Source: an uncultured Bacteroidota bacterium
GTDB lineage: Bacteria > Bacteroidota > Bacteroidia > Bacteroidales > P3
DNA: 64,000 nt
Reading direction: 5' to 3'
Assembly (NCBI GenBank): GCA_902800395.1
Contig: CADCEC010000006.1
Location: 55,223-119,222 of the forward strand
Each line of letters starts with the position of its first letter. The stretch's first letter is position 1. Below are positions 1-64,000 of the stretch, one piece after another. Under the pieces are notes generated by a model that saw only the letters and a program-made list of their open reading frames with translations, was not told where the DNA came from and made no database searches. The position numbers and the translations under genes are program-made.

Positions 1-114
1 GCTATGGGTTCCGAAATCCTTCACCTGAAAGCCTTTTTCTTTCAGATGTTCAATGACTTTCAACTTTAATTCATAGCCAGCATGGTCGCAGGCTATAGGA
101 ATAATTTCTTGCAT
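1..114 (-). CDS. rpiB: Ribose-5-phosphate isomerase B, N-terminal part (runs off the window)
   Basis: The 38 visible codons begin MQEIIPIACDHAGYELK, the typical RpiB start: the ACDHAG motif carries the conserved Asp and His of the ribose-phosphate binding site. RpiB interconverts ribose 5-phosphate and ribulose 5-phosphate in the cytoplasmic non-oxidative pentose phosphate pathway. The gene continues beyond base 1, so length and C-terminus cannot be judged. A promoter box lies 32 bp upstream (146-153, minus strand). It diverges from nadA across a long AT-rich gap. The family call rests on the N-terminal motif alone but that motif is distinctive. Confidence 0.85.
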   Translation of the reverse strand, partial: MQEIIPIACDHAGYELKLKVIEHLKEKGFQVKDFGTHS

Positions 115-145
115 TTTCGTCGTTGTTTATATTTTTTTCTGACTG

Positions 146-153
146 CAAAAATA
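146..153 (-). promoter_or_regulatory. Bacteroidetes -7 box for rpiB
   Basis: On the minus strand this reads TATTTTTG, matching the TAnnTTTG consensus used by the Bacteroidetes primary sigma factor. It sits 32 bp before the rpiB ATG. No clear -33 TTTG was found at the right spacing. Confidence 0.6.
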
Positions 154-628
154 CGACAAAAACAGAAGTCGCTGTGAATGAACGGATGTAAATTATCAAC
201 ATTTTATTACCGATTATGGCAAAAATAAGAGTATCAGAGAGGAACAAAATATCAACAAAGAAAAGTTAAAATCGATGTTAATTGTGGAGAATTACAATGT
301 TGAAAAAAATTTCTGTTGTCTGAAATGTTGAAAAACCCTCATTTTTCAATCCTTTTTCAACACCTATTTCTCATCCTAAATGAAATCAAGTTTCTAAACA
401 AAAAGCTGTTCAAACAGAATATCAACAGACTGTTTAAAAATCACCAATTTCATTATTCTGTAAGGAAAAAAGATGTGTAAAACCTGTGCAAAGAAAAATA
501 ATAACTTCTATGTCAAAAAGACACTTACAAAGTTATTCACCAAATGAACAAGCAAAAGAAAAAATAAAAATTAAAATAAAGAAAAGAAGAAATTTTTTAA
601 TGGAGCCTGATTTATGGAATTTTTTGTG

Positions 629-636
629 TATTTTTG
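629..636 (+). promoter_or_regulatory. Bacteroidetes -7 box for nadA
   Basis: TATTTTTG, matching TAnnTTTG, about 105 bp before the nadA ATG. The long leader would cover the right edge of the AT-rich region. Confidence 0.5.
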
Positions 637-741
637 CAAATTGATTTAAAACCTAAAAAATAAGAGATGGTTAGTTTCTTATTAATTTTTACAGCTTTAT
701 TTGCCTTTATTTTAGGTGATTTATCAAATATAGGTTGATAT

Positions 742-1689
742 ATGAACGATACTGAACTCAAGCAGGAAATCCTGCGACTGAAGAAAGAAAAGAACGCCGT
801 CATTTTGGGACATTACTATCAGCGGCACGAGATACAGGAACTCTCCGACTATGTGGGAGACAGTTTGGCACTGGCACAGAAAGCACAGGAAGCAACTGCC
901 GACATTATTGTCTTCTGCGGTGTTCATTTCATGGCAGAAACGGCAAAAATCCTCAATCCCAGTCGTAAGGTGCTGTTGCCAGACATGGAGGCCAGTTGCT
1001 CGCTAGCCGAGAGCTGTAAGGGTGAGGACTTTGCCAAATTCAAGGCCGAGCATCCCGACCACATGGTCATCAGTTATGTCAACTGTTCAGCCGAGATCAA
1101 GGCCCTCAGTGACCTCATCTGCACTTCCGGAAATGCCGAGAAATTGGTGCGATCGCTGCCTGAGGACCAGAAAATAATCTTCGCTCCCGACAAGAACCTC
1201 GGCGGTTATATCAACCAGGTCACAGGACGCCAGATGGTGCTCTGGAACGGCGTCTGCACTGTCCACGATGCCATGCAGGCCGAGGCTGTGATACAGCTCA
1301 AGGCCGAGCATCCCGACGCTCCCGTCATTGCCCATCCTGAATGCAACCCTGCGCTCCTCAACGTAGCCGACTTCGTGGGATCTACCAAGGCCATGCTCAA
1401 CTACATCAAGGCCAGCGACGCCAAGAAATTCATCGTGGCCACCGAGACGGGCATCCTCTACGAGATGAAGAAGGAAAACCCCGGCAAGGAGTTCATCACT
1501 TTGCGCGACAACAAGAGCTGCGCCTGTGACGACTGCGCCTACATGAAGCTCAACACGCTCGAGAAACTCTACCGATGCCTCCGCGACGAGCAGCCCGAGA
1601 TTCTTATGAGCCCCGAGAAGATTGAGGCTGCCAAGCGTCCCATCGTCCGTATGCTCGACATGAGCCGCCAGCTAGGCATCATCAAATAG
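742..1689 (+). CDS. nadA: Quinolinate synthase NadA
   Basis: Condenses iminoaspartate with dihydroxyacetone phosphate to quinolinate, the [4Fe-4S]-dependent step of de novo NAD synthesis in the cytoplasm. The 315-residue product has normal family length and the family's three repeated sub-domains. Visible motifs are GHYYQRHEIQ near residue 23, FCGVHFMAETAK near 58, Cys86 in MEASCSLAES, Cys172 in WNGVCTVH and a cysteine cluster C260/C262/C265 in NKSCACDDCAYM; the first, second and one of the last group are the expected cluster ligands. nadB and nadC are not in the window, although the NAD kinase gene lies 11 kb downstream. It is the first gene of the long plus-strand run to the right of the AT-rich gap. 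Confidence 0.96.
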   Translation: MNDTELKQEILRLKKEKNAVILGHYYQRHEIQELSDYVGDSLALAQKAQEATADIIVFCGVHFMAETAKILNPSRKVLLPDMEASCSLAESCKGEDFAKFKAEHPDHMVISYVNCSAEIKALSDLICTSGNAEKLVRSLPEDQKIIFAPDKNLGGYINQVTGRQMVLWNGVCTVHDAMQAEAVIQLKAEHPDAPVIAHPECNPALLNVADFVGSTKAMLNYIKASDAKKFIVATETGILYEMKKENPGKEFITLRDNKSCACDDCAYMKLNTLEKLYRCLRDEQPEILMSPEKIEAAKRPIVRMLDMSRQLGIIK

Positions 1690-1696
1690 CGAATAG

Positions 1697-2293
1697 ATGA
1701 AAAAAAAGAAGAAAGAAGAGCCGCTTCCACAGTTTGAGGGTTACGAACCGGAACAGAAAACCATCGGTATGCTTGCTGCCAACCTATGGGCGGTGCTTTT
1801 AATGGTGGTTGCTATAGTGGTTGGATGGTTTGCTTTAACAGGATTATACCCCTCTTTTTCCTTCGATATGGACGACCCAATGCTGATGGCCAAGAACTGT
1901 ATGTGGTTTTGTATTTTGATGCTGTTAGGTATTGTGGTTCATGAACTGGTGCATGGTTTTACTTGGCTTCTTCTGTTGCACAAAGGTTTCAGCCATCTTT
2001 CCTTCGGCCTTATGGCCGGGGGAGGGTTCTACTGCCATATTGATGTGCCGATGGCAAAGAAGCCCTATGTCATAAGTGCCTTGATGCCGTTGTTGCTGGT
2101 GGGATTGGTTCCGTGGGTGTCAGGTATTGTTACAGGAAGTCTTCTATGGATGTTGGTGGGAGGAATTTTTATTGGAGCGGCTACAGGCGACCTGATGATT
2201 GTAAAGGCCATCCATAATGAACCTGCCGACACGCTGATTTACGATCATCCCACCTTGCCTGGCTGCTATGTCTACCATCGGAAAGCAGAGTGA
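1697..2293 (+). CDS. DUF3267 membrane protein, putative zincin metallopeptidase
   Basis: 198 residues. A lysine-rich N-terminus (MKKKKKEE) precedes a hydrophobic segment at about 28-50, then a second at 70-95 that contains the HELVH motif (His82, Glu83, His86), the zinc-binding signature of membrane-embedded zincins. Further hydrophobic stretches follow near 127-160. The layout with a Gly-rich FGLMAGGGFYCH segment after the motif fits the DUF3267 family (putative zincin peptidases related to site-2 proteases). Substrate unknown. It starts 8 bp after nadA and overlaps the next gene by one base (TGATG), suggesting one transcript. Confidence 0.8.
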   Translation: MKKKKKEEPLPQFEGYEPEQKTIGMLAANLWAVLLMVVAIVVGWFALTGLYPSFSFDMDDPMLMAKNCMWFCILMLLGIVVHELVHGFTWLLLLHKGFSHLSFGLMAGGGFYCHIDVPMAKKPYVISALMPLLLVGLVPWVSGIVTGSLLWMLVGGIFIGAATGDLMIVKAIHNEPADTLIYDHPTLPGCYVYHRKAE

Positions 2294-3354
2294 TGGACGC
2301 GTGGAAAATAGAAGAGAAGAAACGTTTCGCCGGCGAAAAAAAACCGTCGATGAAGCGCCGGAGTGAAATCAACAACTACTACGGCAGGCATATCTATATG
2401 CTTACGTTGACGGTTGAGGGTCGTCGCCCCTTATTGGGAAAGTTGGAAGGAGACGAAAAAACAGCAAGGATTATCCCTACACCTCTTGGGAAAGAGGTTG
2501 TCAGGTGTTGGGCGGTCATCCCGAAGTTTCATCCTGAGCTGAAATTGCTGGGGTTTCAGCTGATGCCCGACCATCTGCATGGCCTCTTGTTTGTCCGTGA
2601 GGAGATGGAGGAACACCTGGGGCAGGTGGTCAGTGGGTTCAAGGCGGGGTGCAACAAGGCCTATAGAGGGGTTATGGGCGAGGCGGTGCCTCACCTTACG
2701 CCAACAGAGGCGCAGGACCCCTATGCCTATGCGTATGAAGCGGCATCGCCGCTTCCGTTGCCCTCCCAGTGTCGCCTGAAGAAAGACGATCGCTCCCACG
2801 GCCTCCTCTTCGAGCGTGGCTACAACGACCTTATCGCCAAAGGTTATGATATGCTCCCCCGCTTGACGGCCTATATCAACGATAACCCCCGCCGCCTGGC
2901 CATCCGTCGCGCCCATCCCGATTTCTTCCGTGTCCGTTTCGGCATCGAGGTGGCGGGACAAAGCTACGCTGCCATCGGCAACCGTTTCCTCCTCCAGCAT
3001 CCTGAGAAGGTGCAAGTGCAGCTCTCGCGCAGCCTCACTTCCGGACAGATAGTTGAGAAGGTGCAGCACTACTTGTCTTTGGCCCGTCAAGGTGCCATCC
3101 TTGTGTCGCCGACCATCTCCGAAGGAGAACAAGCCGTCATGCGTGCCACCCTCGATGAGCACCTGCCGCTCATCTTCCTTACCCCTTTGGGTTTCAACAA
3201 GTTCAGCAAGCCTGGCCACCAGTATTTCGAGGCCTGCAGCGAAGGCCGTTTCCTGATACTCGCCCCTTGGGAACACCAGAACGAACAGATGCCGCTGACC
3301 CGCGCAATGTGTTTGACTTTAAACAGAATGACAAAACAGATTTGTGAACTATGA
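2293..3354 (+). CDS. REP-associated tyrosine transposase (RAYT, Y1/IS200-like) with a C-terminal extension
   Basis: About 353 residues. The N-terminal half is a Y1-type transposase: a HUH-like motif in GFQLMPDHLHGLLF (His94, His96), then GFKAGCNKAYR and the segment RGYNDLIAKGYDMLPRLTAYI followed by NDNPRRLAI, where the Tyr of GYND is the likely catalytic nucleophile. RAYTs are single-copy, domesticated-looking relatives of IS200/IS605 transposases that act on short REP hairpins. The last ~150 residues are not part of the Y1 core and are unassigned. No IS ends flank the gene. A GTG at 2290 is in frame, but the ATG at 2293 overlapping the upstream TGA is preferred. Three GGAG-hairpin elements in this window (15643, 18995, 31387) are candidate substrates; that link is inference. 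Confidence 0.8.
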   Translation: MDAWKIEEKKRFAGEKKPSMKRRSEINNYYGRHIYMLTLTVEGRRPLLGKLEGDEKTARIIPTPLGKEVVRCWAVIPKFHPELKLLGFQLMPDHLHGLLFVREEMEEHLGQVVSGFKAGCNKAYRGVMGEAVPHLTPTEAQDPYAYAYEAASPLPLPSQCRLKKDDRSHGLLFERGYNDLIAKGYDMLPRLTAYINDNPRRLAIRRAHPDFFRVRFGIEVAGQSYAAIGNRFLLQHPEKVQVQLSRSLTSGQIVEKVQHYLSLARQGAILVSPTISEGEQAVMRATLDEHLPLIFLTPLGFNKFSKPGHQYFEACSEGRFLILAPWEHQNEQMPLTRAMCLTLNRMTKQICEL

Positions 3355-3854
3355 TAGGACAACCACAGGTATATGATGCCCTTGAAAGGATGGGCATCTC
3401 TTTCGACTACTACGAGCACCCTGAGGCGCCGACCATCGAGATTGCTGCTCAGTTCTACCGCGGCGAGGGGACGACACTCTGTAAGAATCTCTTCTTCCGT
3501 AACCATAAGGGCAACCGTCACTACCTTGTCATCATGGACTCGCGATTTCCCATGGACATCCACGATATGGAACATCGCCTGCACCAGGGAAAACTAAGCT
3601 TCGCCAGTCCTGAGAGGATGATGAAATACCTCGGGGTAAAGCCTGGAAGTGTTTCGCTCTTCACCTTGGTCAACGACGCGAACCACGAGGTGACCTTGTT
3701 CGTCGACCGCAACCTTCTCAACGCCGAAAAGGTGAGCTTCCATCCCAACGACAACCGCGCCTCACTGGTGATAACTCGCGAAGAAATGTTGAAATTTATC
3801 GAACAAATTGGCAACCCTTACGAGATTGTTGATTTATACGACCCGAATTGTTGA
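3351..3854 (+). CDS. YbaK/ProX-type aminoacyl-tRNA deacylase (prolyl-tRNA editing protein)
   Basis: 167 residues, the usual length of a free-standing INS/YbaK-fold editing domain. Recognisable segments are FDYYEHPEAPTIE, GTTLCKNLFFRNHKGNRHYLV and LGVKPGSVSLFTLVND, which match the ProX/PrdX group that clears Ala (or Cys) from mischarged tRNA-Pro. The Lys of CKNLFF is the conserved family lysine. The ATG overlaps the stop of the transposase gene (ATGA), so the two are probably translationally coupled by chance of gene order rather than function. A parS site follows 17 bp after the stop. Confidence 0.88.
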   Translation: MIGQPQVYDALERMGISFDYYEHPEAPTIEIAAQFYRGEGTTLCKNLFFRNHKGNRHYLVIMDSRFPMDIHDMEHRLHQGKLSFASPERMMKYLGVKPGSVSLFTLVNDANHEVTLFVDRNLLNAEKVSFHPNDNRASLVITREEMLKFIEQIGNPYEIVDLYDPNC

Positions 3855-3871
3855 TAACGTAGTAAAATCAA

Positions 3872-3887
3872 TGTTTCACGTGAAACA
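3872..3887. other. parS centromere-like site 1
   Basis: TGTTTCACGTGAAACA, a perfect 16-bp palindrome that fits the near-universal bacterial ParB binding site (TGTTNCACGTGNAACA). It lies in the short gap between the tRNA-editing gene and the RluA gene. Such sites cluster near chromosomal origins. Confidence 0.92.
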
Positions 3888-3902
3888 TTAAGCCTGTTGA
3901 AA

Positions 3903-4772
3903 ATGAAGAAAAACGAAATCATAGTTTCAGAGCCGAAGGAGTTGTTGGAGTTCCTCTTTGAAGTGTTCCCTGAGACCTCGAAAAGCAAGGTAAAAGAACT
4001 GCTGGCACACAATGTTTATGTCGACGGACGCCGCACTTCGCAATTCAATTTTCCACTGCAGAAGGGGATGAAGGTCTCGATAGAGAAAGCCACCGGCAAG
4101 GACCGCCTGCGGCCGCGAGACCTTGATATTGTCTATGAGGATCAGCATCTCTTCGTGGTCAACAAGCATGAGGGTCTGCTCAGTTACAGTAAGAATCCCG
4201 CCGACAAGACCGTCATCACGGTCCTCAACCAGTACCTCGAAGCCTGCCATCAGCGCTGCCACGCCCATATCGTCCATCGACTTGACCGCGACACTTCCGG
4301 CCTCATGGTCGTCAGCAAAAGCAAAGAGGTCTCCCAGAAATTCGAGGAAGATTGGAAGGGAATGGTCTTCGACCGCCGCTATGTGGCCGTCGCCTGGGGA
4401 CATCTGGAGCAGAGTAGGGGAGAGGTTCGCTCATGGTTCACCGACGGCGAGTACTGTGTTCTCTCGTCGCCTACCGACAACGGGGGCAAACTGGCTGTCA
4501 CTCACTACGAGGTGAAGGAGCTTTCGCGTCGCTATAGTCTCGTGGAGCTGAAGCTTGATACCGGCCGTCGCAACCAGATTCGCGTCCACCTGCGCGACCT
4601 CAAGCACCCCGTGGTACATGACCCCATGTATGGCTACAAGGACGATGTGTCGCCCGTGAACCGTCTCTGCCTTCACGCATTCCGACTCTGTTTCACGCAT
4701 CCCGTTACCGGCAAGCGTCTCAAGTTCGAGACCCCCATCCCCGCCAGTTTCCTCAAGCTCATGGAGCTCTGA
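3903..4772 (+). CDS. RluA-family RNA pseudouridine synthase
   Basis: 289 residues. An N-terminal S4-like RNA-binding region (about 20-60, SKSKVKELLAHNVYVDGRR) is followed by the catalytic pseudouridine synthase domain. The signature HRLDRDTSGLMV carries the catalytic Asp (about residue 128), and the later TGRRNQIRVHLRDLKHPV motif is the RluA motif III. It isomerises uridines in rRNA or tRNA; the target (RluA, C or D type) cannot be decided from sequence. The in-frame TTG at 3897 was rejected for the ATG at 3903. The parS site is only 15 bp upstream, so bound ParB could affect its expression. Confidence 0.92.
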   Translation: MKKNEIIVSEPKELLEFLFEVFPETSKSKVKELLAHNVYVDGRRTSQFNFPLQKGMKVSIEKATGKDRLRPRDLDIVYEDQHLFVVNKHEGLLSYSKNPADKTVITVLNQYLEACHQRCHAHIVHRLDRDTSGLMVVSKSKEVSQKFEEDWKGMVFDRRYVAVAWGHLEQSRGEVRSWFTDGEYCVLSSPTDNGGKLAVTHYEVKELSRRYSLVELKLDTGRRNQIRVHLRDLKHPVVHDPMYGYKDDVSPVNRLCLHAFRLCFTHPVTGKRLKFETPIPASFLKLMEL

Positions 4773-4827
4773 AATTATTTTTACGTTTCGCGCAATAATA
4801 TCTATTATTCCGCGTTAGAAGTAGGTT

Positions 4828-5430
4828 ATGCATAAAAAGGTCATCTTTGTCATAGCCCTGCTGATGCTCAGTCTCTCCCTTCCGGCACAGAGGAAGGAAG
4901 TGAGCGACACGTCGCGATGGGATTTCCACCTCTCGACGGGTGTCACCGTAGGCACTGGCTGGGGCAAGACCGACGCGCTGATGTGGACAGCGCCGCGTGT
5001 GGAGTACCGCGCCAACGACCGCCTAACACTTCGTGGTGGTTTCGCTGCGGTGGGCTCCCTGCTGCCGGGTTATGAATTACGGATGCCTGTGGCGAGTTAT
5101 GCGCCGCGCCGCCAAGGGACACGTCTGCTCGCAGGGTTTGCCTCTGTGCGCTACCGTGTCAACGACCGGCTGAACATTTGGGCTTCGCTGCAACATGTGG
5201 GAGGCTGGCATGAGCCGCTGTGGACACCGCAAGGTGAGAGCTTCAACGTAGGCCTCACGGCCTTTAGCGGCGGCTTTGCCTACGAGCTGAGCGACCACTC
5301 ACTTTTCGAGATGCACTTTAATATCGTGCATGACCACTATGGCAACGACGCCCTTGGCCTGCTGGGTCACCCCTATTACGGATGGGGAGTTCCCAACTGG
5401 GAACTCTACCACGGCCCATGGCCTTATTGA
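4828..5430 (+). CDS. Secreted protein of unknown function, probably a small outer-membrane barrel
   Basis: 200 residues. A clear signal peptide (MHKKVIFVIALLMLSLSLPAQ) ends near residue 21. The mature part alternates hydrophobic and polar residues in short amphipathic stretches (VEYRANDRLTLRGGFAAVGS, GFASVRYRVNDRLNIWASL, FSGGFAYELSDHSLFEMHF), as in beta-barrel strands, and it ends in aromatic and glycine-rich sequence. No family was recognised. It sits between the RluA gene and DUF4290-murA on the same strand, with 55 bp before and 46 bp after, and has no obvious functional tie to either. Confidence 0.7.
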   Translation: MHKKVIFVIALLMLSLSLPAQRKEVSDTSRWDFHLSTGVTVGTGWGKTDALMWTAPRVEYRANDRLTLRGGFAAVGSLLPGYELRMPVASYAPRRQGTRLLAGFASVRYRVNDRLNIWASLQHVGGWHEPLWTPQGESFNVGLTAFSGGFAYELSDHSLFEMHFNIVHDHYGNDALGLLGHPYYGWGVPNWELYHGPWPY

Positions 5431-5476
5431 GAAAGGTTATAGACACTGGACATTAAACACAGAACATTAAATAAAC

Positions 5477-6094
5477 GTGGAATACAATACACAACGAGAA
5501 ACTCTGAAGATTAACGATTACGGGCGTAATGTCTGCAAGATGATAGACTACGCCAAAACCATAGAGGACCGTGCCGAGCGCACACAGATGGCCAACCTCA
5601 TCATTGACGCGATGGCCTTGGTGAACCCCAAGGTGAAGGAGCGCACCGACTACCGCCGCATCTTGTGGGACCACCTGATGGTTATGGCCGACTTCGATCT
5701 CGACGTGGACTGCCCCTATACCATCGTCCGCGGGGAGACCGAGGCACTCAAGCCCCAGCCCATGAAATACAGCGACAGCGAGATTCGCTACCGTCATTAT
5801 GGCCGTGCGCTGGAAGACATGATCCGCGCTGTCGCTGAGATGCCGGAGGGCGAAGAGAAGAAAGTGCTGGTACAGCAGATAGCGCACACCATGAAGCGGC
5901 AGTACCTGCAGTGGAACCGCGACTCGGTGGACGACGACCTTATCCGTGAGCAACTCAACGAACTTTCTGGCGGCCGTATCACGCTGCCGGCCGACTTCCA
6001 GTTCCGCGACTCGAAGATATACATCGACGCAATGGCTGCTGTTGCCGCCAAGAAGGAGAGCAACGCAAAGAAAAAGAAAAAGAAGAAAAAATGA
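5477..6094 (+). CDS. DUF4290 family protein
   Basis: 205 residues, starting at a GTG; the family's conserved start (MEYNTQRETLKINDYGRNVCKMIDYA) begins there, so the GTG is taken as genuine. The family is restricted to Bacteroidetes and usually lies directly before murA, as here, where the two reading frames overlap by 4 bp. The product is hydrophilic, helical and without signal peptide. It ends in a tail of at least eight lysines (AAKKESNAKKKKKK...), which suggests nucleic acid or membrane contact. Function is not known. The gene pairing hints at a link to early peptidoglycan synthesis, but this is inference. Confidence 0.9.
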   Translation: MEYNTQRETLKINDYGRNVCKMIDYAKTIEDRAERTQMANLIIDAMALVNPKVKERTDYRRILWDHLMVMADFDLDVDCPYTIVRGETEALKPQPMKYSDSEIRYRHYGRALEDMIRAVAEMPEGEEKKVLVQQIAHTMKRQYLQWNRDSVDDDLIREQLNELSGGRITLPADFQFRDSKIYIDAMAAVAAKKESNAKKKKKKKK

Positions 6095-7410
6095 GCAGTT
6101 TCGAAATCATAGGAGGCCACAAGCTGAAGGGCGAGATTGTGCCGCAGGGTGCCAAGAACGAGGCCCTGCAGGTGCTCTGTGCCGTGCTGCTGACCTCCGA
6201 GAAGGTACGCATCGAGCATGTGCCCGACATTCGTGATGTCAACAAGCTCATCGACCTGCTGAAACTCCTCGGCGTCAATGTGCGCGAGGATGTGCCGTCG
6301 GCCTGCGAGAGTGGCCGCACCTTCGAGTTCCAGGCCGACCAGGTGAACCTCGAGGTGCTGCAGAGTCCGCAGTTCCGCGAGCAGGCCGGAGCCCTTCGTG
6401 GCAGCATCATGCTTGTGGGTCCGCTGCTGTCGCGCTATGGACAAGCCGTCGTTCCGCAACCTGGTGGCGACAAAATTGGCCGCCGCCGTTTAGACACCCA
6501 TTTCATCGGCATGGAACGTCTCGGCGCCACCGTAGAGTACAAACGTGGTGCCTATTTGGTCAATGCCAAGAAGCTTAAGGGTTGCTATATGCTGCTCGAC
6601 GAGGCCTCCGTCACCGGTACCGCCAATATCATCATGACTGCAGTCTTGGCCCGTGGTACCACCACTATCATGAATGCCGCCTGCGAGCCTTATGTCTATC
6701 AGCTCTGTAATATGCTCAACAGCATGGGTGCCCGCATCAGTGGTGTGGGGAGCAACCTGCTCACCATTCGCGGAGTGAAAGAGCTTCACGGATGCACCCA
6801 TCGCTTGCTGCCCGATATGATTGAGGTAGGCTCGTTCATCGGTATGGCTGCAATGACCGAAGGCGATATCACCATCAAGAATGCACAGGTGCAACATCTG
6901 GGCCTCATCCCGCAGGTGTTCCGCCGGCTGGGTATCGAGGTGTGGCAGAAAGGCGATGACCTCTATGTCCCCGCGCAGGAGCACTATGAGATTGAACGCT
7001 TCATGGACGGCTCAATCATGACTGTCGCCGATGCCCCGTGGCCAGGATTCACACCCGACCTCATCTCTATTGCCCTCGTGGTGGCCACGCAGGCCAAAGG
7101 AAGTGTGCTCATCCACCAGAAGATGTTCGAGAGCCGCCTGTTCTTTGTCGATAAGCTTATCGACATGGGAGCCCAGATTATCCTCTGCGACCCCCACCGC
7201 GCCACCGTCATCGGACTCGACCGTGAGCACAAGCTACGCGGAGTACGTATGACCTCGCCCGACATCCGTGCAGGTGTGGCGCTGCTCATCGCCGCCCTCA
7301 GCGCTGAAGGGAAGAGTCGCATCGACAACATCGAGCAGATTGACCGCGGATACCAGTTCATCGACAAGCGCCTGGTCAAACTGGGTGCTGAAATCCGTCG
7401 CGTAGACTAA
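6091..7410 (+). CDS. murA: UDP-N-acetylglucosamine 1-carboxyvinyltransferase MurA (Asp in place of the active-site Cys)
   Basis: First committed step of peptidoglycan synthesis: transfers enolpyruvate from PEP to UDP-GlcNAc in the cytoplasm. 439 residues; KNEALQ near residue 22 carries the conserved Lys-Asn pair, and RAGVALLIAALSAEG near 385 matches the end of the second domain. The loop normally containing the catalytic Cys (Cys115 in E. coli, PGGCxIG) reads PQPGGDKIGRRRLDTH, with Asp at residue 127. In other bacteria an Asp here keeps activity but prevents covalent attack by fosfomycin, so intrinsic fosfomycin resistance of the enzyme is expected. The gene is coupled to DUF4290 (4-bp overlap) and is followed within 5 bp by a PHP phosphatase. 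Confidence 0.96.
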   Translation: MSSFEIIGGHKLKGEIVPQGAKNEALQVLCAVLLTSEKVRIEHVPDIRDVNKLIDLLKLLGVNVREDVPSACESGRTFEFQADQVNLEVLQSPQFREQAGALRGSIMLVGPLLSRYGQAVVPQPGGDKIGRRRLDTHFIGMERLGATVEYKRGAYLVNAKKLKGCYMLLDEASVTGTANIIMTAVLARGTTTIMNAACEPYVYQLCNMLNSMGARISGVGSNLLTIRGVKELHGCTHRLLPDMIEVGSFIGMAAMTEGDITIKNAQVQHLGLIPQVFRRLGIEVWQKGDDLYVPAQEHYEIERFMDGSIMTVADAPWPGFTPDLISIALVVATQAKGSVLIHQKMFESRLFFVDKLIDMGAQIILCDPHRATVIGLDREHKLRGVRMTSPDIRAGVALLIAALSAEGKSRIDNIEQIDRGYQFIDKRLVKLGAEIRRVD

Positions 7411-7414
7411 AGGT

Positions 7415-8158
7415 ATGATTATGTTCAACTTCTTCAGAAGAAAATACACTCCCCGTCCCATCTTCGAAGCCTTGGGCACCGACATGCACTGTCACTTGGT
7501 GCCACAGGTCGACGACGGCTCCAAATGCTTTGAGGAAAGTGTCGAATGTCTTAAAACGTTGAAGGCAGTGGGATTCAACAAGGTGTACATCACCCCCCAC
7601 TTCCAGCATCCCCGTTTCGATAACGACGAAGAGGACATCCGTCGTCGCTATCAGGAAATGAAGTTGCGTGCAGTCGAAGCCGCTGTGGATATCGAGATGG
7701 CTGGCGTCGCCGGTGAGTACCGTATCGACAGTGGCTTCAAGAACCGTTTGGAGAACCCTCGTTTTCTTCAGGTGGCAGGCAAGTATGTCCTCGTTGAATT
7801 CTCGCTGCACCAGCAGATGATGGGATGCGACGAGATGATCTTTGACCTGCAGATGAAAGGCTACGACATCATTCTGGCGCATCCCGAACGCTATCCTTAC
7901 CTCAATGTCCTGGGCTCCCGTATGGAGCAGCTGAAGAACCAAGGTGTCTTCTTCCAAATCAATGCCCTCTCGCTTGGCGGCTTCTACGGCGAAGAGCCTA
8001 AACGTCGCGCCTACCAGATGCTAGAGCGCGGATGGGTGGAGTTTATGGGCACCGACACCCACAACACCATGTATGCCCAAGCCCTCGTTGACCTCAGCAA
8101 CGACCGCAAGGTGGAAAAAATCCTCAACAAATACGAATTCTTAAATAAAACCCTATGA
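7415..8158 (+). CDS. PHP-domain tyrosine-protein phosphatase, CpsB/CapC family
   Basis: 247 residues. The PHP metal-binding motifs are visible: TDMHCHLVPQVDDG (about 22-35), YITPHFQHP (about 55-63), the ILAHPERYPY segment (about 150-159) and FMGTDTHN near residue 210. The family (CpsB, Wzb-like PHP enzymes) removes phosphate from tyrosine kinases that control polysaccharide export. No such kinase or capsule cluster is in the window. The gene follows murA by 4 bp and overlaps purB by 4 bp (ATGA), so it lies inside a housekeeping operon. ATG 7415 is used; ATG 7421 is possible. Confidence 0.9.
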   Translation: MIMFNFFRRKYTPRPIFEALGTDMHCHLVPQVDDGSKCFEESVECLKTLKAVGFNKVYITPHFQHPRFDNDEEDIRRRYQEMKLRAVEAAVDIEMAGVAGEYRIDSGFKNRLENPRFLQVAGKYVLVEFSLHQQMMGCDEMIFDLQMKGYDIILAHPERYPYLNVLGSRMEQLKNQGVFFQINALSLGGFYGEEPKRRAYQMLERGWVEFMGTDTHNTMYAQALVDLSNDRKVEKILNKYEFLNKTL

Positions 8159-9516
8159 ATAGTCTCAATGCCGTTTCACCCATTGATGGGCGCTATCGTT
8201 CCAAATGCGAGCCTCTAGCCAAGTATTTTTCCGAAGGGGCTCTGATTAAATATCGTGTCCGCGTCGAAGTGGAGTATTTTATTGCTCTGAGCGAGCAATT
8301 AGTGGAAAGTGGAAAGTGGAAAGTGGAAAACGGGAAGCGGGTGGCTAACAACGCCGAAGCGCTGCGCAACATCTACCGCAATTTCACCGATGCCGACGCT
8401 CAGGCCATCAAGGACATCGAGAAGGTGACCAACCACGACGTAAAAGCCGTGGAATATTTCCTCAAAGGAAAGTTCGACGAGATGGGGATGGCTGACCTCA
8501 AGGAGTTCATCCACTTCGGCCTCACCTCGCAGGACATCAACAACACCTCCGTGCCCCTTTCCATGAAAGAATGCCATGATGAGGTGCTGCTGCCGGCCTA
8601 CAAGAAAATCCTCGCCCTTCTCGACGAGCGCGCCGAAGAGTGGAAGGACATCCCCATGCTGGCTCACACCCACGGCCAGCCCGCCTCGCCCACCACACTG
8701 GGCAAGGAGTGGGGCGTTTTCGCCTACCGTCTGCGCCGCCAAATCGAAGAGTTGGAGCGCATTCCCTTCACTGCCAAGTTCGGCGGTGCCACGGGCAACT
8801 TCAACGCCCATCTCGCGGCTTTCCCGGAGGTCGACTGGCGCGCCTTCGGCAACGATTTCGTGAAGAATCATCTCGGCCTTGAGCGTCAGCAGCTCACCAC
8901 CCAGATTGAGAACTACGATATGATGGCCGCTTGGTTCGACGCTTGCAAGCGCATCAACGTCATCCTCGTCGACCTCTGCCGCGACGTGTGGACCTATGTC
9001 TCCATGGAATATTTCAAACAGAAAATCAAAGCTGGCGAGGTGGGTTCCAGCGCCATGCCGCACAAGGTCAACCCCATCGACTTCGAGAACGCCGAAGGCA
9101 ACCTCGGCCTAGCCAACGCCATCTTCGAGCACCTGAGTCACAAGCTCCCCATCTCCCGCATGCAGCGCGACCTCACCGACAGCACTGTCTCCCGCAATAT
9201 CGGCGTCCCCATCGCCCACACCATGATTTCCATTGCTTCGCTGGAGAAAGGTCTCGGCAAGCTGCTCCTCAACGAACAGGCCCTTTACCGCGATTTGGAG
9301 AACAACTGGGCCGTGGTGGCCGAAGCCATCCAGACCATCCTGCGCTCCGTGGGCTACCCCAACCCCTATGAGGCCCTCAAGCAGCTCACCCGTACCAACG
9401 AAAAAGTCACCTCCGAGACCATCGCCGCTTTCGTCGAAACTCTCGATGTGGCCCCCGACATCAAGGAGCGCCTTAAGAAACTTACCCCCCACAACTATAT
9501 CGGCTACTCACTATAA
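8155..9516 (+). CDS. purB: Adenylosuccinate lyase PurB, with a heptamer-repeat insert
   Basis: Cleaves SAICAR and adenylosuccinate to release fumarate in purine synthesis. 453 residues, E. coli-type length. Motifs: SPIDGRY at the N-terminus, HFGLTSQDINNTS with the conserved region-1 residues, AHTHGQPASPTTLGKE, and the signature loop GSSAMPHKVNPIDFENAEGN. At about residues 49-58 the chain reads VESGKWKVEN, encoded by four copies of GTGGAAA (8302-8329) in the loop before the conserved LRNIYRNF helix; the insert keeps the frame. The lyase appears intact. Coupled to the PHP phosphatase gene by a 4-bp overlap and followed 3 bp later by an ABC exporter. Confidence 0.96.
   Translation: MNSLNAVSPIDGRYRSKCEPLAKYFSEGALIKYRVRVEVEYFIALSEQLVESGKWKVENGKRVANNAEALRNIYRNFTDADAQAIKDIEKVTNHDVKAVEYFLKGKFDEMGMADLKEFIHFGLTSQDINNTSVPLSMKECHDEVLLPAYKKILALLDERAEEWKDIPMLAHTHGQPASPTTLGKEWGVFAYRLRRQIEELERIPFTAKFGGATGNFNAHLAAFPEVDWRAFGNDFVKNHLGLERQQLTTQIENYDMMAAWFDACKRINVILVDLCRDVWTYVSMEYFKQKIKAGEVGSSAMPHKVNPIDFENAEGNLGLANAIFEHLSHKLPISRMQRDLTDSTVSRNIGVPIAHTMISIASLEKGLGKLLLNEQALYRDLENNWAVVAEAIQTILRSVGYPNPYEALKQLTRTNEKVTSETIAAFVETLDVAPDIKERLKKLTPHNYIGYSL
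8302..8329 (+). repeat. Quartet microrepeat, GTGGAAA x4, inside purB
   Basis: Four exact tandem copies of the heptamer GTGGAAA. Three heptamers (21 bp) encode VESGKWK, so the array reads as a Lys/Glu/Trp-rich peptide in frame. Confidence 0.95.
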
Positions 9517-9519
9517 CCC

Positions 9520-11328
9520 ATGAGAAAGAACTTCACCCTGAGACAACTCAAGCCTTACGGTGCACGCTGTGCATTGTATGGTTTGTTCGTGGTGCTCAGT
9601 GTGATGTTCACCATGGCCACCGCGCTGTCGGTGGCCGACTTCCTGCGCATCCTCTTCGGCACTGGCGACGTCGCTGCGGTCACCTCCGGCAACCTCATCG
9701 CCCAGTGGCTCGACAAACTTTACACTTGGCTCATCTCCTTCGGCAAGGTCAACGCCCTCCATCTCTTCTCCGCAATCATCTTTGTGCTCTATGCGTTGAA
9801 GAACGTCTTTTCCTACCTTTCCACCATCCAGATTGCCGTCATCCGCAGCAGTGTCATTCGAGACCTGCGCAAAAAGCTTTTCCATAAGGCGTTGCATCTG
9901 CCGATGAGCTATTACGACCGTCACCGCAAGGGCGATGTGATGGCACGTTTCAGCAGCGACATGGTCGAGTACGAGGAGGGCATCCTCAATTCCATCCAGA
10001 TGCTCCTCACCTCCTCGATTTCCATGCTCCTCTACCTCTCCATGCTCCTCTATCTCAATGTCAAGCTCACGCTCTTCGTGCTCTGCATGCTGCCGATAGT
10101 GGCGTTTGTCATCTCCGGCATCTCGCACAAGCTCAAGCAGGCGTCGAAAGTGGTGCAGGAGATGAACGCCCATCTCATCTCGCTCACCGACGAGGCCATC
10201 GGCGGCCTCAAGGTCATCAAGGCCTACACCGCCATCGACTTTTCCAACCAGCGTTTCCGCGAGTACAACCACGATTACACACGTCGCCGCTTCCACATGT
10301 TCCGTCGTGTCGATGCCGCGTCTCCTGTGAGCGATTTCTTGGGTAACGTCATTGTTATCGGCATCCTCCTCTTTGGTGCTTGGTTGGTTTTCAATGGCGA
10401 CCAGGGCCTCACTTCCGAGCTCTTCATCTCCTATGTGATGCTCTTCGTGTTGATGATTCCACCCGCCAAAGACCTCTCCACCGCTTTCTCCCAAATCAAG
10501 AAAGGCCGTGCTTGCGCCGACCGCATCGAGCAGTTCCTCGAAGAGGAAGTGGAAAGTGGAAAGTGGAAAGTGGAAAACGAGTCTTCGCCAGAAAAAAATT
10601 CAGCTTCCGCGGTCTCTCTCCGCCGCGTCTCTTTCTCCTATAACACTGGTACAGAGGTGCTTCATGACATCAATATCGATGTTCCACGTGGAACAACGTT
10701 GGCGCTTGTCGGCTCCTCCGGCAGCGGCAAGTCAACCCTCGCCGACCTCCTCTGCCGCTTCTATCCCTGCACCGAAGGTCAGATACTGCTCGAAGGCACC
10801 GACATTAGCACCCTGCCCCTCTCTGTCCTCCGCAGCCGCATCGGTGTGGTGGCACAGGACACCCTCCTTTTCAACGACACTGTGGCCGCCAACATCGCCT
10901 TCGGACGACCCGATGCCACGCAGGAAGAAATAGAAAACGCCGCCAAGGCGGCACAGGCGCACGATTTCATCCTCGGCCTCCCACAAGGCTACCAGACTTC
11001 CCTCGGCGAAGGTGGCAGCCTCCTCTCCGGTGGCCAGCGGCAGCGCATCAGCATTGCTCGCGCACTGCTCCTCAACCCCGACCTCCTCATCCTCGACGAG
11101 GCCACCTCGGCACTCGACACCGAGAACGAACGCCTTCTTCAGGCCACCCTCAATGAAGTGCTACGCGACCGCACGGCCATCGTCATCGCCCATCGCCTCT
11201 CCACCATCGTGGGAGCCGACAATATTGTGGTCCTCGACCACGGCCGCATCGTCGAACAAGGCACCCACGCCGAACTCATGGCACATAACGGCCGTTATGC
11301 CGAACTGGTAGCCCTGCAAAGTTTCTAA
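9520..11328 (+). CDS. ABC exporter, fused membrane and ATP-binding domains (MsbA-like)
   Basis: 602 residues. A six-helix type I exporter membrane domain spans about 1-325, followed by an ATPase domain with Walker A GSSGSGKST (about 397-405), signature LSGGQRQRISIARALL and Walker B LLILDEATSALD, then the H-loop AHRLST. Probably exports lipid, LPS precursor or drug across the inner membrane; the substrate is not determinable. The linker between domains contains VESGKWKVEN from a GTGGAAA quartet (10549-10576). A perfect parS site (10680-10695) is embedded in the codons for DVPRGT just before Walker A. Starts 3 bp after purB. Confidence 0.93.
   Translation: MRKNFTLRQLKPYGARCALYGLFVVLSVMFTMATALSVADFLRILFGTGDVAAVTSGNLIAQWLDKLYTWLISFGKVNALHLFSAIIFVLYALKNVFSYLSTIQIAVIRSSVIRDLRKKLFHKALHLPMSYYDRHRKGDVMARFSSDMVEYEEGILNSIQMLLTSSISMLLYLSMLLYLNVKLTLFVLCMLPIVAFVISGISHKLKQASKVVQEMNAHLISLTDEAIGGLKVIKAYTAIDFSNQRFREYNHDYTRRRFHMFRRVDAASPVSDFLGNVIVIGILLFGAWLVFNGDQGLTSELFISYVMLFVLMIPPAKDLSTAFSQIKKGRACADRIEQFLEEEVESGKWKVENESSPEKNSASAVSLRRVSFSYNTGTEVLHDINIDVPRGTTLALVGSSGSGKSTLADLLCRFYPCTEGQILLEGTDISTLPLSVLRSRIGVVAQDTLLFNDTVAANIAFGRPDATQEEIENAAKAAQAHDFILGLPQGYQTSLGEGGSLLSGGQRQRISIARALLLNPDLLILDEATSALDTENERLLQATLNEVLRDRTAIVIAHRLSTIVGADNIVVLDHGRIVEQGTHAELMAHNGRYAELVALQSF
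10549..10576 (+). repeat. Quartet microrepeat, GTGGAAA x4, in the ABC exporter linker
   Basis: Four exact tandem GTGGAAA units, in frame, at the junction between membrane and ATPase domains. Same word and copy number as in purB. Confidence 0.95.
10680..10695. other. parS centromere-like site 2, inside a coding sequence
   Basis: TGTTCCACGTGGAACA, a perfect 16-bp palindrome identical to the classic B. subtilis parS core. It lies within the ABC exporter gene and encodes residues around DVPRGTT without disturbing the ATPase fold. Confidence 0.92.
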
Positions 11329-11330
11329 AA

Positions 11331-11358
11331 GAATGAAGAATGAAGAAAAAAAAATGAA
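11331..11358 (+). repeat. Quartet microrepeat, GAATGAA-type x4, over a start codon
   Basis: Units GAATGAA, GAATGAA, GAAAAAA, AAATGAA. Both possible start codons of the T9SS protein lie inside the array. Confidence 0.85.
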
Positions 11359-12571
11359 GAATGTGCTTGCGCTTTTTTGGGGCGTCAGCCAATTCATCAT
11401 TCTTCATTTTTCACTCTTCATTCCCCTCTTTGCCCAGGACACTGTCGCCCCCGTCACCCGCTGGCTCGCCACCGTCGTCGACAATCAGATTGTCCTCTCC
11501 TGGACTCCCAGCACCGACTCCAATGTCATGGGTTACCATATCTGCACCGGCACCCCCTGTCTCGACTACGACACCATCTTCGGCCGCACAAGTTGTGACT
11601 ATATCTGCCTCGACCACAACCCACTCGAGCGGCACACCTACCGCATCCATGTCTTCGACAGTGCTTACAACGTCAGCGCACTAACGCCCTCTTTCGGCAA
11701 TATCGTCCTCTCAGCTGCGGTACCACAGTGCTCCACCGAGGTCACAGCCTCCTGGACCCCTTATGTAGGAATGCCCGGTGGCGTCTCCTCCTACCAGCTT
11801 TGGGCCAAACTCGAACCCCTTGAGGAGACTTTCTCCTTCCGCTACGGTACCGACAGCGCCGGTACATTGGCCTACCAGTTTGATATCGACGATAGAGTCA
11901 CACGCGTATGGCTCAAGGTGCATGCCGTGGGCTTTCCCGACACCATCACCGGTGGCCGTCTTGTCTCGCAGTCCAATGTTGTCGCCGTGGCGCGCCTCAC
12001 CGTCGATTCCTCCGCTTTTCTGTATGTCAACTCCGTCACCTACGACAGTGCCACCACTAGCATCCATCTCACCTTCTCCGCCGACACCTCCTACCATCCC
12101 GACCACTACACCCTTTGGCGCAGCGTCGACGGTAGCCCTTGGATTCCGATTACCACTTTGCCGCTCCCACTCGACAGTTACACTGACTACGACGTCAACC
12201 CCTTCGACTCCCTCCACTGCTATCGTATTTCTGTCACCGATGCCTGCGACATGAACGAGAAATACTCCGCCGTTCAGTGTGTCGTCACCCCCGACCCGCC
12301 ATCGCCCGCCGTCGCCATCCCCAACACCGTCCTCGTTGGCAACCCCGACAACGGCACCTTCCTCCCGTGGTTCCGCGGACTCAAGGGCGACCTCTTCGAA
12401 ATGTATATCTATAACCGGCAAGGAATCCTTGTCTACAGCACCACCGACCCCACCATTGGCTGGACACCCTCCGCCACCACCTCCCAAGGGGTCTACACCT
12501 ATGCCATCCGCTGCCGCTACAACACCAACACCATCAAAACCTACACCGGTACCATTCTAGTATTGAAATAA
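11333..12571 (+). CDS. Secreted fibronectin-III-like protein with a T9SS type B (CHU_C-like) sorting domain
   Basis: 412 residues. The signal peptide ends at IPLFAQ (about residue 35). Two or more Fn3-like domains follow (VAPVTRWLATVVDNQIVLSWTP; YHPDHYTLWRSVDGSPW). The last ~75 residues (FEMYIYNRQGILVYSTTDP ... GVYTYAIRCRYNT ... YTGTILVLK) match the gliding-motility-associated C-terminal domain that directs T9SS export and surface attachment. The start region is unusual: a GAATGAA heptamer quartet (11331-11358) contains both candidate ATGs (11333 and 11354), and an inverted quartet (11393-11420) encodes FIILHFSLF of the signal peptide. Function beyond surface location is unknown. Confidence 0.85.
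   Translation: MKNEEKKMKNVLALFWGVSQFIILHFSLFIPLFAQDTVAPVTRWLATVVDNQIVLSWTPSTDSNVMGYHICTGTPCLDYDTIFGRTSCDYICLDHNPLERHTYRIHVFDSAYNVSALTPSFGNIVLSAAVPQCSTEVTASWTPYVGMPGGVSSYQLWAKLEPLEETFSFRYGTDSAGTLAYQFDIDDRVTRVWLKVHAVGFPDTITGGRLVSQSNVVAVARLTVDSSAFLYVNSVTYDSATTSIHLTFSADTSYHPDHYTLWRSVDGSPWIPITTLPLPLDSYTDYDVNPFDSLHCYRISVTDACDMNEKYSAVQCVVTPDPPSPAVAIPNTVLVGNPDNGTFLPWFRGLKGDLFEMYIYNRQGILVYSTTDPTIGWTPSATTSQGVYTYAIRCRYNTNTIKTYTGTILVLK
11393..11420 (-). repeat. Quartet microrepeat, inverted copy of the GAATGAA type
   Basis: On the plus strand: TTCATCA, TTCTTCA, TTTTTCA, CTCTTCA, the reverse complement of the 11331 array type. Together the two arrays form an inverted pair 34 bp apart, and this one encodes the hydrophobic core of the signal peptide. 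Confidence 0.85.
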
Positions 12572-12594
12572 TATTCCTTAAAGTCCCTAGAGAA

Positions 12595-13407
12595 ATGAAA
12601 ATAGCCCTCTACTACCGCCATATCGATCCCGCCGACCTTCCGGCTTTCAATTACCTTTGCGCCGAACTAAAGCGCGCCGGTGTTTCCACGCATATCATCA
12701 AGGATGGAGACACCCTCGATAATTTCGACTACCTTTTCTCCATCGGTGGCGACGGCACCCTCCTCAGCGCTGTCCAGCTCCTCTCTTTTACCTCGCCTTT
12801 CCCTCCCAGCGGCTCTCTCCCCTCCATCGTAGGCATCAATTTCGGTCACCTGGGCTTCCTCACCACCGCAGGCAAGGAAAACCTCGCCACCCTCGTCGCC
12901 GACCTTTTGGAGAACCGTTTCACTGTCGAAGAACGCACCCTCCTCCAAATTCAGAATTCAAAATTCGCCCTCAACGAGGTCTTCGTCCACCGTCGCGAGG
13001 AGGCCTCGCTGCTCCGCACTCAGGTCTTTGTCGACGGTGATTATGTGGCCACCTATGCCGGCGACGGCGTCATCGTGGCTACACCCACGGGCTCCACGGC
13101 CTACTCCCTCTCCTGTGGCGGCCCCATCCTCACCCCCACCTCACGCTGCTTCGCCATCACTCCCATCTCCGCCCACACCCTCACCCTCCGCCCCATCATC
13201 ATCCCTGACACCGCCCACATCACTCTCTCCCTTCAAGGCCCCGAATTCTCCCTCGGCATCGACTCTCACCGCCACACCCTGCAGGGCGACACCACCATCG
13301 AGCTCTCCCGAGCCCCATTCACCGTCAAGCTCATCCGCATCAGCTCACAGAATTTCTTTTCCGCCATCCGTGACAAACTCATGTGGGGTACCGAGGTCCG
13401 CATGTGA
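12595..13407 (+). CDS. nadK: NAD kinase
   Basis: Phosphorylates NAD to NADP in the cytoplasm. 270 residues, slightly shorter than the usual ~290. Motifs: FSIGGDGTLL (about 49-57, with the catalytic Asp53), GINFGHLGFLTT, and TPTGSTAYSLSCGGPIL. Around residues 118-124 the LQIQNSKF segment is encoded by three AAATTCA-type heptamers (12947-12967) just before the conserved NEVFVHR strand. The gene starts 23 bp after the T9SS protein and ends before the kbl promoter. Confidence 0.95.
   Translation: MKIALYYRHIDPADLPAFNYLCAELKRAGVSTHIIKDGDTLDNFDYLFSIGGDGTLLSAVQLLSFTSPFPPSGSLPSIVGINFGHLGFLTTAGKENLATLVADLLENRFTVEERTLLQIQNSKFALNEVFVHRREEASLLRTQVFVDGDYVATYAGDGVIVATPTGSTAYSLSCGGPILTPTSRCFAITPISAHTLTLRPIIIPDTAHITLSLQGPEFSLGIDSHRHTLQGDTTIELSRAPFTVKLIRISSQNFFSAIRDKLMWGTEVRM
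12947..12967 (+). repeat. Microrepeat, AAATTCA-type heptamer x3, inside nadK
   Basis: Units AAATTCA, GAATTCA, AAATTCG. In frame; encodes part of QIQNSKF. Confidence 0.7.
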
Positions 13408-13417
13408 ACAAAAAAAT

Positions 13418-13448
13418 TTTGCAGCGTCAAGTTTTTTTTGTATTTTTG
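13418..13448 (+). promoter_or_regulatory. Bacteroidetes promoter for kbl
   Basis: TTTG at 13418-13421 and TATTTTTG at 13441-13448, separated by 19 bp: both halves of the Bacteroidetes consensus at the right spacing, 50 bp before the kbl ATG. Confidence 0.8.
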
Positions 13449-13462
13449 CATTTTGATTTAAA

Positions 13463-13494
13463 AAATGACGAATTAACAAATTAACACATTAATA
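13463..13494 (+). repeat. Quartet microrepeat, AATTAACA-type octamer x4, kbl leader
   Basis: Units AAATGACG, AATTAACA, AATTAACA, CATTAATA, ending 3 bp before the kbl start codon. It forms the untranslated leader and replaces any Shine-Dalgarno sequence. Confidence 0.75.
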
Positions 13495-13497
13495 ATC

Positions 13498-14679
13498 ATG
13501 TACACTAAGTTTCAACAGCACCTGCAGAAAGAGCTGGCCGACATCGAGGCCGCCGGTCTTTACAAACACGAACGTATCATCGAGAGCCCACAGGGCGCCG
13601 AAATCATGGTGAAGGGCAAGAAGTGCCTCAACTTCTGCGCCAACAACTACCTCGGTCTGGCTGACAACCCCGAGCTCATTGAGGCCGCCAAGAAGGGTAT
13701 GGATGCCCGCGGCTACGGTATGGCCTCCGTCCGCTTCATCTGCGGCTGCCAGGACCTCCACAAGCAGCTCGAGAAGAAGATTGCTGAGTTCTTCGGCACC
13801 GAGGACACCATCCTCTACGCTGCCTGCTTCGACGCCAACGGCGGTGTCTTCGAGCCCCTGCTCACCGAAGAGGACGCCATCATCAGCGACGCCCTCAACC
13901 ACGCTTCCATCATCGACGGTGTCCGCCTCTGCAAGGCCCAGCGCTACCGCTACGCCAACGCCGACATGGCCGACCTCGAGGAGCAGCTCAAAGCCGCTCA
14001 GAAGAACCGCTTCCGCATCATCGTCACCGACGGCGTCTTCTCGATGGACGGCAACGTCTGCCCGCTCGACAAAATCTACGAGCTCGCCAACAAGTACGAC
14101 GCCATGGTGATGGTCGACGAGAGCCACTCCGCCGGTGTCGTCGGCAAGACCGGCCGCGGTGTCACCGAGCGCTACAACCTGCGCGGCAAGATTGAGATCC
14201 TCACCGGCACCCTCGGCAAAGCCTTCGGCGGCGCTATGGGCGGTTTCACCACCGGTAAGAAGGAAATCATCGACATGCTGCGTCAGCGCAGCCGTCCCTA
14301 TCTGTTCTCCAACTCGATGGCTCCCGGCCTCGTGGCCGCCGGCATCCGCATGTTCGAGCTCATGAGCGAGACCAACGCCCTGCAGGACAAGCTGCACGAG
14401 AACACCGACTACTTCCTGCGCCGCATGAAGGAGGAAGGCTTCGACTGCAAGCCCTCCGAGAGCGCCATCTGCGCCGTCATGATCTACGATGCCGCCAAGA
14501 GCCAGCAGTATGCCGCCAAGATGCAGGAAGAAGGCATCTTCGTCACCGGCTTCTACTATCCCGTTGTCCCGAAGGGTCAGGCCCGTATCCGCGTCCAGAT
14601 CAGCGCCGCCCACGAGCACGAGCACCTCGACAAGTGCATCGAAGCCTTCAAGAAAGTCCGCAAAGAGATTGAGGGCTGA
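13498..14679 (+). CDS. kbl: Glycine C-acetyltransferase (2-amino-3-ketobutyrate CoA ligase)
   Basis: PLP enzyme that joins acetyl-CoA and glycine to 2-amino-3-ketobutyrate or runs the reverse in threonine breakdown. 393 residues, full length. Motifs: LNFCANNYLGLADNP near 42, GYGMASVRFICG, the PLP-phosphate and DESHSAG region near 206, and the Schiff-base Lys241 in GTLGKAFGGAMGG. The related serine palmitoyltransferase and KBL enzymes share this fold; the MASVRFICG and HLDKC features fit KBL best. Threonine dehydrogenase, its usual partner, is absent from the window. Codon use is more biased than in the neighbours, suggesting strong expression. Confidence 0.92.
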   Translation: MYTKFQQHLQKELADIEAAGLYKHERIIESPQGAEIMVKGKKCLNFCANNYLGLADNPELIEAAKKGMDARGYGMASVRFICGCQDLHKQLEKKIAEFFGTEDTILYAACFDANGGVFEPLLTEEDAIISDALNHASIIDGVRLCKAQRYRYANADMADLEEQLKAAQKNRFRIIVTDGVFSMDGNVCPLDKIYELANKYDAMVMVDESHSAGVVGKTGRGVTERYNLRGKIEILTGTLGKAFGGAMGGFTTGKKEIIDMLRQRSRPYLFSNSMAPGLVAAGIRMFELMSETNALQDKLHENTDYFLRRMKEEGFDCKPSESAICAVMIYDAAKSQQYAAKMQEEGIFVTGFYYPVVPKGQARIRVQISAAHEHEHLDKCIEAFKKVRKEIEG

Positions 14680-14683
14680 GTGA

Positions 14684-15613
14684 ATGCACATCGCAATAGT
14701 GCATAACGCCATCTTGCCTGCGCGGCTGTATGGAGGCACCGAGCGTGTTGTTTACGCGTTGGGGCGCACCTTAAGCCGTCTCGGGCATGAGGTGACATTC
14801 CTCTGTCGCGAAGGGTCGTCGGCTTCTTTTGCACATATTCAGCCGATAGACCCCTCGCGCAGTTTGGCTGAACAGATACCTGCCGGAGTAGACATTGTTC
14901 ACTTCAACGATGCTGTGCCGAACGATTTCGACGGACATCCATTTATTGTGACCATCAATGGCAACCTTGGTAGCGGCGCAGTGGCACCGCCCATGGCGGT
15001 GTTCGTGTCACGGAACCACGCGCAGCGGCACGGTTCGGAGCATTTTGTATACAACGGCCTCGATTGGGACGACTACCCGAAGGCAGACCTCTCTTTGCGT
15101 CGCGACAGCTACCATTTCCTGGGCAAGGCGGCGTGGCATGTGAAAAATGTGCGTGGAGCCATCCGCATCATCCGCCAGGTGCCAGGTGCACAGCTGCATG
15201 TGCTTGGTGGCACACGCCTGAATTTCAAGATGGGCTTCCGCTTCACGCCGAGTCCTCGCATTCATTTTCATGGCATGGTGGACAACAACGCCAAGTGTGA
15301 CTACATCAGCCACTCGTTGGGGTTGGTGTTCCCCGTGCTGTGGGATGAGCCTTTCGGTCTCTGCCTCACTGAGTCGCTCTACTTTGGCGCCCCTGTGTTT
15401 GGCACACGGAGAGGCTCGCTGCCGGAGATTATAACTCCCGAGGTGGGCTTCCTCTCTAACGACGAGGAGGAGCTGGCGCGCCACATCGCTGAAGGCCTCG
15501 ACTACTCGCCGCAGCGCTGTCACGAGTACGCCGTCGACCTTTTTGGAGCTGAACCGATGGCCCGCGCATATCTTGATGTCTATCAATCTGTCCTCGACGG
15601 ACAGCGGTGGTAA
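14684..15613 (+). CDS. Glycosyltransferase family 4 protein
   Basis: 309 residues with a GT-B fold. The N-terminus MHIAIVHNAILPARLYGGTERVVYALGRTL contains the GGTE loop that binds the acceptor side, and PVLWDEPFGLCLTESLYFGAPVFGTRRGSLPE is the GT4 nucleotide-sugar site with the EPFGLCLTE (EX7E-type) motif. It probably transfers a sugar to a glycan or lipid at the inner membrane. No other glycan genes are adjacent; a second GT4 gene is at 39043. It begins 4 bp after kbl. Confidence 0.9.
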   Translation: MHIAIVHNAILPARLYGGTERVVYALGRTLSRLGHEVTFLCREGSSASFAHIQPIDPSRSLAEQIPAGVDIVHFNDAVPNDFDGHPFIVTINGNLGSGAVAPPMAVFVSRNHAQRHGSEHFVYNGLDWDDYPKADLSLRRDSYHFLGKAAWHVKNVRGAIRIIRQVPGAQLHVLGGTRLNFKMGFRFTPSPRIHFHGMVDNNAKCDYISHSLGLVFPVLWDEPFGLCLTESLYFGAPVFGTRRGSLPEIITPEVGFLSNDEEELARHIAEGLDYSPQRCHEYAVDLFGAEPMARAYLDVYQSVLDGQRW

Positions 15614-15642
15614 TTCTTAAATTGTCATTAAACAATTATCAA

Positions 15643-15666
15643 TGCCGGTGGGAAGCCGGCGCTCCA
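15643..15666 (-). repeat. REP-like 24-bp GGAG hairpin element, copy 1
   Basis: Read on the minus strand: GGAG, a C, then stem GCCGG / CCGGC around a 7-nt loop. It lies between the glycosyltransferase and the prolyl oligopeptidase genes, 8 bp before the latter's start. Confidence 0.7.
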
Positions 15667-15673
15667 TAAACAT

Positions 15674-17803
15674 ATGAAACGTATTTACGCAAGTGCAATC
15701 CTTTTAAGCACCATCGCCATGCTTACATCGTGCAAACAATCGCGTCCCGGCGGCGAGCCGGTGACCTATCCCGAAACCAAAGTGTGCGACACTGTCGACA
15801 CCTATTTCGGCACACAGGTGGCCGACCCCTACCGCTGGCTGGAGGACGACTACTCGGAGGAGACCGCCAACTGGGTGAAGGCCCAGAACGCGCTGACCAA
15901 CAGCTATCTGTCGCAGATTCCCTACCGTGAGCAGATGAAGAATCACCTGAAAGAGATTCTCAACTACCCCAAGGAGGGTGCCCCCTGGAAGAAGGGTGAC
16001 CGCTGGTTCTTCTATCGCAACGACGGCCTGCAGAACCAGAGCGTGCTGTACTACAAGAATAGCCTCGACGGCGAGGCCGTGGAATTGCTCGACCCCAACA
16101 AGCTCTCCGACGACGGCACTGTGGCGCTCTCGACGCTCGACATCTCGGACGACGGCAACTACCTCGGCTACGCCATCTCGCGCAACGGTAGCGACTGGCA
16201 GGAGATCTATGTTAAGAATATCGCCACTGGCGAGGTGCTGAGCGACCACCTGGTGTGGGTGAAGTTCAGCGGCATTGCCTGGAAGGACGACGGCTTCTTC
16301 TACAGCCGCTTTCCCGAGCCGAAGAACCAGCTCTCGGGCGTCAACGAGAACGGCAAGCTCTACTACCACAAGGTGGGCACCGATCAGAAAGCCGACCAAC
16401 TGGCCTATCAAGACCCCTCAAACCCCAACCTCAGTTTCGGTGCCGAGGTGGTCAACAAGCGCTGGCTGGTCATCGTCGGCAGCGAGTCGACTTCCGGCAA
16501 CTCGTTTTATTTCAAAGACCTCAACAACCCCAAGGCGAAGCTCGTTAGGGTGGTGGAGAATTTCGAAAACGACTACGGCGTCATCGACGAGGTTGACGGC
16601 AAGTTCATCGTGATGACCAACCTCGACGCACCCGAATACAAGGTCATCACCATCCCCACCGACAATCCTGCCAAGGAGAACTGGAAAGACCTTATCCCCG
16701 TGGAGGCTCCCGAAGTGCTCTCAGGTGTCAGCCATGTAGGTCACCGTCTCATTGCCAACTACACCAAGGACGCCCACTCGGTGGTGCGCATCTTCGACCT
16801 CAGCGGCAAGAAGCTCGCCGACCTCGACAACGACATGATTGGCAGTATCGGTGGTTTCGCCGGCGAGGCCGACGACCAGGAGACCTTCTACAGCGTCACC
16901 TCCTACACCACTCCTGCCGCCATCTATCGCTACGACGTGGCCAACAACAAGTCGACGCTCTACAAGCAGAGCGAAATCAAGTTCAACGCCGACGATTACG
17001 AGACGGAGCTGGAGTTCTACACCTCGAAGGACGGCACGAAGGTTCCGCTCTTCATCACCCACAAAAAAGGCATCAAGCTTAACGGTAAGAACCCTACGCT
17101 GCTCTACGGCTACGGTGGATTCAATATCTCGCTCACGCCCAGCTTCAGCGCCACCCGAGTAGCTTGGCTCGAGCAGGGCGGCGTGCTGGCGGTAGCCTGC
17201 CTGCGTGGCGGTGGAGAATACGGCGAAACCTGGCATAAGGCCGGCACCAAGATGCAGAAGCAGAACGTCTTCGACGACTGCATCGCTGCTGCCGAGTTCC
17301 TCATCGCAAAGAAATACACCTCGCCAAATTATCTGGCCCTGCAGGGCGGCTCCAACGGTGGCCTGCTGGTGGGTGCCGTTGTCAACCAGCGTCCCGACCT
17401 CTTCGCTGTGGCCATCCCGCAGGTGGGCGTGATGGACATGCTACGCTACCATAAGTTCACCATCGGCCGTTACTGGGCCGTCGACTATGGCACCAGCGAG
17501 GACAGCAAGGAGATGTTCGAGTACCTCTACAAGTACTCGCCCGTACACTCCGTGAAGAGTGGCGTCGAATACCCCGCCATCCTCGTCACCACCGCCGACC
17601 ACGACGACCGTGTGGTGCCCGCCCACTCGTTCAAGTATGCCGCCATGCTGCAGAACAGCGAGATTGGCGACCGTCCGCACCTCATCCGCATCGAGAGCAA
17701 CGCCGGCCACGGTGGCGGCAAGCCCCTCGACAAGACCATCAACGAGGTGGTCGACATCTTCTCCTTCATCTTTTTCAACATGGGCGTGGAGCCGAAGTAT
17801 TGA
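15674..17803 (+). CDS. Prolyl oligopeptidase family serine peptidase (S9A), lipoprotein
   Basis: 709 residues. The N-terminus MKRIYASAILLSTIAMLTSCK carries a lipobox (LTSC), so the enzyme is predicted to be lipid-anchored in the periplasm or outer membrane. A seven-bladed beta-propeller (about 70-420) precedes the alpha/beta hydrolase domain. The triad is visible: Ser560 in GGSNGGLL, Asp in HDDRVVP (about 644) and His in NAGHGGGKP (about 678). It cleaves after proline in short peptides. It overlaps the next gene by one base (TGATG). Confidence 0.95.
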   Translation: MKRIYASAILLSTIAMLTSCKQSRPGGEPVTYPETKVCDTVDTYFGTQVADPYRWLEDDYSEETANWVKAQNALTNSYLSQIPYREQMKNHLKEILNYPKEGAPWKKGDRWFFYRNDGLQNQSVLYYKNSLDGEAVELLDPNKLSDDGTVALSTLDISDDGNYLGYAISRNGSDWQEIYVKNIATGEVLSDHLVWVKFSGIAWKDDGFFYSRFPEPKNQLSGVNENGKLYYHKVGTDQKADQLAYQDPSNPNLSFGAEVVNKRWLVIVGSESTSGNSFYFKDLNNPKAKLVRVVENFENDYGVIDEVDGKFIVMTNLDAPEYKVITIPTDNPAKENWKDLIPVEAPEVLSGVSHVGHRLIANYTKDAHSVVRIFDLSGKKLADLDNDMIGSIGGFAGEADDQETFYSVTSYTTPAAIYRYDVANNKSTLYKQSEIKFNADDYETELEFYTSKDGTKVPLFITHKKGIKLNGKNPTLLYGYGGFNISLTPSFSATRVAWLEQGGVLAVACLRGGGEYGETWHKAGTKMQKQNVFDDCIAAAEFLIAKKYTSPNYLALQGGSNGGLLVGAVVNQRPDLFAVAIPQVGVMDMLRYHKFTIGRYWAVDYGTSEDSKEMFEYLYKYSPVHSVKSGVEYPAILVTTADHDDRVVPAHSFKYAAMLQNSEIGDRPHLIRIESNAGHGGGKPLDKTINEVVDIFSFIFFNMGVEPKY

Positions 17804-18384
17804 TGATGATTCCCATTGAACAGCATCCGTTGCGCCCCTTCCTGCCCGAAGGGGCGCGGCTGCTGATGCTCGGCAGCTTTCCTCCACCGAAGCATCGTTG
17901 GAGTTTCGACTTTTTTTATCCCAACTTCTCAAATCAAATGTGGCAAGTGTTTGGCTTGGTGTTCTTCGATGATGCCGACCGGTTGTTGGACAAAGACACT
18001 CACACATTCAAGCAATCAGACATTCAAGCATTATTAACCGAACGCGGAGTGGCCATCTACGACACCGCCTGTGCCGTCCGCCGTTTGAGCGGCAACGCCT
18101 CCGACAAAGACCTCGAGATTGTCGAGAAGACCGACATCCCCGCCCTTCTAGCACAGATACCTCACTGTCACGATATCGTTTGCACCGGCCAGAAAAGCTT
18201 CTCCGTCCTCACCGACGACTTCGGCGTCCCCATCCCTGCCATGGGCAACTATAATGAATTCATCCTCGCCGGCCGCCCGATGCGCCTCTGGCGCATGCCC
18301 TCCTCCTCTCGAGCCTTTCCCATGCAACTGGAGGAAAAAGCCGCCTACTACCGTGAGATGATGAAAACAATCGGCATCCTATGA
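17803..18384 (+). CDS. Uracil/hypoxanthine-DNA glycosylase family protein
   Basis: 193 residues. The motif LMLGSFPPPKHRW with FFYPNFSNQMWQVFG matches UDG superfamily family 6 (hypoxanthine-DNA glycosylase type), and VCTGQKSF is the second conserved strand. It excises deaminated bases from DNA. Residues about 66-77 (THTFKQSDIQAL) are encoded by four CAAGCATT-type octamers (18001-18032). This replaces sequence at a position where homologs also have a polar helix. ATG 17803 overlapping the upstream stop is chosen over an in-frame TTG at 17800. Confidence 0.8.
   Translation: MMIPIEQHPLRPFLPEGARLLMLGSFPPPKHRWSFDFFYPNFSNQMWQVFGLVFFDDADRLLDKDTHTFKQSDIQALLTERGVAIYDTACAVRRLSGNASDKDLEIVEKTDIPALLAQIPHCHDIVCTGQKSFSVLTDDFGVPIPAMGNYNEFILAGRPMRLWRMPSSSRAFPMQLEEKAAYYREMMKTIGIL
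18001..18032 (+). repeat. Quartet microrepeat, CAAGCATT-type octamer x4, in the DNA glycosylase gene
   Basis: Units CACACATT, CAAGCAAT, CAGACATT, CAAGCATT. Same word family as in the genes at 18381 and 54757. Confidence 0.85.
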
Positions 18385-20690
18385 ACAGCAAGCGGCTTAT
18401 ACAATGGTCGGTGGTGATTGTCGCAATCACAGTTGCTGTCATCTTCATCGTGTGGCGTACCCCTTTGGTGGAAGAGGTAAAGCGGGAGAGCGCGAAGCTG
18501 TTCGATTATGAGTATATCCCCAACCAGGATGTGGCGATTGAAGGCACGGAGGCGGCAATGGCGGCGGATTCCATCTACAAGGACTTCCGCAAGAAGTTCC
18601 GCTTCCATTACCAGACCCTCGGCATGGCGTCGTTTGCCGATAGCAGCCGCATGATCCTGCTCTCCGACATCCCGCCACATTTCGAGACAGACTCCATCGC
18701 TCCTATCTTCGCCAAGTTCACACACAAGACAGAGCTCCGCAAGCACCCCATCGGTTACGACGGCTATGTGACCGATGTGGTCATCCTGCTCGCCAATGCC
18801 ACGCAGGAGAACTGCGACAACCTGATACGACGGCTGAACCGTGAGCTTTTCTTCAGCGACTACAAGCCCACGGTGATGACGCTGCCGGCAACGGAGAAAC
18901 GCCAGTATTTCACTGAGAAAAGCATCGACTACCAAATCACGCTAGAGGAGTTCAACACCTGGTTCATGGAAGAAGGGGAGGGGTTTATACAACCTGCCGG
19001 CAATATGCCGGCGCTCCAGACAGACAGCGCTAAGGTGCTGACTGTCCCCGAGCTCTTCGCACAGAAAGCGCGAGGCGTCTACTTCAGCCAGAAGCCGGGC
19101 TTCGTGGCATGGGCAATGGCTAAAGACACCGATATCGCCCCGCAGGTAGGCGATATTCGTCAGTTCACATTGGATGCTGACCTTATCTTGGGTGCCCTTG
19201 CCGACAGCGGCACGCTGGTCATCATCGGTCGCGAGCGCCAGTCGCCGCTGCACGAGCTGCCACCGTTGCAGGTGGAGAGCATCCTCCTGCTGGCTTCCAC
19301 CACCGAGAAGGAGCTGTCGCAGAGTCTCGACATCAACGACCTAATGGCGGGCAAGATGGTGAACGGCCGCGACTGGTGCCCCACCTACCTCAGCAGGGAG
19401 CTGGAGAACACTGAGTTCGGCGACCTGATGACCATCACCGACGTGCTGCTGAAAGACTGGTCGGAGCGCGGCACGATACAGGAGGGCTACTACCGCTACC
19501 CCGAGCCCGGCTACTACCCCTTCGATAAGCCTTTGTTCCGTAAGCTGGGCCTCAACGAGTTGGTCTACAACTGGAACACCGCCGGCGCCATGTACGCTAT
19601 AGATAGAGACGGATATACTATTTACACTTTGGGCCGCACCGGCTCGCTGCCTGTGAGCTATTTCAATTCGCAGGAAAGGAGTCAGTCGATAGGCTACCGC
19701 TACGAGGCGCAGGCTTACCATTATTTCGCCACCCTCGGCTGCACCGACCTCGCCCGCGTGGTGCAGTACACCGCCCTCTACCAGCTCTTCATCGACAACA
19801 ACATCAGCTATTCAGGCAATACCTACTCGTCGCCAAACAAAAAGGCATTCCTGCTCTACAAGCCCACGACGGAACTGCTGAACAAGATTCGCAACCTCAG
19901 TGGTGAGGAGATAGCCCTGCTGGCCGACAGTCTCGCGCAGCGCAGCTTCCATAGTTATCAGAGAGAGCAAGTCGACAAGCAGCTGCGGGAGAATGAGCAG
20001 CAGCACAATTTCTCCTACAGCGACGAGAATCGTGATCGTATCTATCAGGATGTGCATCGCAATACCCAAGCCGGTATCAGCCGTAGCATTAACGAGGTGA
20101 AGGGTATGCTGAATGGCCTTTCGGAGGAGCAGTTCAAAAAACTGGCGCGGTATCTGTCGTATCCTCGTGGAGTGACAATAAAAGATCAAGACAGCTACAA
20201 CACCTACTTGCGCGCACGTCGCGTCAACCAGTTGATGCGCGAGGTGGGGAAGAATAACCTCGACCTGATAGGTATGGACCTCGCCAATGTGAAGAACTGG
20301 TATGCAGGAAGTTTGTCGGGATATTCCGGTCGCTACATGAAGACTTCGTCGCTCATCGTCACCTACAACGACCTGCTCACCACCGGCGGCCACAACCTCT
20401 CCTCCCGCATCAGCCGGGTCAACTCGATGACCAACTACAAGCGCACCCGCAACTATACGCCCACCGACTACGAGCGGCCCGCCACCACCGAACCCGTAGC
20501 CACCGACGCCAAACCATCGACCACCAAACCCACCGGCGCCAAACCCACCAAGAAACACTCAAGCAATCAGACAGCTAAGCCATCAAACAATAACTCAAGC
20601 AATCACGCAGTCAAACAATCAAGCAATCATAGCGTTCGTTCGCGAAATTCTGTGATATCCTCTGCCCCGCGCAAAACCAGAGGCCTTTAA
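18381..20690 (+). CDS. Large membrane-anchored protein of unknown function
   Basis: 769 residues. One N-terminal membrane helix (about 8-25, WSVVIVAITVAVIFIVW) with a cytoplasmic basic start leaves a ~740-residue domain outside the inner membrane. It is acidic and mixed alpha/beta without recognised motifs. Near 205-212 the PAGNMPALQ segment is encoded by a 24-bp REP-like hairpin element (18995-19018). The last ~70 residues are a Thr/Lys/Ser/Asn-rich tail (TTKPTGAKPTKKHSSNQ...) partly built by two CAAGCAAT octamer quartets. The ATG overlaps the upstream stop (ATGA). I do not recognise a family; a periplasmic structural or binding role is possible. Confidence 0.8.
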   Translation: MNSKRLIQWSVVIVAITVAVIFIVWRTPLVEEVKRESAKLFDYEYIPNQDVAIEGTEAAMAADSIYKDFRKKFRFHYQTLGMASFADSSRMILLSDIPPHFETDSIAPIFAKFTHKTELRKHPIGYDGYVTDVVILLANATQENCDNLIRRLNRELFFSDYKPTVMTLPATEKRQYFTEKSIDYQITLEEFNTWFMEEGEGFIQPAGNMPALQTDSAKVLTVPELFAQKARGVYFSQKPGFVAWAMAKDTDIAPQVGDIRQFTLDADLILGALADSGTLVIIGRERQSPLHELPPLQVESILLLASTTEKELSQSLDINDLMAGKMVNGRDWCPTYLSRELENTEFGDLMTITDVLLKDWSERGTIQEGYYRYPEPGYYPFDKPLFRKLGLNELVYNWNTAGAMYAIDRDGYTIYTLGRTGSLPVSYFNSQERSQSIGYRYEAQAYHYFATLGCTDLARVVQYTALYQLFIDNNISYSGNTYSSPNKKAFLLYKPTTELLNKIRNLSGEEIALLADSLAQRSFHSYQREQVDKQLRENEQQHNFSYSDENRDRIYQDVHRNTQAGISRSINEVKGMLNGLSEEQFKKLARYLSYPRGVTIKDQDSYNTYLRARRVNQLMREVGKNNLDLIGMDLANVKNWYAGSLSGYSGRYMKTSSLIVTYNDLLTTGGHNLSSRISRVNSMTNYKRTRNYTPTDYERPATTEPVATDAKPSTTKPTGAKPTKKHSSNQTAKPSNNNSSNHAVKQSSNHSVRSRNSVISSAPRKTRGL
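18995..19018 (-). repeat. REP-like 24-bp GGAG hairpin element, copy 2, inside a gene
   Basis: On the minus strand: GGAG, C, then perfect stem GCCGGCA / TGCCGGC with a TAT loop. In frame with the host gene, encoding AGNMPALQ. Confidence 0.8.
20560..20627 (+). repeat. Two CAAGCAAT octamer quartets in the C-terminal tail of the unknown membrane protein
   Basis: First quartet 20560-20591 (CAAGCAAT, CAGACAGC, TAAGCCAT, CAAACAAT), a 4-bp gap, second quartet 20596-20627 (CAAGCAAT, CACGCAGT, CAAACAAT, CAAGCAAT). The arrays encode an Asn/Ser/Gln/Lys-rich tail. Confidence 0.9.
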
Positions 20691-20705
20691 TTCAAGTAAT
20701 CATCT

Positions 20706-21017
20706 ATGCCCCACAACATCCTGCTCTATTACCTCCTTGCGGTCAATTTGCTGACCTTCCTCGCCTATGGCCTCGACAAATGGAAAGCCGTCCACAACGG
20801 CCGTAAAAGTGGTGCAAAAACCCGACACAACGACCGCCTCTCCCGTCGCATCCCCGAGGCTTCGCTGCTCCTCCTCGCTGCCCTCGGCGGCTCCCTCGCC
20901 GCCCTCCTGTCCATGTACCTCTTCCGCCACAAGACCCTCCACAAGAAGTTCCGCTACGGGGTACCCGCTATTCTACTTCTGCAGTTGATTGTTACTATCC
21001 TGATAATAGGCAAGTAA
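20706..21017 (+). CDS. DUF1294 small membrane protein
   Basis: 103 residues. The family pattern is clear: helix with NLLTFLAYGLDKWKA, then RLSRRIPEASLLLLAALGGSLAALLSMYLFRHKT, and a final helix. Topology suggests three membrane segments. DUF1294 proteins are widespread inner-membrane proteins of unknown role. It is the last gene of the plus-strand run and ends 3 bp before the convergent sigma-like gene. Confidence 0.88.
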   Translation: MPHNILLYYLLAVNLLTFLAYGLDKWKAVHNGRKSGAKTRHNDRLSRRIPEASLLLLAALGGSLAALLSMYLFRHKTLHKKFRYGVPAILLLQLIVTILIIGK

Positions 21018-21019
21018 CG

Positions 21020-21904
21020 TTATACTAAAAGGAACTTCGACAAGTGTGTCCAGAAAGCGGAGATGCTTGGGGCGAGGGAATAAACGTATTCGGGTTCGTG
21101 AAGCATCTTTCCGGTGGTCTCGTAATATTCTTGCCGGAGGCGTTTGACAGCATCAGCATGTTTCAAGTCGTCGATGGTGAGGACATAGTATCTGCCGATG
21201 GTGGGGTAGAGGTGGGTGAAGTCGTCGTTGATATGTTGTGCCATCTGGCGGTGTAGGTCGTCGAGCGGTAGCAGGTCGTTTCGCAACAGGCAAGTGCGGA
21301 TGTACGAGAGTTTCCCTTTCAAACGGTGGATAGTGACGCGATAGGCGATGTCGCTCATGCCGAGGGCATGCGCCATCTCGTCGTTCGGAAGCGCCTGCTG
21401 CTTGTTGAGGAGGGTGAGCAGCGTGCGTAGGAAGATGAAGCGGTCGCGAGGGTAGAGCGTTTGATGGGCATAAGCGATAAGGTTGGAGGCGACGGCGAGT
21501 TTGCGCTCGTCGGTCAGTAGAGACGAAGATATATCGGTAGCGACTGTATTTTCTTCATGGAGGCTTGTACAAGACATCTGCTTCTCTGCGTCAGCCCGCA
21601 CAGTGAGGTAGTTGCGGAAGGTGTTGAGCATCCAAGCTTCGAGGGCTTCCTTTTTCCGGATGCGTCGTAGCGAGAGATATGGGGTCTTACTCCAGCCGCT
21701 CTTACCCTCACGCAGATACAGGAAGAAGTCCTCGATCACATCTTCGAAATCGTCTAGCAACTGATTGTGGTACACCTCGAACCTCCCCCTCAGCTGACGC
21801 TCCAGCCGCTCGTGCAGCAGATAGTACATCGCCTCATCACCTCGCTCGCCGCCTTCGAGGATGATATCCACGAAGTCGGAAATAGCCACTTCCTCAAATT
21901 TCAT
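21020..21904 (-). CDS. Sigma-70-like RNA polymerase factor (ECF-type, divergent)
   Basis: 294 residues from the ATG at 21904; longer in-frame starts would run across the upstream gene. A region-2-like segment (LLDDFEDVIEDFFLYLREG ... EALEAWMLNTFRNYLTVRA) is followed by a region-4-like helix-turn-helix (PNDEMAHALGMSDIAYRVTIHRLKGKL). A C-terminal ~100-residue part is unassigned. It overlaps the TfoX-N gene by 11 bp, so the two are translationally coupled. No anti-sigma gene is adjacent. The weak match to core promoter-recognition residues means a sigma-like regulator is likelier than a housekeeping factor. Confidence 0.7.
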   Translation of the reverse strand: MKFEEVAISDFVDIILEGGERGDEAMYYLLHERLERQLRGRFEVYHNQLLDDFEDVIEDFFLYLREGKSGWSKTPYLSLRRIRKKEALEAWMLNTFRNYLTVRADAEKQMSCTSLHEENTVATDISSSLLTDERKLAVASNLIAYAHQTLYPRDRFIFLRTLLTLLNKQQALPNDEMAHALGMSDIAYRVTIHRLKGKLSYIRTCLLRNDLLPLDDLHRQMAQHINDDFTHLYPTIGRYYVLTIDDLKHADAVKRLRQEYYETTGKMLHEPEYVYSLAPSISAFWTHLSKFLLV

Positions 21905-22223
21905 TTTTTGTTTTTTTAAGTTTTGGGGTGGGGAGTTCTGCGCAGGTGGCGTGCACCAAGGCAGAGAGGTAATCTTGGTCGTCGACATCTTCAATGTAGA
22001 AATAGGGCTTCGCGCCATCGTAAGGTGGACGCATATCCTCGTTGCGGAGCAGTTTTCGGCCCGCCTCAGTAGGCTTCAGATAAAAGCCGTTGTCGCAGAT
22101 GAGACCGAAGATCTTGCCGTTGCAGTAGATGCCAAAATCACCAAACATTTTCTTCGCTTCAATATTTCCCGCACCAGAACATTGATCGGCGATGTATTGT
22201 ACAAAATCAGGATTGCTTGCCAT
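21894..22223 (-). CDS. TfoX N-terminal domain protein
   Basis: 109 residues. The segment VQYIADQCSGAGNIEAKKMFGDFGIYCNGKIFGLICDNGFYLKPTEAGR is the TfoX/Sxy N-terminal domain (MFGG-like MFGDFGIY). TfoX proteins regulate competence in Gammaproteobacteria; single-domain versions in Bacteroidales have no established role. It overlaps the sigma-like gene and lies 32 bp downstream of ogt. The upstream gap carries an AAGGTTA heptamer array. Confidence 0.85.
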   Translation of the reverse strand: MASNPDFVQYIADQCSGAGNIEAKKMFGDFGIYCNGKIFGLICDNGFYLKPTEAGRKLLRNEDMRPPYDGAKPYFYIEDVDDQDYLSALVHATCAELPTPKLKKTKNEI

Positions 22224-22226
22224 GTA

Positions 22227-22247
22227 AAGGTTAAAGGTTAATGGTTA
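22227..22247 (+). repeat. Microrepeat, AAGGTTA-type heptamer x3, upstream of the TfoX-N gene
   Basis: Units AAGGTTA, AAGGTTA, ATGGTTA, with a weaker fourth (AAGTGTT) to 22254. Fills most of the gap between ogt and the TfoX-N gene. Confidence 0.75.
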
Positions 22248-22255
22248 AAGTGTTT

Positions 22256-22705
22256 TTATTGTTCCCGCAGGAGCAGCAGTCTCTTGCGTTCGAGGCCGTA
22301 GGCGTAGCCTGTCAGCGAGCCGTCAGATCCGATGACACGGTGACAGGGGATGATGATGGCTATTGGATTGGATCCCACAGCACCACCCACCGCCTGTGCC
22401 GACTTGCAGTTGATACAACGGGCGATGTCACCATACGTCACCGTCTCCCCATACGGAATGGACATAAGTTCAGACCATACTTGCCGTTGGAATAGGGTAC
22501 CCGAGGGCGTCACCTGTGGGGTGAAGTCTGGCTTCTCACCGTTGAAGTAGCAGTTGAGCCAACAACGAGTCTCTTCCAATATCGAGATGGCTGGTGACGC
22601 CACCTCTACTGGCCTGTCAGAGAAGTACAACTCCTTCAATGACTCACCGTCACTGGTCATCGTCAACAGCCCGAGGGGCGAATTGTATTGTGCCTGGTAG
22701 GTCAT
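22256..22705 (-). CDS. ogt: Methylated-DNA--protein-cysteine methyltransferase
   Basis: Transfers alkyl groups from O6-alkylguanine to its own cysteine. 149 residues: a short N-terminal domain and the C-terminal active-site domain with FQRQVWSELMSIPYGETVTYGDIA, GGAVGSNPIAIIIPCHRVIG (active-site Cys in PCHRV) and a terminal lysine/leucine helix. The product is complete. Its start overlaps the upstream cupin stop by 4 bp (ATGA), so the two are cotranslated. Confidence 0.95.
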   Translation of the reverse strand: MTYQAQYNSPLGLLTMTSDGESLKELYFSDRPVEVASPAISILEETRCWLNCYFNGEKPDFTPQVTPSGTLFQRQVWSELMSIPYGETVTYGDIARCINCKSAQAVGGAVGSNPIAIIIPCHRVIGSDGSLTGYAYGLERKRLLLLREQ

Positions 22706-23043
22706 TTGGACGTTTGCTCAGGAACGATGGCGAAAAAAGTCAGCGGCTCGGTGGCGCTGGCGTTGATAAGGGAGTGGCTGTGTCCCTTGGGGCAGTAGTG
22801 GCACTGTCCGGGGACGAGGCGTTCCTCGCCGTCGTCGTAGAGACATCGGGCCTCCCCACTGAGTATATAGATAATCTCGCTGTTGGTCTCGTGGCTGTGG
22901 TAGCCTATGGAACATCCTAGTTCCAGTCGTCCGCGCATTATCTTGTTTTGTCCGTCATTGTAGGTGCGGAACATCGTGTCGCCCTCGCCGCCCTTGAACT
23001 GCGGGTTGGCGACCTCTTGAATCTCGTTGAAATCTATAATCAT
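22702..23043 (-). CDS. Cupin-domain protein
   Basis: 113 residues with one small double-stranded beta-helix. Cupin motif 1 is GYHSHETNSEIIYILSGEARCLYDDG (two His and a Glu for metal) and motif 2 is PGQCHYCPKGHSHSLIN. These small cupins often bind a metal and a small ligand or act as isomerases; the substrate is unknown. It starts 7 bp after the carbonic anhydrase gene and is coupled to ogt. Confidence 0.88.
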   Translation of the reverse strand: MIIDFNEIQEVANPQFKGGEGDTMFRTYNDGQNKIMRGRLELGCSIGYHSHETNSEIIYILSGEARCLYDDGEERLVPGQCHYCPKGHSHSLINASATEPLTFFAIVPEQTSK

Positions 23044-23049
23044 AATCGT

Positions 23050-23592
23050 TTATTTTATCTCTTCTAGGAGTCCTGTCTCGCTGTCGATGATGAAGCCGCG
23101 CACCTCGATGTCCTTTGGAACTAGGGGGTGAGTGCGGATGGTCTCCACGGTGCGGCGGACGCTCTCGGGGGTGTCTTTGAAGCCTTCGAGCCAGTGGTTG
23201 AGGTCGATGCCGCACTTGCGGATGGTGTCGAGGGTCTCTTCCGTCACGCCGCGGGCGAGCATCTCGTCGTGGAAGTGGTCGTAGCTCATGTGGCAGGCAC
23301 CGCAATGCGAGTGCGCCACCACCATCACATGCTTTACGCCCAGTTCGTAGATAGCCACGATAAGACTGCGCATGGCCGAGTCGAAAGCTGAGATGACCAG
23401 TCCTCCGGCATTCTTGATGATTTTGGCGTCGCCGTTCTTCAGCCCCAGCGCCGCCGGTAGCAGCTCCGTGAGGCGTGTGTCCATACACGACAGCACTGCC
23501 AACTTCTTGTCGGGGTACTTGTCGGTGCGGTACTGCTCATAGCCCTTCGCGGCCACGAACTCCTTGTTGTAGTATACGATTTGATCTATCAT
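23050..23592 (-). CDS. Beta-class carbonic anhydrase
   Basis: 180 residues from the ATG at 23592; the promoter box at 23614-23621 rules out longer starts. Hydrates CO2 to bicarbonate. Zinc ligands are visible: Cys and Asp in LSCMDTRL, and His and Cys in VVAHSHCGACHM. Length fits the small type II-like beta group. First gene of the minus-strand operon with cupin, ogt, TfoX-N and the sigma-like gene. Confidence 0.92.
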   Translation of the reverse strand: MIDQIVYYNKEFVAAKGYEQYRTDKYPDKKLAVLSCMDTRLTELLPAALGLKNGDAKIIKNAGGLVISAFDSAMRSLIVAIYELGVKHVMVVAHSHCGACHMSYDHFHDEMLARGVTEETLDTIRKCGIDLNHWLEGFKDTPESVRRTVETIRTHPLVPKDIEVRGFIIDSETGLLEEIK

Positions 23593-23613
23593 AATAAGCC
23601 TGTTTTCAAAGTG

Positions 23614-23621
23614 CAAAGATA
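23614..23621 (-). promoter_or_regulatory. Bacteroidetes -7 box for the carbonic anhydrase operon
   Basis: TATCTTTG on the minus strand, 22 bp before the ATG. Confidence 0.75.
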
Positions 23622-23689
23622 CAATTTTTTGGCAATACAGTAAACAAATGATTGCAAATTTTGACATAAAACAAGGCTCATAAAGAAAA

Positions 23690-23716
23690 CCCCGACAGAA
23701 ATTGTATCAGTCGGGG
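23690..23716 (-). terminator. Hairpin with U-tract, minus strand, no upstream gene
   Basis: Stem CCCCGAC / GTCGGGG with a 13-nt loop. On the minus strand it is followed by TTTTCTTTAT, as in an intrinsic terminator. It lies between the divergent carbonic anhydrase and SOD promoters, where no minus-strand gene would end, so a short RNA is possible. Confidence 0.5.
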
Positions 23717-23824
23717 TGCTTTCCCGTAACTTGGGGTGGCTGGGTGTCGAGATCCTGGTCCATCTTTAGAGTAAGTGTAAAATGGAAATGTTACAGAATA
23801 TTTTGTCATTCTTTTTAAATAAAT

Positions 23825-23855
23825 TTTGCCGAATGGGAAAAAGTGTGTATCTTTG
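23825..23855 (+). promoter_or_regulatory. Bacteroidetes promoter for superoxide dismutase
   Basis: TTTG at 23825-23828 and TATCTTTG at 23848-23855 with a 19-bp spacer, 29 bp before the ATG. Both halves match the consensus. Confidence 0.85.
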
Positions 23856-23884
23856 CACCCAGTTAAACATTAAAAAATAAGACT

Positions 23885-24475
23885 ATGCAAGACCTGATGC
23901 CCATTAACGGAAAGTTCGAAATGCCCATACTGCCTTATGAAGCGCTGGGTACTATTATCGGCAAGGATACACTCTCGTTCCACCACGGGAAGCACCTGAA
24001 AGCCTACGTGGACAACCTCAACAAACTGCTGCCTGGCAGCGGATTGGAGAATCTGCCGTTGAGCGAAGTGGTTCGAAAGTCTGAAGGAGGGATGTTCAAT
24101 AATGCTGGACAAGTCCTGAACCACGCGATGTATTTCGAGCAGTTTAGCAATACGCCTAAGGCCATGAGTCCGAAATTCGCAGCTCTTTTGGAGCGCGACT
24201 TCGGCTCGGTGGAGGCTTTCAAGAAGGAGTTTGAGCAGAAAGGCGCCACGCTGTTTGGCAGCGGCTGGGTGTGGCTTTCGGCAGATGCCCAAGGCAAGCC
24301 AGTCATCACCCAGCAGAAGAATGCAGAAAATCCCGTCACCATGGGTCTCACGCCTCTGCTGACCTTCGACGTGTGGGAGCACGCCTATTACCTCGACTAC
24401 CAGAACCGTCGCGCCGACTACCTTGCTGCCCTATGGCAGATTGTCGACTGGACAATAATCGAAAATCGGTTATAA
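23885..24475 (+). CDS. Superoxide dismutase (Fe/Mn family)
   Basis: Dismutes superoxide in the cytoplasm. 196 residues. Metal ligands are recognisable: His in LSFHHGKHLKAY, His in VLNHAMYFEQF, Asp and His in FDVWEHAYYLDYQNRR. The GSGWVWL strand and Gln/Gly second-shell positions fit the Fe or cambialistic type common in Bacteroidales. Monocistronic with its own strong promoter. Confidence 0.95.
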   Translation: MQDLMPINGKFEMPILPYEALGTIIGKDTLSFHHGKHLKAYVDNLNKLLPGSGLENLPLSEVVRKSEGGMFNNAGQVLNHAMYFEQFSNTPKAMSPKFAALLERDFGSVEAFKKEFEQKGATLFGSGWVWLSADAQGKPVITQQKNAENPVTMGLTPLLTFDVWEHAYYLDYQNRRADYLAALWQIVDWTIIENRL

Positions 24476-24480
24476 CCCTT

Positions 24481-24559
24481 GCATGATTGTGTTATTGCGT
24501 GCTTGCGTGAGTCCTACTTGCGCAAGCCACTAACATGTTAACGAATTAACGCATTCACA
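24481..24559 (+). repeat. Two octamer quartets flanking a small palindrome, yifB leader
   Basis: First array 24481-24512 (GCATGATT, GTGTTATT, GCGTGCTT, GCGTGAGT); second 24528-24559 (CACTAACA, TGTTAACG, AATTAACG, CATTCACA). Between them is CTTGCGCAAG. The second array ends 2 bp before the yifB ATG and resembles the kbl leader array. Confidence 0.75.
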
Positions 24560-24561
24560 TT

Positions 24562-26100
24562 ATGTTAGTTAAGACTTACGGTAGCGCCATTCTTGGCGTG
24601 AACGCACTGACAGTCACCGTGGAGGTGAATGTCGGCGACGGTGTGGGCTTCTTTATGGTGGGTCTGCCCGATAACGCCGTGAAGGAAAGCGCCCAGCGTA
24701 TCTCGTCTGCCTTCGAGGAGAGCGGCTTCCGCATCCCCGGCAAGCGCATCGTCGTGAACCTAGCTCCCGCGGACTTGAAGAAAGAAGGAACCGCTTACGA
24801 CCTTACCATCGCCATCGGGGTACTGGGGGCCATCGGAGTGGTGAAAGCCGACGAGATGGAACGGTATGTCATCATGGGCGAGCTGGGATTGGACGGCACT
24901 TTGCGACCCATCAAGGGGGTGCTGCCCATCGCTATCGAGGCTCGCAAACAGCAATACAAAGGCATCATCGTCCCGGCGGAGAACGCCCGTGAGGCGGCTA
25001 TCGTCAACAACTTGGAGGTCTACGGCGCCACCAGCCTCAAGGAGGTGGCCGATTTCCTCAATGGCGAGGGGACCATCGAACAGACGGTAATGGACACCCG
25101 TGCTGAGTTTGCCCGCTCGCTGAACAACTACGAATATGACTTTGCCGACGTCAAAGGGCAGCTCACCGTGAAGCGCTGCCTCGAGATTGCCGCCGCTGGC
25201 GGCCACAACGCCATCATGATAGGGCCTCCGGGGAGTGGTAAGACTATGTTGGCCAAGAGAATGCCGGGCATTCTGCCGCCGCTGACCCTCAGTGAGAGCC
25301 TTGAGACCACGCAGATACACTCTGTGGCAGGCCTGATGCGCAAAGAGGATGCGCTGATAGCTGTACGTCCTTTCCGTGCTCCGCACCATACCATATCGGA
25401 CGTTGCCTTGGTGGGTGGAGGTACCAACCCGAAGCCAGGTGAAATCAGCCTCGCACATAATGGAGTGCTCTTTCTCGACGAGCTTCCTGAGTTTAAGAGG
25501 ACTGTGTTAGAGGTACTTAGACAACCCATGGAAGAGCGCCGCGTGACCATCTCGAGAGCCAAGATGACCATCGACTACCCCGCCTCCTTCATGCTTATCG
25601 CCGCCATGAATCCCTGCCCTTGCGGCTACTACAACCACCCCACCATCCCCTGTACCTGCCCCGCCGGCGCCGTGAAGCGCTACCTCAACAAGGTCAGCGG
25701 CCCCCTGATGGACCGCATTGACATCCACATCGAGGTGACGCCGGTGCCTGTCAGTCAGCTGAACAAGGAAGAGAAGGCCGAGAGTAGTGCCGCGATAAGG
25801 GAGCGGGTTGTCGCCGCCCGCGCCATACAGACGGCCCGCTTCGCCAATACTCCCGGAGTCCATTGCAACGCCCAGATGGGTAGCAAACTGACGCGCCAGT
25901 ACTGTGCCCTCACCGACGAATGCCGCAACATCATGGAGATGGCGATGAACCGCCTCGGTCTCAGTGCCCGCGCCTACGACCGCATCCTTCGCGTTGCCCG
26001 CACCATCGCCGACCTTGAAGCCGCACCCGACATCAACCCCGACCACCTTCGCGAAGCCATCACCTATCGTTCATTAGACAGAGACAGTTGGGGAAGATAA
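24562..26100 (+). CDS. YifB/ComM family AAA+ ATPase (Mg-chelatase-like)
   Basis: 512 residues. An N-terminal Lon-like domain (GLPDNAVKESAQRISSAFEESG ... PADLKKEGTAYDLTIAIG) precedes an AAA+ core with Walker A GPPGSGKTMLAKR, the PFRAPHHTISDVALVGGG loop, Walker B VLFLDELPEF and a C-terminal domain. A four-Cys patch (MNPCPCGYYNHPTIPCTC) is typical. In naturally competent bacteria ComM is a branch-migration helicase needed for transformation. A role in recombination is likely; competence here is not shown. Confidence 0.93.
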   Translation: MLVKTYGSAILGVNALTVTVEVNVGDGVGFFMVGLPDNAVKESAQRISSAFEESGFRIPGKRIVVNLAPADLKKEGTAYDLTIAIGVLGAIGVVKADEMERYVIMGELGLDGTLRPIKGVLPIAIEARKQQYKGIIVPAENAREAAIVNNLEVYGATSLKEVADFLNGEGTIEQTVMDTRAEFARSLNNYEYDFADVKGQLTVKRCLEIAAAGGHNAIMIGPPGSGKTMLAKRMPGILPPLTLSESLETTQIHSVAGLMRKEDALIAVRPFRAPHHTISDVALVGGGTNPKPGEISLAHNGVLFLDELPEFKRTVLEVLRQPMEERRVTISRAKMTIDYPASFMLIAAMNPCPCGYYNHPTIPCTCPAGAVKRYLNKVSGPLMDRIDIHIEVTPVPVSQLNKEEKAESSAAIRERVVAARAIQTARFANTPGVHCNAQMGSKLTRQYCALTDECRNIMEMAMNRLGLSARAYDRILRVARTIADLEAAPDINPDHLREAITYRSLDRDSWGR

Positions 26101-26104
26101 AACC

Positions 26105-26132
26105 AGTTAATAGTTAATAATTAAAAGTTAAT
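26105..26132 (+). repeat. Quartet microrepeat, AGTTAAT-type heptamer x4
   Basis: Units AGTTAAT, AGTTAAT, AATTAAA, AGTTAAT, directly after the yifB stop. Confidence 0.9.
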
Positions 26133-26140
26133 AGTTCTAT

Positions 26141-26185
26141 TGCCCCGTAGGGGCACGGGATTCCAGGCAGGGAATTTATTCCCTG
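26141..26185. repeat. Two adjacent short palindromes between yifB and the VirE_N gene
   Basis: TGCCCC-GTA-GGGGCA (26141-26155) and CAGGGAAT-TT-ATTCCCTG (26168-26185), 12 bp apart. They could be a separate REP-like element; no U-tract follows, so they are not convincing terminators. Confidence 0.55.
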
Positions 26186-26207
26186 AAAAAGTTAAGAGTT
26201 TTTGCCA

Positions 26208-28157
26208 ATGAATGGCGTATATGTTGTTTCGGAGATGCTGCGGTGCGGGGTGTCGCTGTTCCCTAGTGTTTTCAGCAAGGAGGATAAGCGGTACACGTTG
26301 GGCGTCGTGCTGAAGAATTTTGCTTCGCGGCGGTATGCAAAGACAGTCCGTGAGGCCCGTGGGTACCTGCGGGAGGGCGATACAGATATGTACAAGGCTT
26401 GCAAGTCGATGCTACCAGTGGTTGCCTTTTGTGGTGTATTCGAAGGGGGACATTCTAAAACTAATCTCGTCCACTACAACAATATCGTTATCATCGACAT
26501 CGACCATCTGTCGGAGGAGGCGTTGTCCACCGTCACACAGCAACTGCAACAGGATGAATACGTCTTCGCCTACTGGAAGTCGCCCTCGGGACAAGGTCTC
26601 AAAGGCTTGGTGCGTATTAGCAGCGGGGACGAGAAGCGATTGGATGACCACCACCTACAGGCATTCCACCAGCTGACCGATTATTTCAAGACGAAGTACT
26701 CTATCGACATCGACCAGTCGGGCTCCGACTATTCCCGCCTCTGCTATGCCTGCTGGGACGAGGGACTGGTGCTCAAGGAGATGGCGAAGGTGTTTGAGGT
26801 AAATGAGGAAAAGGAATTCCCTGTCAAGAATGATCCAAGAATATTGGCAGGAAATTCATCTCTGGAGATGCTCAAACGTACAAGGAAAGCCAGTCGACAA
26901 TCGGACATCGATACCGTCAAAGACATCATCCACTACCTTCAGGATACAGGGCGCTCCATCACATACGAATACGAGAACTGGATGCGGGTGGCATACGCTA
27001 TTGCCGCCACCTTTACCCCTAAGACGGGTCTCTCGCTTTTCCTGCAACTCAGCCAGCAGGATACCGAAAAATATGATGAGGAGGCCTGCCGACGGATGCT
27101 CGACTACTGCTATGCACATACTAATGGACAGATTACACTTGGCACCATTGTATATCTAGCCAGAAAGGCTGGCTACAACATGCCCGAAAAACCATTACAA
27201 AAAGAAAAACACACTAAAATGACAGTAAAAGAAGTTTTCGACCTGCGGAAGCAGGGCAAGATAGAGGAGGCCTATGAGGCCATACGTCCGATGTACGCCG
27301 TGCATCAGGGCAAATATACCACGCTGTGCATGTTCTGGACAGCTCACGACATACTGAAGCTCCGCCTGCAGGCCAAACGTATCGACGAGGCAGAGAAGAT
27401 TTTCAAAGCCCTGCTGCGCATACTGCCCAACATCGAGGATAAAGACGGCGGTGCCCGCAAGAGCATGCTGCACTACGCCCTCGTACTTGGCAAGGAGAGC
27501 AAGTCTTTCTCGGTGCTGGAATATGTGGGACAGCTGAAGGTGGAGCAGTTCACCGACGACGACTGGAAGACTATCACGGAGACTGCAGAAGGTGTCGCCC
27601 TCAGCCACCCCATCCCTCCGGACGTGCGTCAGCTGCTCACCCATGCCTTCCATGAACTGCAGGAGAACTCTACACCCGAGAATGCACAGAAGATGATGCC
27701 GCTGCTGCAAGAGGCCCTGCGGCGCAACCCACGCGACAAACACTGTCAGCGCTATCAAGCAGTGGCCTATCGCACCCTGGGCGAGAAGGAGAAAGCCATC
27801 GACACCTACCGCCAAATGCTCCGTCGTGCTCACGACAGCTACCTGTATGCAGAGTTGGCCGAGTTGACCGACGACCCCGGCCAGAAAGTTGCACTCTATT
27901 GTCAGGCCATCCAGCACCAGCGGCAGGAGAAGTTCCGCACCGGCTACCGCCTCGCGTTAGCCCGTTTGCTCATGGACTGTGATAAGCCACGTGCTGCTTA
28001 CGAGCTGCAGAAATGTGTCGCCATCCGCAAAGCCTCCGGCTACCATCCCACCCGTGAGATACAGCAGATACTCAAGAAACTCGATGGCGTCAAACCCGCT
28101 ACCGACGCTGCCCAGCGCGACTTCTACCGCAAGATGGCGGAAAAATACAAAGCATAA
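26208..28157 (+). CDS. VirE_N/BT4734-like and PriCT-2 domain protein with C-terminal TPR region
   Basis: About 649 residues. The N-terminal VirE_N (BT4734/BF3469) domain, about 40-200, has the primase-like IVIIDIDHLSEEA and YWKSPSGQGLKGLVRI motifs. A PriCT-2 type segment follows (HYLQDTGRSITYEYENWMRVAYAIAATF, about 245-330). The rest (about 350-640) is helical with TPR-like repeats (YRTLGEKEKAIDTYRQMLRRA). In mobile elements this N-terminal pair is usually fused to a helicase; here the helicase is replaced by TPRs. No mobility genes are nearby. Likely DNA-binding or replication-linked; role unknown. Start at ATG 26208 rather than TTG 26202. Confidence 0.8.
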   Translation: MNGVYVVSEMLRCGVSLFPSVFSKEDKRYTLGVVLKNFASRRYAKTVREARGYLREGDTDMYKACKSMLPVVAFCGVFEGGHSKTNLVHYNNIVIIDIDHLSEEALSTVTQQLQQDEYVFAYWKSPSGQGLKGLVRISSGDEKRLDDHHLQAFHQLTDYFKTKYSIDIDQSGSDYSRLCYACWDEGLVLKEMAKVFEVNEEKEFPVKNDPRILAGNSSLEMLKRTRKASRQSDIDTVKDIIHYLQDTGRSITYEYENWMRVAYAIAATFTPKTGLSLFLQLSQQDTEKYDEEACRRMLDYCYAHTNGQITLGTIVYLARKAGYNMPEKPLQKEKHTKMTVKEVFDLRKQGKIEEAYEAIRPMYAVHQGKYTTLCMFWTAHDILKLRLQAKRIDEAEKIFKALLRILPNIEDKDGGARKSMLHYALVLGKESKSFSVLEYVGQLKVEQFTDDDWKTITETAEGVALSHPIPPDVRQLLTHAFHELQENSTPENAQKMMPLLQEALRRNPRDKHCQRYQAVAYRTLGEKEKAIDTYRQMLRRAHDSYLYAELAELTDDPGQKVALYCQAIQHQRQEKFRTGYRLALARLLMDCDKPRAAYELQKCVAIRKASGYHPTREIQQILKKLDGVKPATDAAQRDFYRKMAEKYKA

Positions 28158-28164
28158 GAAAAAA

Positions 28165-28584
28165 TTAGAAACTCATTACGTTGTAGGCGTTCTTGAGGTG
28201 CTTTATCTCGGCACCACCTTCTTTTGAAACGACGGTGACGACGTCGAACCGCACGTCCTCCTTGCGGCCATGGGTTTTCACGTATTCATTGGCCAGACGG
28301 ATAAGCGCCAGCCGTTTCTTATGGTCCACAGCATCTTCGGGTTGCAGGATGTTGTCGTAAGCGCGACTTTTCACCTCCACGATCACCAACTCGTCCTCGT
28401 CTAGCGCGATAAGGTCAATCTCCAGATGTCCCCGGCGGTAGTTGTGCTCCAGGATGATATACCCTTTATCCGTCAGGTACTTCGCCGTCATCTGCTCCCC
28501 CATCTTACCAAACTCCAACGCCTCGCGCCGCTCCTCCGGCGTGCGGTTATCAGTCCGTTGTGTGTGAAACCTCAGCAGCGCCAT
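28165..28584 (-). CDS. YraN family (UPF0102) putative endonuclease
   Basis: 139 residues. The Holliday-junction-resolvase-like core reads GKMGEQMTAKYLTDKGYIILEHNYRRGHLEIDLIALDEDELVIVEVKSR, with the E-x-D ... E-V-K nuclease motif. YraN proteins are near-universal and of uncertain function, probably DNA repair or recombination. It converges on the VirE_N gene with an 7-bp gap. Confidence 0.92.
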   Translation of the reverse strand: MALLRFHTQRTDNRTPEERREALEFGKMGEQMTAKYLTDKGYIILEHNYRRGHLEIDLIALDEDELVIVEVKSRAYDNILQPEDAVDHKKRLALIRLANEYVKTHGRKEDVRFDVVTVVSKEGGAEIKHLKNAYNVMSF

Positions 28585-28629
28585 TAGTTATTTTTGTTGA
28601 TTTCTAGTTTCTTAGATGAACTAGGTTGC

Positions 28630-28833
28630 TCATAGCACAGCAACCTTTTGTCGCATCATGGCGCTGATTTCTTTGAAGTAGTCAGCCAGCGCTTTGTTTG
28701 TGGAAGCGGAGGCCTCCTCGGCAGCCTCCTTCATGATGGTGTGAAGCATCTCGTCGGTGGGTTCCTCCATCGAAGTAAGGCGGTAGGCATTCAATTCTTG
28801 GTCAGACATATCGATTCTATTTTTCTGCTGCAT
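28630..28833 (-). CDS. Small acidic protein of unknown function
   Basis: 67 residues, hydrophilic and helical, with the sequence MSDQELNAYRLTSMEEPTDEMLHTIMKEAAEE. No signal peptide or metal motif. It could also start at the ATG 24 bases later (MSDQEL). Similar short proteins recur in Bacteroidales, but I know of no function. A GGTTGCT/AGCAACC inverted repeat spans its stop codon. Located 45 bp before yraN on the same strand. Confidence 0.6.
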   Translation of the reverse strand: MQQKNRIDMSDQELNAYRLTSMEEPTDEMLHTIMKEAAEEASASTNKALADYFKEISAMMRQKVAVL

Positions 28834-29159
28834 AAACGAATTTTTTCACAAATTATTGTATTTATATCAGCATATTGCTGGAATAAGCCCTTGCCACTGA
28901 TAAAAACATGTGCCCCCCTTTAATACTTTTTTTGTAACATTTTTTGAGATGCCCATACTTTATAGGCAGAAACACATAAAATGAAGCCTATGGTATACAT
29001 CATCCACAATCGCATGATATGGATTCTCTATGATGACCGCATGTTTAGAGAATACTATATTCCGAAGTATTTCCCTAGTTGGAGGGAGGAGTATTGGAGA
29101 CCGGCAACGGTGATACGATTATAAATATTAAAAAGAAAGGGTAATGAATGCCTCAATTT
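28834..29159. other. 326-bp gap with one possible small gene
   Basis: AT-rich. It holds a weak plus-strand promoter (TTTG 28931-28934, TACTTTAT 28956-28963, 21-bp spacer) and a 47-codon open frame at 28981-29124 annotated separately. Nothing else was recognised. Confidence 0.5.
28981..29124 (+). CDS. Possible 47-residue small protein rich in Tyr, Trp and Arg
   Basis: ATG to TAA, beginning MKPMVYIIHNRMIWILYDDR and containing EYYIPKYFPSWREEYWRP. The composition (several Trp and Tyr, basic) is unlike random sequence of this base composition, and a weak promoter precedes it by 17 bp. No family recognised. It may instead be a remnant of a longer gene. Only comparison with relatives can decide. 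Confidence 0.4.
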   Translation: MKPMVYIIHNRMIWILYDDRMFREYYIPKYFPSWREEYWRPATVIRL

Positions 29160-30326
29160 TCATTCTTGCCACATTATGGCCAACTGCTCAAGGAGCACCG
29201 GAATATTTGCGCAGCAGTTGTTGTGCTTCCCGATTCTTACCATGACAAGGTTTTTGTCGGGGTTGACGTATAGTATTTGGTTGCAGATGCCCAATGCATA
29301 ATAGCCTGAATGCTCTGGACGTATGTAGCCTTCGTAGTTCACATTATACCAGTTGAAGTGATAGCCGATGTTGGTGGAATCGAAGTCGATGGTCTGGCGT
29401 ATCCAATCCTCGCTCACGATGCATTTGCCGTCCCACATACCATTATGCAAATACAGACGGCCTATTTTGGCAAGGTCCTTTATGGTAGTGGCTATGCCGC
29501 CAAAGGTGTGCGCCACGTCGTGTTCGCGACTGTCGATGTTGATGAGTGCGGGATGCTCCATGCCGAGCGGCCTCCACACTTTCTCGCTGAGATAGTCGGC
29601 ATAACGCTTGCCCGAAGCCCGCTCGATGACAACACCGAGAATGGCTGCCGTCATGCTTTCATAGCGACGCTGGGTGCCTGGCTCGCAGCGGAATTTCAGC
29701 CCTTCTATCTGCTTCATAATGTCGTGTCCGTAATTCAGCTTGGCCATCGCGTTAAGGTACTTCAACTCTTTCCAGTTGAATTCGTATACGTCGTCGAAAT
29801 CCAGTCCGCTCTTCATGTCGAGCAGATGGCGGATGGTCAGTTTCTGCCACATCGGGTCTTTCTTCTTCAGCTCTGGCAGATAATCGGTAACGGGGTCGTC
29901 GATGCTGCGGATGTAGCCGTCATCGACCGCGATGCCGCACATGAGTGAAGTGATGGACTTGGAGACGGAGAAGATAGTGGCCATGCGGTCGGCAGAGAAA
30001 TCGCCAAAGTATTTTTCGTAAACGATGCTGTCGTTATGGATGATGAGCCATCCCTGCGTGGTACTTGCCGACTCCATCTCCTCCCCGAAGGGCTTGCTTT
30101 TGCAATGTGGCTGGATGAAACGCAGCGTGTCAATCCAATCGGCTCGTTTGCCGACAGGAAATTGGAAGGTCTGCCCGCCGCAGGCTATCGTGTCGTGTTC
30201 GCGCTGCTCGAAACTGAAGATATTAGGACCGTTCTTGCCATCGGTTTTCAATCCCCTTACAATTGCGCAAGAAGACATGACCATTGCGAGACCAGCGAGC
30301 AAGAGAAACCGATGATTAAAGTGCAT
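29160..30326 (-). CDS. Serine hydrolase, class C beta-lactamase fold, lipoprotein
   Basis: 388 residues. The lipobox in LLLAGLAMVMSSC predicts a lipoprotein. The SxxK motif is SVSK (in IFSVSKSITSLMCGIAVDDG, about 117-120) and the second motif is YES (in QRRYESMTAAILG). The family includes esterases, D-aminopeptidases and PBP4*-like enzymes rather than true beta-lactamases. No KTG-type third motif was evident; HFNW or SGYYALG may stand in. Surface or periplasmic hydrolase of unknown substrate. Confidence 0.88.
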   Translation of the reverse strand: MHFNHRFLLLAGLAMVMSSCAIVRGLKTDGKNGPNIFSFEQREHDTIACGGQTFQFPVGKRADWIDTLRFIQPHCKSKPFGEEMESASTTQGWLIIHNDSIVYEKYFGDFSADRMATIFSVSKSITSLMCGIAVDDGYIRSIDDPVTDYLPELKKKDPMWQKLTIRHLLDMKSGLDFDDVYEFNWKELKYLNAMAKLNYGHDIMKQIEGLKFRCEPGTQRRYESMTAAILGVVIERASGKRYADYLSEKVWRPLGMEHPALINIDSREHDVAHTFGGIATTIKDLAKIGRLYLHNGMWDGKCIVSEDWIRQTIDFDSTNIGYHFNWYNVNYEGYIRPEHSGYYALGICNQILYVNPDKNLVMVRIGKHNNCCANIPVLLEQLAIMWQE

Positions 30327-30344
30327 ATTTTTTCTTAAAATGAA

Positions 30345-30608
30345 CTATAATTCCTTCAGTTGTTCGAGTGCGTGGCAGAGTTGGTCGGGGCAGGAGGTGG
30401 GTTTGTCACCGCAGCGGATGCCGCGGAGTTTGGCGATTACGTCATCGATTTTCTGGCCGATGACAAGGCGGCAGATGCCCTGCAGGTTACCGTTGCAACC
30501 GCCGAGGAACGAGACCTGCTGGATGATGTCGTTGTCGTCGGCCGTTACGTCGATAAGCAGCGAGCAGGTGCCTTGGGTTGGATATTGTATATGCTTCACA
30601 ACTTTCAA
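30345..30608 (-). CDS. TSCPD domain protein, TTG start inside a microrepeat
   Basis: 87 residues. The family signature TSCPDQLCHAL is near the C-terminus, with TQGTCSLLIDV at the front and GGCNGNLQGI in the middle: a small Cys-rich fold related to a ribonucleotide reductase C-terminal domain (TIGR03905 type). No ATG is available, so a TTG at 30606-30608 is used; it lies inside an AACTTTT-type heptamer array. It follows mutT by 3 bp, so coupled translation is likely. Confidence 0.85.
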   Translation of the reverse strand: MKVVKHIQYPTQGTCSLLIDVTADDNDIIQQVSFLGGCNGNLQGICRLVIGQKIDDVIAKLRGIRCGDKPTSCPDQLCHALEQLKEL

Positions 30609-30634
30609 CTATTAACTTTTCACTTTTAACTTTT
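30600..30634 (-). repeat. Microrepeat, AACTTTT-type heptamer x5, across the mutT/TSCPD junction
   Basis: On the plus strand: AACTTTC, AACTATT, AACTTTT, CACTTTT, AACTTTT. It encodes the C-terminus KLKVKS and stop codon of MutT and supplies the TTG start of the next gene. Confidence 0.85.
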
Positions 30635-30998
30635 CAATAATTGATTCGTCTGCCGGGAGCCAGCGGATGGTGTCGAGGTCGGCGGGGGTGAGCCAGCGGG
30701 CGGCTTCGTGCTCGTTCAGGTGGAGGGCGTCGGTGAGCAGCGAGCAGAGGTAACAATGCATCGTCAGGTGAAACTTCGGGTAGTCGTACTCCACGGTGCA
30801 GAAGAACTCGTCGACGCTTATCTCTGTCGACAGTTCCTCGCGAATCTCGCGGCGCAGCGCCTCCCCGGGCGTCTCGCCAGCCTCCATCTTGCCGCCCGGA
30901 AACTCCCACCAGTCTTTCCACTCGCCATATCCCCGCTGCGTGGCGAAAATGCGCCCCTCCTTGCGGATGATAGCCGCTACAACCTCAATCTGTTTCAT
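30612..30998 (-). CDS. mutT: MutT-type NUDIX hydrolase (8-oxo-dGTP diphosphatase-like)
   Basis: 128 residues. The Nudix box is complete: GGKMEAGETPGEALRREIREEL (about 37-58), preceded by WWEFPGG. VEVVAAII at the N-terminus and the short C-terminal strands fit MutT, which removes oxidised guanine nucleotides. The C-terminus is built by a heptamer array. Operon with the TSCPD gene. Confidence 0.9.
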   Translation of the reverse strand: MKQIEVVAAIIRKEGRIFATQRGYGEWKDWWEFPGGKMEAGETPGEALRREIREELSTEISVDEFFCTVEYDYPKFHLTMHCYLCSLLTDALHLNEHEAARWLTPADLDTIRWLPADESIIEKLKVKS

Positions 30999-31175
30999 GT
31001 TAATGAAAACGTCTTCAAGGTGGTTTTATTGCGCGAGGCAGAATGTTAAAACGATGAATTCTCTACTTAACATACCCTTAAAAACGTGGTTTTACAGTAT
31101 ATCACCAGATGTCCGACCTACAATCGCTGGTAGCAAGCGATTATGAAGAATCCTACAAGCATGCCGAGCTTATGA

Positions 31176-32036
31176 TTATTGAAAAGCGGCTTTGACTTGG
31201 GCGGTGTTGCTCCGGGAGACGGGGAGGATGTCGCCCGTGTGTCTCATCTTCAGTTGCATGGTTCCCGACTGGGAGACAATCTTTTCTACTTGTTGGAGGT
31301 TAACGAGGAAGGCACGGTGGCAGCGGACGACCATGGGGTACTCCTTTAGGGTCTCTTCCATCTGCTTCGAGGTGGCACGCAGCATCTGGAGCGCCGGCAT
31401 CCTTCCAGCATCAAGATAACAGACTTTCACGTAGTTGCCGACGGATTCTATATAGAGCAGGTCGTCAACAGACAATGTTATTGATTCACTTGTTGTTCCA
31501 GCCAATGTGACCGCCCCGCCTTCCACTTCACTCCCCTCTTCTTTCACCTTTGAAAGCTGTTCGTTCAGCTGCCGCACCTCTTCCAGTTCGGCGGCGAGAT
31601 ACAAGCTGCGGAAACGGAAGCGCCAATAGAGACCGATAACGAAGGAACAGAAGGCGATGATAATCAACGTCTCAAGATAGTTGCTCCAAGAGAGCAGGTT
31701 GCCTTCCACACTGTTGCTCAGCACGAAATGGCGGTAGAGGCAGATGGCCAGCGCGATGAGTGGTGTGTTGATAAGTTGGAACCAGAGGTTTCGATGGATA
31801 ATATAGCTGACACCTTTTTGTGTGGTGCTGGGCATCCTGAAAAGAAATGTTAATATGCTGTCTGTCACGATACATACCCCCACGCCTATCACCCATATCA
31901 GAAAGAGATGGAGGTAAGCCTGCCACTGCATCGCATCGAGACCGAAAGGTTTGAAAATGGCCAGTGCCAGCGCCACAAAAGCGGCACTTATGATGCGGAC
32001 AGTCAGCGAATCCCGTTTATCCCTACTGATTTTCAT
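31176..32036 (-). CDS. Membrane-bound LytTR-domain transcription regulator
   Basis: 286 residues. Four membrane helices (about 13-35, 41-65, 82-103, 120-138) are followed by a short coiled segment (YLAAELEEVRQLNEQLSKVKEE) and a C-terminal LytTR DNA-binding domain (SVDDLLYIESVGNYVKV ... RCHRAFLVNLQQVEKI ... LPVSRSNTAQVKAAF). Direct coupling of a membrane sensor to LytTR is a Bacteroidetes arrangement. Inside the LytTR domain the residues AGRMPALQ are encoded by a 24-bp REP-like element (31387-31410), extending a beta-hairpin. It diverges from the LiaF-like gene, which it may control. Confidence 0.9.
   Translation of the reverse strand: MKISRDKRDSLTVRIISAAFVALALAIFKPFGLDAMQWQAYLHLFLIWVIGVGVCIVTDSILTFLFRMPSTTQKGVSYIIHRNLWFQLINTPLIALAICLYRHFVLSNSVEGNLLSWSNYLETLIIIAFCSFVIGLYWRFRFRSLYLAAELEEVRQLNEQLSKVKEEGSEVEGGAVTLAGTTSESITLSVDDLLYIESVGNYVKVCYLDAGRMPALQMLRATSKQMEETLKEYPMVVRCHRAFLVNLQQVEKIVSQSGTMQLKMRHTGDILPVSRSNTAQVKAAFQ
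31387..31410 (+). repeat. REP-like 24-bp GGAG hairpin element, copy 3, inside the LytTR gene
   Basis: GGAG, C, then GCCGGCA, TCC, TTCCAGC; the hairpin is partly decayed (two mismatches). In frame, encoding AGRMPALQ, nearly the same peptide as copy 2. Confidence 0.75.
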
Positions 32037-32044
32037 TGCGGATG

Positions 32045-32052
32045 CAAAAATA
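32045..32052 (-). promoter_or_regulatory. Bacteroidetes -7 box for the LytTR regulator
   Basis: TATTTTTG on the minus strand, 9 bp before the ATG at 32036, implying a very short leader. Confidence 0.6.
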
Positions 32053-32147
32053 CAAAATATTAATGAATTAGGGACAAAAACTTTTCGTCACTCGTCACAA
32101 AATGCCGCAGTTTATCCCATTCGCTTGTGGGGTTTCAGGAAACATCG

Positions 32148-32155
32148 TACTTTTG
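32148..32155 (+). promoter_or_regulatory. Bacteroidetes -7 box for the LiaF-like gene
   Basis: TACTTTTG, 28 bp before the ATG at 32183, with a TTG 20 bp upstream. It excludes the longer start at 32102. Confidence 0.7.
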
Positions 32156-32182
32156 CATCCGAAATCAAAAAAACAAATCACT

Positions 32183-32734
32183 ATGTTAATACGTATCATT
32201 TTAGGAATTGCTTTCGTCGCGGCAGGAGTGTTAGGACTCGGCGACATGTGGAATCTCTGGAATGCCGACTGGCTGTGGCAGCAGCCCTGGACGGCTTACA
32301 TCGCGCCGGTGGCGCTGATTCTTATCGGCAACCACCTCATCTTCCATCACCATAAGCACGAGCATGAGCGCTTCCTGCAGCGCCCCGTGCCCAGCATTGA
32401 CGAGGGCAAGCGCATCGTCTGCCGTACCCGCTACGGGGGCGACGAGTATGTCTATCATGGTGAGCCCTTCCACGGTGCCAGCCTCGACCTTTTCTGCGGT
32501 GCTATCCGGCTCGACCTCCGTGAAGCCATCATCACCGAAGACGAGGCTATCGACATCCACGCCAACTGCAGCGGTGTTGAGATTATCGTTCCGTCGAACG
32601 TGAATGTGGTGGTGAACAGCCGCAGCTTCTGTGGTGGTGTGGAGAACGAGACCCGTCAGTGCAGCGGCCAAGAGGTGAAGACACTCCACGTCACTGCCAG
32701 CGTCTTCATGGGAGGAATTAGCATAAAAAATTAA
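32183..32734 (+). CDS. LiaF-like membrane protein (LiaI-LiaF-like membrane region plus C-terminal domain)
   Basis: 183 residues. Two membrane helices (MLIRIILGIAFVAAGVLGLG; WTAYIAPVALILIGNHLIF) with a tryptophan-rich turn precede a His-rich linker (HHHKHEHE). The C-terminal beta domain (GASLDLFCGAIRLDLREAII ... VEIIVPSNVNVVVNSRSFCGGVEN) matches the LiaF C-terminal fold. In Firmicutes LiaF senses envelope stress; in Bacteroidetes similar genes sit beside LytTR or two-component regulators, as here. The divergent pair suggests joint regulation of an envelope response. Confidence 0.85.
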   Translation: MLIRIILGIAFVAAGVLGLGDMWNLWNADWLWQQPWTAYIAPVALILIGNHLIFHHHKHEHERFLQRPVPSIDEGKRIVCRTRYGGDEYVYHGEPFHGASLDLFCGAIRLDLREAIITEDEAIDIHANCSGVEIIVPSNVNVVVNSRSFCGGVENETRQCSGQEVKTLHVTASVFMGGISIKN

Positions 32735-32746
32735 AACATAAGTATT

Positions 32747-34465
32747 ATGAAAAAGGCAGTCTTTATAGCGGCATTGATTTCATTTCTCACGTTTCCAATT
32801 ACATTCTGTTTTTCCCAAGATTTGGGATTTTACAAGCAGATTGTCAAGGAACTGAGTTCCGCCAAGTATCAGGGTCGCGGGTATGCATATGACGGAGCCA
32901 ACAAGGCTGGCAAGTACTTGGAACAGGAGTTCCGCAAGGCGGGGGTGGACGAGGTGACGCTGCAGCCGTTCAAGCTGGATATCAACACCTTCCCAGAGAA
33001 GATGGAGCTGTCTGTTGACGGCAAGAAGCTGACGGCGGGCGTGGACTTCGTTATGCGCGAATACTCGCCAGGAGTGCACGGCACCTACCCTCTCTACCAT
33101 GTCGACACGCTGAATTACAACCCCGAAAAGATTTTCCGCGACCTGGCGAAGCCCGAGAACAAGGGCTGCATGGTGGTGTGTGATTTCTGGTTTATATACA
33201 AACATCGGAAGGATTTCCAGAAGATGGAAGAAGGCACCGAGTGCCAGAATGCCGGCATGGTCTACACCTGGAAGGAGCCGCTAAAGTTCTACAAAGCCTA
33301 TGGTGAGAAGGTGGTGGACAAGCCCATCATCTGGGTGTCGGCCGACTTCCCGAAAGATGCCCACAGCATCACCGCCGACATCGACAACCGCTTCCTCGAA
33401 GGCTACGAGTGTTTTAACGTCATCGCCAAGGTTGAAGGTCGCAGACACGACAGTTGCTACGTCTTTACAGCGCACTACGACCACCTCGGCAATCTCGGCA
33501 AAGATATCTATTACCCTGGAGCCAACGACAATGCTTCGGGTACCGCCTGCATCGTCACGATGGCCGCCTACTATGCTAAGCACCGCCCCGAGTACGATAT
33601 GTACTTCATCGCCTTCTCTGGCGAGGATGCCAACCTGCGCGGGTCAGAGTATTATGCCGAGCATCCCGTTGTGCCGCTTGCACAGATCAAATACCTCTTC
33701 AACATCGACATGATTGGCGACAACAATCCCGTGCAGTATTGCGAGGTGAGCAACGAGGGCATGAACGGCTTCGCGCTGTTTGAGCGGCTCAACAGCGAGA
33801 AGCACAACTTCAAGGCACTGAACCGAGGCGATCTGGCCGGCAACAGCGACCACTACCCCTTTGCTCTGCGTCATGTGCCTTGCATCTTTTTCGAGAACGA
33901 GGAGGGCGACGCTTTCAAGTACTACCACACCTTCCGCGACAACTACGAGACCTTCCGCACCGAGACATACGAACCGCTCTACCGCCTAGTGACGGACTTC
34001 GTAGAACGCTATAATGCAGGTATCGAAGGACACTACACCTATGAGCACTCGTTCAACTACGATATGGCCGGCAACCACTTCGACGTAAGTGAGACCGGCA
34101 CGATGGATTTCTATGCCGATGGTACGGCGCTCGACTCGGCGCGGCAGGTGTACCATGTAACGCTGGCCGACGGCGATACGGTGATGTGGGTGTATAATTA
34201 CATCAGCCCCAGCCTCTGGCGGTTGGAGGGCGACACCCTCTTCTTCGCCGGCACTAAGGAGGGCTTCCGCATGGAAGTGGTTGATAACGAAAACGAAAAC
34301 CAAAACGAAAACATGGAACTGGCGCAGAAGATTGCTGATACCTACCGCCGCAGCATCGAGTACGAATACAAGTTCCTTATTGACACTCTGACCGCTGAGA
34401 AACTGCAGTGGAGCTTCACCTACCGCGACGGCCACAGCGACACATGGCAATTTTATAGGAAATGA
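32747..34465 (+). CDS. M28 family zinc aminopeptidase, secreted
   Basis: 572 residues. Signal peptide to CFSQ (about 23). The M28 metal set is visible: AHYDHLG, GANDNASG, SGEDANLRGSEYY, FNIDMIGD and the final His in KYYHTFRDN. A ~120-residue C-terminal lipocalin-like extension (GTMDFYADGTALDSARQVYHVTLADGD ... WSFTYRDGHSD) is typical of Bacteroidetes relatives. An AACGAA hexamer quartet encodes NENENQNEN in this extension. The periplasmic enzyme releases N-terminal residues from peptides. Its stop overlaps the next gene (ATGA). Confidence 0.93.
   Translation: MKKAVFIAALISFLTFPITFCFSQDLGFYKQIVKELSSAKYQGRGYAYDGANKAGKYLEQEFRKAGVDEVTLQPFKLDINTFPEKMELSVDGKKLTAGVDFVMREYSPGVHGTYPLYHVDTLNYNPEKIFRDLAKPENKGCMVVCDFWFIYKHRKDFQKMEEGTECQNAGMVYTWKEPLKFYKAYGEKVVDKPIIWVSADFPKDAHSITADIDNRFLEGYECFNVIAKVEGRRHDSCYVFTAHYDHLGNLGKDIYYPGANDNASGTACIVTMAAYYAKHRPEYDMYFIAFSGEDANLRGSEYYAEHPVVPLAQIKYLFNIDMIGDNNPVQYCEVSNEGMNGFALFERLNSEKHNFKALNRGDLAGNSDHYPFALRHVPCIFFENEEGDAFKYYHTFRDNYETFRTETYEPLYRLVTDFVERYNAGIEGHYTYEHSFNYDMAGNHFDVSETGTMDFYADGTALDSARQVYHVTLADGDTVMWVYNYISPSLWRLEGDTLFFAGTKEGFRMEVVDNENENQNENMELAQKIADTYRRSIEYEYKFLIDTLTAEKLQWSFTYRDGHSDTWQFYRK
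34286..34309 (+). repeat. Quartet microrepeat, AACGAA hexamer x4, in the M28 peptidase gene
   Basis: AACGAA, AACGAA, AACCAA, AACGAA followed by AAC. In frame, encoding NENENQNEN. Confidence 0.9.
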
Positions 34466-34941
34466 AACAGATTAGAGAAATACTGGGCTACCTCCTCGGC
34501 GGGGTGCTCTTCGTGGGACTGATGCCGACGGTGATGTGGCTGGCGTCGGGGTTGCCGCCCATTGTGCATATCGGAGCCTTGAGGGCCTCCGTCACAGGGG
34601 TGCTTATGATGGGCGGGCTGGCGCTAAGTGTCTGGACCATCGTCTATATGAAGCGCCGCGGCAAGGGCAACCCGATGGACGCCTTCGGCCACGAGGTGGC
34701 GCCGCGCACGCAGCACCTGATGACCGACGGCCCCTACCGCCTGAACCGCAACCCCATGCTCACCGGCACGCTGCTCTACCTCGCCGGCGTGGTCGTCTGG
34801 CTGTGGACGTGGCAGGCGGCAGCGGTATGGGTAGCCTTCCTGGCGGTGATGCTGGTGCAGGTCGTCAGCGAGGAGCGCCGCCTGAGCCGCGACTTCGGCG
34901 AGGAATACGACGCCTACCGCCGCCGCACCCGCAGGTTTTGA
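34462..34941 (+). CDS. Isoprenylcysteine carboxyl methyltransferase-like membrane protein (PEMT/ICMT family)
   Basis: 159 residues. Helices at about 9-28, 38-60 and 98-130. The cofactor-binding C-terminal motif of the family is visible: DGPYRLNRNPMLTGTLLYLAG followed by EERRLSRDFGEEYDAYRRRTRR. Bacterial members methylate lipids or other small substrates using S-adenosylmethionine at the inner membrane. Coupled to the M28 peptidase gene by a 4-bp overlap. Confidence 0.9.
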   Translation: MKQIREILGYLLGGVLFVGLMPTVMWLASGLPPIVHIGALRASVTGVLMMGGLALSVWTIVYMKRRGKGNPMDAFGHEVAPRTQHLMTDGPYRLNRNPMLTGTLLYLAGVVVWLWTWQAAAVWVAFLAVMLVQVVSEERRLSRDFGEEYDAYRRRTRRF

Positions 34942-34987
34942 GACGCAAAAATCGAGGGTGCCGGGACAACTGCCGAGATGGCATTTG

Positions 34988-35097
34988 TCAACTTCGGAAG
35001 TTGACAGCGTCAACCTCGGCAGTTGACAACGTCAACCTCGGCACTTGACAACGTCAACTTCGGAAGTTGACAAAAGCAACTTCGCGGGGATGACAAA
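34988..35097. repeat. Palindromic minisatellite, 22-bp unit x4 plus one decayed copy
   Basis: Units at 34988, 35010, 35032, 35054 and a degenerate fifth at 35076. The best unit has the hyphenated palindrome TCAACTTC-G-GAAGTTGA followed by CAGCG or CAACG. It lies between the methyltransferase and the isochorismatase-like gene. Confidence 0.92.
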
Positions 35098-35122
35098 ACC
35101 AACATTGAGGAACTTTGAAAAC

Positions 35123-35626
35123 ATGACAGAGAAAGCAATGAAAAACAAAGCACTAGTCGTTATCGACATACAGAACGACATCACCAAGCACTACCGCGAC
35201 ATCGTCGGCAACATCAACGCCGCCATCGAATGGGCTGTGGCCGAGGGGATACATATCGTCTATATCAAGCATAACAACGTCACCGCTGCTACGCGGACAT
35301 TCAAACCAGGCACTAAAGGCGAGGAGTTGGCACCTGAGATGAAGGTCGTGTCGGACAACATCTTCGTGAAGACGAAAAGCAATGCCCTTACCAGCGAGGC
35401 GTTTTCTGCATTCATCGCGGCGAACGGCATCACGGAGTTCTACGTGGCTGGTGCTGACGCTACGGCCTGCGTGAAATCGACCTGTTTCAACATGGCCAAG
35501 GCCGGCTTCACGGTGCATGTCCTCTCCGACTGCATCACCAGCTACGACCTGAAGAAGCTGCCCGAGATGCTCGCCTACTACGAAAACAAAGGATGTGAGG
35601 TGAAGAAACTTTTAGAATACAAATGA
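35123..35626 (+). CDS. Isochorismatase-like cysteine hydrolase
   Basis: About 167 residues from ATG 35123 (ATG 35138 is equally plausible; a TTG further upstream falls in the repeat). The cysteine hydrolase triad is present: Asp in VVIDIQNDI, Lys in IFVKTKSNAL and Cys in GADATACVKSTCFNM. The family hydrolyses amides such as nicotinamide, N-carbamoyl compounds or isochorismate; substrate unknown. Preceded by the 22-bp palindromic repeats; overlaps the next gene by 4 bp. Confidence 0.88.
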   Translation: MTEKAMKNKALVVIDIQNDITKHYRDIVGNINAAIEWAVAEGIHIVYIKHNNVTAATRTFKPGTKGEELAPEMKVVSDNIFVKTKSNALTSEAFSAFIAANGITEFYVAGADATACVKSTCFNMAKAGFTVHVLSDCITSYDLKKLPEMLAYYENKGCEVKKLLEYK

Positions 35627-35988
35627 ATATGTGCTATAGAGAAGAGGCCATCGAATGTGTAAAGGATCATGTTCTCCAGATACACAAGCAAATATATGCC
35701 AAATATAATGGGGATTTTGACAGGATATATACGGAAGGGTACAACAGCAAGTCCTATACGGGTAGGGTGATTGAGCCAGGAAAGATTTATGAACTGAGTT
35801 ATCTGGAATGTACGTGCCCTAAAGTTAAATGTGGGCTGAGAAACCATCCACAGCAGTGTGAGTGCTCACGACAGAGCATTCTATATATCCTGTCGCAACT
35901 TGAACCGGACAGCCAATTCGATGTTCGGATTGAGAATACGATTCTCAGGGGGAGCGACCGCTGTACATTTAGAATAACAAAGCTTTAA
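35623..35988 (+). CDS. Cysteine-rich protein of unknown function
   Basis: 121 residues, no signal peptide. The distinctive part is a cluster of cysteines: YLECTCPKVKCGLRNHPQQCECSR (about 65-86), C-x-C-x5-C ... C-x-C, preceded by aromatic residues and followed by a predicted beta strand (FDVRIENTILRGSDRCTFRI). This suggests a metal or thiol site, perhaps a small-molecule enzyme. I do not recognise the family with confidence. The ATG overlaps the stop of the hydrolase gene, pointing to joint function. Confidence 0.7.
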   Translation: MNMCYREEAIECVKDHVLQIHKQIYAKYNGDFDRIYTEGYNSKSYTGRVIEPGKIYELSYLECTCPKVKCGLRNHPQQCECSRQSILYILSQLEPDSQFDVRIENTILRGSDRCTFRITKL

Positions 35989-36000
35989 ACGATGTAATCA

Positions 36001-36603
36001 ATGACCGAAGAGGAGTTATACAAAGAACTCGGTGTACTGACGAGGAACAAGGAGCGCTGGAAGGAGAATATCCCCAGCGTCGCGGCGCTGCTGGAGCACA
36101 ATACCATTAAAATCAAGGCTAAAGCGCTGTGGCTGCTAGGCGAGATGGGGCTGGCGTTCCCTGAGACCATCGGCGGCAGCGTCGCGACTGTAGCCTCGTT
36201 CATTGGCAGTCCAGAACCCCTTTTGCGGGAACGCGCTGCCAACGCCCTCGGCCGTATCGGGCGGGGTCGTTTCCGGTATGTCGAGCCCTATTGGGAGAGC
36301 CTCTTCCGCCTTGCCGGCGACATGGAGGCGAGCGTCAGGCTGGCCTTCATCTGGGCTTCCGAGAACATCGCCACCAACACGCCCGACCCCTACCACGACC
36401 GCCTTCCGTTCTTCGCCAAGCTGCTGAATGATAGTGACGACCGCGTACGGATGGAAGCCCCTGAGATATTCCGTGTCCTCGGCAAGCGCAGGCCTGAGTT
36501 CGTAAAGCCATATGTTGAAAAACTGCGCATCCTCTCCGAAACCGACCCCAACCGCGTGGTCCGCATCCACTGCCAAGGAGCCATAAAAGCGACAACTAAC
36601 TGA
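36001..36603 (+). CDS. HEAT-repeat protein
   Basis: 200 residues, all helical, made of about five HEAT-like repeats (IKAKALWLLGEMGLAFPE; LLRERAANALGRIGRG; VRLAFIWASENIATNTP; DDRVRMEAPEIFRVLGKRRPE; VVRIHCQGAIKA). No catalytic domain. Such proteins are scaffolds or resemble DNA alkylation repair AlkD-like folds; nothing selects between these. It follows the Cys-rich gene by 12 bp and precedes DUF5131 by 1 bp. Confidence 0.82.
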   Translation: MTEEELYKELGVLTRNKERWKENIPSVAALLEHNTIKIKAKALWLLGEMGLAFPETIGGSVATVASFIGSPEPLLRERAANALGRIGRGRFRYVEPYWESLFRLAGDMEASVRLAFIWASENIATNTPDPYHDRLPFFAKLLNDSDDRVRMEAPEIFRVLGKRRPEFVKPYVEKLRILSETDPNRVVRIHCQGAIKATTN

Positions 36604-36604
36604 C

Positions 36605-37408
36605 ATGTCTGAACACTGGGAGATATACGCCGACTGGAACCCGTGGCACGGGTGCACCAAGATTAGTCCTGGGTGCAAGTACTGCTATGTCTACCGGCAG
36701 GATGAAATGTATGGCAGTGAGATGGCAAGTAGTGTGTGCCGCAAGACGGGCAACTTCAACCTCCCGATAAAGAGAAAGCGCGACAAGTCGTGGAAGATAG
36801 AGAGCGGAAAGATGGTCTTCACCTGCTTCACCTCCGACTTCCTGCTCGAGGATGCCGACCCGTGGCGCCCCGAATGCTGGGAGATGATGCGGCTGCGGAG
36901 CGACCTCTGGTTTTTCTTCTTCACCAAGCGCATCGACCGTTTCATGCAATGCGTGCCCGACGACTGGGGCGACGGCTACGAGAACGTCATCGTGGGTTGC
37001 ACTGTCGAGAACCAGGCGATGGCCGACTACCGCCTGCCCATCTTCCGCTCGCTGCCCATCCGCCACAAGGCCATCATCGCATCGCCACTGCTCACGGCGA
37101 TGGACATCACGCCGTGGCTCGACGAAACGATAGAGGAGGTATCGGTAGGGGGCGAGTCGGGCGTCGACGCGCGGCCCTGCGACTACGACTGGGTGCTCTC
37201 GCTCCGTGGGCAGTGCATTGCGAAGGATGTCCCTTTCCGCTTCCACCAGACGGGTGCCCATTTCATTAAGGACGGCCGCATGTACCGTGTACGCCGCTGC
37301 CATCAGCTCAGCCAAGCGCATAAAGCCAACATCGACTACAAGATCGGCAGGTACCTGGTTCCGGAAACGGTAAAACTTGAATGGAAAGAAATTGATTATC
37401 ATGACTAA
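36605..37408 (+). CDS. DUF5131 family protein (phage Gp37/Gp68-like)
   Basis: 267 residues. The N-terminus WNPWHGCTKISPGCKYCYVYR has a C-x5-GC-x2-C arrangement like a radical SAM iron-sulfur site, followed by FTCFTSDFLLEDADPWRPECWEMM and FFFTKRIDRF. The family occurs both in phages and in chromosomes, and its reaction is not known. The C-terminal VSVGGESGVDARPCDYDWVLSLR block is also conserved. No other phage genes are near. It overlaps the GNAT gene by 8 bp. Confidence 0.88.
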   Translation: MSEHWEIYADWNPWHGCTKISPGCKYCYVYRQDEMYGSEMASSVCRKTGNFNLPIKRKRDKSWKIESGKMVFTCFTSDFLLEDADPWRPECWEMMRLRSDLWFFFFTKRIDRFMQCVPDDWGDGYENVIVGCTVENQAMADYRLPIFRSLPIRHKAIIASPLLTAMDITPWLDETIEEVSVGGESGVDARPCDYDWVLSLRGQCIAKDVPFRFHQTGAHFIKDGRMYRVRRCHQLSQAHKANIDYKIGRYLVPETVKLEWKEIDYHD

Positions 37409-37937
37409 TATGGAAACCGAACGAATACTATTTCGCCCTTGGCGCGACAATGATGCCGAAACGTTATACAAATACGCTTCCGACTCTGAGGTGGGGCCTC
37501 GCGCCGGCTGGCCGCCGCACAAGAGCATTGAGGAGAGCCTTGAGATTATCCGCACCATCTTCCACAGCGACCACATGTGGGCCATCGAACTCAAAGAGAC
37601 CGGCGAGCCCATCGGCTGCATGGGCTATATGGTCCACGGCGAAAGCAACATCGACATCGGCGAGAACGACGCCGAGGTGGGTTACTGGATAGCACGCCCC
37701 TACTGGAACCGCGGTATCTGCACCGAGGCCCTTCGCCTGTTGATAGACTATTGTTTTAACGAAAAAGGCTTCCACACCCTCTGGGCCGACTACTTCCCCG
37801 ACAACCCCGCCAGCGGCAAAGTAATGGAGCACTGCGGCTTCTGCGACACCGGTAAGGTCAACCGCTGCAGCCGTCTGCAACTAGGCAGCGACCGCCCGGT
37901 AAAAATAATGCGTCTGGATTTTACTCCGGGAGCTTGA
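37401..37937 (+). CDS. GNAT family N-acetyltransferase (RimJ/RimL-like)
   Basis: 178 residues from ATG 37401 (ATG 37410, METERILFRPW, is possible). The GNAT acetyl-CoA site is in VGYWIARPYWNRGICTEALRLLIDYCF, with GIGY-type strand IGCMGYMVHG before it and NPASGKVMEHCGF after. It acetylates an amino group of a protein or small molecule. The 3' end overlaps the convergent CNNM/CBS gene by 17 bp. Confidence 0.9.
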   Translation: MTNMETERILFRPWRDNDAETLYKYASDSEVGPRAGWPPHKSIEESLEIIRTIFHSDHMWAIELKETGEPIGCMGYMVHGESNIDIGENDAEVGYWIARPYWNRGICTEALRLLIDYCFNEKGFHTLWADYFPDNPASGKVMEHCGFCDTGKVNRCSRLQLGSDRPVKIMRLDFTPGA

Positions 37938-38976
37938 TCTCCTTGAAGCGACTCTGGCGTTTCTGCCAGCGCTCGCGGGCATACTGCTGCATGTCGGCCA
38001 CCTCGTCGCTCTCGTCGATAATCTCAAGGCCAAAGATGGTCTCGATGATGTCCTCTAGCGTGATAATACCCTGGAAAGAGCCGAACTCGTCGATGATACC
38101 GGCAATCTGTTCTTTGTGCTTCAAGAGACTGTCCCAGATGTCAGCCACCGACATCTCCTCGTTGTAGAGGGGTATCGTGCGCTTGATTTCGCCGAGGGTC
38201 TTCTTGAAGTGGTCTTCGGCCAGTTCCTCGAGGGCCTCGCTGCGGAGCACATAGCCGGTGATGAAATCTTCCTCGTCGGCATAGACGGGGATGCGCGAGA
38301 AATGGCTATATTCGTCGTTGCGGTAGAAGTCCTTGAGCGTCATGCTCTCGGGAGCCGTGGCGGCGACGACACGCGGCGTCATCACGTCGTAGGCTTTGAT
38401 GTCGTTGAGCTTGATGACGTTCTGGATAATCTTGTTCTCGTCCTCGTCGATGACACCCTCGTCCTCACCCATATCGGCCATAGCGGCCACCTCCTCGCGG
38501 GAGACCACCGCTTCCTCGTCGTCCTTCTTGGCGATGAGGCGGGTGAACCACTGCACGGCCACCACGATGGGGTAGAGGATGAAGATAAGACAGCGGATGG
38601 TGTAGGCTGTGAAACCCATGAGATGACGCCACTGGCTGGTGCCGATGGTCTTGGGGATAATCTCACTGAACACCAGTATCAGCACCGTGGTGATGGCGGA
38701 GACGAGACCGAACCATTCGTTGCCGAAAGCTTCGGTGGTTTGGTAGCCCACGCCGGCAGCACCGATGGTGTTGGCGATGGTGTTGAGACTCAATATGGCG
38801 GCGATGGCGCGGGCGTTGTCCTGCTTGTATCTCTTGAAGAGGGGGGCGGCCTTGTAGCCCTCGTCCTCGCGCATGGTGATATAACTGAGCGGGGTGGACA
38901 TCAATACCGATTCCAACACAGAACAGAGGAACGATATCGACATCGCACCTAACAGAAATATAATGAGTAAGGTCAT
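37921..38976 (-). CDS. CNNM/CorC-like transporter-associated protein with CBS domains
   Basis: 351 residues. An N-terminal CNNM (DUF21) membrane domain with about four helices (LLIIFLLGAMSISFLCSVLES ... TVLILVFSEIIPKTIG) is followed by two CBS motifs (about 195-310: VMTPRVVAATAPESMTLKDF ... GIIDEFGSFQGIITLEDIIETIFG). The family is implicated in magnesium or cobalt efflux. The usual C-terminal CorC_HlyC domain is missing, so it is a short form. Promoter TATTTTTG lies 24 bp upstream. Confidence 0.92.
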   Translation of the reverse strand: MTLLIIFLLGAMSISFLCSVLESVLMSTPLSYITMREDEGYKAAPLFKRYKQDNARAIAAILSLNTIANTIGAAGVGYQTTEAFGNEWFGLVSAITTVLILVFSEIIPKTIGTSQWRHLMGFTAYTIRCLIFILYPIVVAVQWFTRLIAKKDDEEAVVSREEVAAMADMGEDEGVIDEDENKIIQNVIKLNDIKAYDVMTPRVVAATAPESMTLKDFYRNDEYSHFSRIPVYADEEDFITGYVLRSEALEELAEDHFKKTLGEIKRTIPLYNEEMSVADIWDSLLKHKEQIAGIIDEFGSFQGIITLEDIIETIFGLEIIDESDEVADMQQYARERWQKRQSRFKEIKLPE

Positions 38977-38999
38977 TTCGTCATTACTAAAAAACGATG

Positions 39000-39007
39000 C
39001 AAAAATA
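39000..39007 (-). promoter_or_regulatory. Bacteroidetes -7 box for the CNNM/CBS gene
   Basis: TATTTTTG on the minus strand, 23 bp before the ATG at 38976. Confidence 0.7.
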
Positions 39008-39042
39008 CGAAAATATTTTCACATGTCAGGAAATATTTCTTT

Positions 39043-40092
39043 TCAAGCGTCGGCGGAGAGGAAAAGGTCGAGATATTGCTGCATGTGCTTTTCGTAGGAG
39101 AAAGTGGCGGCGTAGGCTTGCTCCTGCGCCGCTTTGTCGGCGTTGAAGTTTTCAAGTCCATCGGAAACAAGAGCTGCCATTCGATCGGGGTTGAAGTCAG
39201 TGAAATAGTGGGCGTGGGCGCTGCCAATCTCGGGGAGCGAGGTGCGGTCGGAGCAGAAGACAGGTTTGCCCCATTGCATAGCTTCAATGACGGGGAGTCC
39301 GAATCCTTCAGCGATGGAAGGAAGGAAAAGGGCTGTGCAGTGGGCGTAGAGCCAGCGCCGCTGGGCGTCGGTCACGAAACCAATGACATGCACATTGGGA
39401 TGGGAGGGAAGCTGGGTGCGAATAGATTCGGCGTAGTCTGTTTTGTCGTTGCCGGCAATGATGAGGTGGTAGTCGGGGAAACGGTCCATCAGTGGAAGGA
39501 GGGTGTGCACCTGCTTCTTCTGTCGCATCTCGCCAATAAAAAGGAAGAAGGGTGCAGGTGCACTCGCCAGAGGCTCCTGGGACCCGACGGTGAGGTCTTC
39601 AACACCGTTATAGATGATATGGACAGGTTTGTCGTGGAGGTCGATGAAGCGCTTGGTATCCTCGCAGGCAAAGTTGGAGATGAAGGCGAATTCGGTGGCG
39701 CGGTCGCATTTACGCTGCAACTTGCGACCATATTTGCGTTGTTTTTTGGGTGTCTTCTCGTAAAGGAAGTTGACGTCGTGGATGGTGAGGATAAAGCGTG
39801 TACAGCGACTTTTGGGATGGCAGGAACATTTTTGGTTGATGGAATGCCAGATATCGAAGTGGGGCATGAACCAAGGACATACCTCGCGGAGAAGATTACG
39901 GCGAATGTAGTGAACGTCGCCGCCAAAAGCACCGATATAGTTTTTGGGTACGAGAAGTGTGATGTCGAGACGGTCGGCAAGTTCACGTGCATGTTGCTGG
40001 TACCACCTGCCGTAATTGAGGGCTATCTGTCCCAATCCGCACATGGGATGGCGGAGAATGCCGAGGTCAATGAGTATGCGTTTCTTTTTCAT
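39043..40092 (-). CDS. Glycosyltransferase family 4 protein
   Basis: 349 residues from ATG 40092, fixed by the promoter at 40118-40125. N-terminal MKKKRILIDLGILRHPMCGLGQIALNYGRWY contains the acceptor loop, and FLPSIAEGFGLPVIEAMQWGKPVFCSDRTSLPEI is the GT4 donor site with E-G-F-G-L-P-V-I-E. It probably builds a surface glycan. It is the only glycan gene here and is divergent from rsgA. Confidence 0.92.
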   Translation of the reverse strand: MKKKRILIDLGILRHPMCGLGQIALNYGRWYQQHARELADRLDITLLVPKNYIGAFGGDVHYIRRNLLREVCPWFMPHFDIWHSINQKCSCHPKSRCTRFILTIHDVNFLYEKTPKKQRKYGRKLQRKCDRATEFAFISNFACEDTKRFIDLHDKPVHIIYNGVEDLTVGSQEPLASAPAPFFLFIGEMRQKKQVHTLLPLMDRFPDYHLIIAGNDKTDYAESIRTQLPSHPNVHVIGFVTDAQRRWLYAHCTALFLPSIAEGFGLPVIEAMQWGKPVFCSDRTSLPEIGSAHAHYFTDFNPDRMAALVSDGLENFNADKAAQEQAYAATFSYEKHMQQYLDLFLSADA

Positions 40093-40117
40093 TTGGGAGT
40101 CAACTGGAAATGAAATG

Positions 40118-40125
40118 CAAAAATA
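40118..40125 (-). promoter_or_regulatory. Bacteroidetes -7 box for the glycosyltransferase
   Basis: TATTTTTG on the minus strand, 25 bp before the ATG. Confidence 0.7.
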
Positions 40126-40167
40126 CAAAAAAAAACGCATTGTCCGTTTCATTTTTCTTTTTTTTAG

Positions 40168-40175
40168 TATTTTTG
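40168..40175 (+). promoter_or_regulatory. Bacteroidetes -7 box for rsgA
   Basis: TATTTTTG, 9 bp before the rsgA ATG at 40185. It rules out the longer in-frame start at 40110 and implies a leader of only a few bases. Confidence 0.7.
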
Positions 40176-40184
40176 CAGCCAGAA

Positions 40185-41180
40185 ATGGAAGAAGGACTGG
40201 TCATAAGGACGACAGGCAGTTGGTACCGGGTGCTACTCGCTGACGGCAGTCAGCGCGACTGCCGTCTGCGGGGCAACTACCGTCTGCGGGGCAACAAACA
40301 GACCAACCCTGTGGCGGTAGGCGACCATGTCTTCTTCGAAATTCAGGACGACGGTACCGGCGTCATCCACGATGTGGCCGACCGCAAGAATTACATCGTC
40401 CGTCGCGCCACCAAACTCTCCAAGCAGACGCACGTCATCGCCTCTAATATCGACCTCCTCTGCATCGTGGCCACCCTCGGGCTGCCACGCACTTCCACAG
40501 GTTTCATCGACCGACTGCTGGTCACCGCCGAGGCCTATCACATCCCCGCCTGCATCCTCTTCAACAAGGTGGATCTCTATGATGAGGAGCTGTGGGAAAT
40601 TCATAACGAGGTGAAGGCCATCTACACCGCCGCGGGTTACCCCGTCTACGAGATTTCTGCCCTCGAGGGCACTAGACTCGACGAGGTGAAACAGCTCATC
40701 GCCGGCAAGACCGTCCTCTTCAGTGGACACAGCGGTGTGGGCAAGAGTGCCCTCCTCAACGCCCTCTCCCCGGGTCTCGCCCTCAAGGTGGGCGACATCT
40801 CCGACTGGAGCCTCAAAGGCAAACACACCACCACCTTTGCTGAAATTTTCCCAGTGGAAAGTGGAAAGTGGAAAGTGGAAAGCGATGCTGCCGCACCCGG
40901 AAATCTTTCCTCTTTCCACTTTCCGTTTTACACTTATCTTATCGATACTCCCGGCATCAAGGAGTTTGGTATGGTGGACTTCAACGCACAGGAGCTCTCG
41001 CACTTCTTCCCCGAGATGCGCGCCCTGCTGCCCAAGTGCCGTTTCGCCAACTGCACCCACCGCCATGAGCCTGGCTGTGCAGTGAAAGAGGCCCTCGATG
41101 AGGGCCTCCTAAGCGCAGAGCGTTACAAGAACTATCTCGGTATTCTCGAAGACATCGAAACTGACTACCAGCGTCCATAG
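40185..41180 (+). CDS. rsgA: Ribosome small-subunit GTPase A, with a repeat-built insert
   Basis: 331 residues. An OB domain is followed by a circularly permuted GTPase: NKVDLYDEE (G4), then GHSGVGKSALLNAL (G1), KHTTTFAE (switch I) and LIDTPGIKEFG (G3), and a C-terminal zinc knuckle (PKCRFANCTHRHEPGCAV). It checks late 30S assembly. Between switch I and the DTPG motif about 30 extra residues (VESGKWKVESDAAAPGNLSSFHFPFYT) are encoded by a GTGGAAA quartet and an inverted, decayed copy. The OB region also has a near-exact 18-bp duplication (RLRGNYRLRGNK). Overlaps the convergent nitroreductase gene by 16 bp. Confidence 0.93.
   Translation: MEEGLVIRTTGSWYRVLLADGSQRDCRLRGNYRLRGNKQTNPVAVGDHVFFEIQDDGTGVIHDVADRKNYIVRRATKLSKQTHVIASNIDLLCIVATLGLPRTSTGFIDRLLVTAEAYHIPACILFNKVDLYDEELWEIHNEVKAIYTAAGYPVYEISALEGTRLDEVKQLIAGKTVLFSGHSGVGKSALLNALSPGLALKVGDISDWSLKGKHTTTFAEIFPVESGKWKVESDAAAPGNLSSFHFPFYTYLIDTPGIKEFGMVDFNAQELSHFFPEMRALLPKCRFANCTHRHEPGCAVKEALDEGLLSAERYKNYLGILEDIETDYQRP
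40854..40881 (+). repeat. Quartet microrepeat, GTGGAAA x4, in rsgA
   Basis: Four exact units, in frame, between GTPase switch I and the DTPG motif. Confidence 0.95.
40906..40926 (-). repeat. Inverted partner of the rsgA GTGGAAA array
   Basis: Plus-strand TTTCCTC, TTTCCAC, TTTCCGT: three decayed reverse-complement units 24 bp after the direct array, giving a potential hairpin inside the gene. Confidence 0.75.
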
Positions 41181-41803
41181 TGGATGCGGGCGGGAGCCCA
41201 CTTGTCCTTGGGTTGCGCTGTGCCGTCGTGGTATCCGATGGGCACCACGGCATAGGGCACCACTTCGGCGGGCAGGCCGAGGGCTTTCTTTACGGGAGCC
41301 ATGGTGTTCGGGAAGGGGTAGCAGGCTGTCCAGCAGGCACCGAGGCCATAGGCTTCCACAGCCAGCAGCAGGTTCTCCGTGGCGGCAGCCACATCGTCGC
41401 GCCACATGGGGTTGGGACGCGTGACAGCTGGACCGTCGGGATCCTCGCGTGTGGGACGCGTCACGGTGGTGTCGGCACACACCACGACGATGGCACCGCT
41501 CTCCATGAATTTCTTCATGTTGCCGTTGCCCTCGAAGATGGTTTCGTACTGGCTTTTGTCGGTGAGCACAACAAAACTCCAGGGACGGATATCCATGCCT
41601 GTGGGGGCCGACATGGCGGCACGCAGCAGGTTCTGCATCACGGTGTCGGGGATAGCCTCGCCGTTGTAGGAGCGCACGCTTTTGCGGCTGAGGATGTTCT
41701 GCATCACCACGTCGGCGGTGTTGACCGTCGCGGCCTCTTGTTTGTCGCAGCACGCACCGAACAGCATGGCGGCAGCTGCCAAAATAAGGATTGTCTTTTT
41801 CAT
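41165..41803 (-). CDS. Nitroreductase family protein, lipoprotein
   Basis: 212 residues. The signal peptide ends in a lipobox (LFGAC), unusual for this normally cytoplasmic FMN family. Nitroreductase motifs: SRKSVRSYNGEAIPDTVMQNLLRAAMSAPTGMDIRPWSFVVL and GACWTACYPF, VVPIGY near the end. An NAD(P)H-linked oxidoreductase or flavoprotein anchored in the periplasm is likely. It directly follows namZ (adjacent stop and start), suggesting a cell-envelope link. Confidence 0.9.
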   Translation of the reverse strand: MKKTILILAAAAMLFGACCDKQEAATVNTADVVMQNILSRKSVRSYNGEAIPDTVMQNLLRAAMSAPTGMDIRPWSFVVLTDKSQYETIFEGNGNMKKFMESGAIVVVCADTTVTRPTREDPDGPAVTRPNPMWRDDVAAATENLLLAVEAYGLGACWTACYPFPNTMAPVKKALGLPAEVVPYAVVPIGYHDGTAQPKDKWAPARIHYGRW

Positions 41804-42943
41804 TTATTTGTAAATTAAATATTTCTCTCTAATTTTCATAAATTCGTCGAGGGCGGGCTGCCAGGTGGTGCGAATCTCCTCCTCGCTCATGCCTTTCTCC
41901 AACTGCTTGCGAAGGTCGCCGTTGCCGGCTAGTTTGTCGAAGAAGTTGTTCCTTAGGAAGAATTTCCCTTTCGGCACCCGCTTGTACATAGTCATCAAGT
42001 ATTTGAGGCTGAAGGCTGCGGGGGCAGGCTCGGCGACCGAAGTGGAGCCAAGGCCTCCACAGATTTCCTGTCTAAGATTCAGGGTGTCTTTTCCATAGGT
42101 GACAATCTCGAAGGGCCAGTCGGTGCCGCGTCCCACACCGCAGTTGGTGCCCTCGAAGAGGCAGAGGCTCGGGTAGAGGGCAATGGCGTGTGCGTTGCGC
42201 AGGTTGGGGGAGGGGGGGACGGGCAGCTCGTAGCCCACGCTGTCGCGCTTATAGCGGTGCATGATTCCCACCGTAAGGTCGCACTTGATGCCTCCCTTCA
42301 GCCAGCCCTCGCCGTTAATCATCTGGGCGTACTCGCCTATCGTCATCCCGTACACAATGGGGACAGGGTGCATGCCAACGAAGGAACGATAGCGGGCGGT
42401 GTCGAGGACGGGGCCGTCGACATAATGCCCATTGGGGTTGGGTCGGTCTAGGACAAGCAAAGGTATATTGTTCTCGGCGCAAGCCTCCATCACATAATGC
42501 AGTGTGGAGATATAGGTGTAGAAGCGGCAGCCCACGTCCTGCAGGTCGAAGACCACACAATCCACATCCTTCAGCTGCTCCTTCGTGGGCTTCTTGTTCT
42601 TGCCGTAGAGCGAGATGATGGGGAGACCCGTCTTAGGGTCGGTGCTGTTGTCCACGTGCGCACCGGCGGCTGCGGTGCCTCGGAAACCGTGCTCCGGGCA
42701 GAAGATCTTGACCACGTTGGCTCCCCGCGATAACAAAGCATCCACCAAATGGATGTCACCCACCACAGAGGTCTGGTTGGCCACAACAGCGGCACGGCCA
42801 AGTTGAAATTCGGTCATCAACAAATACTCGGCGCCGGTGATAACACGACTGCTTGTCTTTTGGTTCACAGCAGCGGGCTGCGCATGGCAGGAAACCGTCA
42901 CTGCAGCAAGCAAAACCAGCAATATGTGCACACAGAGTTTCAT
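41804..42943 (-). CDS. namZ: Exo-beta-N-acetylmuramidase NamZ (DUF1343)
   Basis: 379 residues. Signal peptide with a possible lipobox (AAVTVSCHA). Family blocks: VVANQTSVVGDIHLVDALLSRGANVVKIFCPEHGFRG, FDLQDVGCRFYTYISTLHYVMEA, VLDRPNPNG, and ERCTN-like LFEGTNCGVGRGTDWPFE. NamZ releases terminal MurNAc from peptidoglycan fragments in Bacteroidetes, for wall recycling or scavenging. Followed directly by the lipoprotein nitroreductase. Confidence 0.92.
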   Translation of the reverse strand: MKLCVHILLVLLAAVTVSCHAQPAAVNQKTSSRVITGAEYLLMTEFQLGRAAVVANQTSVVGDIHLVDALLSRGANVVKIFCPEHGFRGTAAAGAHVDNSTDPKTGLPIISLYGKNKKPTKEQLKDVDCVVFDLQDVGCRFYTYISTLHYVMEACAENNIPLLVLDRPNPNGHYVDGPVLDTARYRSFVGMHPVPIVYGMTIGEYAQMINGEGWLKGGIKCDLTVGIMHRYKRDSVGYELPVPPSPNLRNAHAIALYPSLCLFEGTNCGVGRGTDWPFEIVTYGKDTLNLRQEICGGLGSTSVAEPAPAAFSLKYLMTMYKRVPKGKFFLRNNFFDKLAGNGDLRKQLEKGMSEEEIRTTWQPALDEFMKIREKYLIYK

Positions 42944-43052
42944 ATTGGTGATAATAACGCGAAGAGCCGCAGATTATTGTATAACCTTAGTTCTTAGGCC
43001 AGGAAAATCATTTCCCCCATAAAAGCCTTCAGGTTAATCATTTGTACGCTTG

Positions 43053-43119
43053 TTGTTCAGTATTTGTTCAGTATTTGTTCAGTAAATCACTGAACAAATA
43101 CTGAACAAATACTGAACAA
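43053..43119. repeat. 31-bp perfect inverted repeat built of 11-bp units
   Basis: Left arm 43053-43083, 5-nt loop AAATC, right arm 43089-43119. Each arm is about three tandem copies of TTGTTCAGTAT. It lies between namZ and dut. A stem this long and exact could fold in RNA or extrude as a cruciform. It is not followed by a U-tract on either strand. Confidence 0.95.
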
Positions 43120-43138
43120 ATGCACTAGTTGAAGGCAA

Positions 43139-43168
43139 GAAAAAAGCCCCTCGGAAGGGGAGGGGCTT
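43139..43168 (-). terminator. Intrinsic terminator of dut
   Basis: Stem AAGCCCCT / AGGGGCTT with a 9-nt loop, followed on the minus strand by TTTTTTCTT. It is 21 bp after the dut stop. Confidence 0.85.
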
Positions 43169-43188
43169 GTGTGGGGAATTTATTTTTT

Positions 43189-43626
43189 TCAATTCTTTCC
43201 AGTGTGTCCGAAGCCGCCGGTGCCGCGTTCGGTGTCGGTAAGTTCTTCCACCTGGACGATCTCGGCCTGCTCGTGGCGGGCGATGACCATCTGGGCGATG
43301 CGCTCGCCGTCGTTGATGATGAAGTCCTCCTGCGAGAGGTTTATCAGTATCACGCAAATCTCGCCGCGGTAGTCGGCGTCGATGGTGCCAGGGCTGTTGA
43401 GGACCGTGATGCCCTTCTTCAACGCCAGGCCGCTGCGGGGACGCACCTGCGCCTCGTAGCCTGCGGGCAGCTCCATGAAGAGGCCCGTCTTCACCAAGCC
43501 GCGCTCCATGGGTTTCAGCGTGATAGGTCCCTCGGGGAGGTAGGCGCGGAGGTCCATGCCTGCCGACTGCGAAGTCTCGTACTTCGGCAGCGGGTGGTGG
43601 GAGGTGTTTCTTATTTTTATTTGCAT
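43189..43626 (-). CDS. dut: dUTP diphosphatase
   Basis: 145 residues from ATG 43626 (MQIKIRN). Hydrolyses dUTP to dUMP, keeping uracil out of DNA. The five trimeric dUTPase motifs are present: [38 protein letters not shown] and the C-terminal [11 protein letters not shown]. Normal length. The upstream gap carries a 9-bp GAAGTTAAA-type repeat and it is followed by a strong terminator. Confidence 0.95.
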
Positions 43627-43641
43627 AATTGTATAATTTGG

Positions 43642-43687
43642 GGAGTTAAAGAAGTTAAAGGAAGTTATCGCTTCGCTAGAAGTTAAA
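43642..43687 (-). repeat. Microrepeat, GAAGTTAAA-type 9-mers between clpP and dut
   Basis: Plus strand: GGAGTTAAA, GAAGTTAAA, one extra G, GAAGTTATC, GCTTCGCTA, GAAGTTAAA. One unit is diverged. Confidence 0.65.
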
Positions 43688-43713
43688 GACAAAAGCATCT
43701 GCCGTGGTATTGT

Positions 43714-43745
43714 CTTATCTCCTTATCTCCTGACTCCTTAACTAC
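43714..43745 (-). repeat. Quartet microrepeat, CTTATCTC-type octamer x4, over the clpP stop
   Basis: Plus strand: CTTATCTC, CTTATCTC, CTGACTCC, TTAACTAC. The clpP stop codon (43742-43744) is inside the last unit. It matches the array at 48673 at 29 of 32 positions. Confidence 0.9.
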
Positions 43746-44404
43746 TTTTTAGTCAGCACTTCGTCGATCATGCCGTAGGCCAAGGCCTCTTCGGCGGTGA
43801 ACCAGTGGTCGCGGTCGGAGTCTTTCTCCACCTGCTCGAAGGGCTGGCCGCTGTGCTTGGCGATGATCTCGTAGAGTTCCTTCTTGAGCTTGAGGATTTC
43901 GCGGACGGTGATCTCCATGTCGGTGGCCTGACCGTCGGCGCCGCCCATGGGCTGGTGGATCATCACGCGGGCATGCGGCAGGGCGCAGCGGCGTCCTTTC
44001 TCGCCGGCGCAGAGCAGCACGCTGGCCATCGAGGCGGCGAGGCCGGTGCAGATGGTGCTCACCTTCGGCTGGATATACTGCATGGTGTCGTAGATGCCGA
44101 GGCCGGCATAGACGGAACCTCCCGGCGAGTTGAGGTAGATTTGGATATCCTTCTCGGGATCCACGCTCTCGAGGAAGAGCAGCTGAGCTTGGATGACGTT
44201 GGCGGTGTAGTCGTCGATGGCGGTGCCGAGGAAGATGATGCGGTCCATCATCAGACGGCTGAAGACGTCCATCTGGGCCACATTGAGCTGCCGCTCCTCA
44301 ACGATATAGGGGGTCAGCGAGTTATTGATAGCCGAGGTATACTTTGCATAGGTCGTGCTGCTGATACCACGATGCTTGGTGGCATATTTCTCAAATTCTG
44401 TCAT
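43742..44404 (-). CDS. clpP: ATP-dependent Clp protease proteolytic subunit
   Basis: 220 residues. The 14-mer barrel protease of the ClpXP/ClpAP machines. The triad is visible: Ser in GLAASMASVLLCAGEKG, His in ARVMIHQPMGG and Asp in ERVEKDSDRDHWFTAEEA. The N-terminal ~35 residues are somewhat longer than in E. coli. clpX is not adjacent (trmD is upstream, dut downstream). Confidence 0.96.
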   Translation of the reverse strand: MTEFEKYATKHRGISSTTYAKYTSAINNSLTPYIVEERQLNVAQMDVFSRLMMDRIIFLGTAIDDYTANVIQAQLLFLESVDPEKDIQIYLNSPGGSVYAGLGIYDTMQYIQPKVSTICTGLAASMASVLLCAGEKGRRCALPHARVMIHQPMGGADGQATDMEITVREILKLKKELYEIIAKHSGQPFEQVEKDSDRDHWFTAEEALAYGMIDEVLTKK

Positions 44405-44417
44405 ATTCTTTGTTTTT

Positions 44418-44449
44418 CGTTATTACGTTATATCGTTATTACGATTTCT
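44418..44449 (-). repeat. Quartet microrepeat, CGTTATTA-type octamer x4, forming the TrmD C-terminus
   Basis: Plus strand: CGTTATTA, CGTTATAT, CGTTATTA, CGATTTCT. It encodes the last residues (RNNDIT) and the stop codon of TrmD. Confidence 0.85.
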
Positions 44450-45121
44450 TTTTAATAGGTTGGGGCGGCGTTCTTTGGTTCGGGCGATGGCCTGCTCCAT
44501 GCGCCACTGCTCTATCTTGGCGTGGTTGCCGCTGAGGAGGATGTCGGGCACTTTCCATCCGCGGAATTCGGGTGGACGGGTGTACTCGGGTGGGGCCACG
44601 AGGCCGTCCTGGAAAGAGTCGCCGAGAGCCGACTGCTCGTCACCGAGGACTCCCGGCACCAGGCGGATGACGGCGTCGCAGATAACAGCTGTGGCCAGCT
44701 CGCCACCGGTGAGGACATAGTCGCCGATGGAGATTTCCTTAGTGATGAAGTGCTCGCGCACGCGCTCGTCGACACCTTTGTAGTGGCCGCAGAGTATTAT
44801 GAGGTTCTTCGCCAGCGACAGCTCGTTAGCCATAGGCTGCGAGAGCATCTCGCCGTCGGGGGCAGTATATATTACCTCGTCATAGTGTCGCTCTTTTTGA
44901 AGTTCTTCGATGCAGTTGGCCAAAGGTTCGACAGCCATCACCATTCCTGCAGCGCCACCGTAGGGGTAGTCGTCGACAGAACCGTATTTGGTGAGCGAAT
45001 AGTCGTGGAGGTCGTGGAAATGAACCTCGACGAGCCCCTTTTTCTGGGCCCTCTTGAGGATGCTCTCCTCGAAGAACATGGTCATCATGTTCGGGAACAA
45101 GGTGAGGATGTCGAGGCGCAT
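44423..45121 (-). CDS. trmD: tRNA (guanine-37 N1)-methyltransferase
   Basis: 232 residues. Methylates G37 next to the anticodon and so prevents frameshifting. Knotted SPOUT motifs: [38 protein letters not shown] and the C-terminal [14 protein letters not shown]. The final RNRNNDIT is built by an octamer array. It is not in the usual rpsP-rimM-trmD-rplS operon; clpP follows after 18 bp. Confidence 0.96.
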
Positions 45122-45157
45122 GGGAGTCTTAGGTTATGGGGTTAAACTTTGGGGGGA

Positions 45158-46294
45158 TTATTTTCTTCTCTTCTTGCCCTTCTTTCCTTTTTTGCTCTTG
45201 GTGGCTTTCCCGGCTTTCTTGGAGACGGCGGATTTCTTGGCCACGCTGCCGCTAACCCTCAGCTTGTCGCCGGGATGCAGCACCTTGGTCTCTTTGATGC
45301 CGTTGAGCTGGCAGAGGCGTTTGACAGTGATGCCGTTGCGGCGGGCTATTTTGCTGAGGTTGTCACCCTGGTGCACGCGATACCAAGAGCCGTCGCCCGT
45401 TGACGACTGACTACTGCCTGCCGACCACTCTTTACTACTGCCTTTGGCCACCTTTCGGAATGAACTGGAGGTAATCTCCAATTGGTTGCTGATGAGGTCA
45501 TGGGTGGAGCAGTCGATAACATTTTCGGGATTGAGGGCGTTGCCCATGTAGCGAACCTCGAAATGGAGGTGGCTGCCGAAAGAGCGGCCGGTGTTGCCGC
45601 AGAGGCCTATGACGTCACCGCTTTTCACCTGCTGGCCAGCCGAGACATGGCGTTTCGACATGTGGGCGTAGTAGGTCTCGAGACCATTGGCATGATGAAG
45701 GATGACCAGGTTGCCGTAACTCTTGTTGTATTTGGAGATGCGCACCACACCGTCGAAGGCGGCATAAATGGGCTCACCAGTGGGCTGTGCAAGATCGAGT
45801 CCATAGTGGAAACGGCGGCGGCGGGGACCATAGTGCGACGAGGGTCGCGAGGTCCAGGGAGTAGGCCAGGTGAACTTCTCCCCGCGCGAGGGGTCGCACA
45901 GTTGGATGATGATAGGCGAAGCGATGGTGTTGACATCGAGTTTGGGCAGGTGGATGGCTGCGGTGTCGAAGCCCTCGAGGATGATGTCGTCCTCGCGCTC
46001 CACGCCCTCGTCGTCGAGGGTGAACACCGTCGGCAGATCGTCGTCATCCTCCTCATCATCGTCCACAGGGTCGACGATGTAGGGAGCCTGATAGAGGTTG
46101 TTCTCGGTCTCTTTGTTGTTGTGGTCGTCGGTGACCACACCCTTATATTCCTCGTCCTCGTAGATGACGTCCAGTTTGTTGACCTTGATTTCCGATTTAT
46201 GGGGTTTGTTCTTGGGGTCGTCGCTCTGCGCGGCGGCCACCATGGGGAGGGCCAACAGGGACAGTAACAATAGGATACGTTCGGTATATTTCAT
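45158..46294 (-). CDS. M23 peptidase with C-terminal LysM (peptidoglycan hydrolase/NlpD-like)
   Basis: 378 residues. Signal peptide to AAAQ (about 22); a long acidic region with runs of Asp/Glu (about 55-90); the LytM/M23 domain (FHYGLDLAQPTGEPIYAAFDG ... HLHFEV, about 170-260); then LysM (YRVHQGDNLSKIARRNGITVKRLCQLNGI, about 300-345) and a Lys-rich tail. The M23 zinc residues HxxxD and HxH are present, so it may be active. Promoter 36 bp upstream. Confidence 0.93.
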   Translation of the reverse strand: MKYTERILLLLSLLALPMVAAAQSDDPKNKPHKSEIKVNKLDVIYEDEEYKGVVTDDHNNKETENNLYQAPYIVDPVDDDEEDDDDLPTVFTLDDEGVEREDDIILEGFDTAAIHLPKLDVNTIASPIIIQLCDPSRGEKFTWPTPWTSRPSSHYGPRRRRFHYGLDLAQPTGEPIYAAFDGVVRISKYNKSYGNLVILHHANGLETYYAHMSKRHVSAGQQVKSGDVIGLCGNTGRSFGSHLHFEVRYMGNALNPENVIDCSTHDLISNQLEITSSSFRKVAKGSSKEWSAGSSQSSTGDGSWYRVHQGDNLSKIARRNGITVKRLCQLNGIKETKVLHPGDKLRVSGSVAKKSAVSKKAGKATKSKKGKKGKKRRK

Positions 46295-46329
46295 TATAAA
46301 TAGTCGCTATATGGTGGGTAAAAACTTTG

Positions 46330-46337
46330 CAAAAATA
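46330..46337 (-). promoter_or_regulatory. Bacteroidetes -7 box for the M23-LysM gene
   Basis: TATTTTTG on the minus strand, 35 bp before the ATG at 46294. Confidence 0.7.
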
Positions 46338-46403
46338 CGCAAAATATTGTTACCCGCCAAATTAATTAGTCTTAAAAATGACTAACTGAGCGCTATCGTC
46401 GTC

Positions 46404-47912
46404 TTACTCAATGGGGTGGAACGAGCCGTCGTCGTCGATGAGGATGTGGGGATTGGTGAAGTCTTCCTGCGTGAGGTTGCGGATGGCTTTGGCAACGGCG
46501 TTGTTTTTGTCGACACGGGGGCCGGTGTGGTAGGGTTGTATGAAGGAGTGTATTTTGCCGTCCACGAGCTTGCCCTCGTTGTCCAGCCGCACAGTGATGA
46601 CGGGCGCATAGCCGCTGATGCCTGAGACACTGATGCCTGCGGGGGTGCAGAAGTTGCCGAGACTGTAGGCGATGAAATGGCCTTTGTAGACCTCCACGGC
46701 GCGGCAGACATGGGGTCCGTGGCCGTAGACGAGGTCGGCACCGTTGTCGATGCAGAAGTGCGCGAAGGAGCGCAGGTTGCCGCGGTCTTCGCCGAGGAAC
46801 TTCTCGGTGCCCTTGGGCAGGTGTGTCTTGTCCTTGCCTTCGGCACCGCCGTGGAAGGAGACGACGAGGATGTCGCAGGAGTCGCGCAGGTCGCGCAGGA
46901 TGGAGCGAACCTGAGAAGTGTCCTGATGGCGGTAGGTGTAGCTGTTGTGGCCGAAGGCACAAAAGCCATAAGTGATGTCGCCGCGCTGGATGAGGGCCGT
47001 GCGGCAGAGTTTTTTCACGCCGGCATAGCGGATGCCGACGGCATCGAGGATAGACATGGTTTTCTTCACCCCTTCGGTGCCGAAGTCCTCGCTGTGGTTG
47101 TTGGCCAGGCTGACGAAGTCGAAGCCTGCCTCCTTGAGGAGGTTGGCGTAGGCCGAGGGCATGCGGAAGGCGTAGGAGTTTTTGCCGGTACCTTTGGCAC
47201 AGCGTATCTTCTCATCGCAGAAGACCCCTTCGCAGTTGCCCACGGCGATGTTGGCAGAGACGAGAATCTCCTTTACGTCGTCGAAGAGGTTCTTGCCGTC
47301 GTTGGGGGGCAGCTGGGGCTTAGGATGGAGGGTGCCGAGCATCATGTCGCCCACCATGGCGATGGTGTGGAAATCGTCGGGAATCTCCATATCCACCGGC
47401 GGCACCTGGAGCAGGCTCGCCGCCACCACCCTCTCGCGGTCGATGAGACGGCAGGCACCGACATAGCGTTTGGCATAGTAGGGTTCTTTCGACGAGGTGA
47501 TGCGGATACCGGTGCTGGAGGCGTGGATGAAATAGAAGGTGCCGTTGGGTTCCACGGAGGTGACAATACCCACATGGCCGATGGACTTGCCACGGCGTCG
47601 GCCGCCGTAGAACACCAAATCTGCCGGCTCGAGCTCATCTTTCTTCACCTTGATACCCACCTTGTATTGCGGTGCCGCCGAAGGAGCCAGCGACACGTCG
47701 AATTTGCCATAGATATAGCGGGTGAAGCCGGCACAGTCGAATCCCTTGGGGGTCTTGCCACCCCACTTATAAGGCACGCCGATGTATTTCTTGGCTTCGT
47801 TGATGACGGAGTCGGGGTCGATGGCGTGGAGTTTCTGCGCTTGCAGTTCCATACCACCCATTAAACCCATCAAGCCAATAAGACCCAAAACAAAAAATCT
47901 CTTTATTTTCAT
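46404..47912 (-). CDS. NlpC/P60 - CapA (PgsA-like phosphoesterase) fusion protein
   Basis: 502 residues, secreted. Signal peptide ends near ELQAQ (about 26). NlpC/P60 cysteine peptidase domain at about 33-160: Cys in GFDCAGFTRYI, His in GHVGIVTSV, then FIHASS. A linker leads to a CapA-like calcineurin-type metallophosphatase at about 180-480: TIAMVGDMMLG, LANNHSEDFG, VVSFHGGAEG, GHGPHVCRAVEVYKG. CapA proteins occur in poly-gamma-glutamate synthesis; with a gamma-D-Glu-diaminopimelate peptidase domain attached, a wall-peptide role seems more likely. The signal peptide is made by a 9-bp quartet. Confidence 0.9.
   Translation of the reverse strand: MKIKRFFVLGLIGLMGLMGGMELQAQKLHAIDPDSVINEAKKYIGVPYKWGGKTPKGFDCAGFTRYIYGKFDVSLAPSAAPQYKVGIKVKKDELEPADLVFYGGRRRGKSIGHVGIVTSVEPNGTFYFIHASSTGIRITSSKEPYYAKRYVGACRLIDRERVVAASLLQVPPVDMEIPDDFHTIAMVGDMMLGTLHPKPQLPPNDGKNLFDDVKEILVSANIAVGNCEGVFCDEKIRCAKGTGKNSYAFRMPSAYANLLKEAGFDFVSLANNHSEDFGTEGVKKTMSILDAVGIRYAGVKKLCRTALIQRGDITYGFCAFGHNSYTYRHQDTSQVRSILRDLRDSCDILVVSFHGGAEGKDKTHLPKGTEKFLGEDRGNLRSFAHFCIDNGADLVYGHGPHVCRAVEVYKGHFIAYSLGNFCTPAGISVSGISGYAPVITVRLDNEGKLVDGKIHSFIQPYHTGPRVDKNNAVAKAIRNLTQEDFTNPHILIDDDGSFHPIE
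47853..47888 (-). repeat. Quartet microrepeat, 9-bp unit x4, in a signal peptide
   Basis: Plus strand: ACCACCCAT, TAAACCCAT, CAAGCCAAT, AAGACCCAA. On the coding strand it gives the hydrophobic GLIGLMGLMGG core of the NlpC/P60-CapA signal peptide. Confidence 0.75.
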
Positions 47913-47924
47913 AATGCTTTATTT

Positions 47925-48668
47925 TCAATAGTCATAAATAATTCTGCCGTCGGCGAGGTGTGCGGAGACACCATAGACGGTCTGTATATTCTGTGGCGTG
48001 AGTCCGCCGGCTACGGGCCCTTGGTAGAGCAACTTCCCTGAGTGGAACAGCATCAGGTCGTCACAGAACTGGAGGGCGAGGTTGAGGTCGTGGATGACAA
48101 TAAGGATGGTCTTCCCGTTGTCGTTGCGCAGCAGGCGCATGATCTCGAGTTGGTGGGCGATGTCGAGGTTCGACACCGGTTCGTCCATAAGCAGCACGGG
48201 GGTCTGCTGCGCCAGTGCGCGTGCAATCATCACGCGCTGGAGTTCGCCGCCGCTCATCTGGTGGGGTTTGGAGAAGCGCAGATGCCAGGTGTTGGTCTGT
48301 CGCATGCACTGCTCAACGATGTCCCAGTCGGCCTGCGACTCGTTCTGCAGTCGCTTCTGATAAGGATTACGCCCCATGAGGACCGTCTCGAAAGCAGAAA
48401 AGTCGAAGTCCGTCTGCGTCTGCTGCCGCACGAAGGCCACCTTCTGCGCCAGCGCCCGTGCGGAGTAGTCCAGCACCGGCTGGCCGTCGATGAGTGCCTG
48501 TCCCTCGTTGGGCTCCAACAGGCCACCGATACAGCGCAGCAGCGTCGTCTTACCGCAGCCGTTGGGCCCCATCACCGCGGTGATGCGTGCCGGAGCCACC
48601 TCGGCGCTGATGTCGTCGAGGATACGTCGGTCGCCAAAACGTACTGTGATATGTTGCAGTGTTATCAT
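47925..48668 (-). CDS. FecE/BtuD-type ABC transporter ATP-binding protein
   Basis: 247 residues. Walker A GPNGCGKTTLLR, Q-loop FVRQQTQTDFDFSAFETVLMGRNPY, signature MSGGELQRVMIARALAQ, Walker B VLLMDEPVSNLD and H-loop VIHDLN. This is the iron-siderophore/B12/heme importer class. It sits 35 bp downstream of its permease gene; the binding protein is not in the window. A CTTATCTC array in the gap supplies GGAGATAAGGAG on the coding strand, a Shine-Dalgarno-like sequence. Confidence 0.94.
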   Translation of the reverse strand: MITLQHITVRFGDRRILDDISAEVAPARITAVMGPNGCGKTTLLRCIGGLLEPNEGQALIDGQPVLDYSARALAQKVAFVRQQTQTDFDFSAFETVLMGRNPYQKRLQNESQADWDIVEQCMRQTNTWHLRFSKPHQMSGGELQRVMIARALAQQTPVLLMDEPVSNLDIAHQLEIMRLLRNDNGKTILIVIHDLNLALQFCDDLMLFHSGKLLYQGPVAGGLTPQNIQTVYGVSAHLADGRIIYDY

Positions 48669-48672
48669 TCGT

Positions 48673-48704
48673 CTTATCTCCTTATCTCCAGACTCCTTAT
48701 CTCC
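48673..48704 (-). repeat. Quartet microrepeat, CTTATCTC-type octamer x4, at the permease stop
   Basis: Plus strand: CTTATCTC, CTTATCTC, CAGACTCC, TTATCTCC; the permease stop codon begins in the last base. Homologous to the clpP array. Confidence 0.9.
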
Positions 48705-49747
48705 TAATACTTTTTCTTGCTTTTGTACAACAGGTAGATGAACAGCGGGGCTCCCACCATCGAGGTGAGGCTACCCACGGGCAACTCGCCGGGACGCAGC
48801 ACCGTGCGTGCCAGGGTGTCGCACACCAGCACGAAGAGGGCGCCGCAGAGCATCGAGTAGGGCACCACCTTGCGGTTGTCGGCCCCCACCACCAGCCTCA
48901 CGGCATGCGGCACTATCAGTCCTACGAAACCTATCACGCCGCAGGAACTCACGGCAAAAGCCACCATCAAGGTGGTGAAGAGCAGCAGCACACGCTTCAC
49001 CTTCTCCACTTCCACACCCATGCTCTTAGCGGCCTCGCTGCCAGCCAGCAGGAGGTTGAGGTCGCGCGAGTACCACAGCACCACGCCGATGCCCACCGCC
49101 GCCACCGGCAGCATTACCTCCACATCCTCCCACGAGATTCTCGAGGGGTCGAAGCTGCCCATGGTCCAGAAGATGATGTCGTCCATCTTCTCGTGGTTCA
49201 TCACCATGAGGAACGAGATGATGGCCGAGATGAGCAGGGTGAAGCAGACGCCTGTCAGCAACAACGTGGTGGTATGCATGCGGTTGCCGATGGAGGCAAT
49301 CTTGTAGATGAGCAGCACCGTGAGTAGCGCCGTCGCCAGCGCCAGCCCGCTCACGCCCCATTGGATGGCACCCCATCCCAGCAGGATGGCCACGGCAGCA
49401 CCCAGCGAGGCGCCACTCGAGACGCCCAGCACATAGGGGTCCGTCAGCGGATTGCGGAAGATGCTCTGATAGGCCGCACCACATACGCTCAGCACGCCGC
49501 CCACCAGCACACACATGAGTATCCTTGGCAGTCGCAGCTGGACGAAGAACCACAAGGTTCGCAGTTCGGCGGTATCGATGTTTTCCTTCCCAAAGCATTG
49601 TCCAACCCACAATTTGAATTCCTTGTACAAATCCTCGGCGTTGATATCGACGGCACCGACAAGGCTGCTACCCACAATGGTGGCCAGCAGCAGCACTACA
49701 AGCACCACCACAACCCACGGGTTCAGAATATGTTTTTGAGGGTTCAA
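48704..49747 (-). CDS. FecCD-type ABC transporter permease (iron/siderophore/cobalamin)
   Basis: 347 residues, about ten membrane helices. Family blocks: LRLPRILMCVLVGGVLSVCGAAYQSIFRNPLTDPYVLGVSSGASLGA and GFVGLIVPHAVRLVVGADNRKVVP. Inner-membrane importer of a metal chelate. A charged loop after the first helix (NAEDLYKEFKLWVGQCFGKENIDTAE) is longer than usual. Overlaps dapB by 4 bp, so transport and lysine/peptidoglycan genes share a transcript. Confidence 0.94.
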   Translation of the reverse strand: MNPQKHILNPWVVVVLVVLLLATIVGSSLVGAVDINAEDLYKEFKLWVGQCFGKENIDTAELRTLWFFVQLRLPRILMCVLVGGVLSVCGAAYQSIFRNPLTDPYVLGVSSGASLGAAVAILLGWGAIQWGVSGLALATALLTVLLIYKIASIGNRMHTTTLLLTGVCFTLLISAIISFLMVMNHEKMDDIIFWTMGSFDPSRISWEDVEVMLPVAAVGIGVVLWYSRDLNLLLAGSEAAKSMGVEVEKVKRVLLLFTTLMVAFAVSSCGVIGFVGLIVPHAVRLVVGADNRKVVPYSMLCGALFVLVCDTLARTVLRPGELPVGSLTSMVGAPLFIYLLYKSKKKY

Positions 49748-50445
49748 CTGAGGATGTCTTTCATGGTGTATACTCCAGGTTCAGCTTTCGCCAAAAACTC
49801 GGCTGCCAGCACAGCACCCAGAGCCAGCCCCTTGCGGCTGTGAGCCTCGTGAGTCAAGGTGATGGTATCTATCTCGCTGTCGTAGACCACGGTATGTGTC
49901 CCCGGCACCTCGCCCTCGCGGTACGACGTGATGGGCACACTTTCCACTTTTCGCTTTCCGCTTTCCACTATCTGTTCCTGCAGCGTGATAGCTGTGCCGC
50001 TGGGGGCATCGAGTTTGTGGATATGGTGGGTCTCGCTGATGGAGACCTTGTAGTCCTCCCGGCCACACATCAGCTTGGCTAGCCGCTCATTCAGGGCAAA
50101 CATGATGTTCATGCCGATACTGAAGTTGGTGGCCGTGAAGAGGCGTCCGCCGCGAGCTTTGCATTCGGCGACAACCTTTTCATAATCAGCATACCATCCA
50201 GTAGTGCCGCACACTACTGGCAGTCCCGTCTCAAAGCAGCGCAGCATATTGCCCACCGCTGTTGCCGGCGTGGTGAATTCAATGGCCACATCCGGCCTCT
50301 TTCCACTTTCCACTTTCCACTTTCCACTTTCTATGGGCCAAGGGTCGTCCTTGTCAATCTTCATGGTGACCTCATGCCCCCGCTCAGCGGCCAGCGCCTC
50401 GATGGCGTGACCCATCTTACCGTATCCTATCAGTGCTATCTTCAT
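49744..50445 (-). CDS. dapB: 4-hydroxy-tetrahydrodipicolinate reductase, with two repeat inserts
   Basis: 233 residues. NAD(P)H-dependent step to diaminopimelate and lysine. Motifs: IALIGYGKMGHAIE, VAIEFTTPATAVGN, GTTGWY, ATNFSIGMNIMF, the catalytic SISETHHIHKLDAPSGTA, and the closing EAHSRKGLALGAVLAA. Two GTGGAAA-type quartets are in frame in variable loops: IESGKWKVESGKR (50300-50327) before DVAIEF, and IVESGKRKVES (49941-49968) after the catalytic motif. Core residues are intact. First gene of the fec-type operon. Confidence 0.95.
   Translation of the reverse strand: MKIALIGYGKMGHAIEALAAERGHEVTMKIDKDDPWPIESGKWKVESGKRPDVAIEFTTPATAVGNMLRCFETGLPVVCGTTGWYADYEKVVAECKARGGRLFTATNFSIGMNIMFALNERLAKLMCGREDYKVSISETHHIHKLDAPSGTAITLQEQIVESGKRKVESVPITSYREGEVPGTHTVVYDSEIDTITLTHEAHSRKGLALGAVLAAEFLAKAEPGVYTMKDILS
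49941..49968 (-). repeat. Quartet microrepeat, GTGGAAA type x4 (decayed), dapB second insert
   Basis: Plus strand: TTTCCAC, TTTTCGC, TTTCCGC, TTTCCAC. Encodes VESGKRKVES on the coding strand. Confidence 0.9.
50300..50327 (-). repeat. Quartet microrepeat, GTGGAAA x4, dapB first insert
   Basis: Plus strand: TTTCCAC four times exactly. Encodes ESGKWKVESG on the coding strand. Confidence 0.95.
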
Positions 50446-50471
50446 ATCGATCTCTTTTCAAAAAGAAACTG

Positions 50472-50479
50472 CAAAGATA
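50472..50479 (-). promoter_or_regulatory. Bacteroidetes -7 box for the dapB operon
   Basis: TATCTTTG on the minus strand, 27 bp before the dapB ATG. Confidence 0.75.
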
Positions 50480-50535
50480 CGCACTTTTTCGGGAACGACC
50501 AAATTTATTCTTTTATTAATTCTTAATTTTTTTCG

Positions 50536-50543
50536 TATCTTTG
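50536..50543 (+). promoter_or_regulatory. Bacteroidetes -7 box for ribBA
   Basis: TATCTTTG, 29 bp before the ribBA ATG; divergent from the dapB promoter. No FMN riboswitch is visible in the short leader. Confidence 0.75.
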
Positions 50544-50572
50544 CACCGAGAAAAAACTGACGATATACTGCT

Positions 50573-51784
50573 ATGGAATTTAAACTCAACACTATAGAAG
50601 AGGCTATCGAAGACTTCCGCGAGGGTAAGTTTGTGATTGTCGTCGACGACGAGGACCGCGAGAATGAGGGCGACTTCATCATGGCTGCCGAGAAGATAAC
50701 TCCTGAGCATGTCAACTTCATGCTGAAGAACGGCCGCGGCGTGCTCTGCGCCCCCATCACCGAGCAGCGCTGCCACGAGCTGCAGCTCGACATGCAGGTG
50801 CACGACAACACCTCGCTCCTCGGCACCCCCTTCACCGTTACCGTTGATAATCTGGAAGACGGCTGCACCACGGGCGTCAGCATGCACGACCGCGCCAGCA
50901 CTATCCGCGCCCTCGCCGACCCCAAGACCAAGGCCGACCAGCTGGGACGTCCCGGCCATATCAACCCCCTGCGCGCCCGCAACGGCGGCGTGCTCGTGCG
51001 TGCCGGCCACACCGAGGCGGCTGTCGACCTGGCACGCCTCGCCGGTCTCTATCCTGCCGGCGCACTCATTGAGATTATCAACGACGACGGCACCATGGCC
51101 CGCATGCCACAGCTGCAGGAGGTGGCCAAGCGCTTCGGCCTCAAAATCGTCACCATCAAAGACCTCATCGCCTACCGCATCGCCCACGAGACCCTCATCC
51201 GCAAAGAGCAGGAGGTGTTCCTGCCCACGCAGTGGGGCAACTTCCAGCTTATCGCCTACACCCAGCTCGATAACGGCACCACCCACATGGTGCTCAAAAA
51301 GGGCGAGTGGGAGGAGGGCGAGCCCATCCTGGTGCGTGTCCACTCCAGTTGCGCCACAGGCGACATCTTCGGCAGCTGCAAGTGCGACTGCGGCGACCAG
51401 CTGCACCACGCCATGGAGATGATCGAGAAAGAGGGCAAAGGACTCATCGCCTACATGAGCCAGGAGGGTCGCGGCATCGGCTTGGTCAACAAGCTGAAAG
51501 CCTACCACCTGCAGGAGATGGGTCTCGACACCGTCGACGCCAACCTCAAGCTGGGCTTTAAGGCCGACGAGCGCGACTACGGCATCGGCGCCCAGATATT
51601 GCGCGACCAGAAGGTCACCAAGATGCGCCTCATCACCAACAACCCCGTGAAGCGCACCGGCCTCGAAGGCTACGGTCTCGAAGTCACCGAGATTGTCCCC
51701 ATCGTCATCGAGCCCAACAAATACAACGAGCGGTACCTCAAAACCAAGCAGGATCGCATGGGGCACAAACTCCACTTGAAATAA
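50573..51784 (+). CDS. ribBA: Bifunctional DHBP synthase / GTP cyclohydrolase II
   Basis: 403 residues. The N-terminal half (about 1-200) is 3,4-dihydroxy-2-butanone 4-phosphate synthase: [46 protein letters not shown]. The C-terminal half (about 205-400) is GTP cyclohydrolase [24 protein letters not shown] with the zinc cysteines, [13 protein letters not shown] and [29 protein letters not shown]. It provides both precursors of riboflavin. The other rib genes are elsewhere. Ends in a bidirectional terminator. Confidence 0.97.
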
Positions 51785-51790
51785 AAAATG

Positions 51791-51812
51791 AAGGCGTCTT
51801 TCGAGACGCCTT
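51791..51812. terminator. Bidirectional intrinsic terminator between ribBA and the metal operon
   Basis: Stem AAGGCGTCT / AGACGCCTT with a UUCG-type tetraloop; T-rich on the plus side and a run of A (T on the minus strand) on the other. It serves both convergent genes. Confidence 0.9.
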
Positions 51813-51815
51813 CTT

Positions 51816-52121
51816 TCATTTCTTCTCCTTTTCTTTCGGCTTGTCGGAGACGACCTTGGTGTCGTAACCGATTTCCTTCATGGCGGCTTGGAGTTTCTTC
51901 ACGTCGGTCTTCGTGCCGTCGTAGGTCACCGTGACGGTCTGCTCCTTGATGCTGGTCTCGATTTTCTTGACGCCGCTTTCGAAGCGGAGGTTCTTCTTGA
52001 TTTTGTTCTCGCAGCTCTCGCAGTGCATCTGCGGTGTGGGGGTCATGACGAGCACGCGGAGGTCTTTTGAACCAGCCAGCAGTAGGAGGCTGGAGAGGAG
52101 GATTAAAAGGGTCTGTTTCAT
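51816..52121 (-). CDS. Secreted heavy-metal-associated (HMA) domain protein
   Basis: 101 residues. N-terminal signal sequence (LLILLSSLLLLAGS), then one HMA fold: TPTPQMHCESCENKIKKNLRFESGVKKIETSIKEQTVTVTYDG with the CxxC metal site in MHCESC. A short Lys/Glu tail ends it. Binds Cu(I) or a similar ion in the periplasm. Last gene of the operon with the TonB receptor and the HYC_CC_PP-like protein. Confidence 0.92.
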   Translation of the reverse strand: MKQTLLILLSSLLLLAGSKDLRVLVMTPTPQMHCESCENKIKKNLRFESGVKKIETSIKEQTVTVTYDGTKTDVKKLQAAMKEIGYDTKVVSDKPKEKEKK

Positions 52122-52154
52122 AATCTGCTTATTTTTTTCTGTTATTATTCTTTT

Positions 52155-54131
52155 TTAAAGGTTCAGCCGGATGCCGGCGTAGCCCATGATGCCGTGGACG
52201 GGGCCCCAAACGAGGGTGGGGTCGAAGGTCGACGACCAGGGGTTGGCGGCGTTGACGACGGGATTCTTCTGACGGTAATTGGTGAGGTTCTCACCGCCGA
52301 CATAGAGGGAGAAGTGGCGGAACTCGCGCGTCAGCTGCAGGTTGACCTGCGGGTAGGCGGGGAACTCCTCGCCAGAGACCAGCGCGCCGTTCTCGTCGAG
52401 GTAGTCGGGGATGCGGCCACCGCCGTTGAGCTGCAGCGTGAGGTCCACCTGCCAGAGAGCCAGCATGGGCTTCCAACTCAGCGTGATGAGTCCTTTGTAG
52501 CGGCTCTGCAGCGGCTTCTCCATCAACACGCCGCCATAAGTGCAGCGCACATAGTTGTAACGGAAAGCAGCTAGGAGGTTGAGGTCTTCGGTGAGGTCGT
52601 AGTTGGCGTCGACCTGAAGGGTGTGTGAGTAGGAGCTGCCGTTAAGGTTATCAATGATAATCTTGGTGGGGTCGCTGTCGTAGTCGACCACAGCTTGGTT
52701 GATGAAGTCGGTGTAGTAGTATTCGGCGTTGAGGGTCAGCGTGCGGTCACTCACAGGGATATAGAAGGAGAGGCTGGCGCCGCTGTTCCAGGCTTCCTCC
52801 TGCCTGAGGTCGCCGAGGGTGAGGGTGCGGCCAGAAGTGAGGAGGTAGTGGTTCTCGGCGAGGGCATGGGGTGTGCGGTAGCCTTTGCCGACGGAGGCAC
52901 GCAGCGACATCCAGTCGAAGGGCACCCATTTTACATGCATGCGGGGCGTGAGGTAGGTGCGGTCGTAGAGCGTGCTGTGGTCGGCACGCAGACCCGCCAT
53001 CACGGTGAGGTGATAGCTGGGCTTGAAGGTGTATTGAGCATACGCCCCTGGCGTATATTCAGTTAATAGATTAGAGTTAATAGATAATAGTTTTTCATCG
53101 AGGCGGTCGAGGTTGAAGCTGAGACCGGTGGAGAGGTTGTGGATGTCGTTGAAGTCGTGTTCCAGCACCAGCTGGGCGTTGAGGCTGCCCTGCTTGTCGC
53201 CATATTCCTTGATGCCGAAGGTGCCGTCGAAATTATAGAGGCTGCCGGTGGCCAAGAAGGCAAGATTGGTGTTGTGGTCGCGGTCGAGGAGGAGGGCATG
53301 CTTCATATAGGCATCCAGACGGTTGGCCTCGGTCATCACCATGTAGGGATTGGCAGAAGTGTCGTCCATCTGACCGCCCTCACGGTTCTCGTGGAGATAG
53401 CCGAAGCCGGCATGCATGATGTAGCGTCCCTTCTGGTATTTCCAGCGGTTCTGCACATGCCACTGCTCTACCGCCGGCGCATCCTGCCAGCCGTCGCCGT
53501 CCTCATCCATGTGCATGAAATCCTTCTCGAAATGCGCCAGCACCTCGGTGCTGAGGTGATGGTTGAGGTGGACGTTGCCCATCACGTTGGCCTCGGCCTT
53601 GAGGCGGCTGTCGCCATAGACGTTGACCTGCAGGGCGGGGTCGTCCTCGGGCTTGAGGTATTCAACGTTGATTTGGCCGGTGATGCTCTGTGGGCCGTTC
53701 TTGACGCTCGAAGCGCCCTTGCTCACCGAGATGCTCTTCATCCAGGCTCCCGGCACATAGCCCAGTTGGTAGGGCATCGCGGCACCGAGGGTGACAGGCA
53801 GGTTCTCCAGCAGCATCTGGACGTATTGGCCGCTGAGACCCAGCAGTTTGATTTGACGGGCTCCGACAGCCGCATCATTGTAGTTCACGTCGACCGAGGG
53901 ATTGGTGATAAAACTCTCGCCGAGGTTGCAGCAGGCGGCACGGAAAAGCTCGTCCTGCCCTATCTCAAGGCCGTTGACGGCACCGCCGAGACGCGACACG
54001 CCTTCACTCTTACGCTGCTGGATGGAGACCTCCTCCAGCGTTTTGGTCTTGTTCTGTGAGGTGTCGGACTGCGCTCCGACATTTGCGGCTACCAGCACCA
54101 TAAGGCTGGCAGCAAAAAATCTTTTTATCAT
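52155..54131 (-). CDS. TonB-dependent receptor, probably metal-linked
   Basis: 658 residues. Signal peptide to VGAQ (about 20); plug domain (LEEVSIQQRKSEGVSRLGG ... GSRQIKLLGLSGQYVQMLLENLPV ... GASSVKNGPQSITGQINVEYLKP, about 30-170); then a 22-strand barrel ending in GIRLNL with a hydrophobic C-terminal residue. Lacks the carboxypeptidase-like N-domain of SusC types, so it is a classical metal or siderophore receptor. Cys-Cys in the plug (FRAACCNLGES) is unusual. An AGTTAAT-type quartet (53061-53088) encodes LLSINSNLL in an extracellular-loop position. Partners on both sides bind metals. Confidence 0.92.
   Translation of the reverse strand: MIKRFFAASLMVLVAANVGAQSDTSQNKTKTLEEVSIQQRKSEGVSRLGGAVNGLEIGQDELFRAACCNLGESFITNPSVDVNYNDAAVGARQIKLLGLSGQYVQMLLENLPVTLGAAMPYQLGYVPGAWMKSISVSKGASSVKNGPQSITGQINVEYLKPEDDPALQVNVYGDSRLKAEANVMGNVHLNHHLSTEVLAHFEKDFMHMDEDGDGWQDAPAVEQWHVQNRWKYQKGRYIMHAGFGYLHENREGGQMDDTSANPYMVMTEANRLDAYMKHALLLDRDHNTNLAFLATGSLYNFDGTFGIKEYGDKQGSLNAQLVLEHDFNDIHNLSTGLSFNLDRLDEKLLSINSNLLTEYTPGAYAQYTFKPSYHLTVMAGLRADHSTLYDRTYLTPRMHVKWVPFDWMSLRASVGKGYRTPHALAENHYLLTSGRTLTLGDLRQEEAWNSGASLSFYIPVSDRTLTLNAEYYYTDFINQAVVDYDSDPTKIIIDNLNGSSYSHTLQVDANYDLTEDLNLLAAFRYNYVRCTYGGVLMEKPLQSRYKGLITLSWKPMLALWQVDLTLQLNGGGRIPDYLDENGALVSGEEFPAYPQVNLQLTREFRHFSLYVGGENLTNYRQKNPVVNAANPWSSTFDPTLVWGPVHGIMGYAGIRLNL
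53061..53088 (-). repeat. Quartet microrepeat, AGTTAAT-type heptamer x4, in the TonB receptor
   Basis: Plus strand: AGTTAAT, AGATTAG, AGTTAAT, AGATAAT. In frame; same word as the array after yifB. Confidence 0.85.
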
Positions 54132-54132
54132 G

Positions 54133-54202
54133 GATTAAGGGTTTAAAAGTTTGAAAGTTATTAAAATAGTCACTATAGTTACTATAATCACTATAACCAT
54201 AA
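54133..54202. repeat. Octamer and 9-mer quartets upstream of the TonB receptor
   Basis: 54133-54164: GATTAAGG, GTTTAAAA, GTTTGAAA, GTTATTAA. 54167-54202: TAGTCACTA, TAGTTACTA, TAATCACTA, TAACCATAA. Together they fill the gap between the HYC_CC_PP-like gene and the receptor. Confidence 0.8.
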
Positions 54203-54212
54203 TAACTTCCAA

Positions 54213-54572
54213 TCAAACCCTCAACACGGCCACCGTCTGCGCCAGTCCTCCTGGAGGGGCCAAAGCAGAACTACAGTAACTATAGCCACTATAGTCACTA
54301 TCAATAGAGGGAGCCGTCGGAGGAATCACCGCAAACAGCACCGGCAGCACAGGCAGGTCGAGGCTGGCGGTCATCGTCGGCACATAGTCAGACAGTTGCA
54401 TCGATTTCACCGTCATGCAGCCGCCCTCATCGGGGCAGCAGGTGCCGTCGGTCGGCAATGCCAACGAGATTTTCCCTGTGCACGAACATTTCTCCAACGA
54501 CACTCCAGATGTTCCCAAGAGTATCATTGTCAGCATGATGACGGAGAGAAATATGTTCGTTGCACGCTTCAT
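54213..54572 (-). CDS. Small HYC_CC_PP-like cysteine-rich secreted protein
   Basis: 119 residues from ATG 54572. Signal sequence (NIFLSVIMLTMILLGTSG), then EKCSCTGKISLALPTDGTCCPDEGGCM: the spacing of single Cys, Cys-Cys and Cys fits the HYC_CC_PP family often found beside metal receptors in Bacteroidetes, though the HYC triplet is replaced by CSC. Near the end, DSDYSGYSYCSS is encoded by a 9-bp quartet (54271-54306). The C-terminus (PPGGLAQTVAVLRV) is hydrophobic. The promoter box ends only 8 bp before the ATG, implying an almost leaderless mRNA. First gene of the metal operon. Confidence 0.7.
   Translation of the reverse strand: MKRATNIFLSVIMLTMILLGTSGVSLEKCSCTGKISLALPTDGTCCPDEGGCMTVKSMQLSDYVPTMTASLDLPVLPVLFAVIPPTAPSIDSDYSGYSYCSSALAPPGGLAQTVAVLRV
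54271..54306 (-). repeat. Quartet microrepeat, CTATAGTCA-type 9-mer x4, inside the HYC_CC_PP-like gene
   Basis: Plus strand: CTACAGTAA, CTATAGCCA, CTATAGTCA, CTATCAATA. In frame; same word family as the intergenic array at 54167. Confidence 0.85.
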
Positions 54573-54580
54573 TTCGGTGG

Positions 54581-54588
54581 CAAAAATA
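54581..54588 (-). promoter_or_regulatory. Bacteroidetes -7 box for the metal operon
   Basis: TATTTTTG on the minus strand, ending 8 bp before the ATG at 54572. Confidence 0.65.
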
Positions 54589-54756
54589 CGAAACCCTTCC
54601 GACATACAGAATTAAAAAATGTTAAAATTTGACCCAAAAACGGCACCTTTTCGTCTTTATAGTGAAAAGGAAAAATTTCAACCGAGGCAGCGTTTCCACA
54701 TAAAATGCCGTCTATCGGGGTAAAAAAGGAGTTGTTAACCATTAAAATATAAAACA

Positions 54757-57700
54757 ATGAAAAAGTCTGCCATCCTCTTTCTAGCGACCCTGATGTTGCT
54801 AATGGTCAGTAATGTAAAAGCACAGTCCACCGACACCATCCTTATTGGTGACACCACGAACATGGTGATGGGAGGCACCAACCTGCCTTATCAGTCATTC
54901 TCCAGTTCCTACACCCAAGAAATGGTGTTAGCCAGCGAGCTGAACGGTCCAGCCATGATTACCGGCCTCGACCTCTACTGCGGCAACGGCGGCATAGGCC
55001 GCCAGTGTACCATCTATCTGGCCAACACCTACCTGTCGCGGCTGGACTCTTTTGTCCCTTACGGCGCGATGTTCCAGCAGGTGGTCGTGGACACCCTCGG
55101 CCAGGAAGATGGATGGAACCACTTCGAGTTCAGCACTCCGTTTTATTATACAGGGTTTGGCAACCTCGTGGTGGCGTTCGACAGCCCATGGGCCATGGGC
55201 GGTGGCGACTATTATTGTGATTATTCGCAGACTATTTCGAGGTATGCAGGCATCAATCTGACCTATCTTACCCCCACCTTCCCCACCACTGTCACTACCT
55301 ATCGAAACATTATGCGGCTGCATACTCAGCCTGTCCCCGCCCCTGTTTCCACCTGTCCTGCACCCTCGGTGCTGGTGGATGCCGTGGGCTCCACAGAGGT
55401 GAATGTACGGATTCCCGGCGGCAGCAACCTCTTGTGGACTGTGGAGTGTATCACCGACGGTGACGGAGCTTGGCAGACGGGAGGCTACGGAACGAGCGAC
55501 ACCACCTACACTATGACGGGTCTCACCCCCAACACCCATTACACCTTCCGCATCACAAACTATTGCACCGACACCTTCTCCACCACGTTCAAGCATATCC
55601 TCACCAACTGTGTCCCTGACACCGTGCCCTACGTCGAAGACTTTGAGGGGTTGTACTTTATGCCTGATTGTATGCGCTCCACGCCGGGCAGTGTCGGCGA
55701 CACTCCGGAATTGGACTGGAGTCACAGCCACAGCGGCATCTGTGGTGTAAAACTCAATGGCGGCACGTTGGTTCTGCCCTCTTTCGATGTGCCTACCGAC
55801 AGTCTCGAGCTCTCCTTCTGGGCCCAGAACGGCACCGTCAATGCCACGCTCAACCTCTACGTGGGCGTCGTCTCCGACCCCCTCGACCCCGCCACCTTCG
55901 TCCCCGTCGACACTATTACCGTACCTCAAAGTTGGATTCCTGTCGTAGTTCGTTTCGACGGCCATCCCGGCATCGCGGGACAGATTGCCATCCGGACGGC
56001 CAATCCTCGTATGACTTATTTCTATATCGATGATATCGAGCTTCACCGCATCACTCCTTGCCAGACCATCATGGCAGTCACTGTCGACCAAATCTCCGAC
56101 ATTTCCGCTATGGTACATTGGGTGGATACCACTGGTATCTACTATGAGGTGGCTTACGGTCCTTCGGGCTTCGCCATCGATTCCACCCATATCGTCACCG
56201 GCATCCACGCAGACAGCCTGCTGCTGAATAGCTTGTTGCCGTATACAGTCTACGATGTCTATGTCCGTTCCTACTGCGGAAATTCCTACACCAACTGGTC
56301 GCCGGTGCACTCGTTCCGCACCTTCTGCAGCCTGCTCGACACGCTGCCCTACACTGAGGATTTCGACAGCTACACGGGCTATCCCCAGGCCTCCAACCTT
56401 CCCTGTTGGCGCGGGCATGTGGATATGAACACCTGTGTGGTGAATCCCGCCGGCGGCGGCCATTCGGGAAACAGGGCGCTACGTTGGGATTGGAGCAGCT
56501 ACGACGCTGCGGTCCAGACTGCTGTCCTGCCGGCCATCAACACAGACCTCCTGCCGCTCAACACCCTGCAACTCTCTTTCTGGGCCAAGAACACGGAGAA
56601 TATCTATCACATGTATGACACCGCCCGCCTGGTGGTGGGTGTCATGACCGACCCCACTGTCGACAGCACCTTCCAACCCATCGACACCATCGTCATCCTC
56701 GGCGACGACTGGTACCGCTACGATGTGCCGCTCAGCGGGACGGGTAATTACATCGCCATCAGGAGCTGCCAAGGTATCGGCACGAGGGAGCAATGGAGAG
56801 CTTTTCTGGACGACATCCTGCTCGACCTGTCGCCCGCCTGCCAGGATGTGACGGGCTTGACTGTCACCGCCCTCACCGCCACCACAGCCACCGTGCGTTG
56901 GGACGGCCAGCCTGAGGGTGTGGTATGGCAGACCTATATCGACACCGACGCCACCGTCACGCCCGAGGCCGACACCACACGCCTCACCAACCCCGAATGC
57001 TCCTTCACCGACCTCACCACCGGGACACCTTACTATGTCTGGGTACGTGCCATCTGCACCCTCAAAAACGACACTTCCCAGTGGGAAGGCCCTCTGCAGG
57101 TGGTGCCAGGCATGTGGAATATGCGCGTCAATAAGAACGACACATTGACCGTGTGCGGCGTGACAGTCTACGACAACGGCGGTGCCGCGGACCACTTCAG
57201 CGCCCAGCACTCCTCGCTGGTCATCATGCCCGACGCTCCGGGCCATCTCGTCAGCATCGGTGGCCATTGCGATATCGGGAGCGTCTCCTCACTGACAATC
57301 TACGACGGTGTAGGTACCTCGGGAACCGTCCTCTGGACCAAGAGTGTCAATAACATGTGGCCCGTCGACTTCGGCCCCGTCGTCTCCGAGACAGGCCCCA
57401 TCACCCTCGCCTTTGAAGGCAACACGTCCTTTAACTATTATAATGATGGCTTCGAGCTGTCGGTCAACTGCATCCCCGACACCTGCATCGTCCACCAGCT
57501 GCGGCTCGACACCGCGGTGGCGGCCACCGACAGCACCCTGGCCCTCACCTGGGAGTGCAACGGCGCTTCGTCCTACGAGGTGGAGTACGGCCCGGTGGAC
57601 TTCTTTGCGGGCACCCTGTTGACGACCACCAACAATAACATTGTCATCACCGGTCTCTCCAGCCTCGACCGCCTCGAGGTGCATGTCCGTAGCCTCTGCG

Positions 57701-58920
57701 GTGAGGGCGACACCGGCAACTGGGTGCGCGGCATCTTCAACACCGCGCCCTGCAGCGATGCCCTCTTCCGCGACAATTACGACTCCACCATGCAGTACAA
57801 CCTCACCTCCGTGGGTCCCGTCGGCTACAACGGCGTCGGCTACAGCTATGTGCAGACGCTCGTATCGCCCGAACACCTCGCCGGTCTCGAGGAAGGACTC
57901 ACGGCATTGGCTTTCCGTCCGGCGACCTATGTGGAGGGCTCCCACATGAGCAACGTCACCGTCTGGCTGGCCAATGTGGCCGACACCGCCCTCAACGACG
58001 GCCCCATCCTGCCTGATGCCGACCATCGCTTCATCAAGGTCATCGACTCCGGCAACTTCTGCCATACGGCGACGACGGAATGGCAGACCCTGCGCTTCGA
58101 CCGTCCCTTCCTCTGGGACGGACACAGCACCCTGCTGGTCGCCGCCCTGCGCGAGGATGGCGGCGACACCTCAGTCGTGACGCATTACTCCTGCCACTTC
58201 CGCCATCGCGATTTGATGGACACCGTCTACCGTTCCTACCAGATTGCAGGCTACTACCCCATCGACATCGACAGCGCAGGCAGCTACACCGGCCCTTACT
58301 ATAGTGGCTACGGGACCTTCGCGACGGGAGACCTCCGCCTCATTGGCAACCTCTGCGGGACGGCGCTCTGCGAAGCACCTGTAATCGACTCTGTCACGGC
58401 CGACAGCACGAGTGTAACCCTCGTGTGGCACGGTACCGGCAATGACTACCAACTTACCATTTCGCCCGACAGCCAAGGCTTGGGCACGATATCCACCCAA
58501 GACAACAGCTATACCTTTACAAGCCTCCAGCCCGCCACCAGCTATAGGGTGTCGCTGCGGCAGAACTGCACCGCTGCCGACTTCGGCTATTCCGACTGGA
58601 GCTCTGTGAATGTCACCACCACCGGCTCCGGCCCCATCGGTATCGACAACGTATCAACCTGTCAACTTGTCAACGTTTACCCCAACCCCACCCACGGCAA
58701 AGTCACCGTCACGAGCCCCGACCCACTTGCTTCCGTCACCGTCACCGATATGATGGGCCGCAGTGTCTACACTCAAACAATTAAGCAATCAAACACTCAA
58801 GCAATCACAATGGATCTCCACCACCTGCCTCAGGGTGCCTATTTTCTCATCCTCACCTCCGCCGACGGCAAGACCCACACCGTCCGCCTGCTGAAACAAT
58901 CGGACATCTTCTCACGATAA
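54757..58920 (+). CDS. Large multidomain surface protein with T9SS type A sorting domain
   Basis: 1387 residues. Signal peptide to VKAQ (about 23). Alternating domains follow: an N-terminal beta domain (30-200), Fn3-like repeats (about 205-280, 440-525, 700-780, 935-1010, 1215-1300; note recurring WTVEC/YTFRITNYC), MAM/jelly-roll-like domains beginning with PYVEDFEG and PYTEDFDSYTG (about 285-435 and 535-695) and a CUB-like domain (TVYDNGGAADHFS ... LTIYDGVGTSG, about 790-910). The last ~80 residues (VNVYPNPTHGKVTV ... VTDMMGRSVYTQ ... LPQGAYFLILTSADGKTHTVRLLKQ) are a T9SS type A signal. The C-terminus contains a CAAGCAAT quartet. Likely adhesin or glycan-binding protein. Confidence 0.9.
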   Translation: MKKSAILFLATLMLLMVSNVKAQSTDTILIGDTTNMVMGGTNLPYQSFSSSYTQEMVLASELNGPAMITGLDLYCGNGGIGRQCTIYLANTYLSRLDSFVPYGAMFQQVVVDTLGQEDGWNHFEFSTPFYYTGFGNLVVAFDSPWAMGGGDYYCDYSQTISRYAGINLTYLTPTFPTTVTTYRNIMRLHTQPVPAPVSTCPAPSVLVDAVGSTEVNVRIPGGSNLLWTVECITDGDGAWQTGGYGTSDTTYTMTGLTPNTHYTFRITNYCTDTFSTTFKHILTNCVPDTVPYVEDFEGLYFMPDCMRSTPGSVGDTPELDWSHSHSGICGVKLNGGTLVLPSFDVPTDSLELSFWAQNGTVNATLNLYVGVVSDPLDPATFVPVDTITVPQSWIPVVVRFDGHPGIAGQIAIRTANPRMTYFYIDDIELHRITPCQTIMAVTVDQISDISAMVHWVDTTGIYYEVAYGPSGFAIDSTHIVTGIHADSLLLNSLLPYTVYDVYVRSYCGNSYTNWSPVHSFRTFCSLLDTLPYTEDFDSYTGYPQASNLPCWRGHVDMNTCVVNPAGGGHSGNRALRWDWSSYDAAVQTAVLPAINTDLLPLNTLQLSFWAKNTENIYHMYDTARLVVGVMTDPTVDSTFQPIDTIVILGDDWYRYDVPLSGTGNYIAIRSCQGIGTREQWRAFLDDILLDLSPACQDVTGLTVTALTATTATVRWDGQPEGVVWQTYIDTDATVTPEADTTRLTNPECSFTDLTTGTPYYVWVRAICTLKNDTSQWEGPLQVVPGMWNMRVNKNDTLTVCGVTVYDNGGAADHFSAQHSSLVIMPDAPGHLVSIGGHCDIGSVSSLTIYDGVGTSGTVLWTKSVNNMWPVDFGPVVSETGPITLAFEGNTSFNYYNDGFELSVNCIPDTCIVHQLRLDTAVAATDSTLALTWECNGASSYEVEYGPVDFFAGTLLTTTNNNIVITGLSSLDRLEVHVRSLCGEGDTGNWVRGIFNTAPCSDALFRDNYDSTMQYNLTSVGPVGYNGVGYSYVQTLVSPEHLAGLEEGLTALAFRPATYVEGSHMSNVTVWLANVADTALNDGPILPDADHRFIKVIDSGNFCHTATTEWQTLRFDRPFLWDGHSTLLVAALREDGGDTSVVTHYSCHFRHRDLMDTVYRSYQIAGYYPIDIDSAGSYTGPYYSGYGTFATGDLRLIGNLCGTALCEAPVIDSVTADSTSVTLVWHGTGNDYQLTISPDSQGLGTISTQDNSYTFTSLQPATSYRVSLRQNCTAADFGYSDWSSVNVTTTGSGPIGIDNVSTCQLVNVYPNPTHGKVTVTSPDPLASVTVTDMMGRSVYTQTIKQSNTQAITMDLHHLPQGAYFLILTSADGKTHTVRLLKQSDIFSR
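58774..58805 (+). repeat. Quartet microrepeat, CAAGCAAT-type octamer x4, in the T9SS sorting domain
   Basis: Units CAAACAAT, TAAGCAAT, CAAACACT, CAAGCAAT. Encodes QTIKQSNTQAI between two conserved strands of the sorting domain. Confidence 0.9.
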
Positions 58921-58947
58921 TTTTCAATCATCAAAAACACATCCAAC

Positions 58948-59622
58948 ATGACACATCACTTCATCAAATCCCTCGCCATCCTCACCTTGGGCGCGATGCT
59001 AATCGGAACGGCCTCGGCCCAGGAAATCGAGGCTGGAAAACAGAAGATCAAACCCTGGATTGAATTCAACCTCGGTATAAGCTTCCTCAACGGAAGCAAC
59101 GGCTTCAACGACCACATGCAGACCTATCACCCAACGCTCGACTACCGCAGCGCCTACAGCGCGGCAGTGCAACTCGGCGTTGGCGTCGGCGTGGAATACC
59201 GCCGATTCACCCTCGGCTTGCACCTGGGCGGCATGGCTGACAACATCTTCTCTGTGAAGAACCAACTTGTCAAAAAGCAAGACAATCTTTACCACATCGA
59301 CCTCGGCTACCGTTTCGACCTCGGCAAGAACTATACCCTCGAACCCGCGGCGGGCTTTGGCGTCTGCGTCAGCGATATCTTCCTCTCCAGCTCGCGTGGC
59401 GGTGCCGACTACGTCAATTCGTTCTCCACAGCGAATTTCGCAGTGCCGCTGACAATCAATTTCTGGCATGGGAAGAACGGTAAAGACATCGGTCTATATG
59501 TTCAGTATATCATCAGCGTCGGACAGGTTGGAAAAGCCCACATCACCGGACTTGACACCGAGGTGGACGACCTCAACTTCCTGCCCGCCACACTCACCCT
59601 TGGCTGGAAATATCGATTTTAA
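58948..59622 (+). CDS. Outer-membrane beta-barrel protein
   Basis: 224 residues. Signal peptide to ASAQ (about 25). The mature chain shows amphipathic strands of an eight-stranded barrel (AVQLGVGVGVEYRRFTLGLHLGGMA, IDLGYRFDLGKNYTLEPAAGFGVCV, LPATLTLGWKYRF) and ends in Phe, the usual barrel-assembly signal. Ligand unknown. It follows the T9SS protein by 27 bp and may share its transcript. Confidence 0.85.
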   Translation: MTHHFIKSLAILTLGAMLIGTASAQEIEAGKQKIKPWIEFNLGISFLNGSNGFNDHMQTYHPTLDYRSAYSAAVQLGVGVGVEYRRFTLGLHLGGMADNIFSVKNQLVKKQDNLYHIDLGYRFDLGKNYTLEPAAGFGVCVSDIFLSSSRGGADYVNSFSTANFAVPLTINFWHGKNGKDIGLYVQYIISVGQVGKAHITGLDTEVDDLNFLPATLTLGWKYRF

Positions 59623-59690
59623 ACCATCAAAAACGCGTCCAATGTGCAACACCAAACTATCAAAACCCGCAGATGGAAACAGCCCCGTTT

Positions 59691-59822
59691 GTAACGCTGA
59701 GAAGGTGACAATGTATCGCTGAGAGGGTGACAATGTAACGCTGAGAGGGTAACAATGTATCGCTGAGAGGGTGACAACGTATCCCTGAGAGGGTGACAAT
59801 GTATCGCTGAGAGGGTGACAAA
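59691..59822. repeat. Minisatellite, 22-bp unit x6
   Basis: Six contiguous units starting at 59691, 59713, 59735, 59757, 59779 and 59801, consensus GTATCGCTGAGAGGGTGACA then AT. Only scattered substitutions (T/A at position 4, G/A at 13 and 17). No spacers. Confidence 0.97.
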
Positions 59823-59895
59823 CTGATATGGAAACAGCACTGAAAACCAGCACGATAAAAACGCTCCCAACAAAACTATTAAAAAGGGTGCCGAG

Positions 59896-59967
59896 GAAAC
59901 TACTAATTTCCTACCCATAGAAACTACTAATTTCATAGGCATAGAAACTACTAGTTTTATCGGCACC
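59896..59967. repeat. Minisatellite, 24-bp unit x3, inside an inverted repeat
   Basis: Units start at 59896, 59920 and 59944 and begin GAAACTACTAATTTC (third copy GAAACTACTAGTTTT). Flanks GGGTGCCGA (left) and TCGGCACCCC (right, partly in unit 3) are inverted repeats, so the array is the loop of a larger stem. The core AAACTACTAATTT resembles an inverted repeat itself. Confidence 0.9.
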
Positions 59968-60001
59968 CCTTCCGGGGACACCCGTATAACTCTTATTCAT
60001 T

Positions 60002-62320
60002 ATGAAAGAAACCATGAGAACCATCATGCTATCCGTCAGCCTTCTTCTCGCCACTATTGCCAAAGTGTCGGCGCAGGACACGCTCACTGTGGCGCAGATG
60101 CGGGAGGACTTCAGCTATATGATGGAGCAGTACGAGCGCATCCACCCGAACCCGACGTGGTCGCTCGGCAGGGAACGGTACGACGAGCTGAAGCGACAGA
60201 CGCTGGCACGGCTTGACCACCCGATGACACAGCTCGACTTCTGGCGCATCATCGCTCGATGGAACCAGCACTTCGACGGCCACACGCATGTGGGGTTCCC
60301 GCAGTCGGCGCCGCGAATGCCGGAAGGCATGATGGCTTTCCCGCCGTACAGCATAGTACAGTATTGCGACGGGAAACTCCGCTTCAGCACTTACGACGGC
60401 ATGCCCGACAGCCTGCGGGGATGCGAGATAACGTCCATTGATGGGCATTCTGCGACAGAGATTGTCGACAGCATCCTGCCCTACATCAGCCACGAGAGCG
60501 AGGCCCATCTGAACACCATTGTCCTGCGCTCACTCTATTATTACTACAATCTTTTTTACGGCTACAGCCCGCAGATGACAATTGTTTACCGCACCGCTGA
60601 CGGCAAGCGAAGTGTAGTGCTGGACAGGAGAATCCTTTATGAATGGCTGGTACAGGTGGACGACAAGGGTAACATCGGCGGAACGGGACCGCGCGATATA
60701 CCTTGGCATTTCAGCATTTTCCCCGAACAAGGCGTTGCCTTGTTTGAATTCAACTCTTGCGGGCCAAATGACAAGCTGGAGCAGTTCGATTCCGTTGTGG
60801 CGGCCTGCATCGACTCGGTCAACCACTATGGTATCCGGCATCTTTTTGTGGACATTTCGCACAACAGCGGAGGCAGCGACGCTTTCTGCAAGCGCCTCCT
60901 TTGCCATCTCGACGGCCTTCCCGACACGGTGGCGGCTATGGATGTGACGGACACCGAGATGGGTACCGTCGCGGACCCGGAAGAGAAGCGTGTAAAAATG
61001 TCATTCACCCCCAAGCACCCCTTGTACGGCGGCAAGCTGTACTTCATCCAGTCGCATTTCACCTACTCCGCCTCCATTGTCATGGTCAACCTCGTCAAGC
61101 AATACCGCCTCGGAACCCTCATCGGCGAGGAGACCGGCGGCCTCACCACCACCTACATCCGTCTCAACCAGCGCAAACTGCCCAACTCCGGGCTGACGTT
61201 CTACTGCTCCGACAAGCAGAACCGCTACCTTGGCACCACAGGCCCCCGCGGAGTGCTGCCCGACATCCCGCTGGAAATCGGCTACAAGTACCTCTTCCGC
61301 AGCTTCACCGCCGAGGAACTGCTGCAAATGATAGTCGACTACAGACAATACAGCCTCAACCTCCGCATCGAGGGCGACACGCTGCGGGTGTCGGGCTTTT
61401 ATCTCATCCCCTACGACACCACCACCTATTCGGGACAACCCATCAAGGTCGATACCGCCTATTCCTTGCCGCTTGCCGACTACCGCACGTCCGATGGTGC
61501 CATCGTGCTGCGACGCGAGGGTAACTGGTACCCGCACATTAACGGCGAGCTGCTGACGGCACAGGTACACATCAAGGCAGATGACTACCATATCATCGGA
61601 GGCACAGAATGGCTCCCGTCGTTCGACATACACCTCGTCCTCCTGCCGAAGGACAAATACGCTTGCAAGGTGATTGACTCGCCCATTCGTCCCTTCCATT
61701 TCTATCGCCTTGCAAGTGATACAACACAGTATTCCGATGCCTATTACCACGAGTTCGTGGATTCTTACAACTTCTACTGCTCCTTTTTCGGCGATTCCTT
61801 GTCATCAAAGCCGATGAATATCGTGGAGATTGGCGACCCGCAGTTTGTGATGTGCCAGTCGCTACGCGATATGATTATCTTCGGGCACTATTTCTATGAT
61901 GTTTACACTATGATACCCGACTTTTCGTGGATTCCGCACGAGGTAGCGCATCAATGGTGGGGCGACGGCATCTTCTTCGAATATCGCGACTACGCTTTAA
62001 GCGAAAGCCTGAATGAGTACATCAAACTGCAATACCTTAAGAGCCGCGGTCGTGGCTACGAGGAGCAGATAGAATACTACAAGGCGATGATGGAGCGTGC
62101 CGAAAAAACGTTGCCAATCGCCGATATCCATAGTGTCGAGTCGCAGGATGAATCCATTGCCATCTACCATGCCGCCCCCTACCGCCTAGCTTCAGAGGAC
62201 GCCTCGACCGTCAACACCACCCTGCAACAACTCTATAGCAAGTATAAACACACAATAGTTAGCCGAGAAGTATTCCTGCAAGAATGTAAAGCATTGCAGG
62301 ACTGGTTAATCTCTAAATAG
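60002..62320 (+). CDS. S41 (tail-specific) peptidase fused to an M1-like metallopeptidase domain
   Basis: 772 residues, secreted (signal peptide to VSAQ, about 24). The N-terminal half (about 30-440) is an S41/TSP protease: DGHTHVGFP, LFVDISHNSGG, and the catalytic Ser in HFTYSASIVMVN, then GEETGG and PRGVLPDIP. The C-terminal part (about 560-772) carries HEVAHQWWGDG near 645 and ESLNEY shortly after: the HExxH-x17-E zinc set of M1/gluzincins, one residue shorter than the usual 18. Both sites look intact. I know no reviewed protein with this order; a surface protein-degrading enzyme is likely. Confidence 0.85.
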   Translation: MKETMRTIMLSVSLLLATIAKVSAQDTLTVAQMREDFSYMMEQYERIHPNPTWSLGRERYDELKRQTLARLDHPMTQLDFWRIIARWNQHFDGHTHVGFPQSAPRMPEGMMAFPPYSIVQYCDGKLRFSTYDGMPDSLRGCEITSIDGHSATEIVDSILPYISHESEAHLNTIVLRSLYYYYNLFYGYSPQMTIVYRTADGKRSVVLDRRILYEWLVQVDDKGNIGGTGPRDIPWHFSIFPEQGVALFEFNSCGPNDKLEQFDSVVAACIDSVNHYGIRHLFVDISHNSGGSDAFCKRLLCHLDGLPDTVAAMDVTDTEMGTVADPEEKRVKMSFTPKHPLYGGKLYFIQSHFTYSASIVMVNLVKQYRLGTLIGEETGGLTTTYIRLNQRKLPNSGLTFYCSDKQNRYLGTTGPRGVLPDIPLEIGYKYLFRSFTAEELLQMIVDYRQYSLNLRIEGDTLRVSGFYLIPYDTTTYSGQPIKVDTAYSLPLADYRTSDGAIVLRREGNWYPHINGELLTAQVHIKADDYHIIGGTEWLPSFDIHLVLLPKDKYACKVIDSPIRPFHFYRLASDTTQYSDAYYHEFVDSYNFYCSFFGDSLSSKPMNIVEIGDPQFVMCQSLRDMIIFGHYFYDVYTMIPDFSWIPHEVAHQWWGDGIFFEYRDYALSESLNEYIKLQYLKSRGRGYEEQIEYYKAMMERAEKTLPIADIHSVESQDESIAIYHAAPYRLASEDASTVNTTLQQLYSKYKHTIVSREVFLQECKALQDWLISK

Positions 62321-62357
62321 TGATTCATAAATGTCTATCCAAAAAAGATAAACAACA

Positions 62358-62453
62358 ATGAAGAAAAACATCATCAAATCCTTCGCCGCCCTGATGATGG
62401 GCACAATGCTGCTCGCGGGCTGCGGAAAAGACAACGAAACTATTATCTGTTAA
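62358..62453 (+). pseudogene. Truncated lipoprotein, 31 codons, probable gene remnant
   Basis: MKKNIIKSFAALMMGTMLLAGCGKDNETIIC then stop: a complete signal peptide with lipobox (LLAGC) and only nine residues after the lipid-modified Cys. The stop codon lies inside the 3' end of the convergent beta-propeller gene (11-bp overlap). This looks like a deletion junction that removed the body of a lipoprotein gene; a functional micro-lipoprotein is the alternative. Confidence 0.6.
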
Positions 62454-63756
62454 CTCTAAAGATGTCCACCGAGTTGCCGCCGCGGTCGTTGCGGCCCTGC
62501 GAGGTGAGGAACAGGTACTGGCCGTCGGCCGAGATGTCGAGCCCCACGGGGTAGGAGTCGGCGGCGATGGTGCCCAGCAGCTTCATCGTGCGGGTGTCGA
62601 CCACCGCCATGCAGCTCGACGAGTTGCAGGCGGCGAAGAGGTAGCGGCCATCGGGCGAGAGCACGATGGTGCGGGCACCGGCAGGTACCTTGCAGCTCTC
62701 CCAGCCCCCGAGGCGGTAGCTCTTCTTCTCCCCTAGGTTGGGGATGGCGGCGACGAAGTCCGCCAGCTTCATGCGCTGGATATAGCCCGCATTGTTGATG
62801 CTCAGGTAGAGGTACTCATCCTGGATGACCAGGTGGCGCAGGTTGGACTTCATGCCTGTGATGCGGCCCAGGTACTTGCCCGAGGCGAGGTCGATGACGG
62901 CGATGCCGCCGGTGCCACCCATGCAGCCCACCAGCAGGTATTTGTTGTCGGGCGTGAAGACGGTACCACGCAGGCAGTAGCCGCAGTTGCAGTCGCGGTT
63001 CACGGATTCCGAAAGGCTGTAGTTGAGCTTCATCTTATAGTCCACCACGAGGCAGGAGACGTAGTGCCAGTCCTCCATCTTCTCGCCGCTGATGTCGATG
63101 ACACCCACGGTGTTGTCGCCCCAGTGAGTGACAGCGATATAGTGGTTGTCGGGCGAGGTGGCAATCATCTTCGGCAGCGGCCCCGTCTCGAAGAGGCGCA
63201 CGATACTGTCGTTCTCGGTGTCAATCACCGCCACCGCCGAGGGATCCTGCGCGTTGATGTCGAAACTGCGGCGGTAGTAGGGCACCCACAGGTAGCGGCC
63301 CCCGTGTGAAAAAGTGCTCTCCACGGGCTTGCCCATGAAGGTGTTCAGATTCCTTGTATAGTGCGTGAAGGGGAACAGTCCACTCGGCGGTGCCCAGAGG
63401 ACCGAGTCCTTCTGCGAGAAGCGATGATGGATGGACTTCAGCTTCTCGCCTGTCTTGAAGTCGAACACCACCGTGGTGCCGCCTTCCAGCGAGTTGACGT
63501 AGTATTTCTCACCCGAGGGATGGATGTTCACCGACTTCGGCGAGTGGATGTCCTTCTCGGCGGTCTCCTTGATATGCGGCGCGTAGTTCTGCTTGCGTCC
63601 CACCAGCTCCACGGTGATGCTGTCGAGCTTTAGCGTCGTCCCCAGCGCGGGATGCACCACAGGAAGGCGGTTCTCCTTGGCAGCGGTATCCTGCGCACTG
63701 GCCGGAATGAAAAACGAAAAGAATAAAAGGAGTGAGAGAGACAAATGTGTTCTCAT
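62443..63756 (-). CDS. Secreted YncE-like beta-propeller protein
   Basis: 437 residues from ATG 63756 (an ATG at 63765 inside a microrepeat is also possible). Signal peptide to ASAQ. The body has about seven propeller blades with recurring strands (VNIHPSGEKYYVNSLEGG, IATSPDNHYIAVTHWGDNTVGVIDIS, VFTPDNKYLLVGCMGGTGGIAVIDLASGKY, VLSPDGRYLFAACNSSSCMAVVDTR, GLDISADGQYLFLTSQGRND). A CxCxxC motif (DCNCGYC) between blades is unusual and could bind metal or form disulfides. Role unknown; similar proteins bind metals or peptidoglycan. Confidence 0.87.
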   Translation of the reverse strand: MRTHLSLSLLLFFSFFIPASAQDTAAKENRLPVVHPALGTTLKLDSITVELVGRKQNYAPHIKETAEKDIHSPKSVNIHPSGEKYYVNSLEGGTTVVFDFKTGEKLKSIHHRFSQKDSVLWAPPSGLFPFTHYTRNLNTFMGKPVESTFSHGGRYLWVPYYRRSFDINAQDPSAVAVIDTENDSIVRLFETGPLPKMIATSPDNHYIAVTHWGDNTVGVIDISGEKMEDWHYVSCLVVDYKMKLNYSLSESVNRDCNCGYCLRGTVFTPDNKYLLVGCMGGTGGIAVIDLASGKYLGRITGMKSNLRHLVIQDEYLYLSINNAGYIQRMKLADFVAAIPNLGEKKSYRLGGWESCKVPAGARTIVLSPDGRYLFAACNSSSCMAVVDTRTMKLLGTIAADSYPVGLDISADGQYLFLTSQGRNDRGGNSVDIFRVNR

Positions 63757-63762
63757 AACTAT

Positions 63763-63794
63763 CATCTATTATCTGTTAATTGTTATCTATTAAC
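63763..63794 (-). repeat. Quartet microrepeat, CATCTATT-type octamer x4, beta-propeller gene leader
   Basis: Plus strand: CATCTATT, ATCTGTTA, ATTGTTAT, CTATTAAC. Sits directly upstream of, and overlaps, the start region. Confidence 0.65.
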
Positions 63795-63829
63795 GAAATA
63801 CACATTCCGTGTATTTCCCGTTCCGGTTG

Positions 63830-63837
63830 CAAAGGTA
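63830..63837 (-). promoter_or_regulatory. Bacteroidetes -7 box for the beta-propeller gene
   Basis: TACCTTTG on the minus strand, about 74 bp before the ATG. Confidence 0.65.
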
Positions 63838-63870
63838 CGAAAATATATGAGATTAACCGCTACCAACAAA

Positions 63871-63900
63871 AAAAGGGGCGCCCATTCGGGCGCCCCTTTT
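63871..63900 (-). terminator. Intrinsic terminator of the T9SS gene at the right edge
   Basis: Perfect 13-bp stem AAAAGGGGCGCCC / GGGCGCCCCTTTT with a 4-nt ATTC loop, followed on the minus strand by more T. It is 20 bp after that gene's stop. Confidence 0.92.
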
Positions 63901-63919
63901 CTGTTGAAGCGTCACGCGC

Positions 63920-64000
63920 TTACCGTATCATCACGATGCGGCGGGCGGCGTGGTTGCCGATCTTGACGAGGTAGGTGCCGCTGACGGGGATGTCGAAGCG
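63920..64000 (-). CDS. C-terminal end of a T9SS-secreted protein (runs off the window)
   Basis: 26 visible codons reading RFDIPVSGTYLVKIGNHAARR then IVMIR and stop. The GTYLVKIG ... RRIVMI pattern is the last strand pair of a type A T9SS sorting domain. The rest lies beyond the window, so the passenger protein is unknown. Confidence 0.85.
   Translation of the reverse strand, partial: RFDIPVSGTYLVKIGNHAARRIVMIR

Follow-up and report, generated by a model that had tools for sequence, protein, structure and literature searches.

Dispersed tandem arrays of short words, most often of four units, in genes and spacers of an uncultured Bacteroidales bacterium

The window analysed here (the whole stretch of 64,000 nucleotides from an uncultured Bacteroidota bacterium of the order Bacteroidales) carries short words repeated in tandem about four times, in conserved genes as well as between genes, which raises the question of what these arrays are and how the same words come to stand at unlinked loci. 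The hosts form a group of uncultured gut bacteria. A sequence-only reading of the window had placed arrays inside purB, an ABC exporter, rsgA and dapB (twice), and both the positions and the gene families were confirmed. The features are listed below; "detector" denotes an array detector built for this purpose, and TRF denotes Tandem Repeats Finder.

8301..8329, plus strand: (AGTGGAA)4.1 in purB, replacing native codons (detector)
10547..10576, plus strand: (AAGTGGA)4.3 in the ABC exporter gene, between the membrane and ATPase domain matches
11329..11363, plus strand: AAGAATG array, purine arm of an inverted pair (TRF, detector)
11392..11423, plus strand: ATTCTTC array, pyrimidine arm paired with 11329..11363 (TRF)
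20595..20629, plus strand: 8-mer array of TCAAGCAA type, 4.4 copies, within an ORF (TRF score 49; below detector threshold)
22225..22250, plus strand: TAAAGGT array, intergenic (TRF, detector)
26105..26136, plus strand: (AGTTAAT)4.6, intergenic, directly 3' of a stop codon (TRF, detector)
30599..30634, plus strand: array of TAACTTT type lying across the 3' end of a gene on the minus strand (TRF, detector)
34286..34312, plus strand: (AACGAA)4.5 close to the end of a gene for an M28 peptidase (TRF, detector)
40853..40882, plus strand: (AGTGGAA)4.3, purine arm of a composite in rsgA (detector)
40883..40903, plus strand: CGAT followed by GCTGCCGCA, core of the rsgA composite
40904..40924, plus strand: TCTTTCC/ACTTTCC array, pyrimidine arm of the rsgA composite (TRF, detector)
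43714..43740, plus strand: CTTATCTC array, 3.5 copies (TRF score 40; below detector threshold)
44418..44443, plus strand: CGTTATTA array, 3.2 copies (TRF score 38; below detector threshold)
48673..48705, plus strand: CTTATCTC array, 4.2 copies (TRF score 45; below detector threshold)
49938..49966, minus strand: degenerate GAAAGTG-type array in dapB (TRF, detector)
50299..50331, minus strand: (GAAAGTG)4.7 in dapB, at about 115 bp from the start of the gene (detector)
54166..54206, plus strand: 9-mer array of ATAATCACT, 4.6 copies, intergenic (TRF, detector)
54269..54301, plus strand: 9-mer array of AACTATAGT, 3.7 copies, intergenic (TRF, detector)
58647..58674, plus strand: 8-mer array of CAACGTGT type in a gene whose 1387-aa product has a secretion tail domain (TRF, detector)
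58769..58807, plus strand: 8-mer array of ACAATCAA type, 4.9 copies, in the gene of the same 1387-aa protein (TRF score 43; below detector threshold)
63759..63792, plus strand: CTATTAT array, 4.9 copies, at the start of a minus-strand gene (TRF score 33; below detector threshold)

These arrays are non-random and occur far above chance. Indeed (i) the detector, which misses more decayed arrays, found 20 short tandem arrays in the window versus 0-1 per shuffle in 20 dinucleotide shuffles, 19 of them within the span 8302-63794 given by the earlier reading, (ii) a 464 kb sample of the source genome contained 114 arrays versus 0 in its control, and (iii) predicted coding sequence totalling 951 kb, taken from three species, contained 125 arrays versus 0 with the codon order shuffled and 8 after a synonymous permutation that kept the protein, each of these codon controls being a single randomisation. 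The detector threshold was 11 for the window, 16 for the 464 kb sample and 14 in most other counts. A chance origin is thus ruled out by the dinucleotide and codon controls, and the arrays stand up to the comparison with shuffled and codon-preserving sequence that the sequence-only reading had proposed. TRF, in a run that had no shuffle control, also lists arrays at the places named in that reading. Rfam at gathering thresholds gave no match to a known RNA family in the window.

The arrays had been described as having, in nearly all cases, exactly four units. Four is indeed the mode, found in 150 of 351 period-7 arrays of a larger sample, but among the 20 window arrays only eight have 4.0-4.9 copies, the others having 3.0-3.9 (seven), 2.0-2.9 (three), 1.9 (one) and 5.1 (one). 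Four whole copies were counted in 51/72 arrays of AAGGTGA, 56/89 of AATTGAA and 33/55 of TCAAGCAA; long arrays of 8-20 units are also present. Each genome holds dozens of words of several unit lengths, period 7 accounting for 82 of the 114 arrays of the 464 kb sample. Arrays of period 8-10 are roughly longer in proportion to their unit, so a constant total length in place of a constant copy number is unsupported for these periods. Period-11 arrays have about three copies and occur as tight inverted pairs; they look like a separate class. Most words contain no GGG and many no GG (AAACTTT, AATTGAA and TCAAGCAA, as read from the words themselves), so the architecture as a whole is not explicable by quadruplexes, and the G-quadruplex as the general cause of the number four is ruled out, words without G-tracts having the same mode. 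The element can be described as a block of about 22-45 bp with preferred ends, in which some four copies of one 6-10 bp word are followed by a partial unit; it stands singly or is paired with an inverted second arm across a short centre.

The same words recur at unlinked loci: exact (GTGGAAA)4 gave 30 matches at 28 places. Among 104 GTGGAAA arrays, 39 begin at the A before GTGG and 42 finish at the G after AAA; the modal array measures 30 nt, with AGTGG as the commonest start and AAAG as the commonest end. Nine further words have preferred ends, strong for some and weak for TAAAGTT and AGAATTA. In brief, 27/43 TAACGGT arrays start with TAACGGT and 25/43 end in TAA, 27/39 GAATGAA arrays have AAT at their end, and 31/55 arrays of TCAAGCAA start in that register. 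The register is not absolute, the start-frame entropy of the 7-mers being 1.3-2.5 bits of 2.8, and these counts stand without a formal null in samples that include orthologous arrays, only exact copies having been removed. A preferred register at unlinked loci is not predicted by slippage from independent seeds alone. Local replication slippage as the only process, in which chance seeds with 2-4 bp of microhomology would expand, length limits would hold the number near four and words would recur when they slip or are tolerated more easily, accounts for the partial unit in which many arrays end and for the arrays of 8-20 units. The register, and the fact that the same core adjoins arrays of different words, argue against it, and as the sole process it is rather unlikely. 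The earlier statement that local slippage is not the only process holds, in view of the preferred first and last letters at unlinked loci, the array-free relatives and the unequal load among congeners.

The one-polarity inverted pairs (purine-left/pyrimidine-right) and the cores abutting arrays are new observations of this analysis. Among 41 array pairs 20-99 bp apart, 24 are RY, 2 YR, 8 RR and 7 YY (R, purine; Y, pyrimidine), and equal polarity is common at short range (16/27 pairs under 20 bp). At 200-499 bp the numbers are 6 RY, 10 YR, 13 RR and 13 YY; with no RY excess, there is no sign at that range of larger parent elements between distant inverted arms. In the window, the purine arm at 11329..11363 begins directly after the stop codon of the ABC gene and extends into the start of the next gene, and the core GCGTCAGC (GCTGACGC on the other strand) immediately precedes the ATTCTTC array; a Chi-like role was considered for GCTGACGC. 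A core of the form GCTG[A/C]CGC or ACAAATG abuts a minority of arrays. GCTG[AC]C has 8 matches within 12 bp 3' of the purine strand at 123 coding arrays, versus a background of 0-1 per further 3' 12-bp bin and 0-4 on the 5' side, at least 115 of the 123 having none within 12 bp on the 3' side; at 190 intergenic arrays it has 9 matches in the adjoining 12 bp versus 0-5 in other bins. The block GTGGAAAGCGATGCTGMCGC has 11 occurrences, spread over 8 of 120 genomes and set in several flanking contexts that differ from one another; its reversed control has none. Inverted arms, a short spacer, and cores that go with word families and lie in different contexts would fit non-autonomous mobile elements of MITE or REPIN type, whose composites would be moved by a transposase acting in trans and of which single arrays would be one-arm remnants. 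This is unlikely, since half of the RY pairs under 100 bp (16/32) have arms with different words, the RY excess is lost at 200-499 bp, no target duplication was seen by eye at purB and 7 other sites, and the presence of Y1 transposase, the one family compared, does not track the pattern counts (see below).

Orthologous sites give evidence on how arrays arise and change. The purB array is present in the source species and in one of the 29 other best-matching species aligned; purB with the array is 12 bp longer than in most relatives aligned. The alignment of orthologs that had been proposed did yield array-free sites, and gain was of a replacement type at purB and at 7 of 11 aligned sites that have an array-free relative; no target duplication was seen by eye at purB and these 7 sites, where diverged loops could hide short ones. 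At the ABC exporter, other words occupy roughly the position of 10547..10576 in three relatives. A solved RsgA structure aligned with a gap at the array position, and rsgA arrays across relatives keep a common phase while their words differ; some arrays at one site seem to descend from a single array in which the word was altered where it stood, which favours a slippage-type turnover. Slippage is likewise favoured by the length variants of AATTCAG at one site (5.7 units in genome G138 versus 2.7 in the source, net 21 bp) and by the seed-like GGAATGGGATGG in sisters where the source genome has a GTGGAAA array, whereas the source-genome locus own_c2 52906, for which the same site shows an array with its polarity reversed, speaks against it. 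Of 77 orthologous coding sites, 34 carry an array in the sister (23 of the 77 with another word) and 43 carry none; these comparisons are not independent, three species having been used with each pair counted both ways. Random 75-bp coding windows have an array in the sister in 30 of 4000 cases. Tolerant loops alone could explain part of this site reuse.

Array load differs strongly among congeners, and the absence of period-7 arrays from 114 kb of three congeners is a further point against slippage alone. Load was approximated in 37 genus genomes, several of them incomplete, by counting matches, overlaps included, to a single pattern and to the same pattern in reversed order, which makes the counts only a proxy. 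By these counts five congeners (G003, G013, G016, G018 and G029) have no match, and G002, G023 and G007 are array-rich. Reverse transcriptase (PF00078) as a trans factor was without correlation with these counts: no match was found in 8 of the 9 genus genomes with >150 pattern matches, including G023 (98% complete) and G002, which has the highest count of all (also 98% complete); three of the eight are <80% complete. For Y1 transposase, the sole transposase family compared, the median count was 70 in the 28 genomes with it and 37 in the 9 without (p 0.67), so its presence does not track the pattern. As to spread by viruses, 4 contigs of IMG/VR matched one word and none a second word. A defined mechanism, first suggested in the form of templated insertion or a polymerase, may exist; a reverse transcriptase, to the extent that PF00078 recognises one, seems unneeded. 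Tandem DNA added by a telomerase-like or defence reverse transcriptase, with a short RNA as template, would accord with the C-poor strand (C, 6% over 439 arrays), with the one reverse transcriptase of the source genome, and with an (AB)nA product form that resembles the one described for DRT10 (PMC12632851); the dozens of words in each genome would call for as many templates, and together with the PF00078-negative array-rich genomes this renders it highly improbable.

According to rough codon-usage gene calls made for this analysis, 123 of 313 arrays (39%) lie in predicted genes and 190 are intergenic, a density of 0.13 per kb within genes versus 1.0 between them. The intergenic arrays lie between tandem (167), divergent (15) and convergent (8) genes, versus 452, 93 and 66 gaps of these kinds (p 3e-4), the excess lying between co-directional genes. 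In the 123 coding arrays, the word cycle contains a stop codon in 21 cases when read along the sense strand, compared with 62 along the antisense strand (Fisher 4e-8), an asymmetry attributed to a selection filter; the purine strand is the sense strand in 64, and the unit is not divisible by three in 104, the other 19 having period 6 or 9. Some arrays are used in apparent signal peptides, as judged by eye. The eight-fold intergenic density, the co-directional excess, the hairpin-like pairs and this apparent use could suggest that arrays are retained for a role as binding sites, RNA hairpins or G-quadruplexes. Such a function is quite improbable as an explanation, given the dozens of words and several unit lengths, the 123 of 313 arrays in predicted genes, a core that is sense and antisense equally often (10 and 10, with 3 unoriented, n=23), the many words for which a quadruplex is impossible, and some congeners that do without arrays.

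Short tandemly repeated heptamers (STRR) are known from filamentous cyanobacteria, where they are intergenic. By description, they share with the present arrays several heptamer words, a tandem arrangement and dispersal; Calothrix heptanucleotides are mentioned in PMC4692102. The statement that no named element has this structure was too strong, as heptamer quartets are known in Xanthomonas (PMC4692102) and other heptamers elsewhere (PMC4679880). The closest known systems are such heptamer repeats, a type of repeat that has been little studied in bacteria, above all GGGAATC of Xanthomonas, and the arrays found here extend that kind. As described in PMC4692102, GGGAATC is dispersed, mostly in four units, with a purine-rich strand and with 70 and 75 convergent pairs in two genomes; it is one word, 89-93% intergenic, discussed in terms of quadruplexes. 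The 7-bp unit, four-unit mode, convergent pairs and dispersal are thus common to both, whereas here there are dozens of words, periods of 6-10, 39% of arrays in predicted genes and some cores. TAACTGA direct repeats, reported from Beggiatoaceae, Cyanobacteria and some Bacteroidetes, are similarly dispersed few-unit heptamers of sporadic distribution, occasionally in genes (purC), but consist of one word, mostly directly upstream of start codons in the type genome, and a register and core are absent from their description (PMC4679880). Borg tandem repeats, described as fast-evolving, likewise occupy genes and spacers, are A-biased and have partial units at their flanks, but their units in ORFs are all divisible by three, unlike most coding arrays here (PMC9879509). 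DRT10 makes, in a reverse transcriptase-dependent manner, tandem-repeat cDNA which is likewise short tandem DNA of (AB)nA form; most array-rich genomes here have no detectable reverse transcriptase, and chromosomal insertion is absent from the description in PMC12632851. With MITEs and REPINs, only part of the arrays share inverted arms around a short centre.

The reading tentatively favoured, at somewhat less than an even chance, is ectopic copying of whole blocks with local homogenisation and purifying selection. A whole existing block would be duplicated at another locus, with template switching or break repair as the likeliest route, replacing at most a few tens of bp of the target and leaving no evident target duplication. 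Slippage or conversion would then homogenise the units within the block, and selection would retain copies only where spacers, 5' leaders, protein loops or signal peptides tolerate them. The preferred register, the inverted pairs of one polarity, the cores, the replacement-type gains, the stop-codon asymmetry and the reuse of sites by different words speak for this reading. Against it stand the 43 coding sites that are array-free in the sister, the coding arrays that lack GCTG[AC]C nearby, the incomplete fixity of the register, the in-place word changes at rsgA and the frequency of equal polarity at short range; neither a copying event nor a donor-recipient pair was observed. A bolder proposal, conceivable but on balance doubtful, is that an undescribed Bacteroidales process, working without a detectable reverse transcriptase, installs blocks of about four copies of a freely chosen 6-10-bp word as defined units, either one by one or in inverted pairs, partly beside a core of GCTGVCGC type or ACAAATG, and at a later time replaces their words by others at the same sites; the words would be data carried and not a signal, and the process would feed new loops and signal peptides into essential proteins.

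In summary, earlier reports of bacterial heptamers were piecemeal, every word being given a rationale of its own, such as quadruplexes or translation signals. In the present genus one architecture is common to many words, and congeners range from none, in the samples, to very many arrays, which makes the architecture separable from any word and its origin testable. The arrays show a way in which genes such as purB, rsgA and dapB can gain in-frame sequence for signal peptides and protein loops, and the proposed process, if true, would be a new route of bacterial genome change.

Arrays, i.e. tandem runs of about four units of a 6-11-bp word, are far more numerous in this DNA than in randomised sequence. 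Indeed, (i) 20 arrays above a low threshold were found in the window, against 0-1 per shuffle (20 shuffles), (ii) at a stricter threshold, 464 kb of the source genome (uncultured, 2.4 Mb in 21 contigs, with the window within contig C6) contained 114 arrays (82 with a 7-bp period) and one shuffle of it none, (iii) 355 kb of a near relative, G036, contained 71 arrays against 0 in a shuffle, and (iv) predicted coding DNA of the source genome, G036 and the other nearest relative, G138, totalling 951 kb, contained 125 arrays, against 0 when codon order was shuffled and 8 when synonymous codons were permuted. The arrays noted in the sequence-only reading thus far exceed both shuffled and codon-preserving randomised expectations. 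Its statement that nearly all have exactly four units stands in part: four is the mode among period-7 arrays in 2.47 Mb (whole copies: two, 42; three, 99; four, 150; five, 27; more, 33; decayed arrays being shortened by the strict mismatch penalty), but this is not a strict rule, as 2, 3, 5 and more copies occur. Four whole copies were counted in 51/72 arrays of AAGGTGA, 56/89 of AATTGAA, 33/55 of TCAAGCAA, 21/39 of GAATGAA, 31/77 of TAAAGTT and 9/23 of GGAGTGAAAG.

The recurrence of one word at unlinked loci, also proposed from the sequence alone, was borne out: exact (GTGGAAA)4 is present at 28 places in the source genome (30 matches, with two overlapping pairs), and the reversed pattern has a single match. 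The exact pattern is present in 8 of the 60 relatives searched; G036 has 7 matches, and 49 for the reversed order, which corresponds to the word AAAGGTG. Among 104 GTGGAAA arrays from the loci examined (orthologous copies included), the first base is the A preceding GTGG in 39, the base upstream of that A in 23, and the first G or the T of GTGG in only 5; in 42, the last base is the G that follows AAA. Apparent end preferences were also found in nine other words, with a start-frame entropy of 1.3-2.5 of 2.8 bits for 7-mers (orthologous copies included). C accounts for 6% of the purine-rich strand (439 arrays). Local slippage must contribute to the arrays, but it does not readily explain their register.

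Array birth and turnover were followed at orthologous sites. The purB array, which takes the place of native codons and lengthens the gene by a net 12 bp, is present in the source genome and in one other species out of the 29 best matches aligned with it; the search had returned some match in 98 of 99 genomes. The purB match of another genome, G117, is split in two (G117:C31:160247-161642), with additional DNA between residues 295 and 319. In rsgA, the turn that links AEIFP to the DTPG motif carries an array in 29 of 80 rows (79 named loci plus the window) at a loose threshold, 26 of them with at least 3.5 copies. These turn arrays comprise at least a dozen words, both 7-mers and 8-mers, and none is found in the shortest turns; a solved RsgA aligned to the rsgA product shows a gap at the array turn. 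In one relative (locus L203, near 6776), the RsgA turn spans 192 bp, and purine and pyrimidine arrays are stacked within it, with up to 11 units. In the ABC exporter gene, differing words lie at nearly one position in the source genome, G138, G136 and G001, and no array lies there in 26 of the 30 loci scanned. Across the source genome, G138 and G036, coding orthologous sites (n=77, pairs counted both ways) had no array in 43 cases, a different word in 23, the same word in 6, one change in 4 and an inverted array in 1; intergenic sites had no array in 58, a different word in 40, the same word in 18 and one change in 10. An array was found in 30 of 4000 random coding windows. In the loop at own_c2 52906, AGTGGAA is present in the source genome and G036, and the pyrimidine word CTTTCAC in G138; replacement of an array by one of opposite polarity is not readily explained by local slippage.

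Predicted genes contain 123 arrays (0.13 per kb) and intergenic regions 190 (1.0 per kb), the latter over-represented in co-directional gaps. The purine strand is the sense strand in 64 of the 123 coding arrays. Read in the sense direction, the word cycle includes a stop in 21 arrays, against 62 when read in antisense; these counts fit a model in which arrays insert in both orientations and purifying selection acts afterwards. Unit length is indivisible by three in 104 of the 123, so that one cycle is read by all frames.

Neighbouring arrays are arranged according to polarity. Purine-left/pyrimidine-right, reverse and equal-polarity pairs number 8, 3 and 16 at less than 20 bp, 24, 2 and 15 at 20-99 bp, and 6, 10 and 26 at 200-499 bp; both arms share the word in 16 of the 32 purine-left/pyrimidine-right pairs under 100 bp. 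Core motifs accompany a minority of arrays. GCTGACGCA is enriched 12.6-fold within 50 bp of arrays (15/347 arrays; 39 occurrences in total). In the cases where it lies 3' of an array's purine strand (23/829 GCTGACG sites), the array words are diverse and the gap mostly measures 0-7 bp; this position is also enriched for GCTGCCGC (8/439 arrays) and ACAAATG (13/439). In another genome, G002, GCTGACGC and GCTGGCGC each occur twice, against 0.07 expected, a thin replication of the core enrichment. Eight of 120 genomes contain the block GTGGAAAGCGATGCTGMCGC, with 11 occurrences in total, some at one locus across species and others at different loci; the reversed pattern has none. In several composites (inverted array pairs around a short centre), core and pyrimidine arm lie, by eye, inside an apparent signal peptide, which reads Met-Arg-Leu-Phe-Arg-Ala-Ile-Phe-Cys-Val-Ser at g36_c14 17820; a common signal-peptide stretch could therefore explain part of the GTGGAAAGCGATGCTGMCGC recurrence. 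Composites with TTAACC-type arms also contain the core and are non-coding, since every frame has stops. The cores, too, are not readily explained by local slippage.

The genus sample comprised 120 genomes from one search, and the closest relatives found were G138 and G036, with 86% and 83% identity, respectively, across the purB and ABC genes. The RsgA-protein relatives (best 80 of 97) are uncultured-genome records, mostly labelled Bacteroidales or Bacteroidetes and many of ruminant origin. Two tracts (G000:C1, about 151200-152700, and G000:C2, about 51100-52100, of the source genome) are 96-98% identical to G036, against 83% in the purB-ABC region, and recent interspecies exchange is a possible cause. 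Five of 37 genus genomes have no match to (AGTNNNN)4AG or to its reversed order, and the highest counts are those of G002 (504 and 674 overlapping matches, respectively). No period-7 array was found in 114 kb from three zero-count genomes, which held four arrays of periods 6 and 11, and 220 kb of G002 held 54. Across genus genomes, pattern counts did not track the presence of the reverse transcriptase profile PF00078 or the Y1 transposase profile PF01797. The sole PF00078 match in the source genome (L272, G000:C1:142710-143267) is a reverse transcriptase that carries a lengthy extension at its C-terminus (832 aa up to the end of the locus). Tens of pattern matches also occur in some other families of the order, and the phenomenon therefore extends beyond the genus. 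At equal threshold, 19 genus stretches (356 kb) held 35 arrays vs 5 in 252 kb of order-level controls, a rough contrast because the controls are more AT-rich and their 8 looser-threshold matches all come from 3 of 18 stretches.

Other repeats are present in the window:
43053-43121: three 11-bp units and an inverted copy across a 4-bp gap, hairpin-like
34987-35084: GTCAACTTCGGAAGTTGACAAC, a 22-bp unit in 4.5 copies, itself mostly palindromic
59690-59821: a 22-bp unit in 6 copies
59896-59965 (nearby): a 24-bp unit in 2.9 copies
The layout of the first is also found at other loci with different 11-mers, and the 11-bp repeats are apparently a separate class, as two period-11 arrays occur in array-free genomes.

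Simple repeats in prokaryotes were reportedly surveyed in 2007. Among the top open-access literature matches, no description of arrays of this kind in this genus was found. According to PMC4692102, GGGAATC repeats of Xanthomonas mostly have four units, and convergent pairs number 70 in one genome and 75 in another; PMC4679880, PMC9879509 and PMC12632851 provided further comparators.

In summary, the reading that covers most of the facts, put forward tentatively, is that the arrays are short block repeats: existing blocks would be copied to new places, the copies would be homogenised, and selection would filter them.
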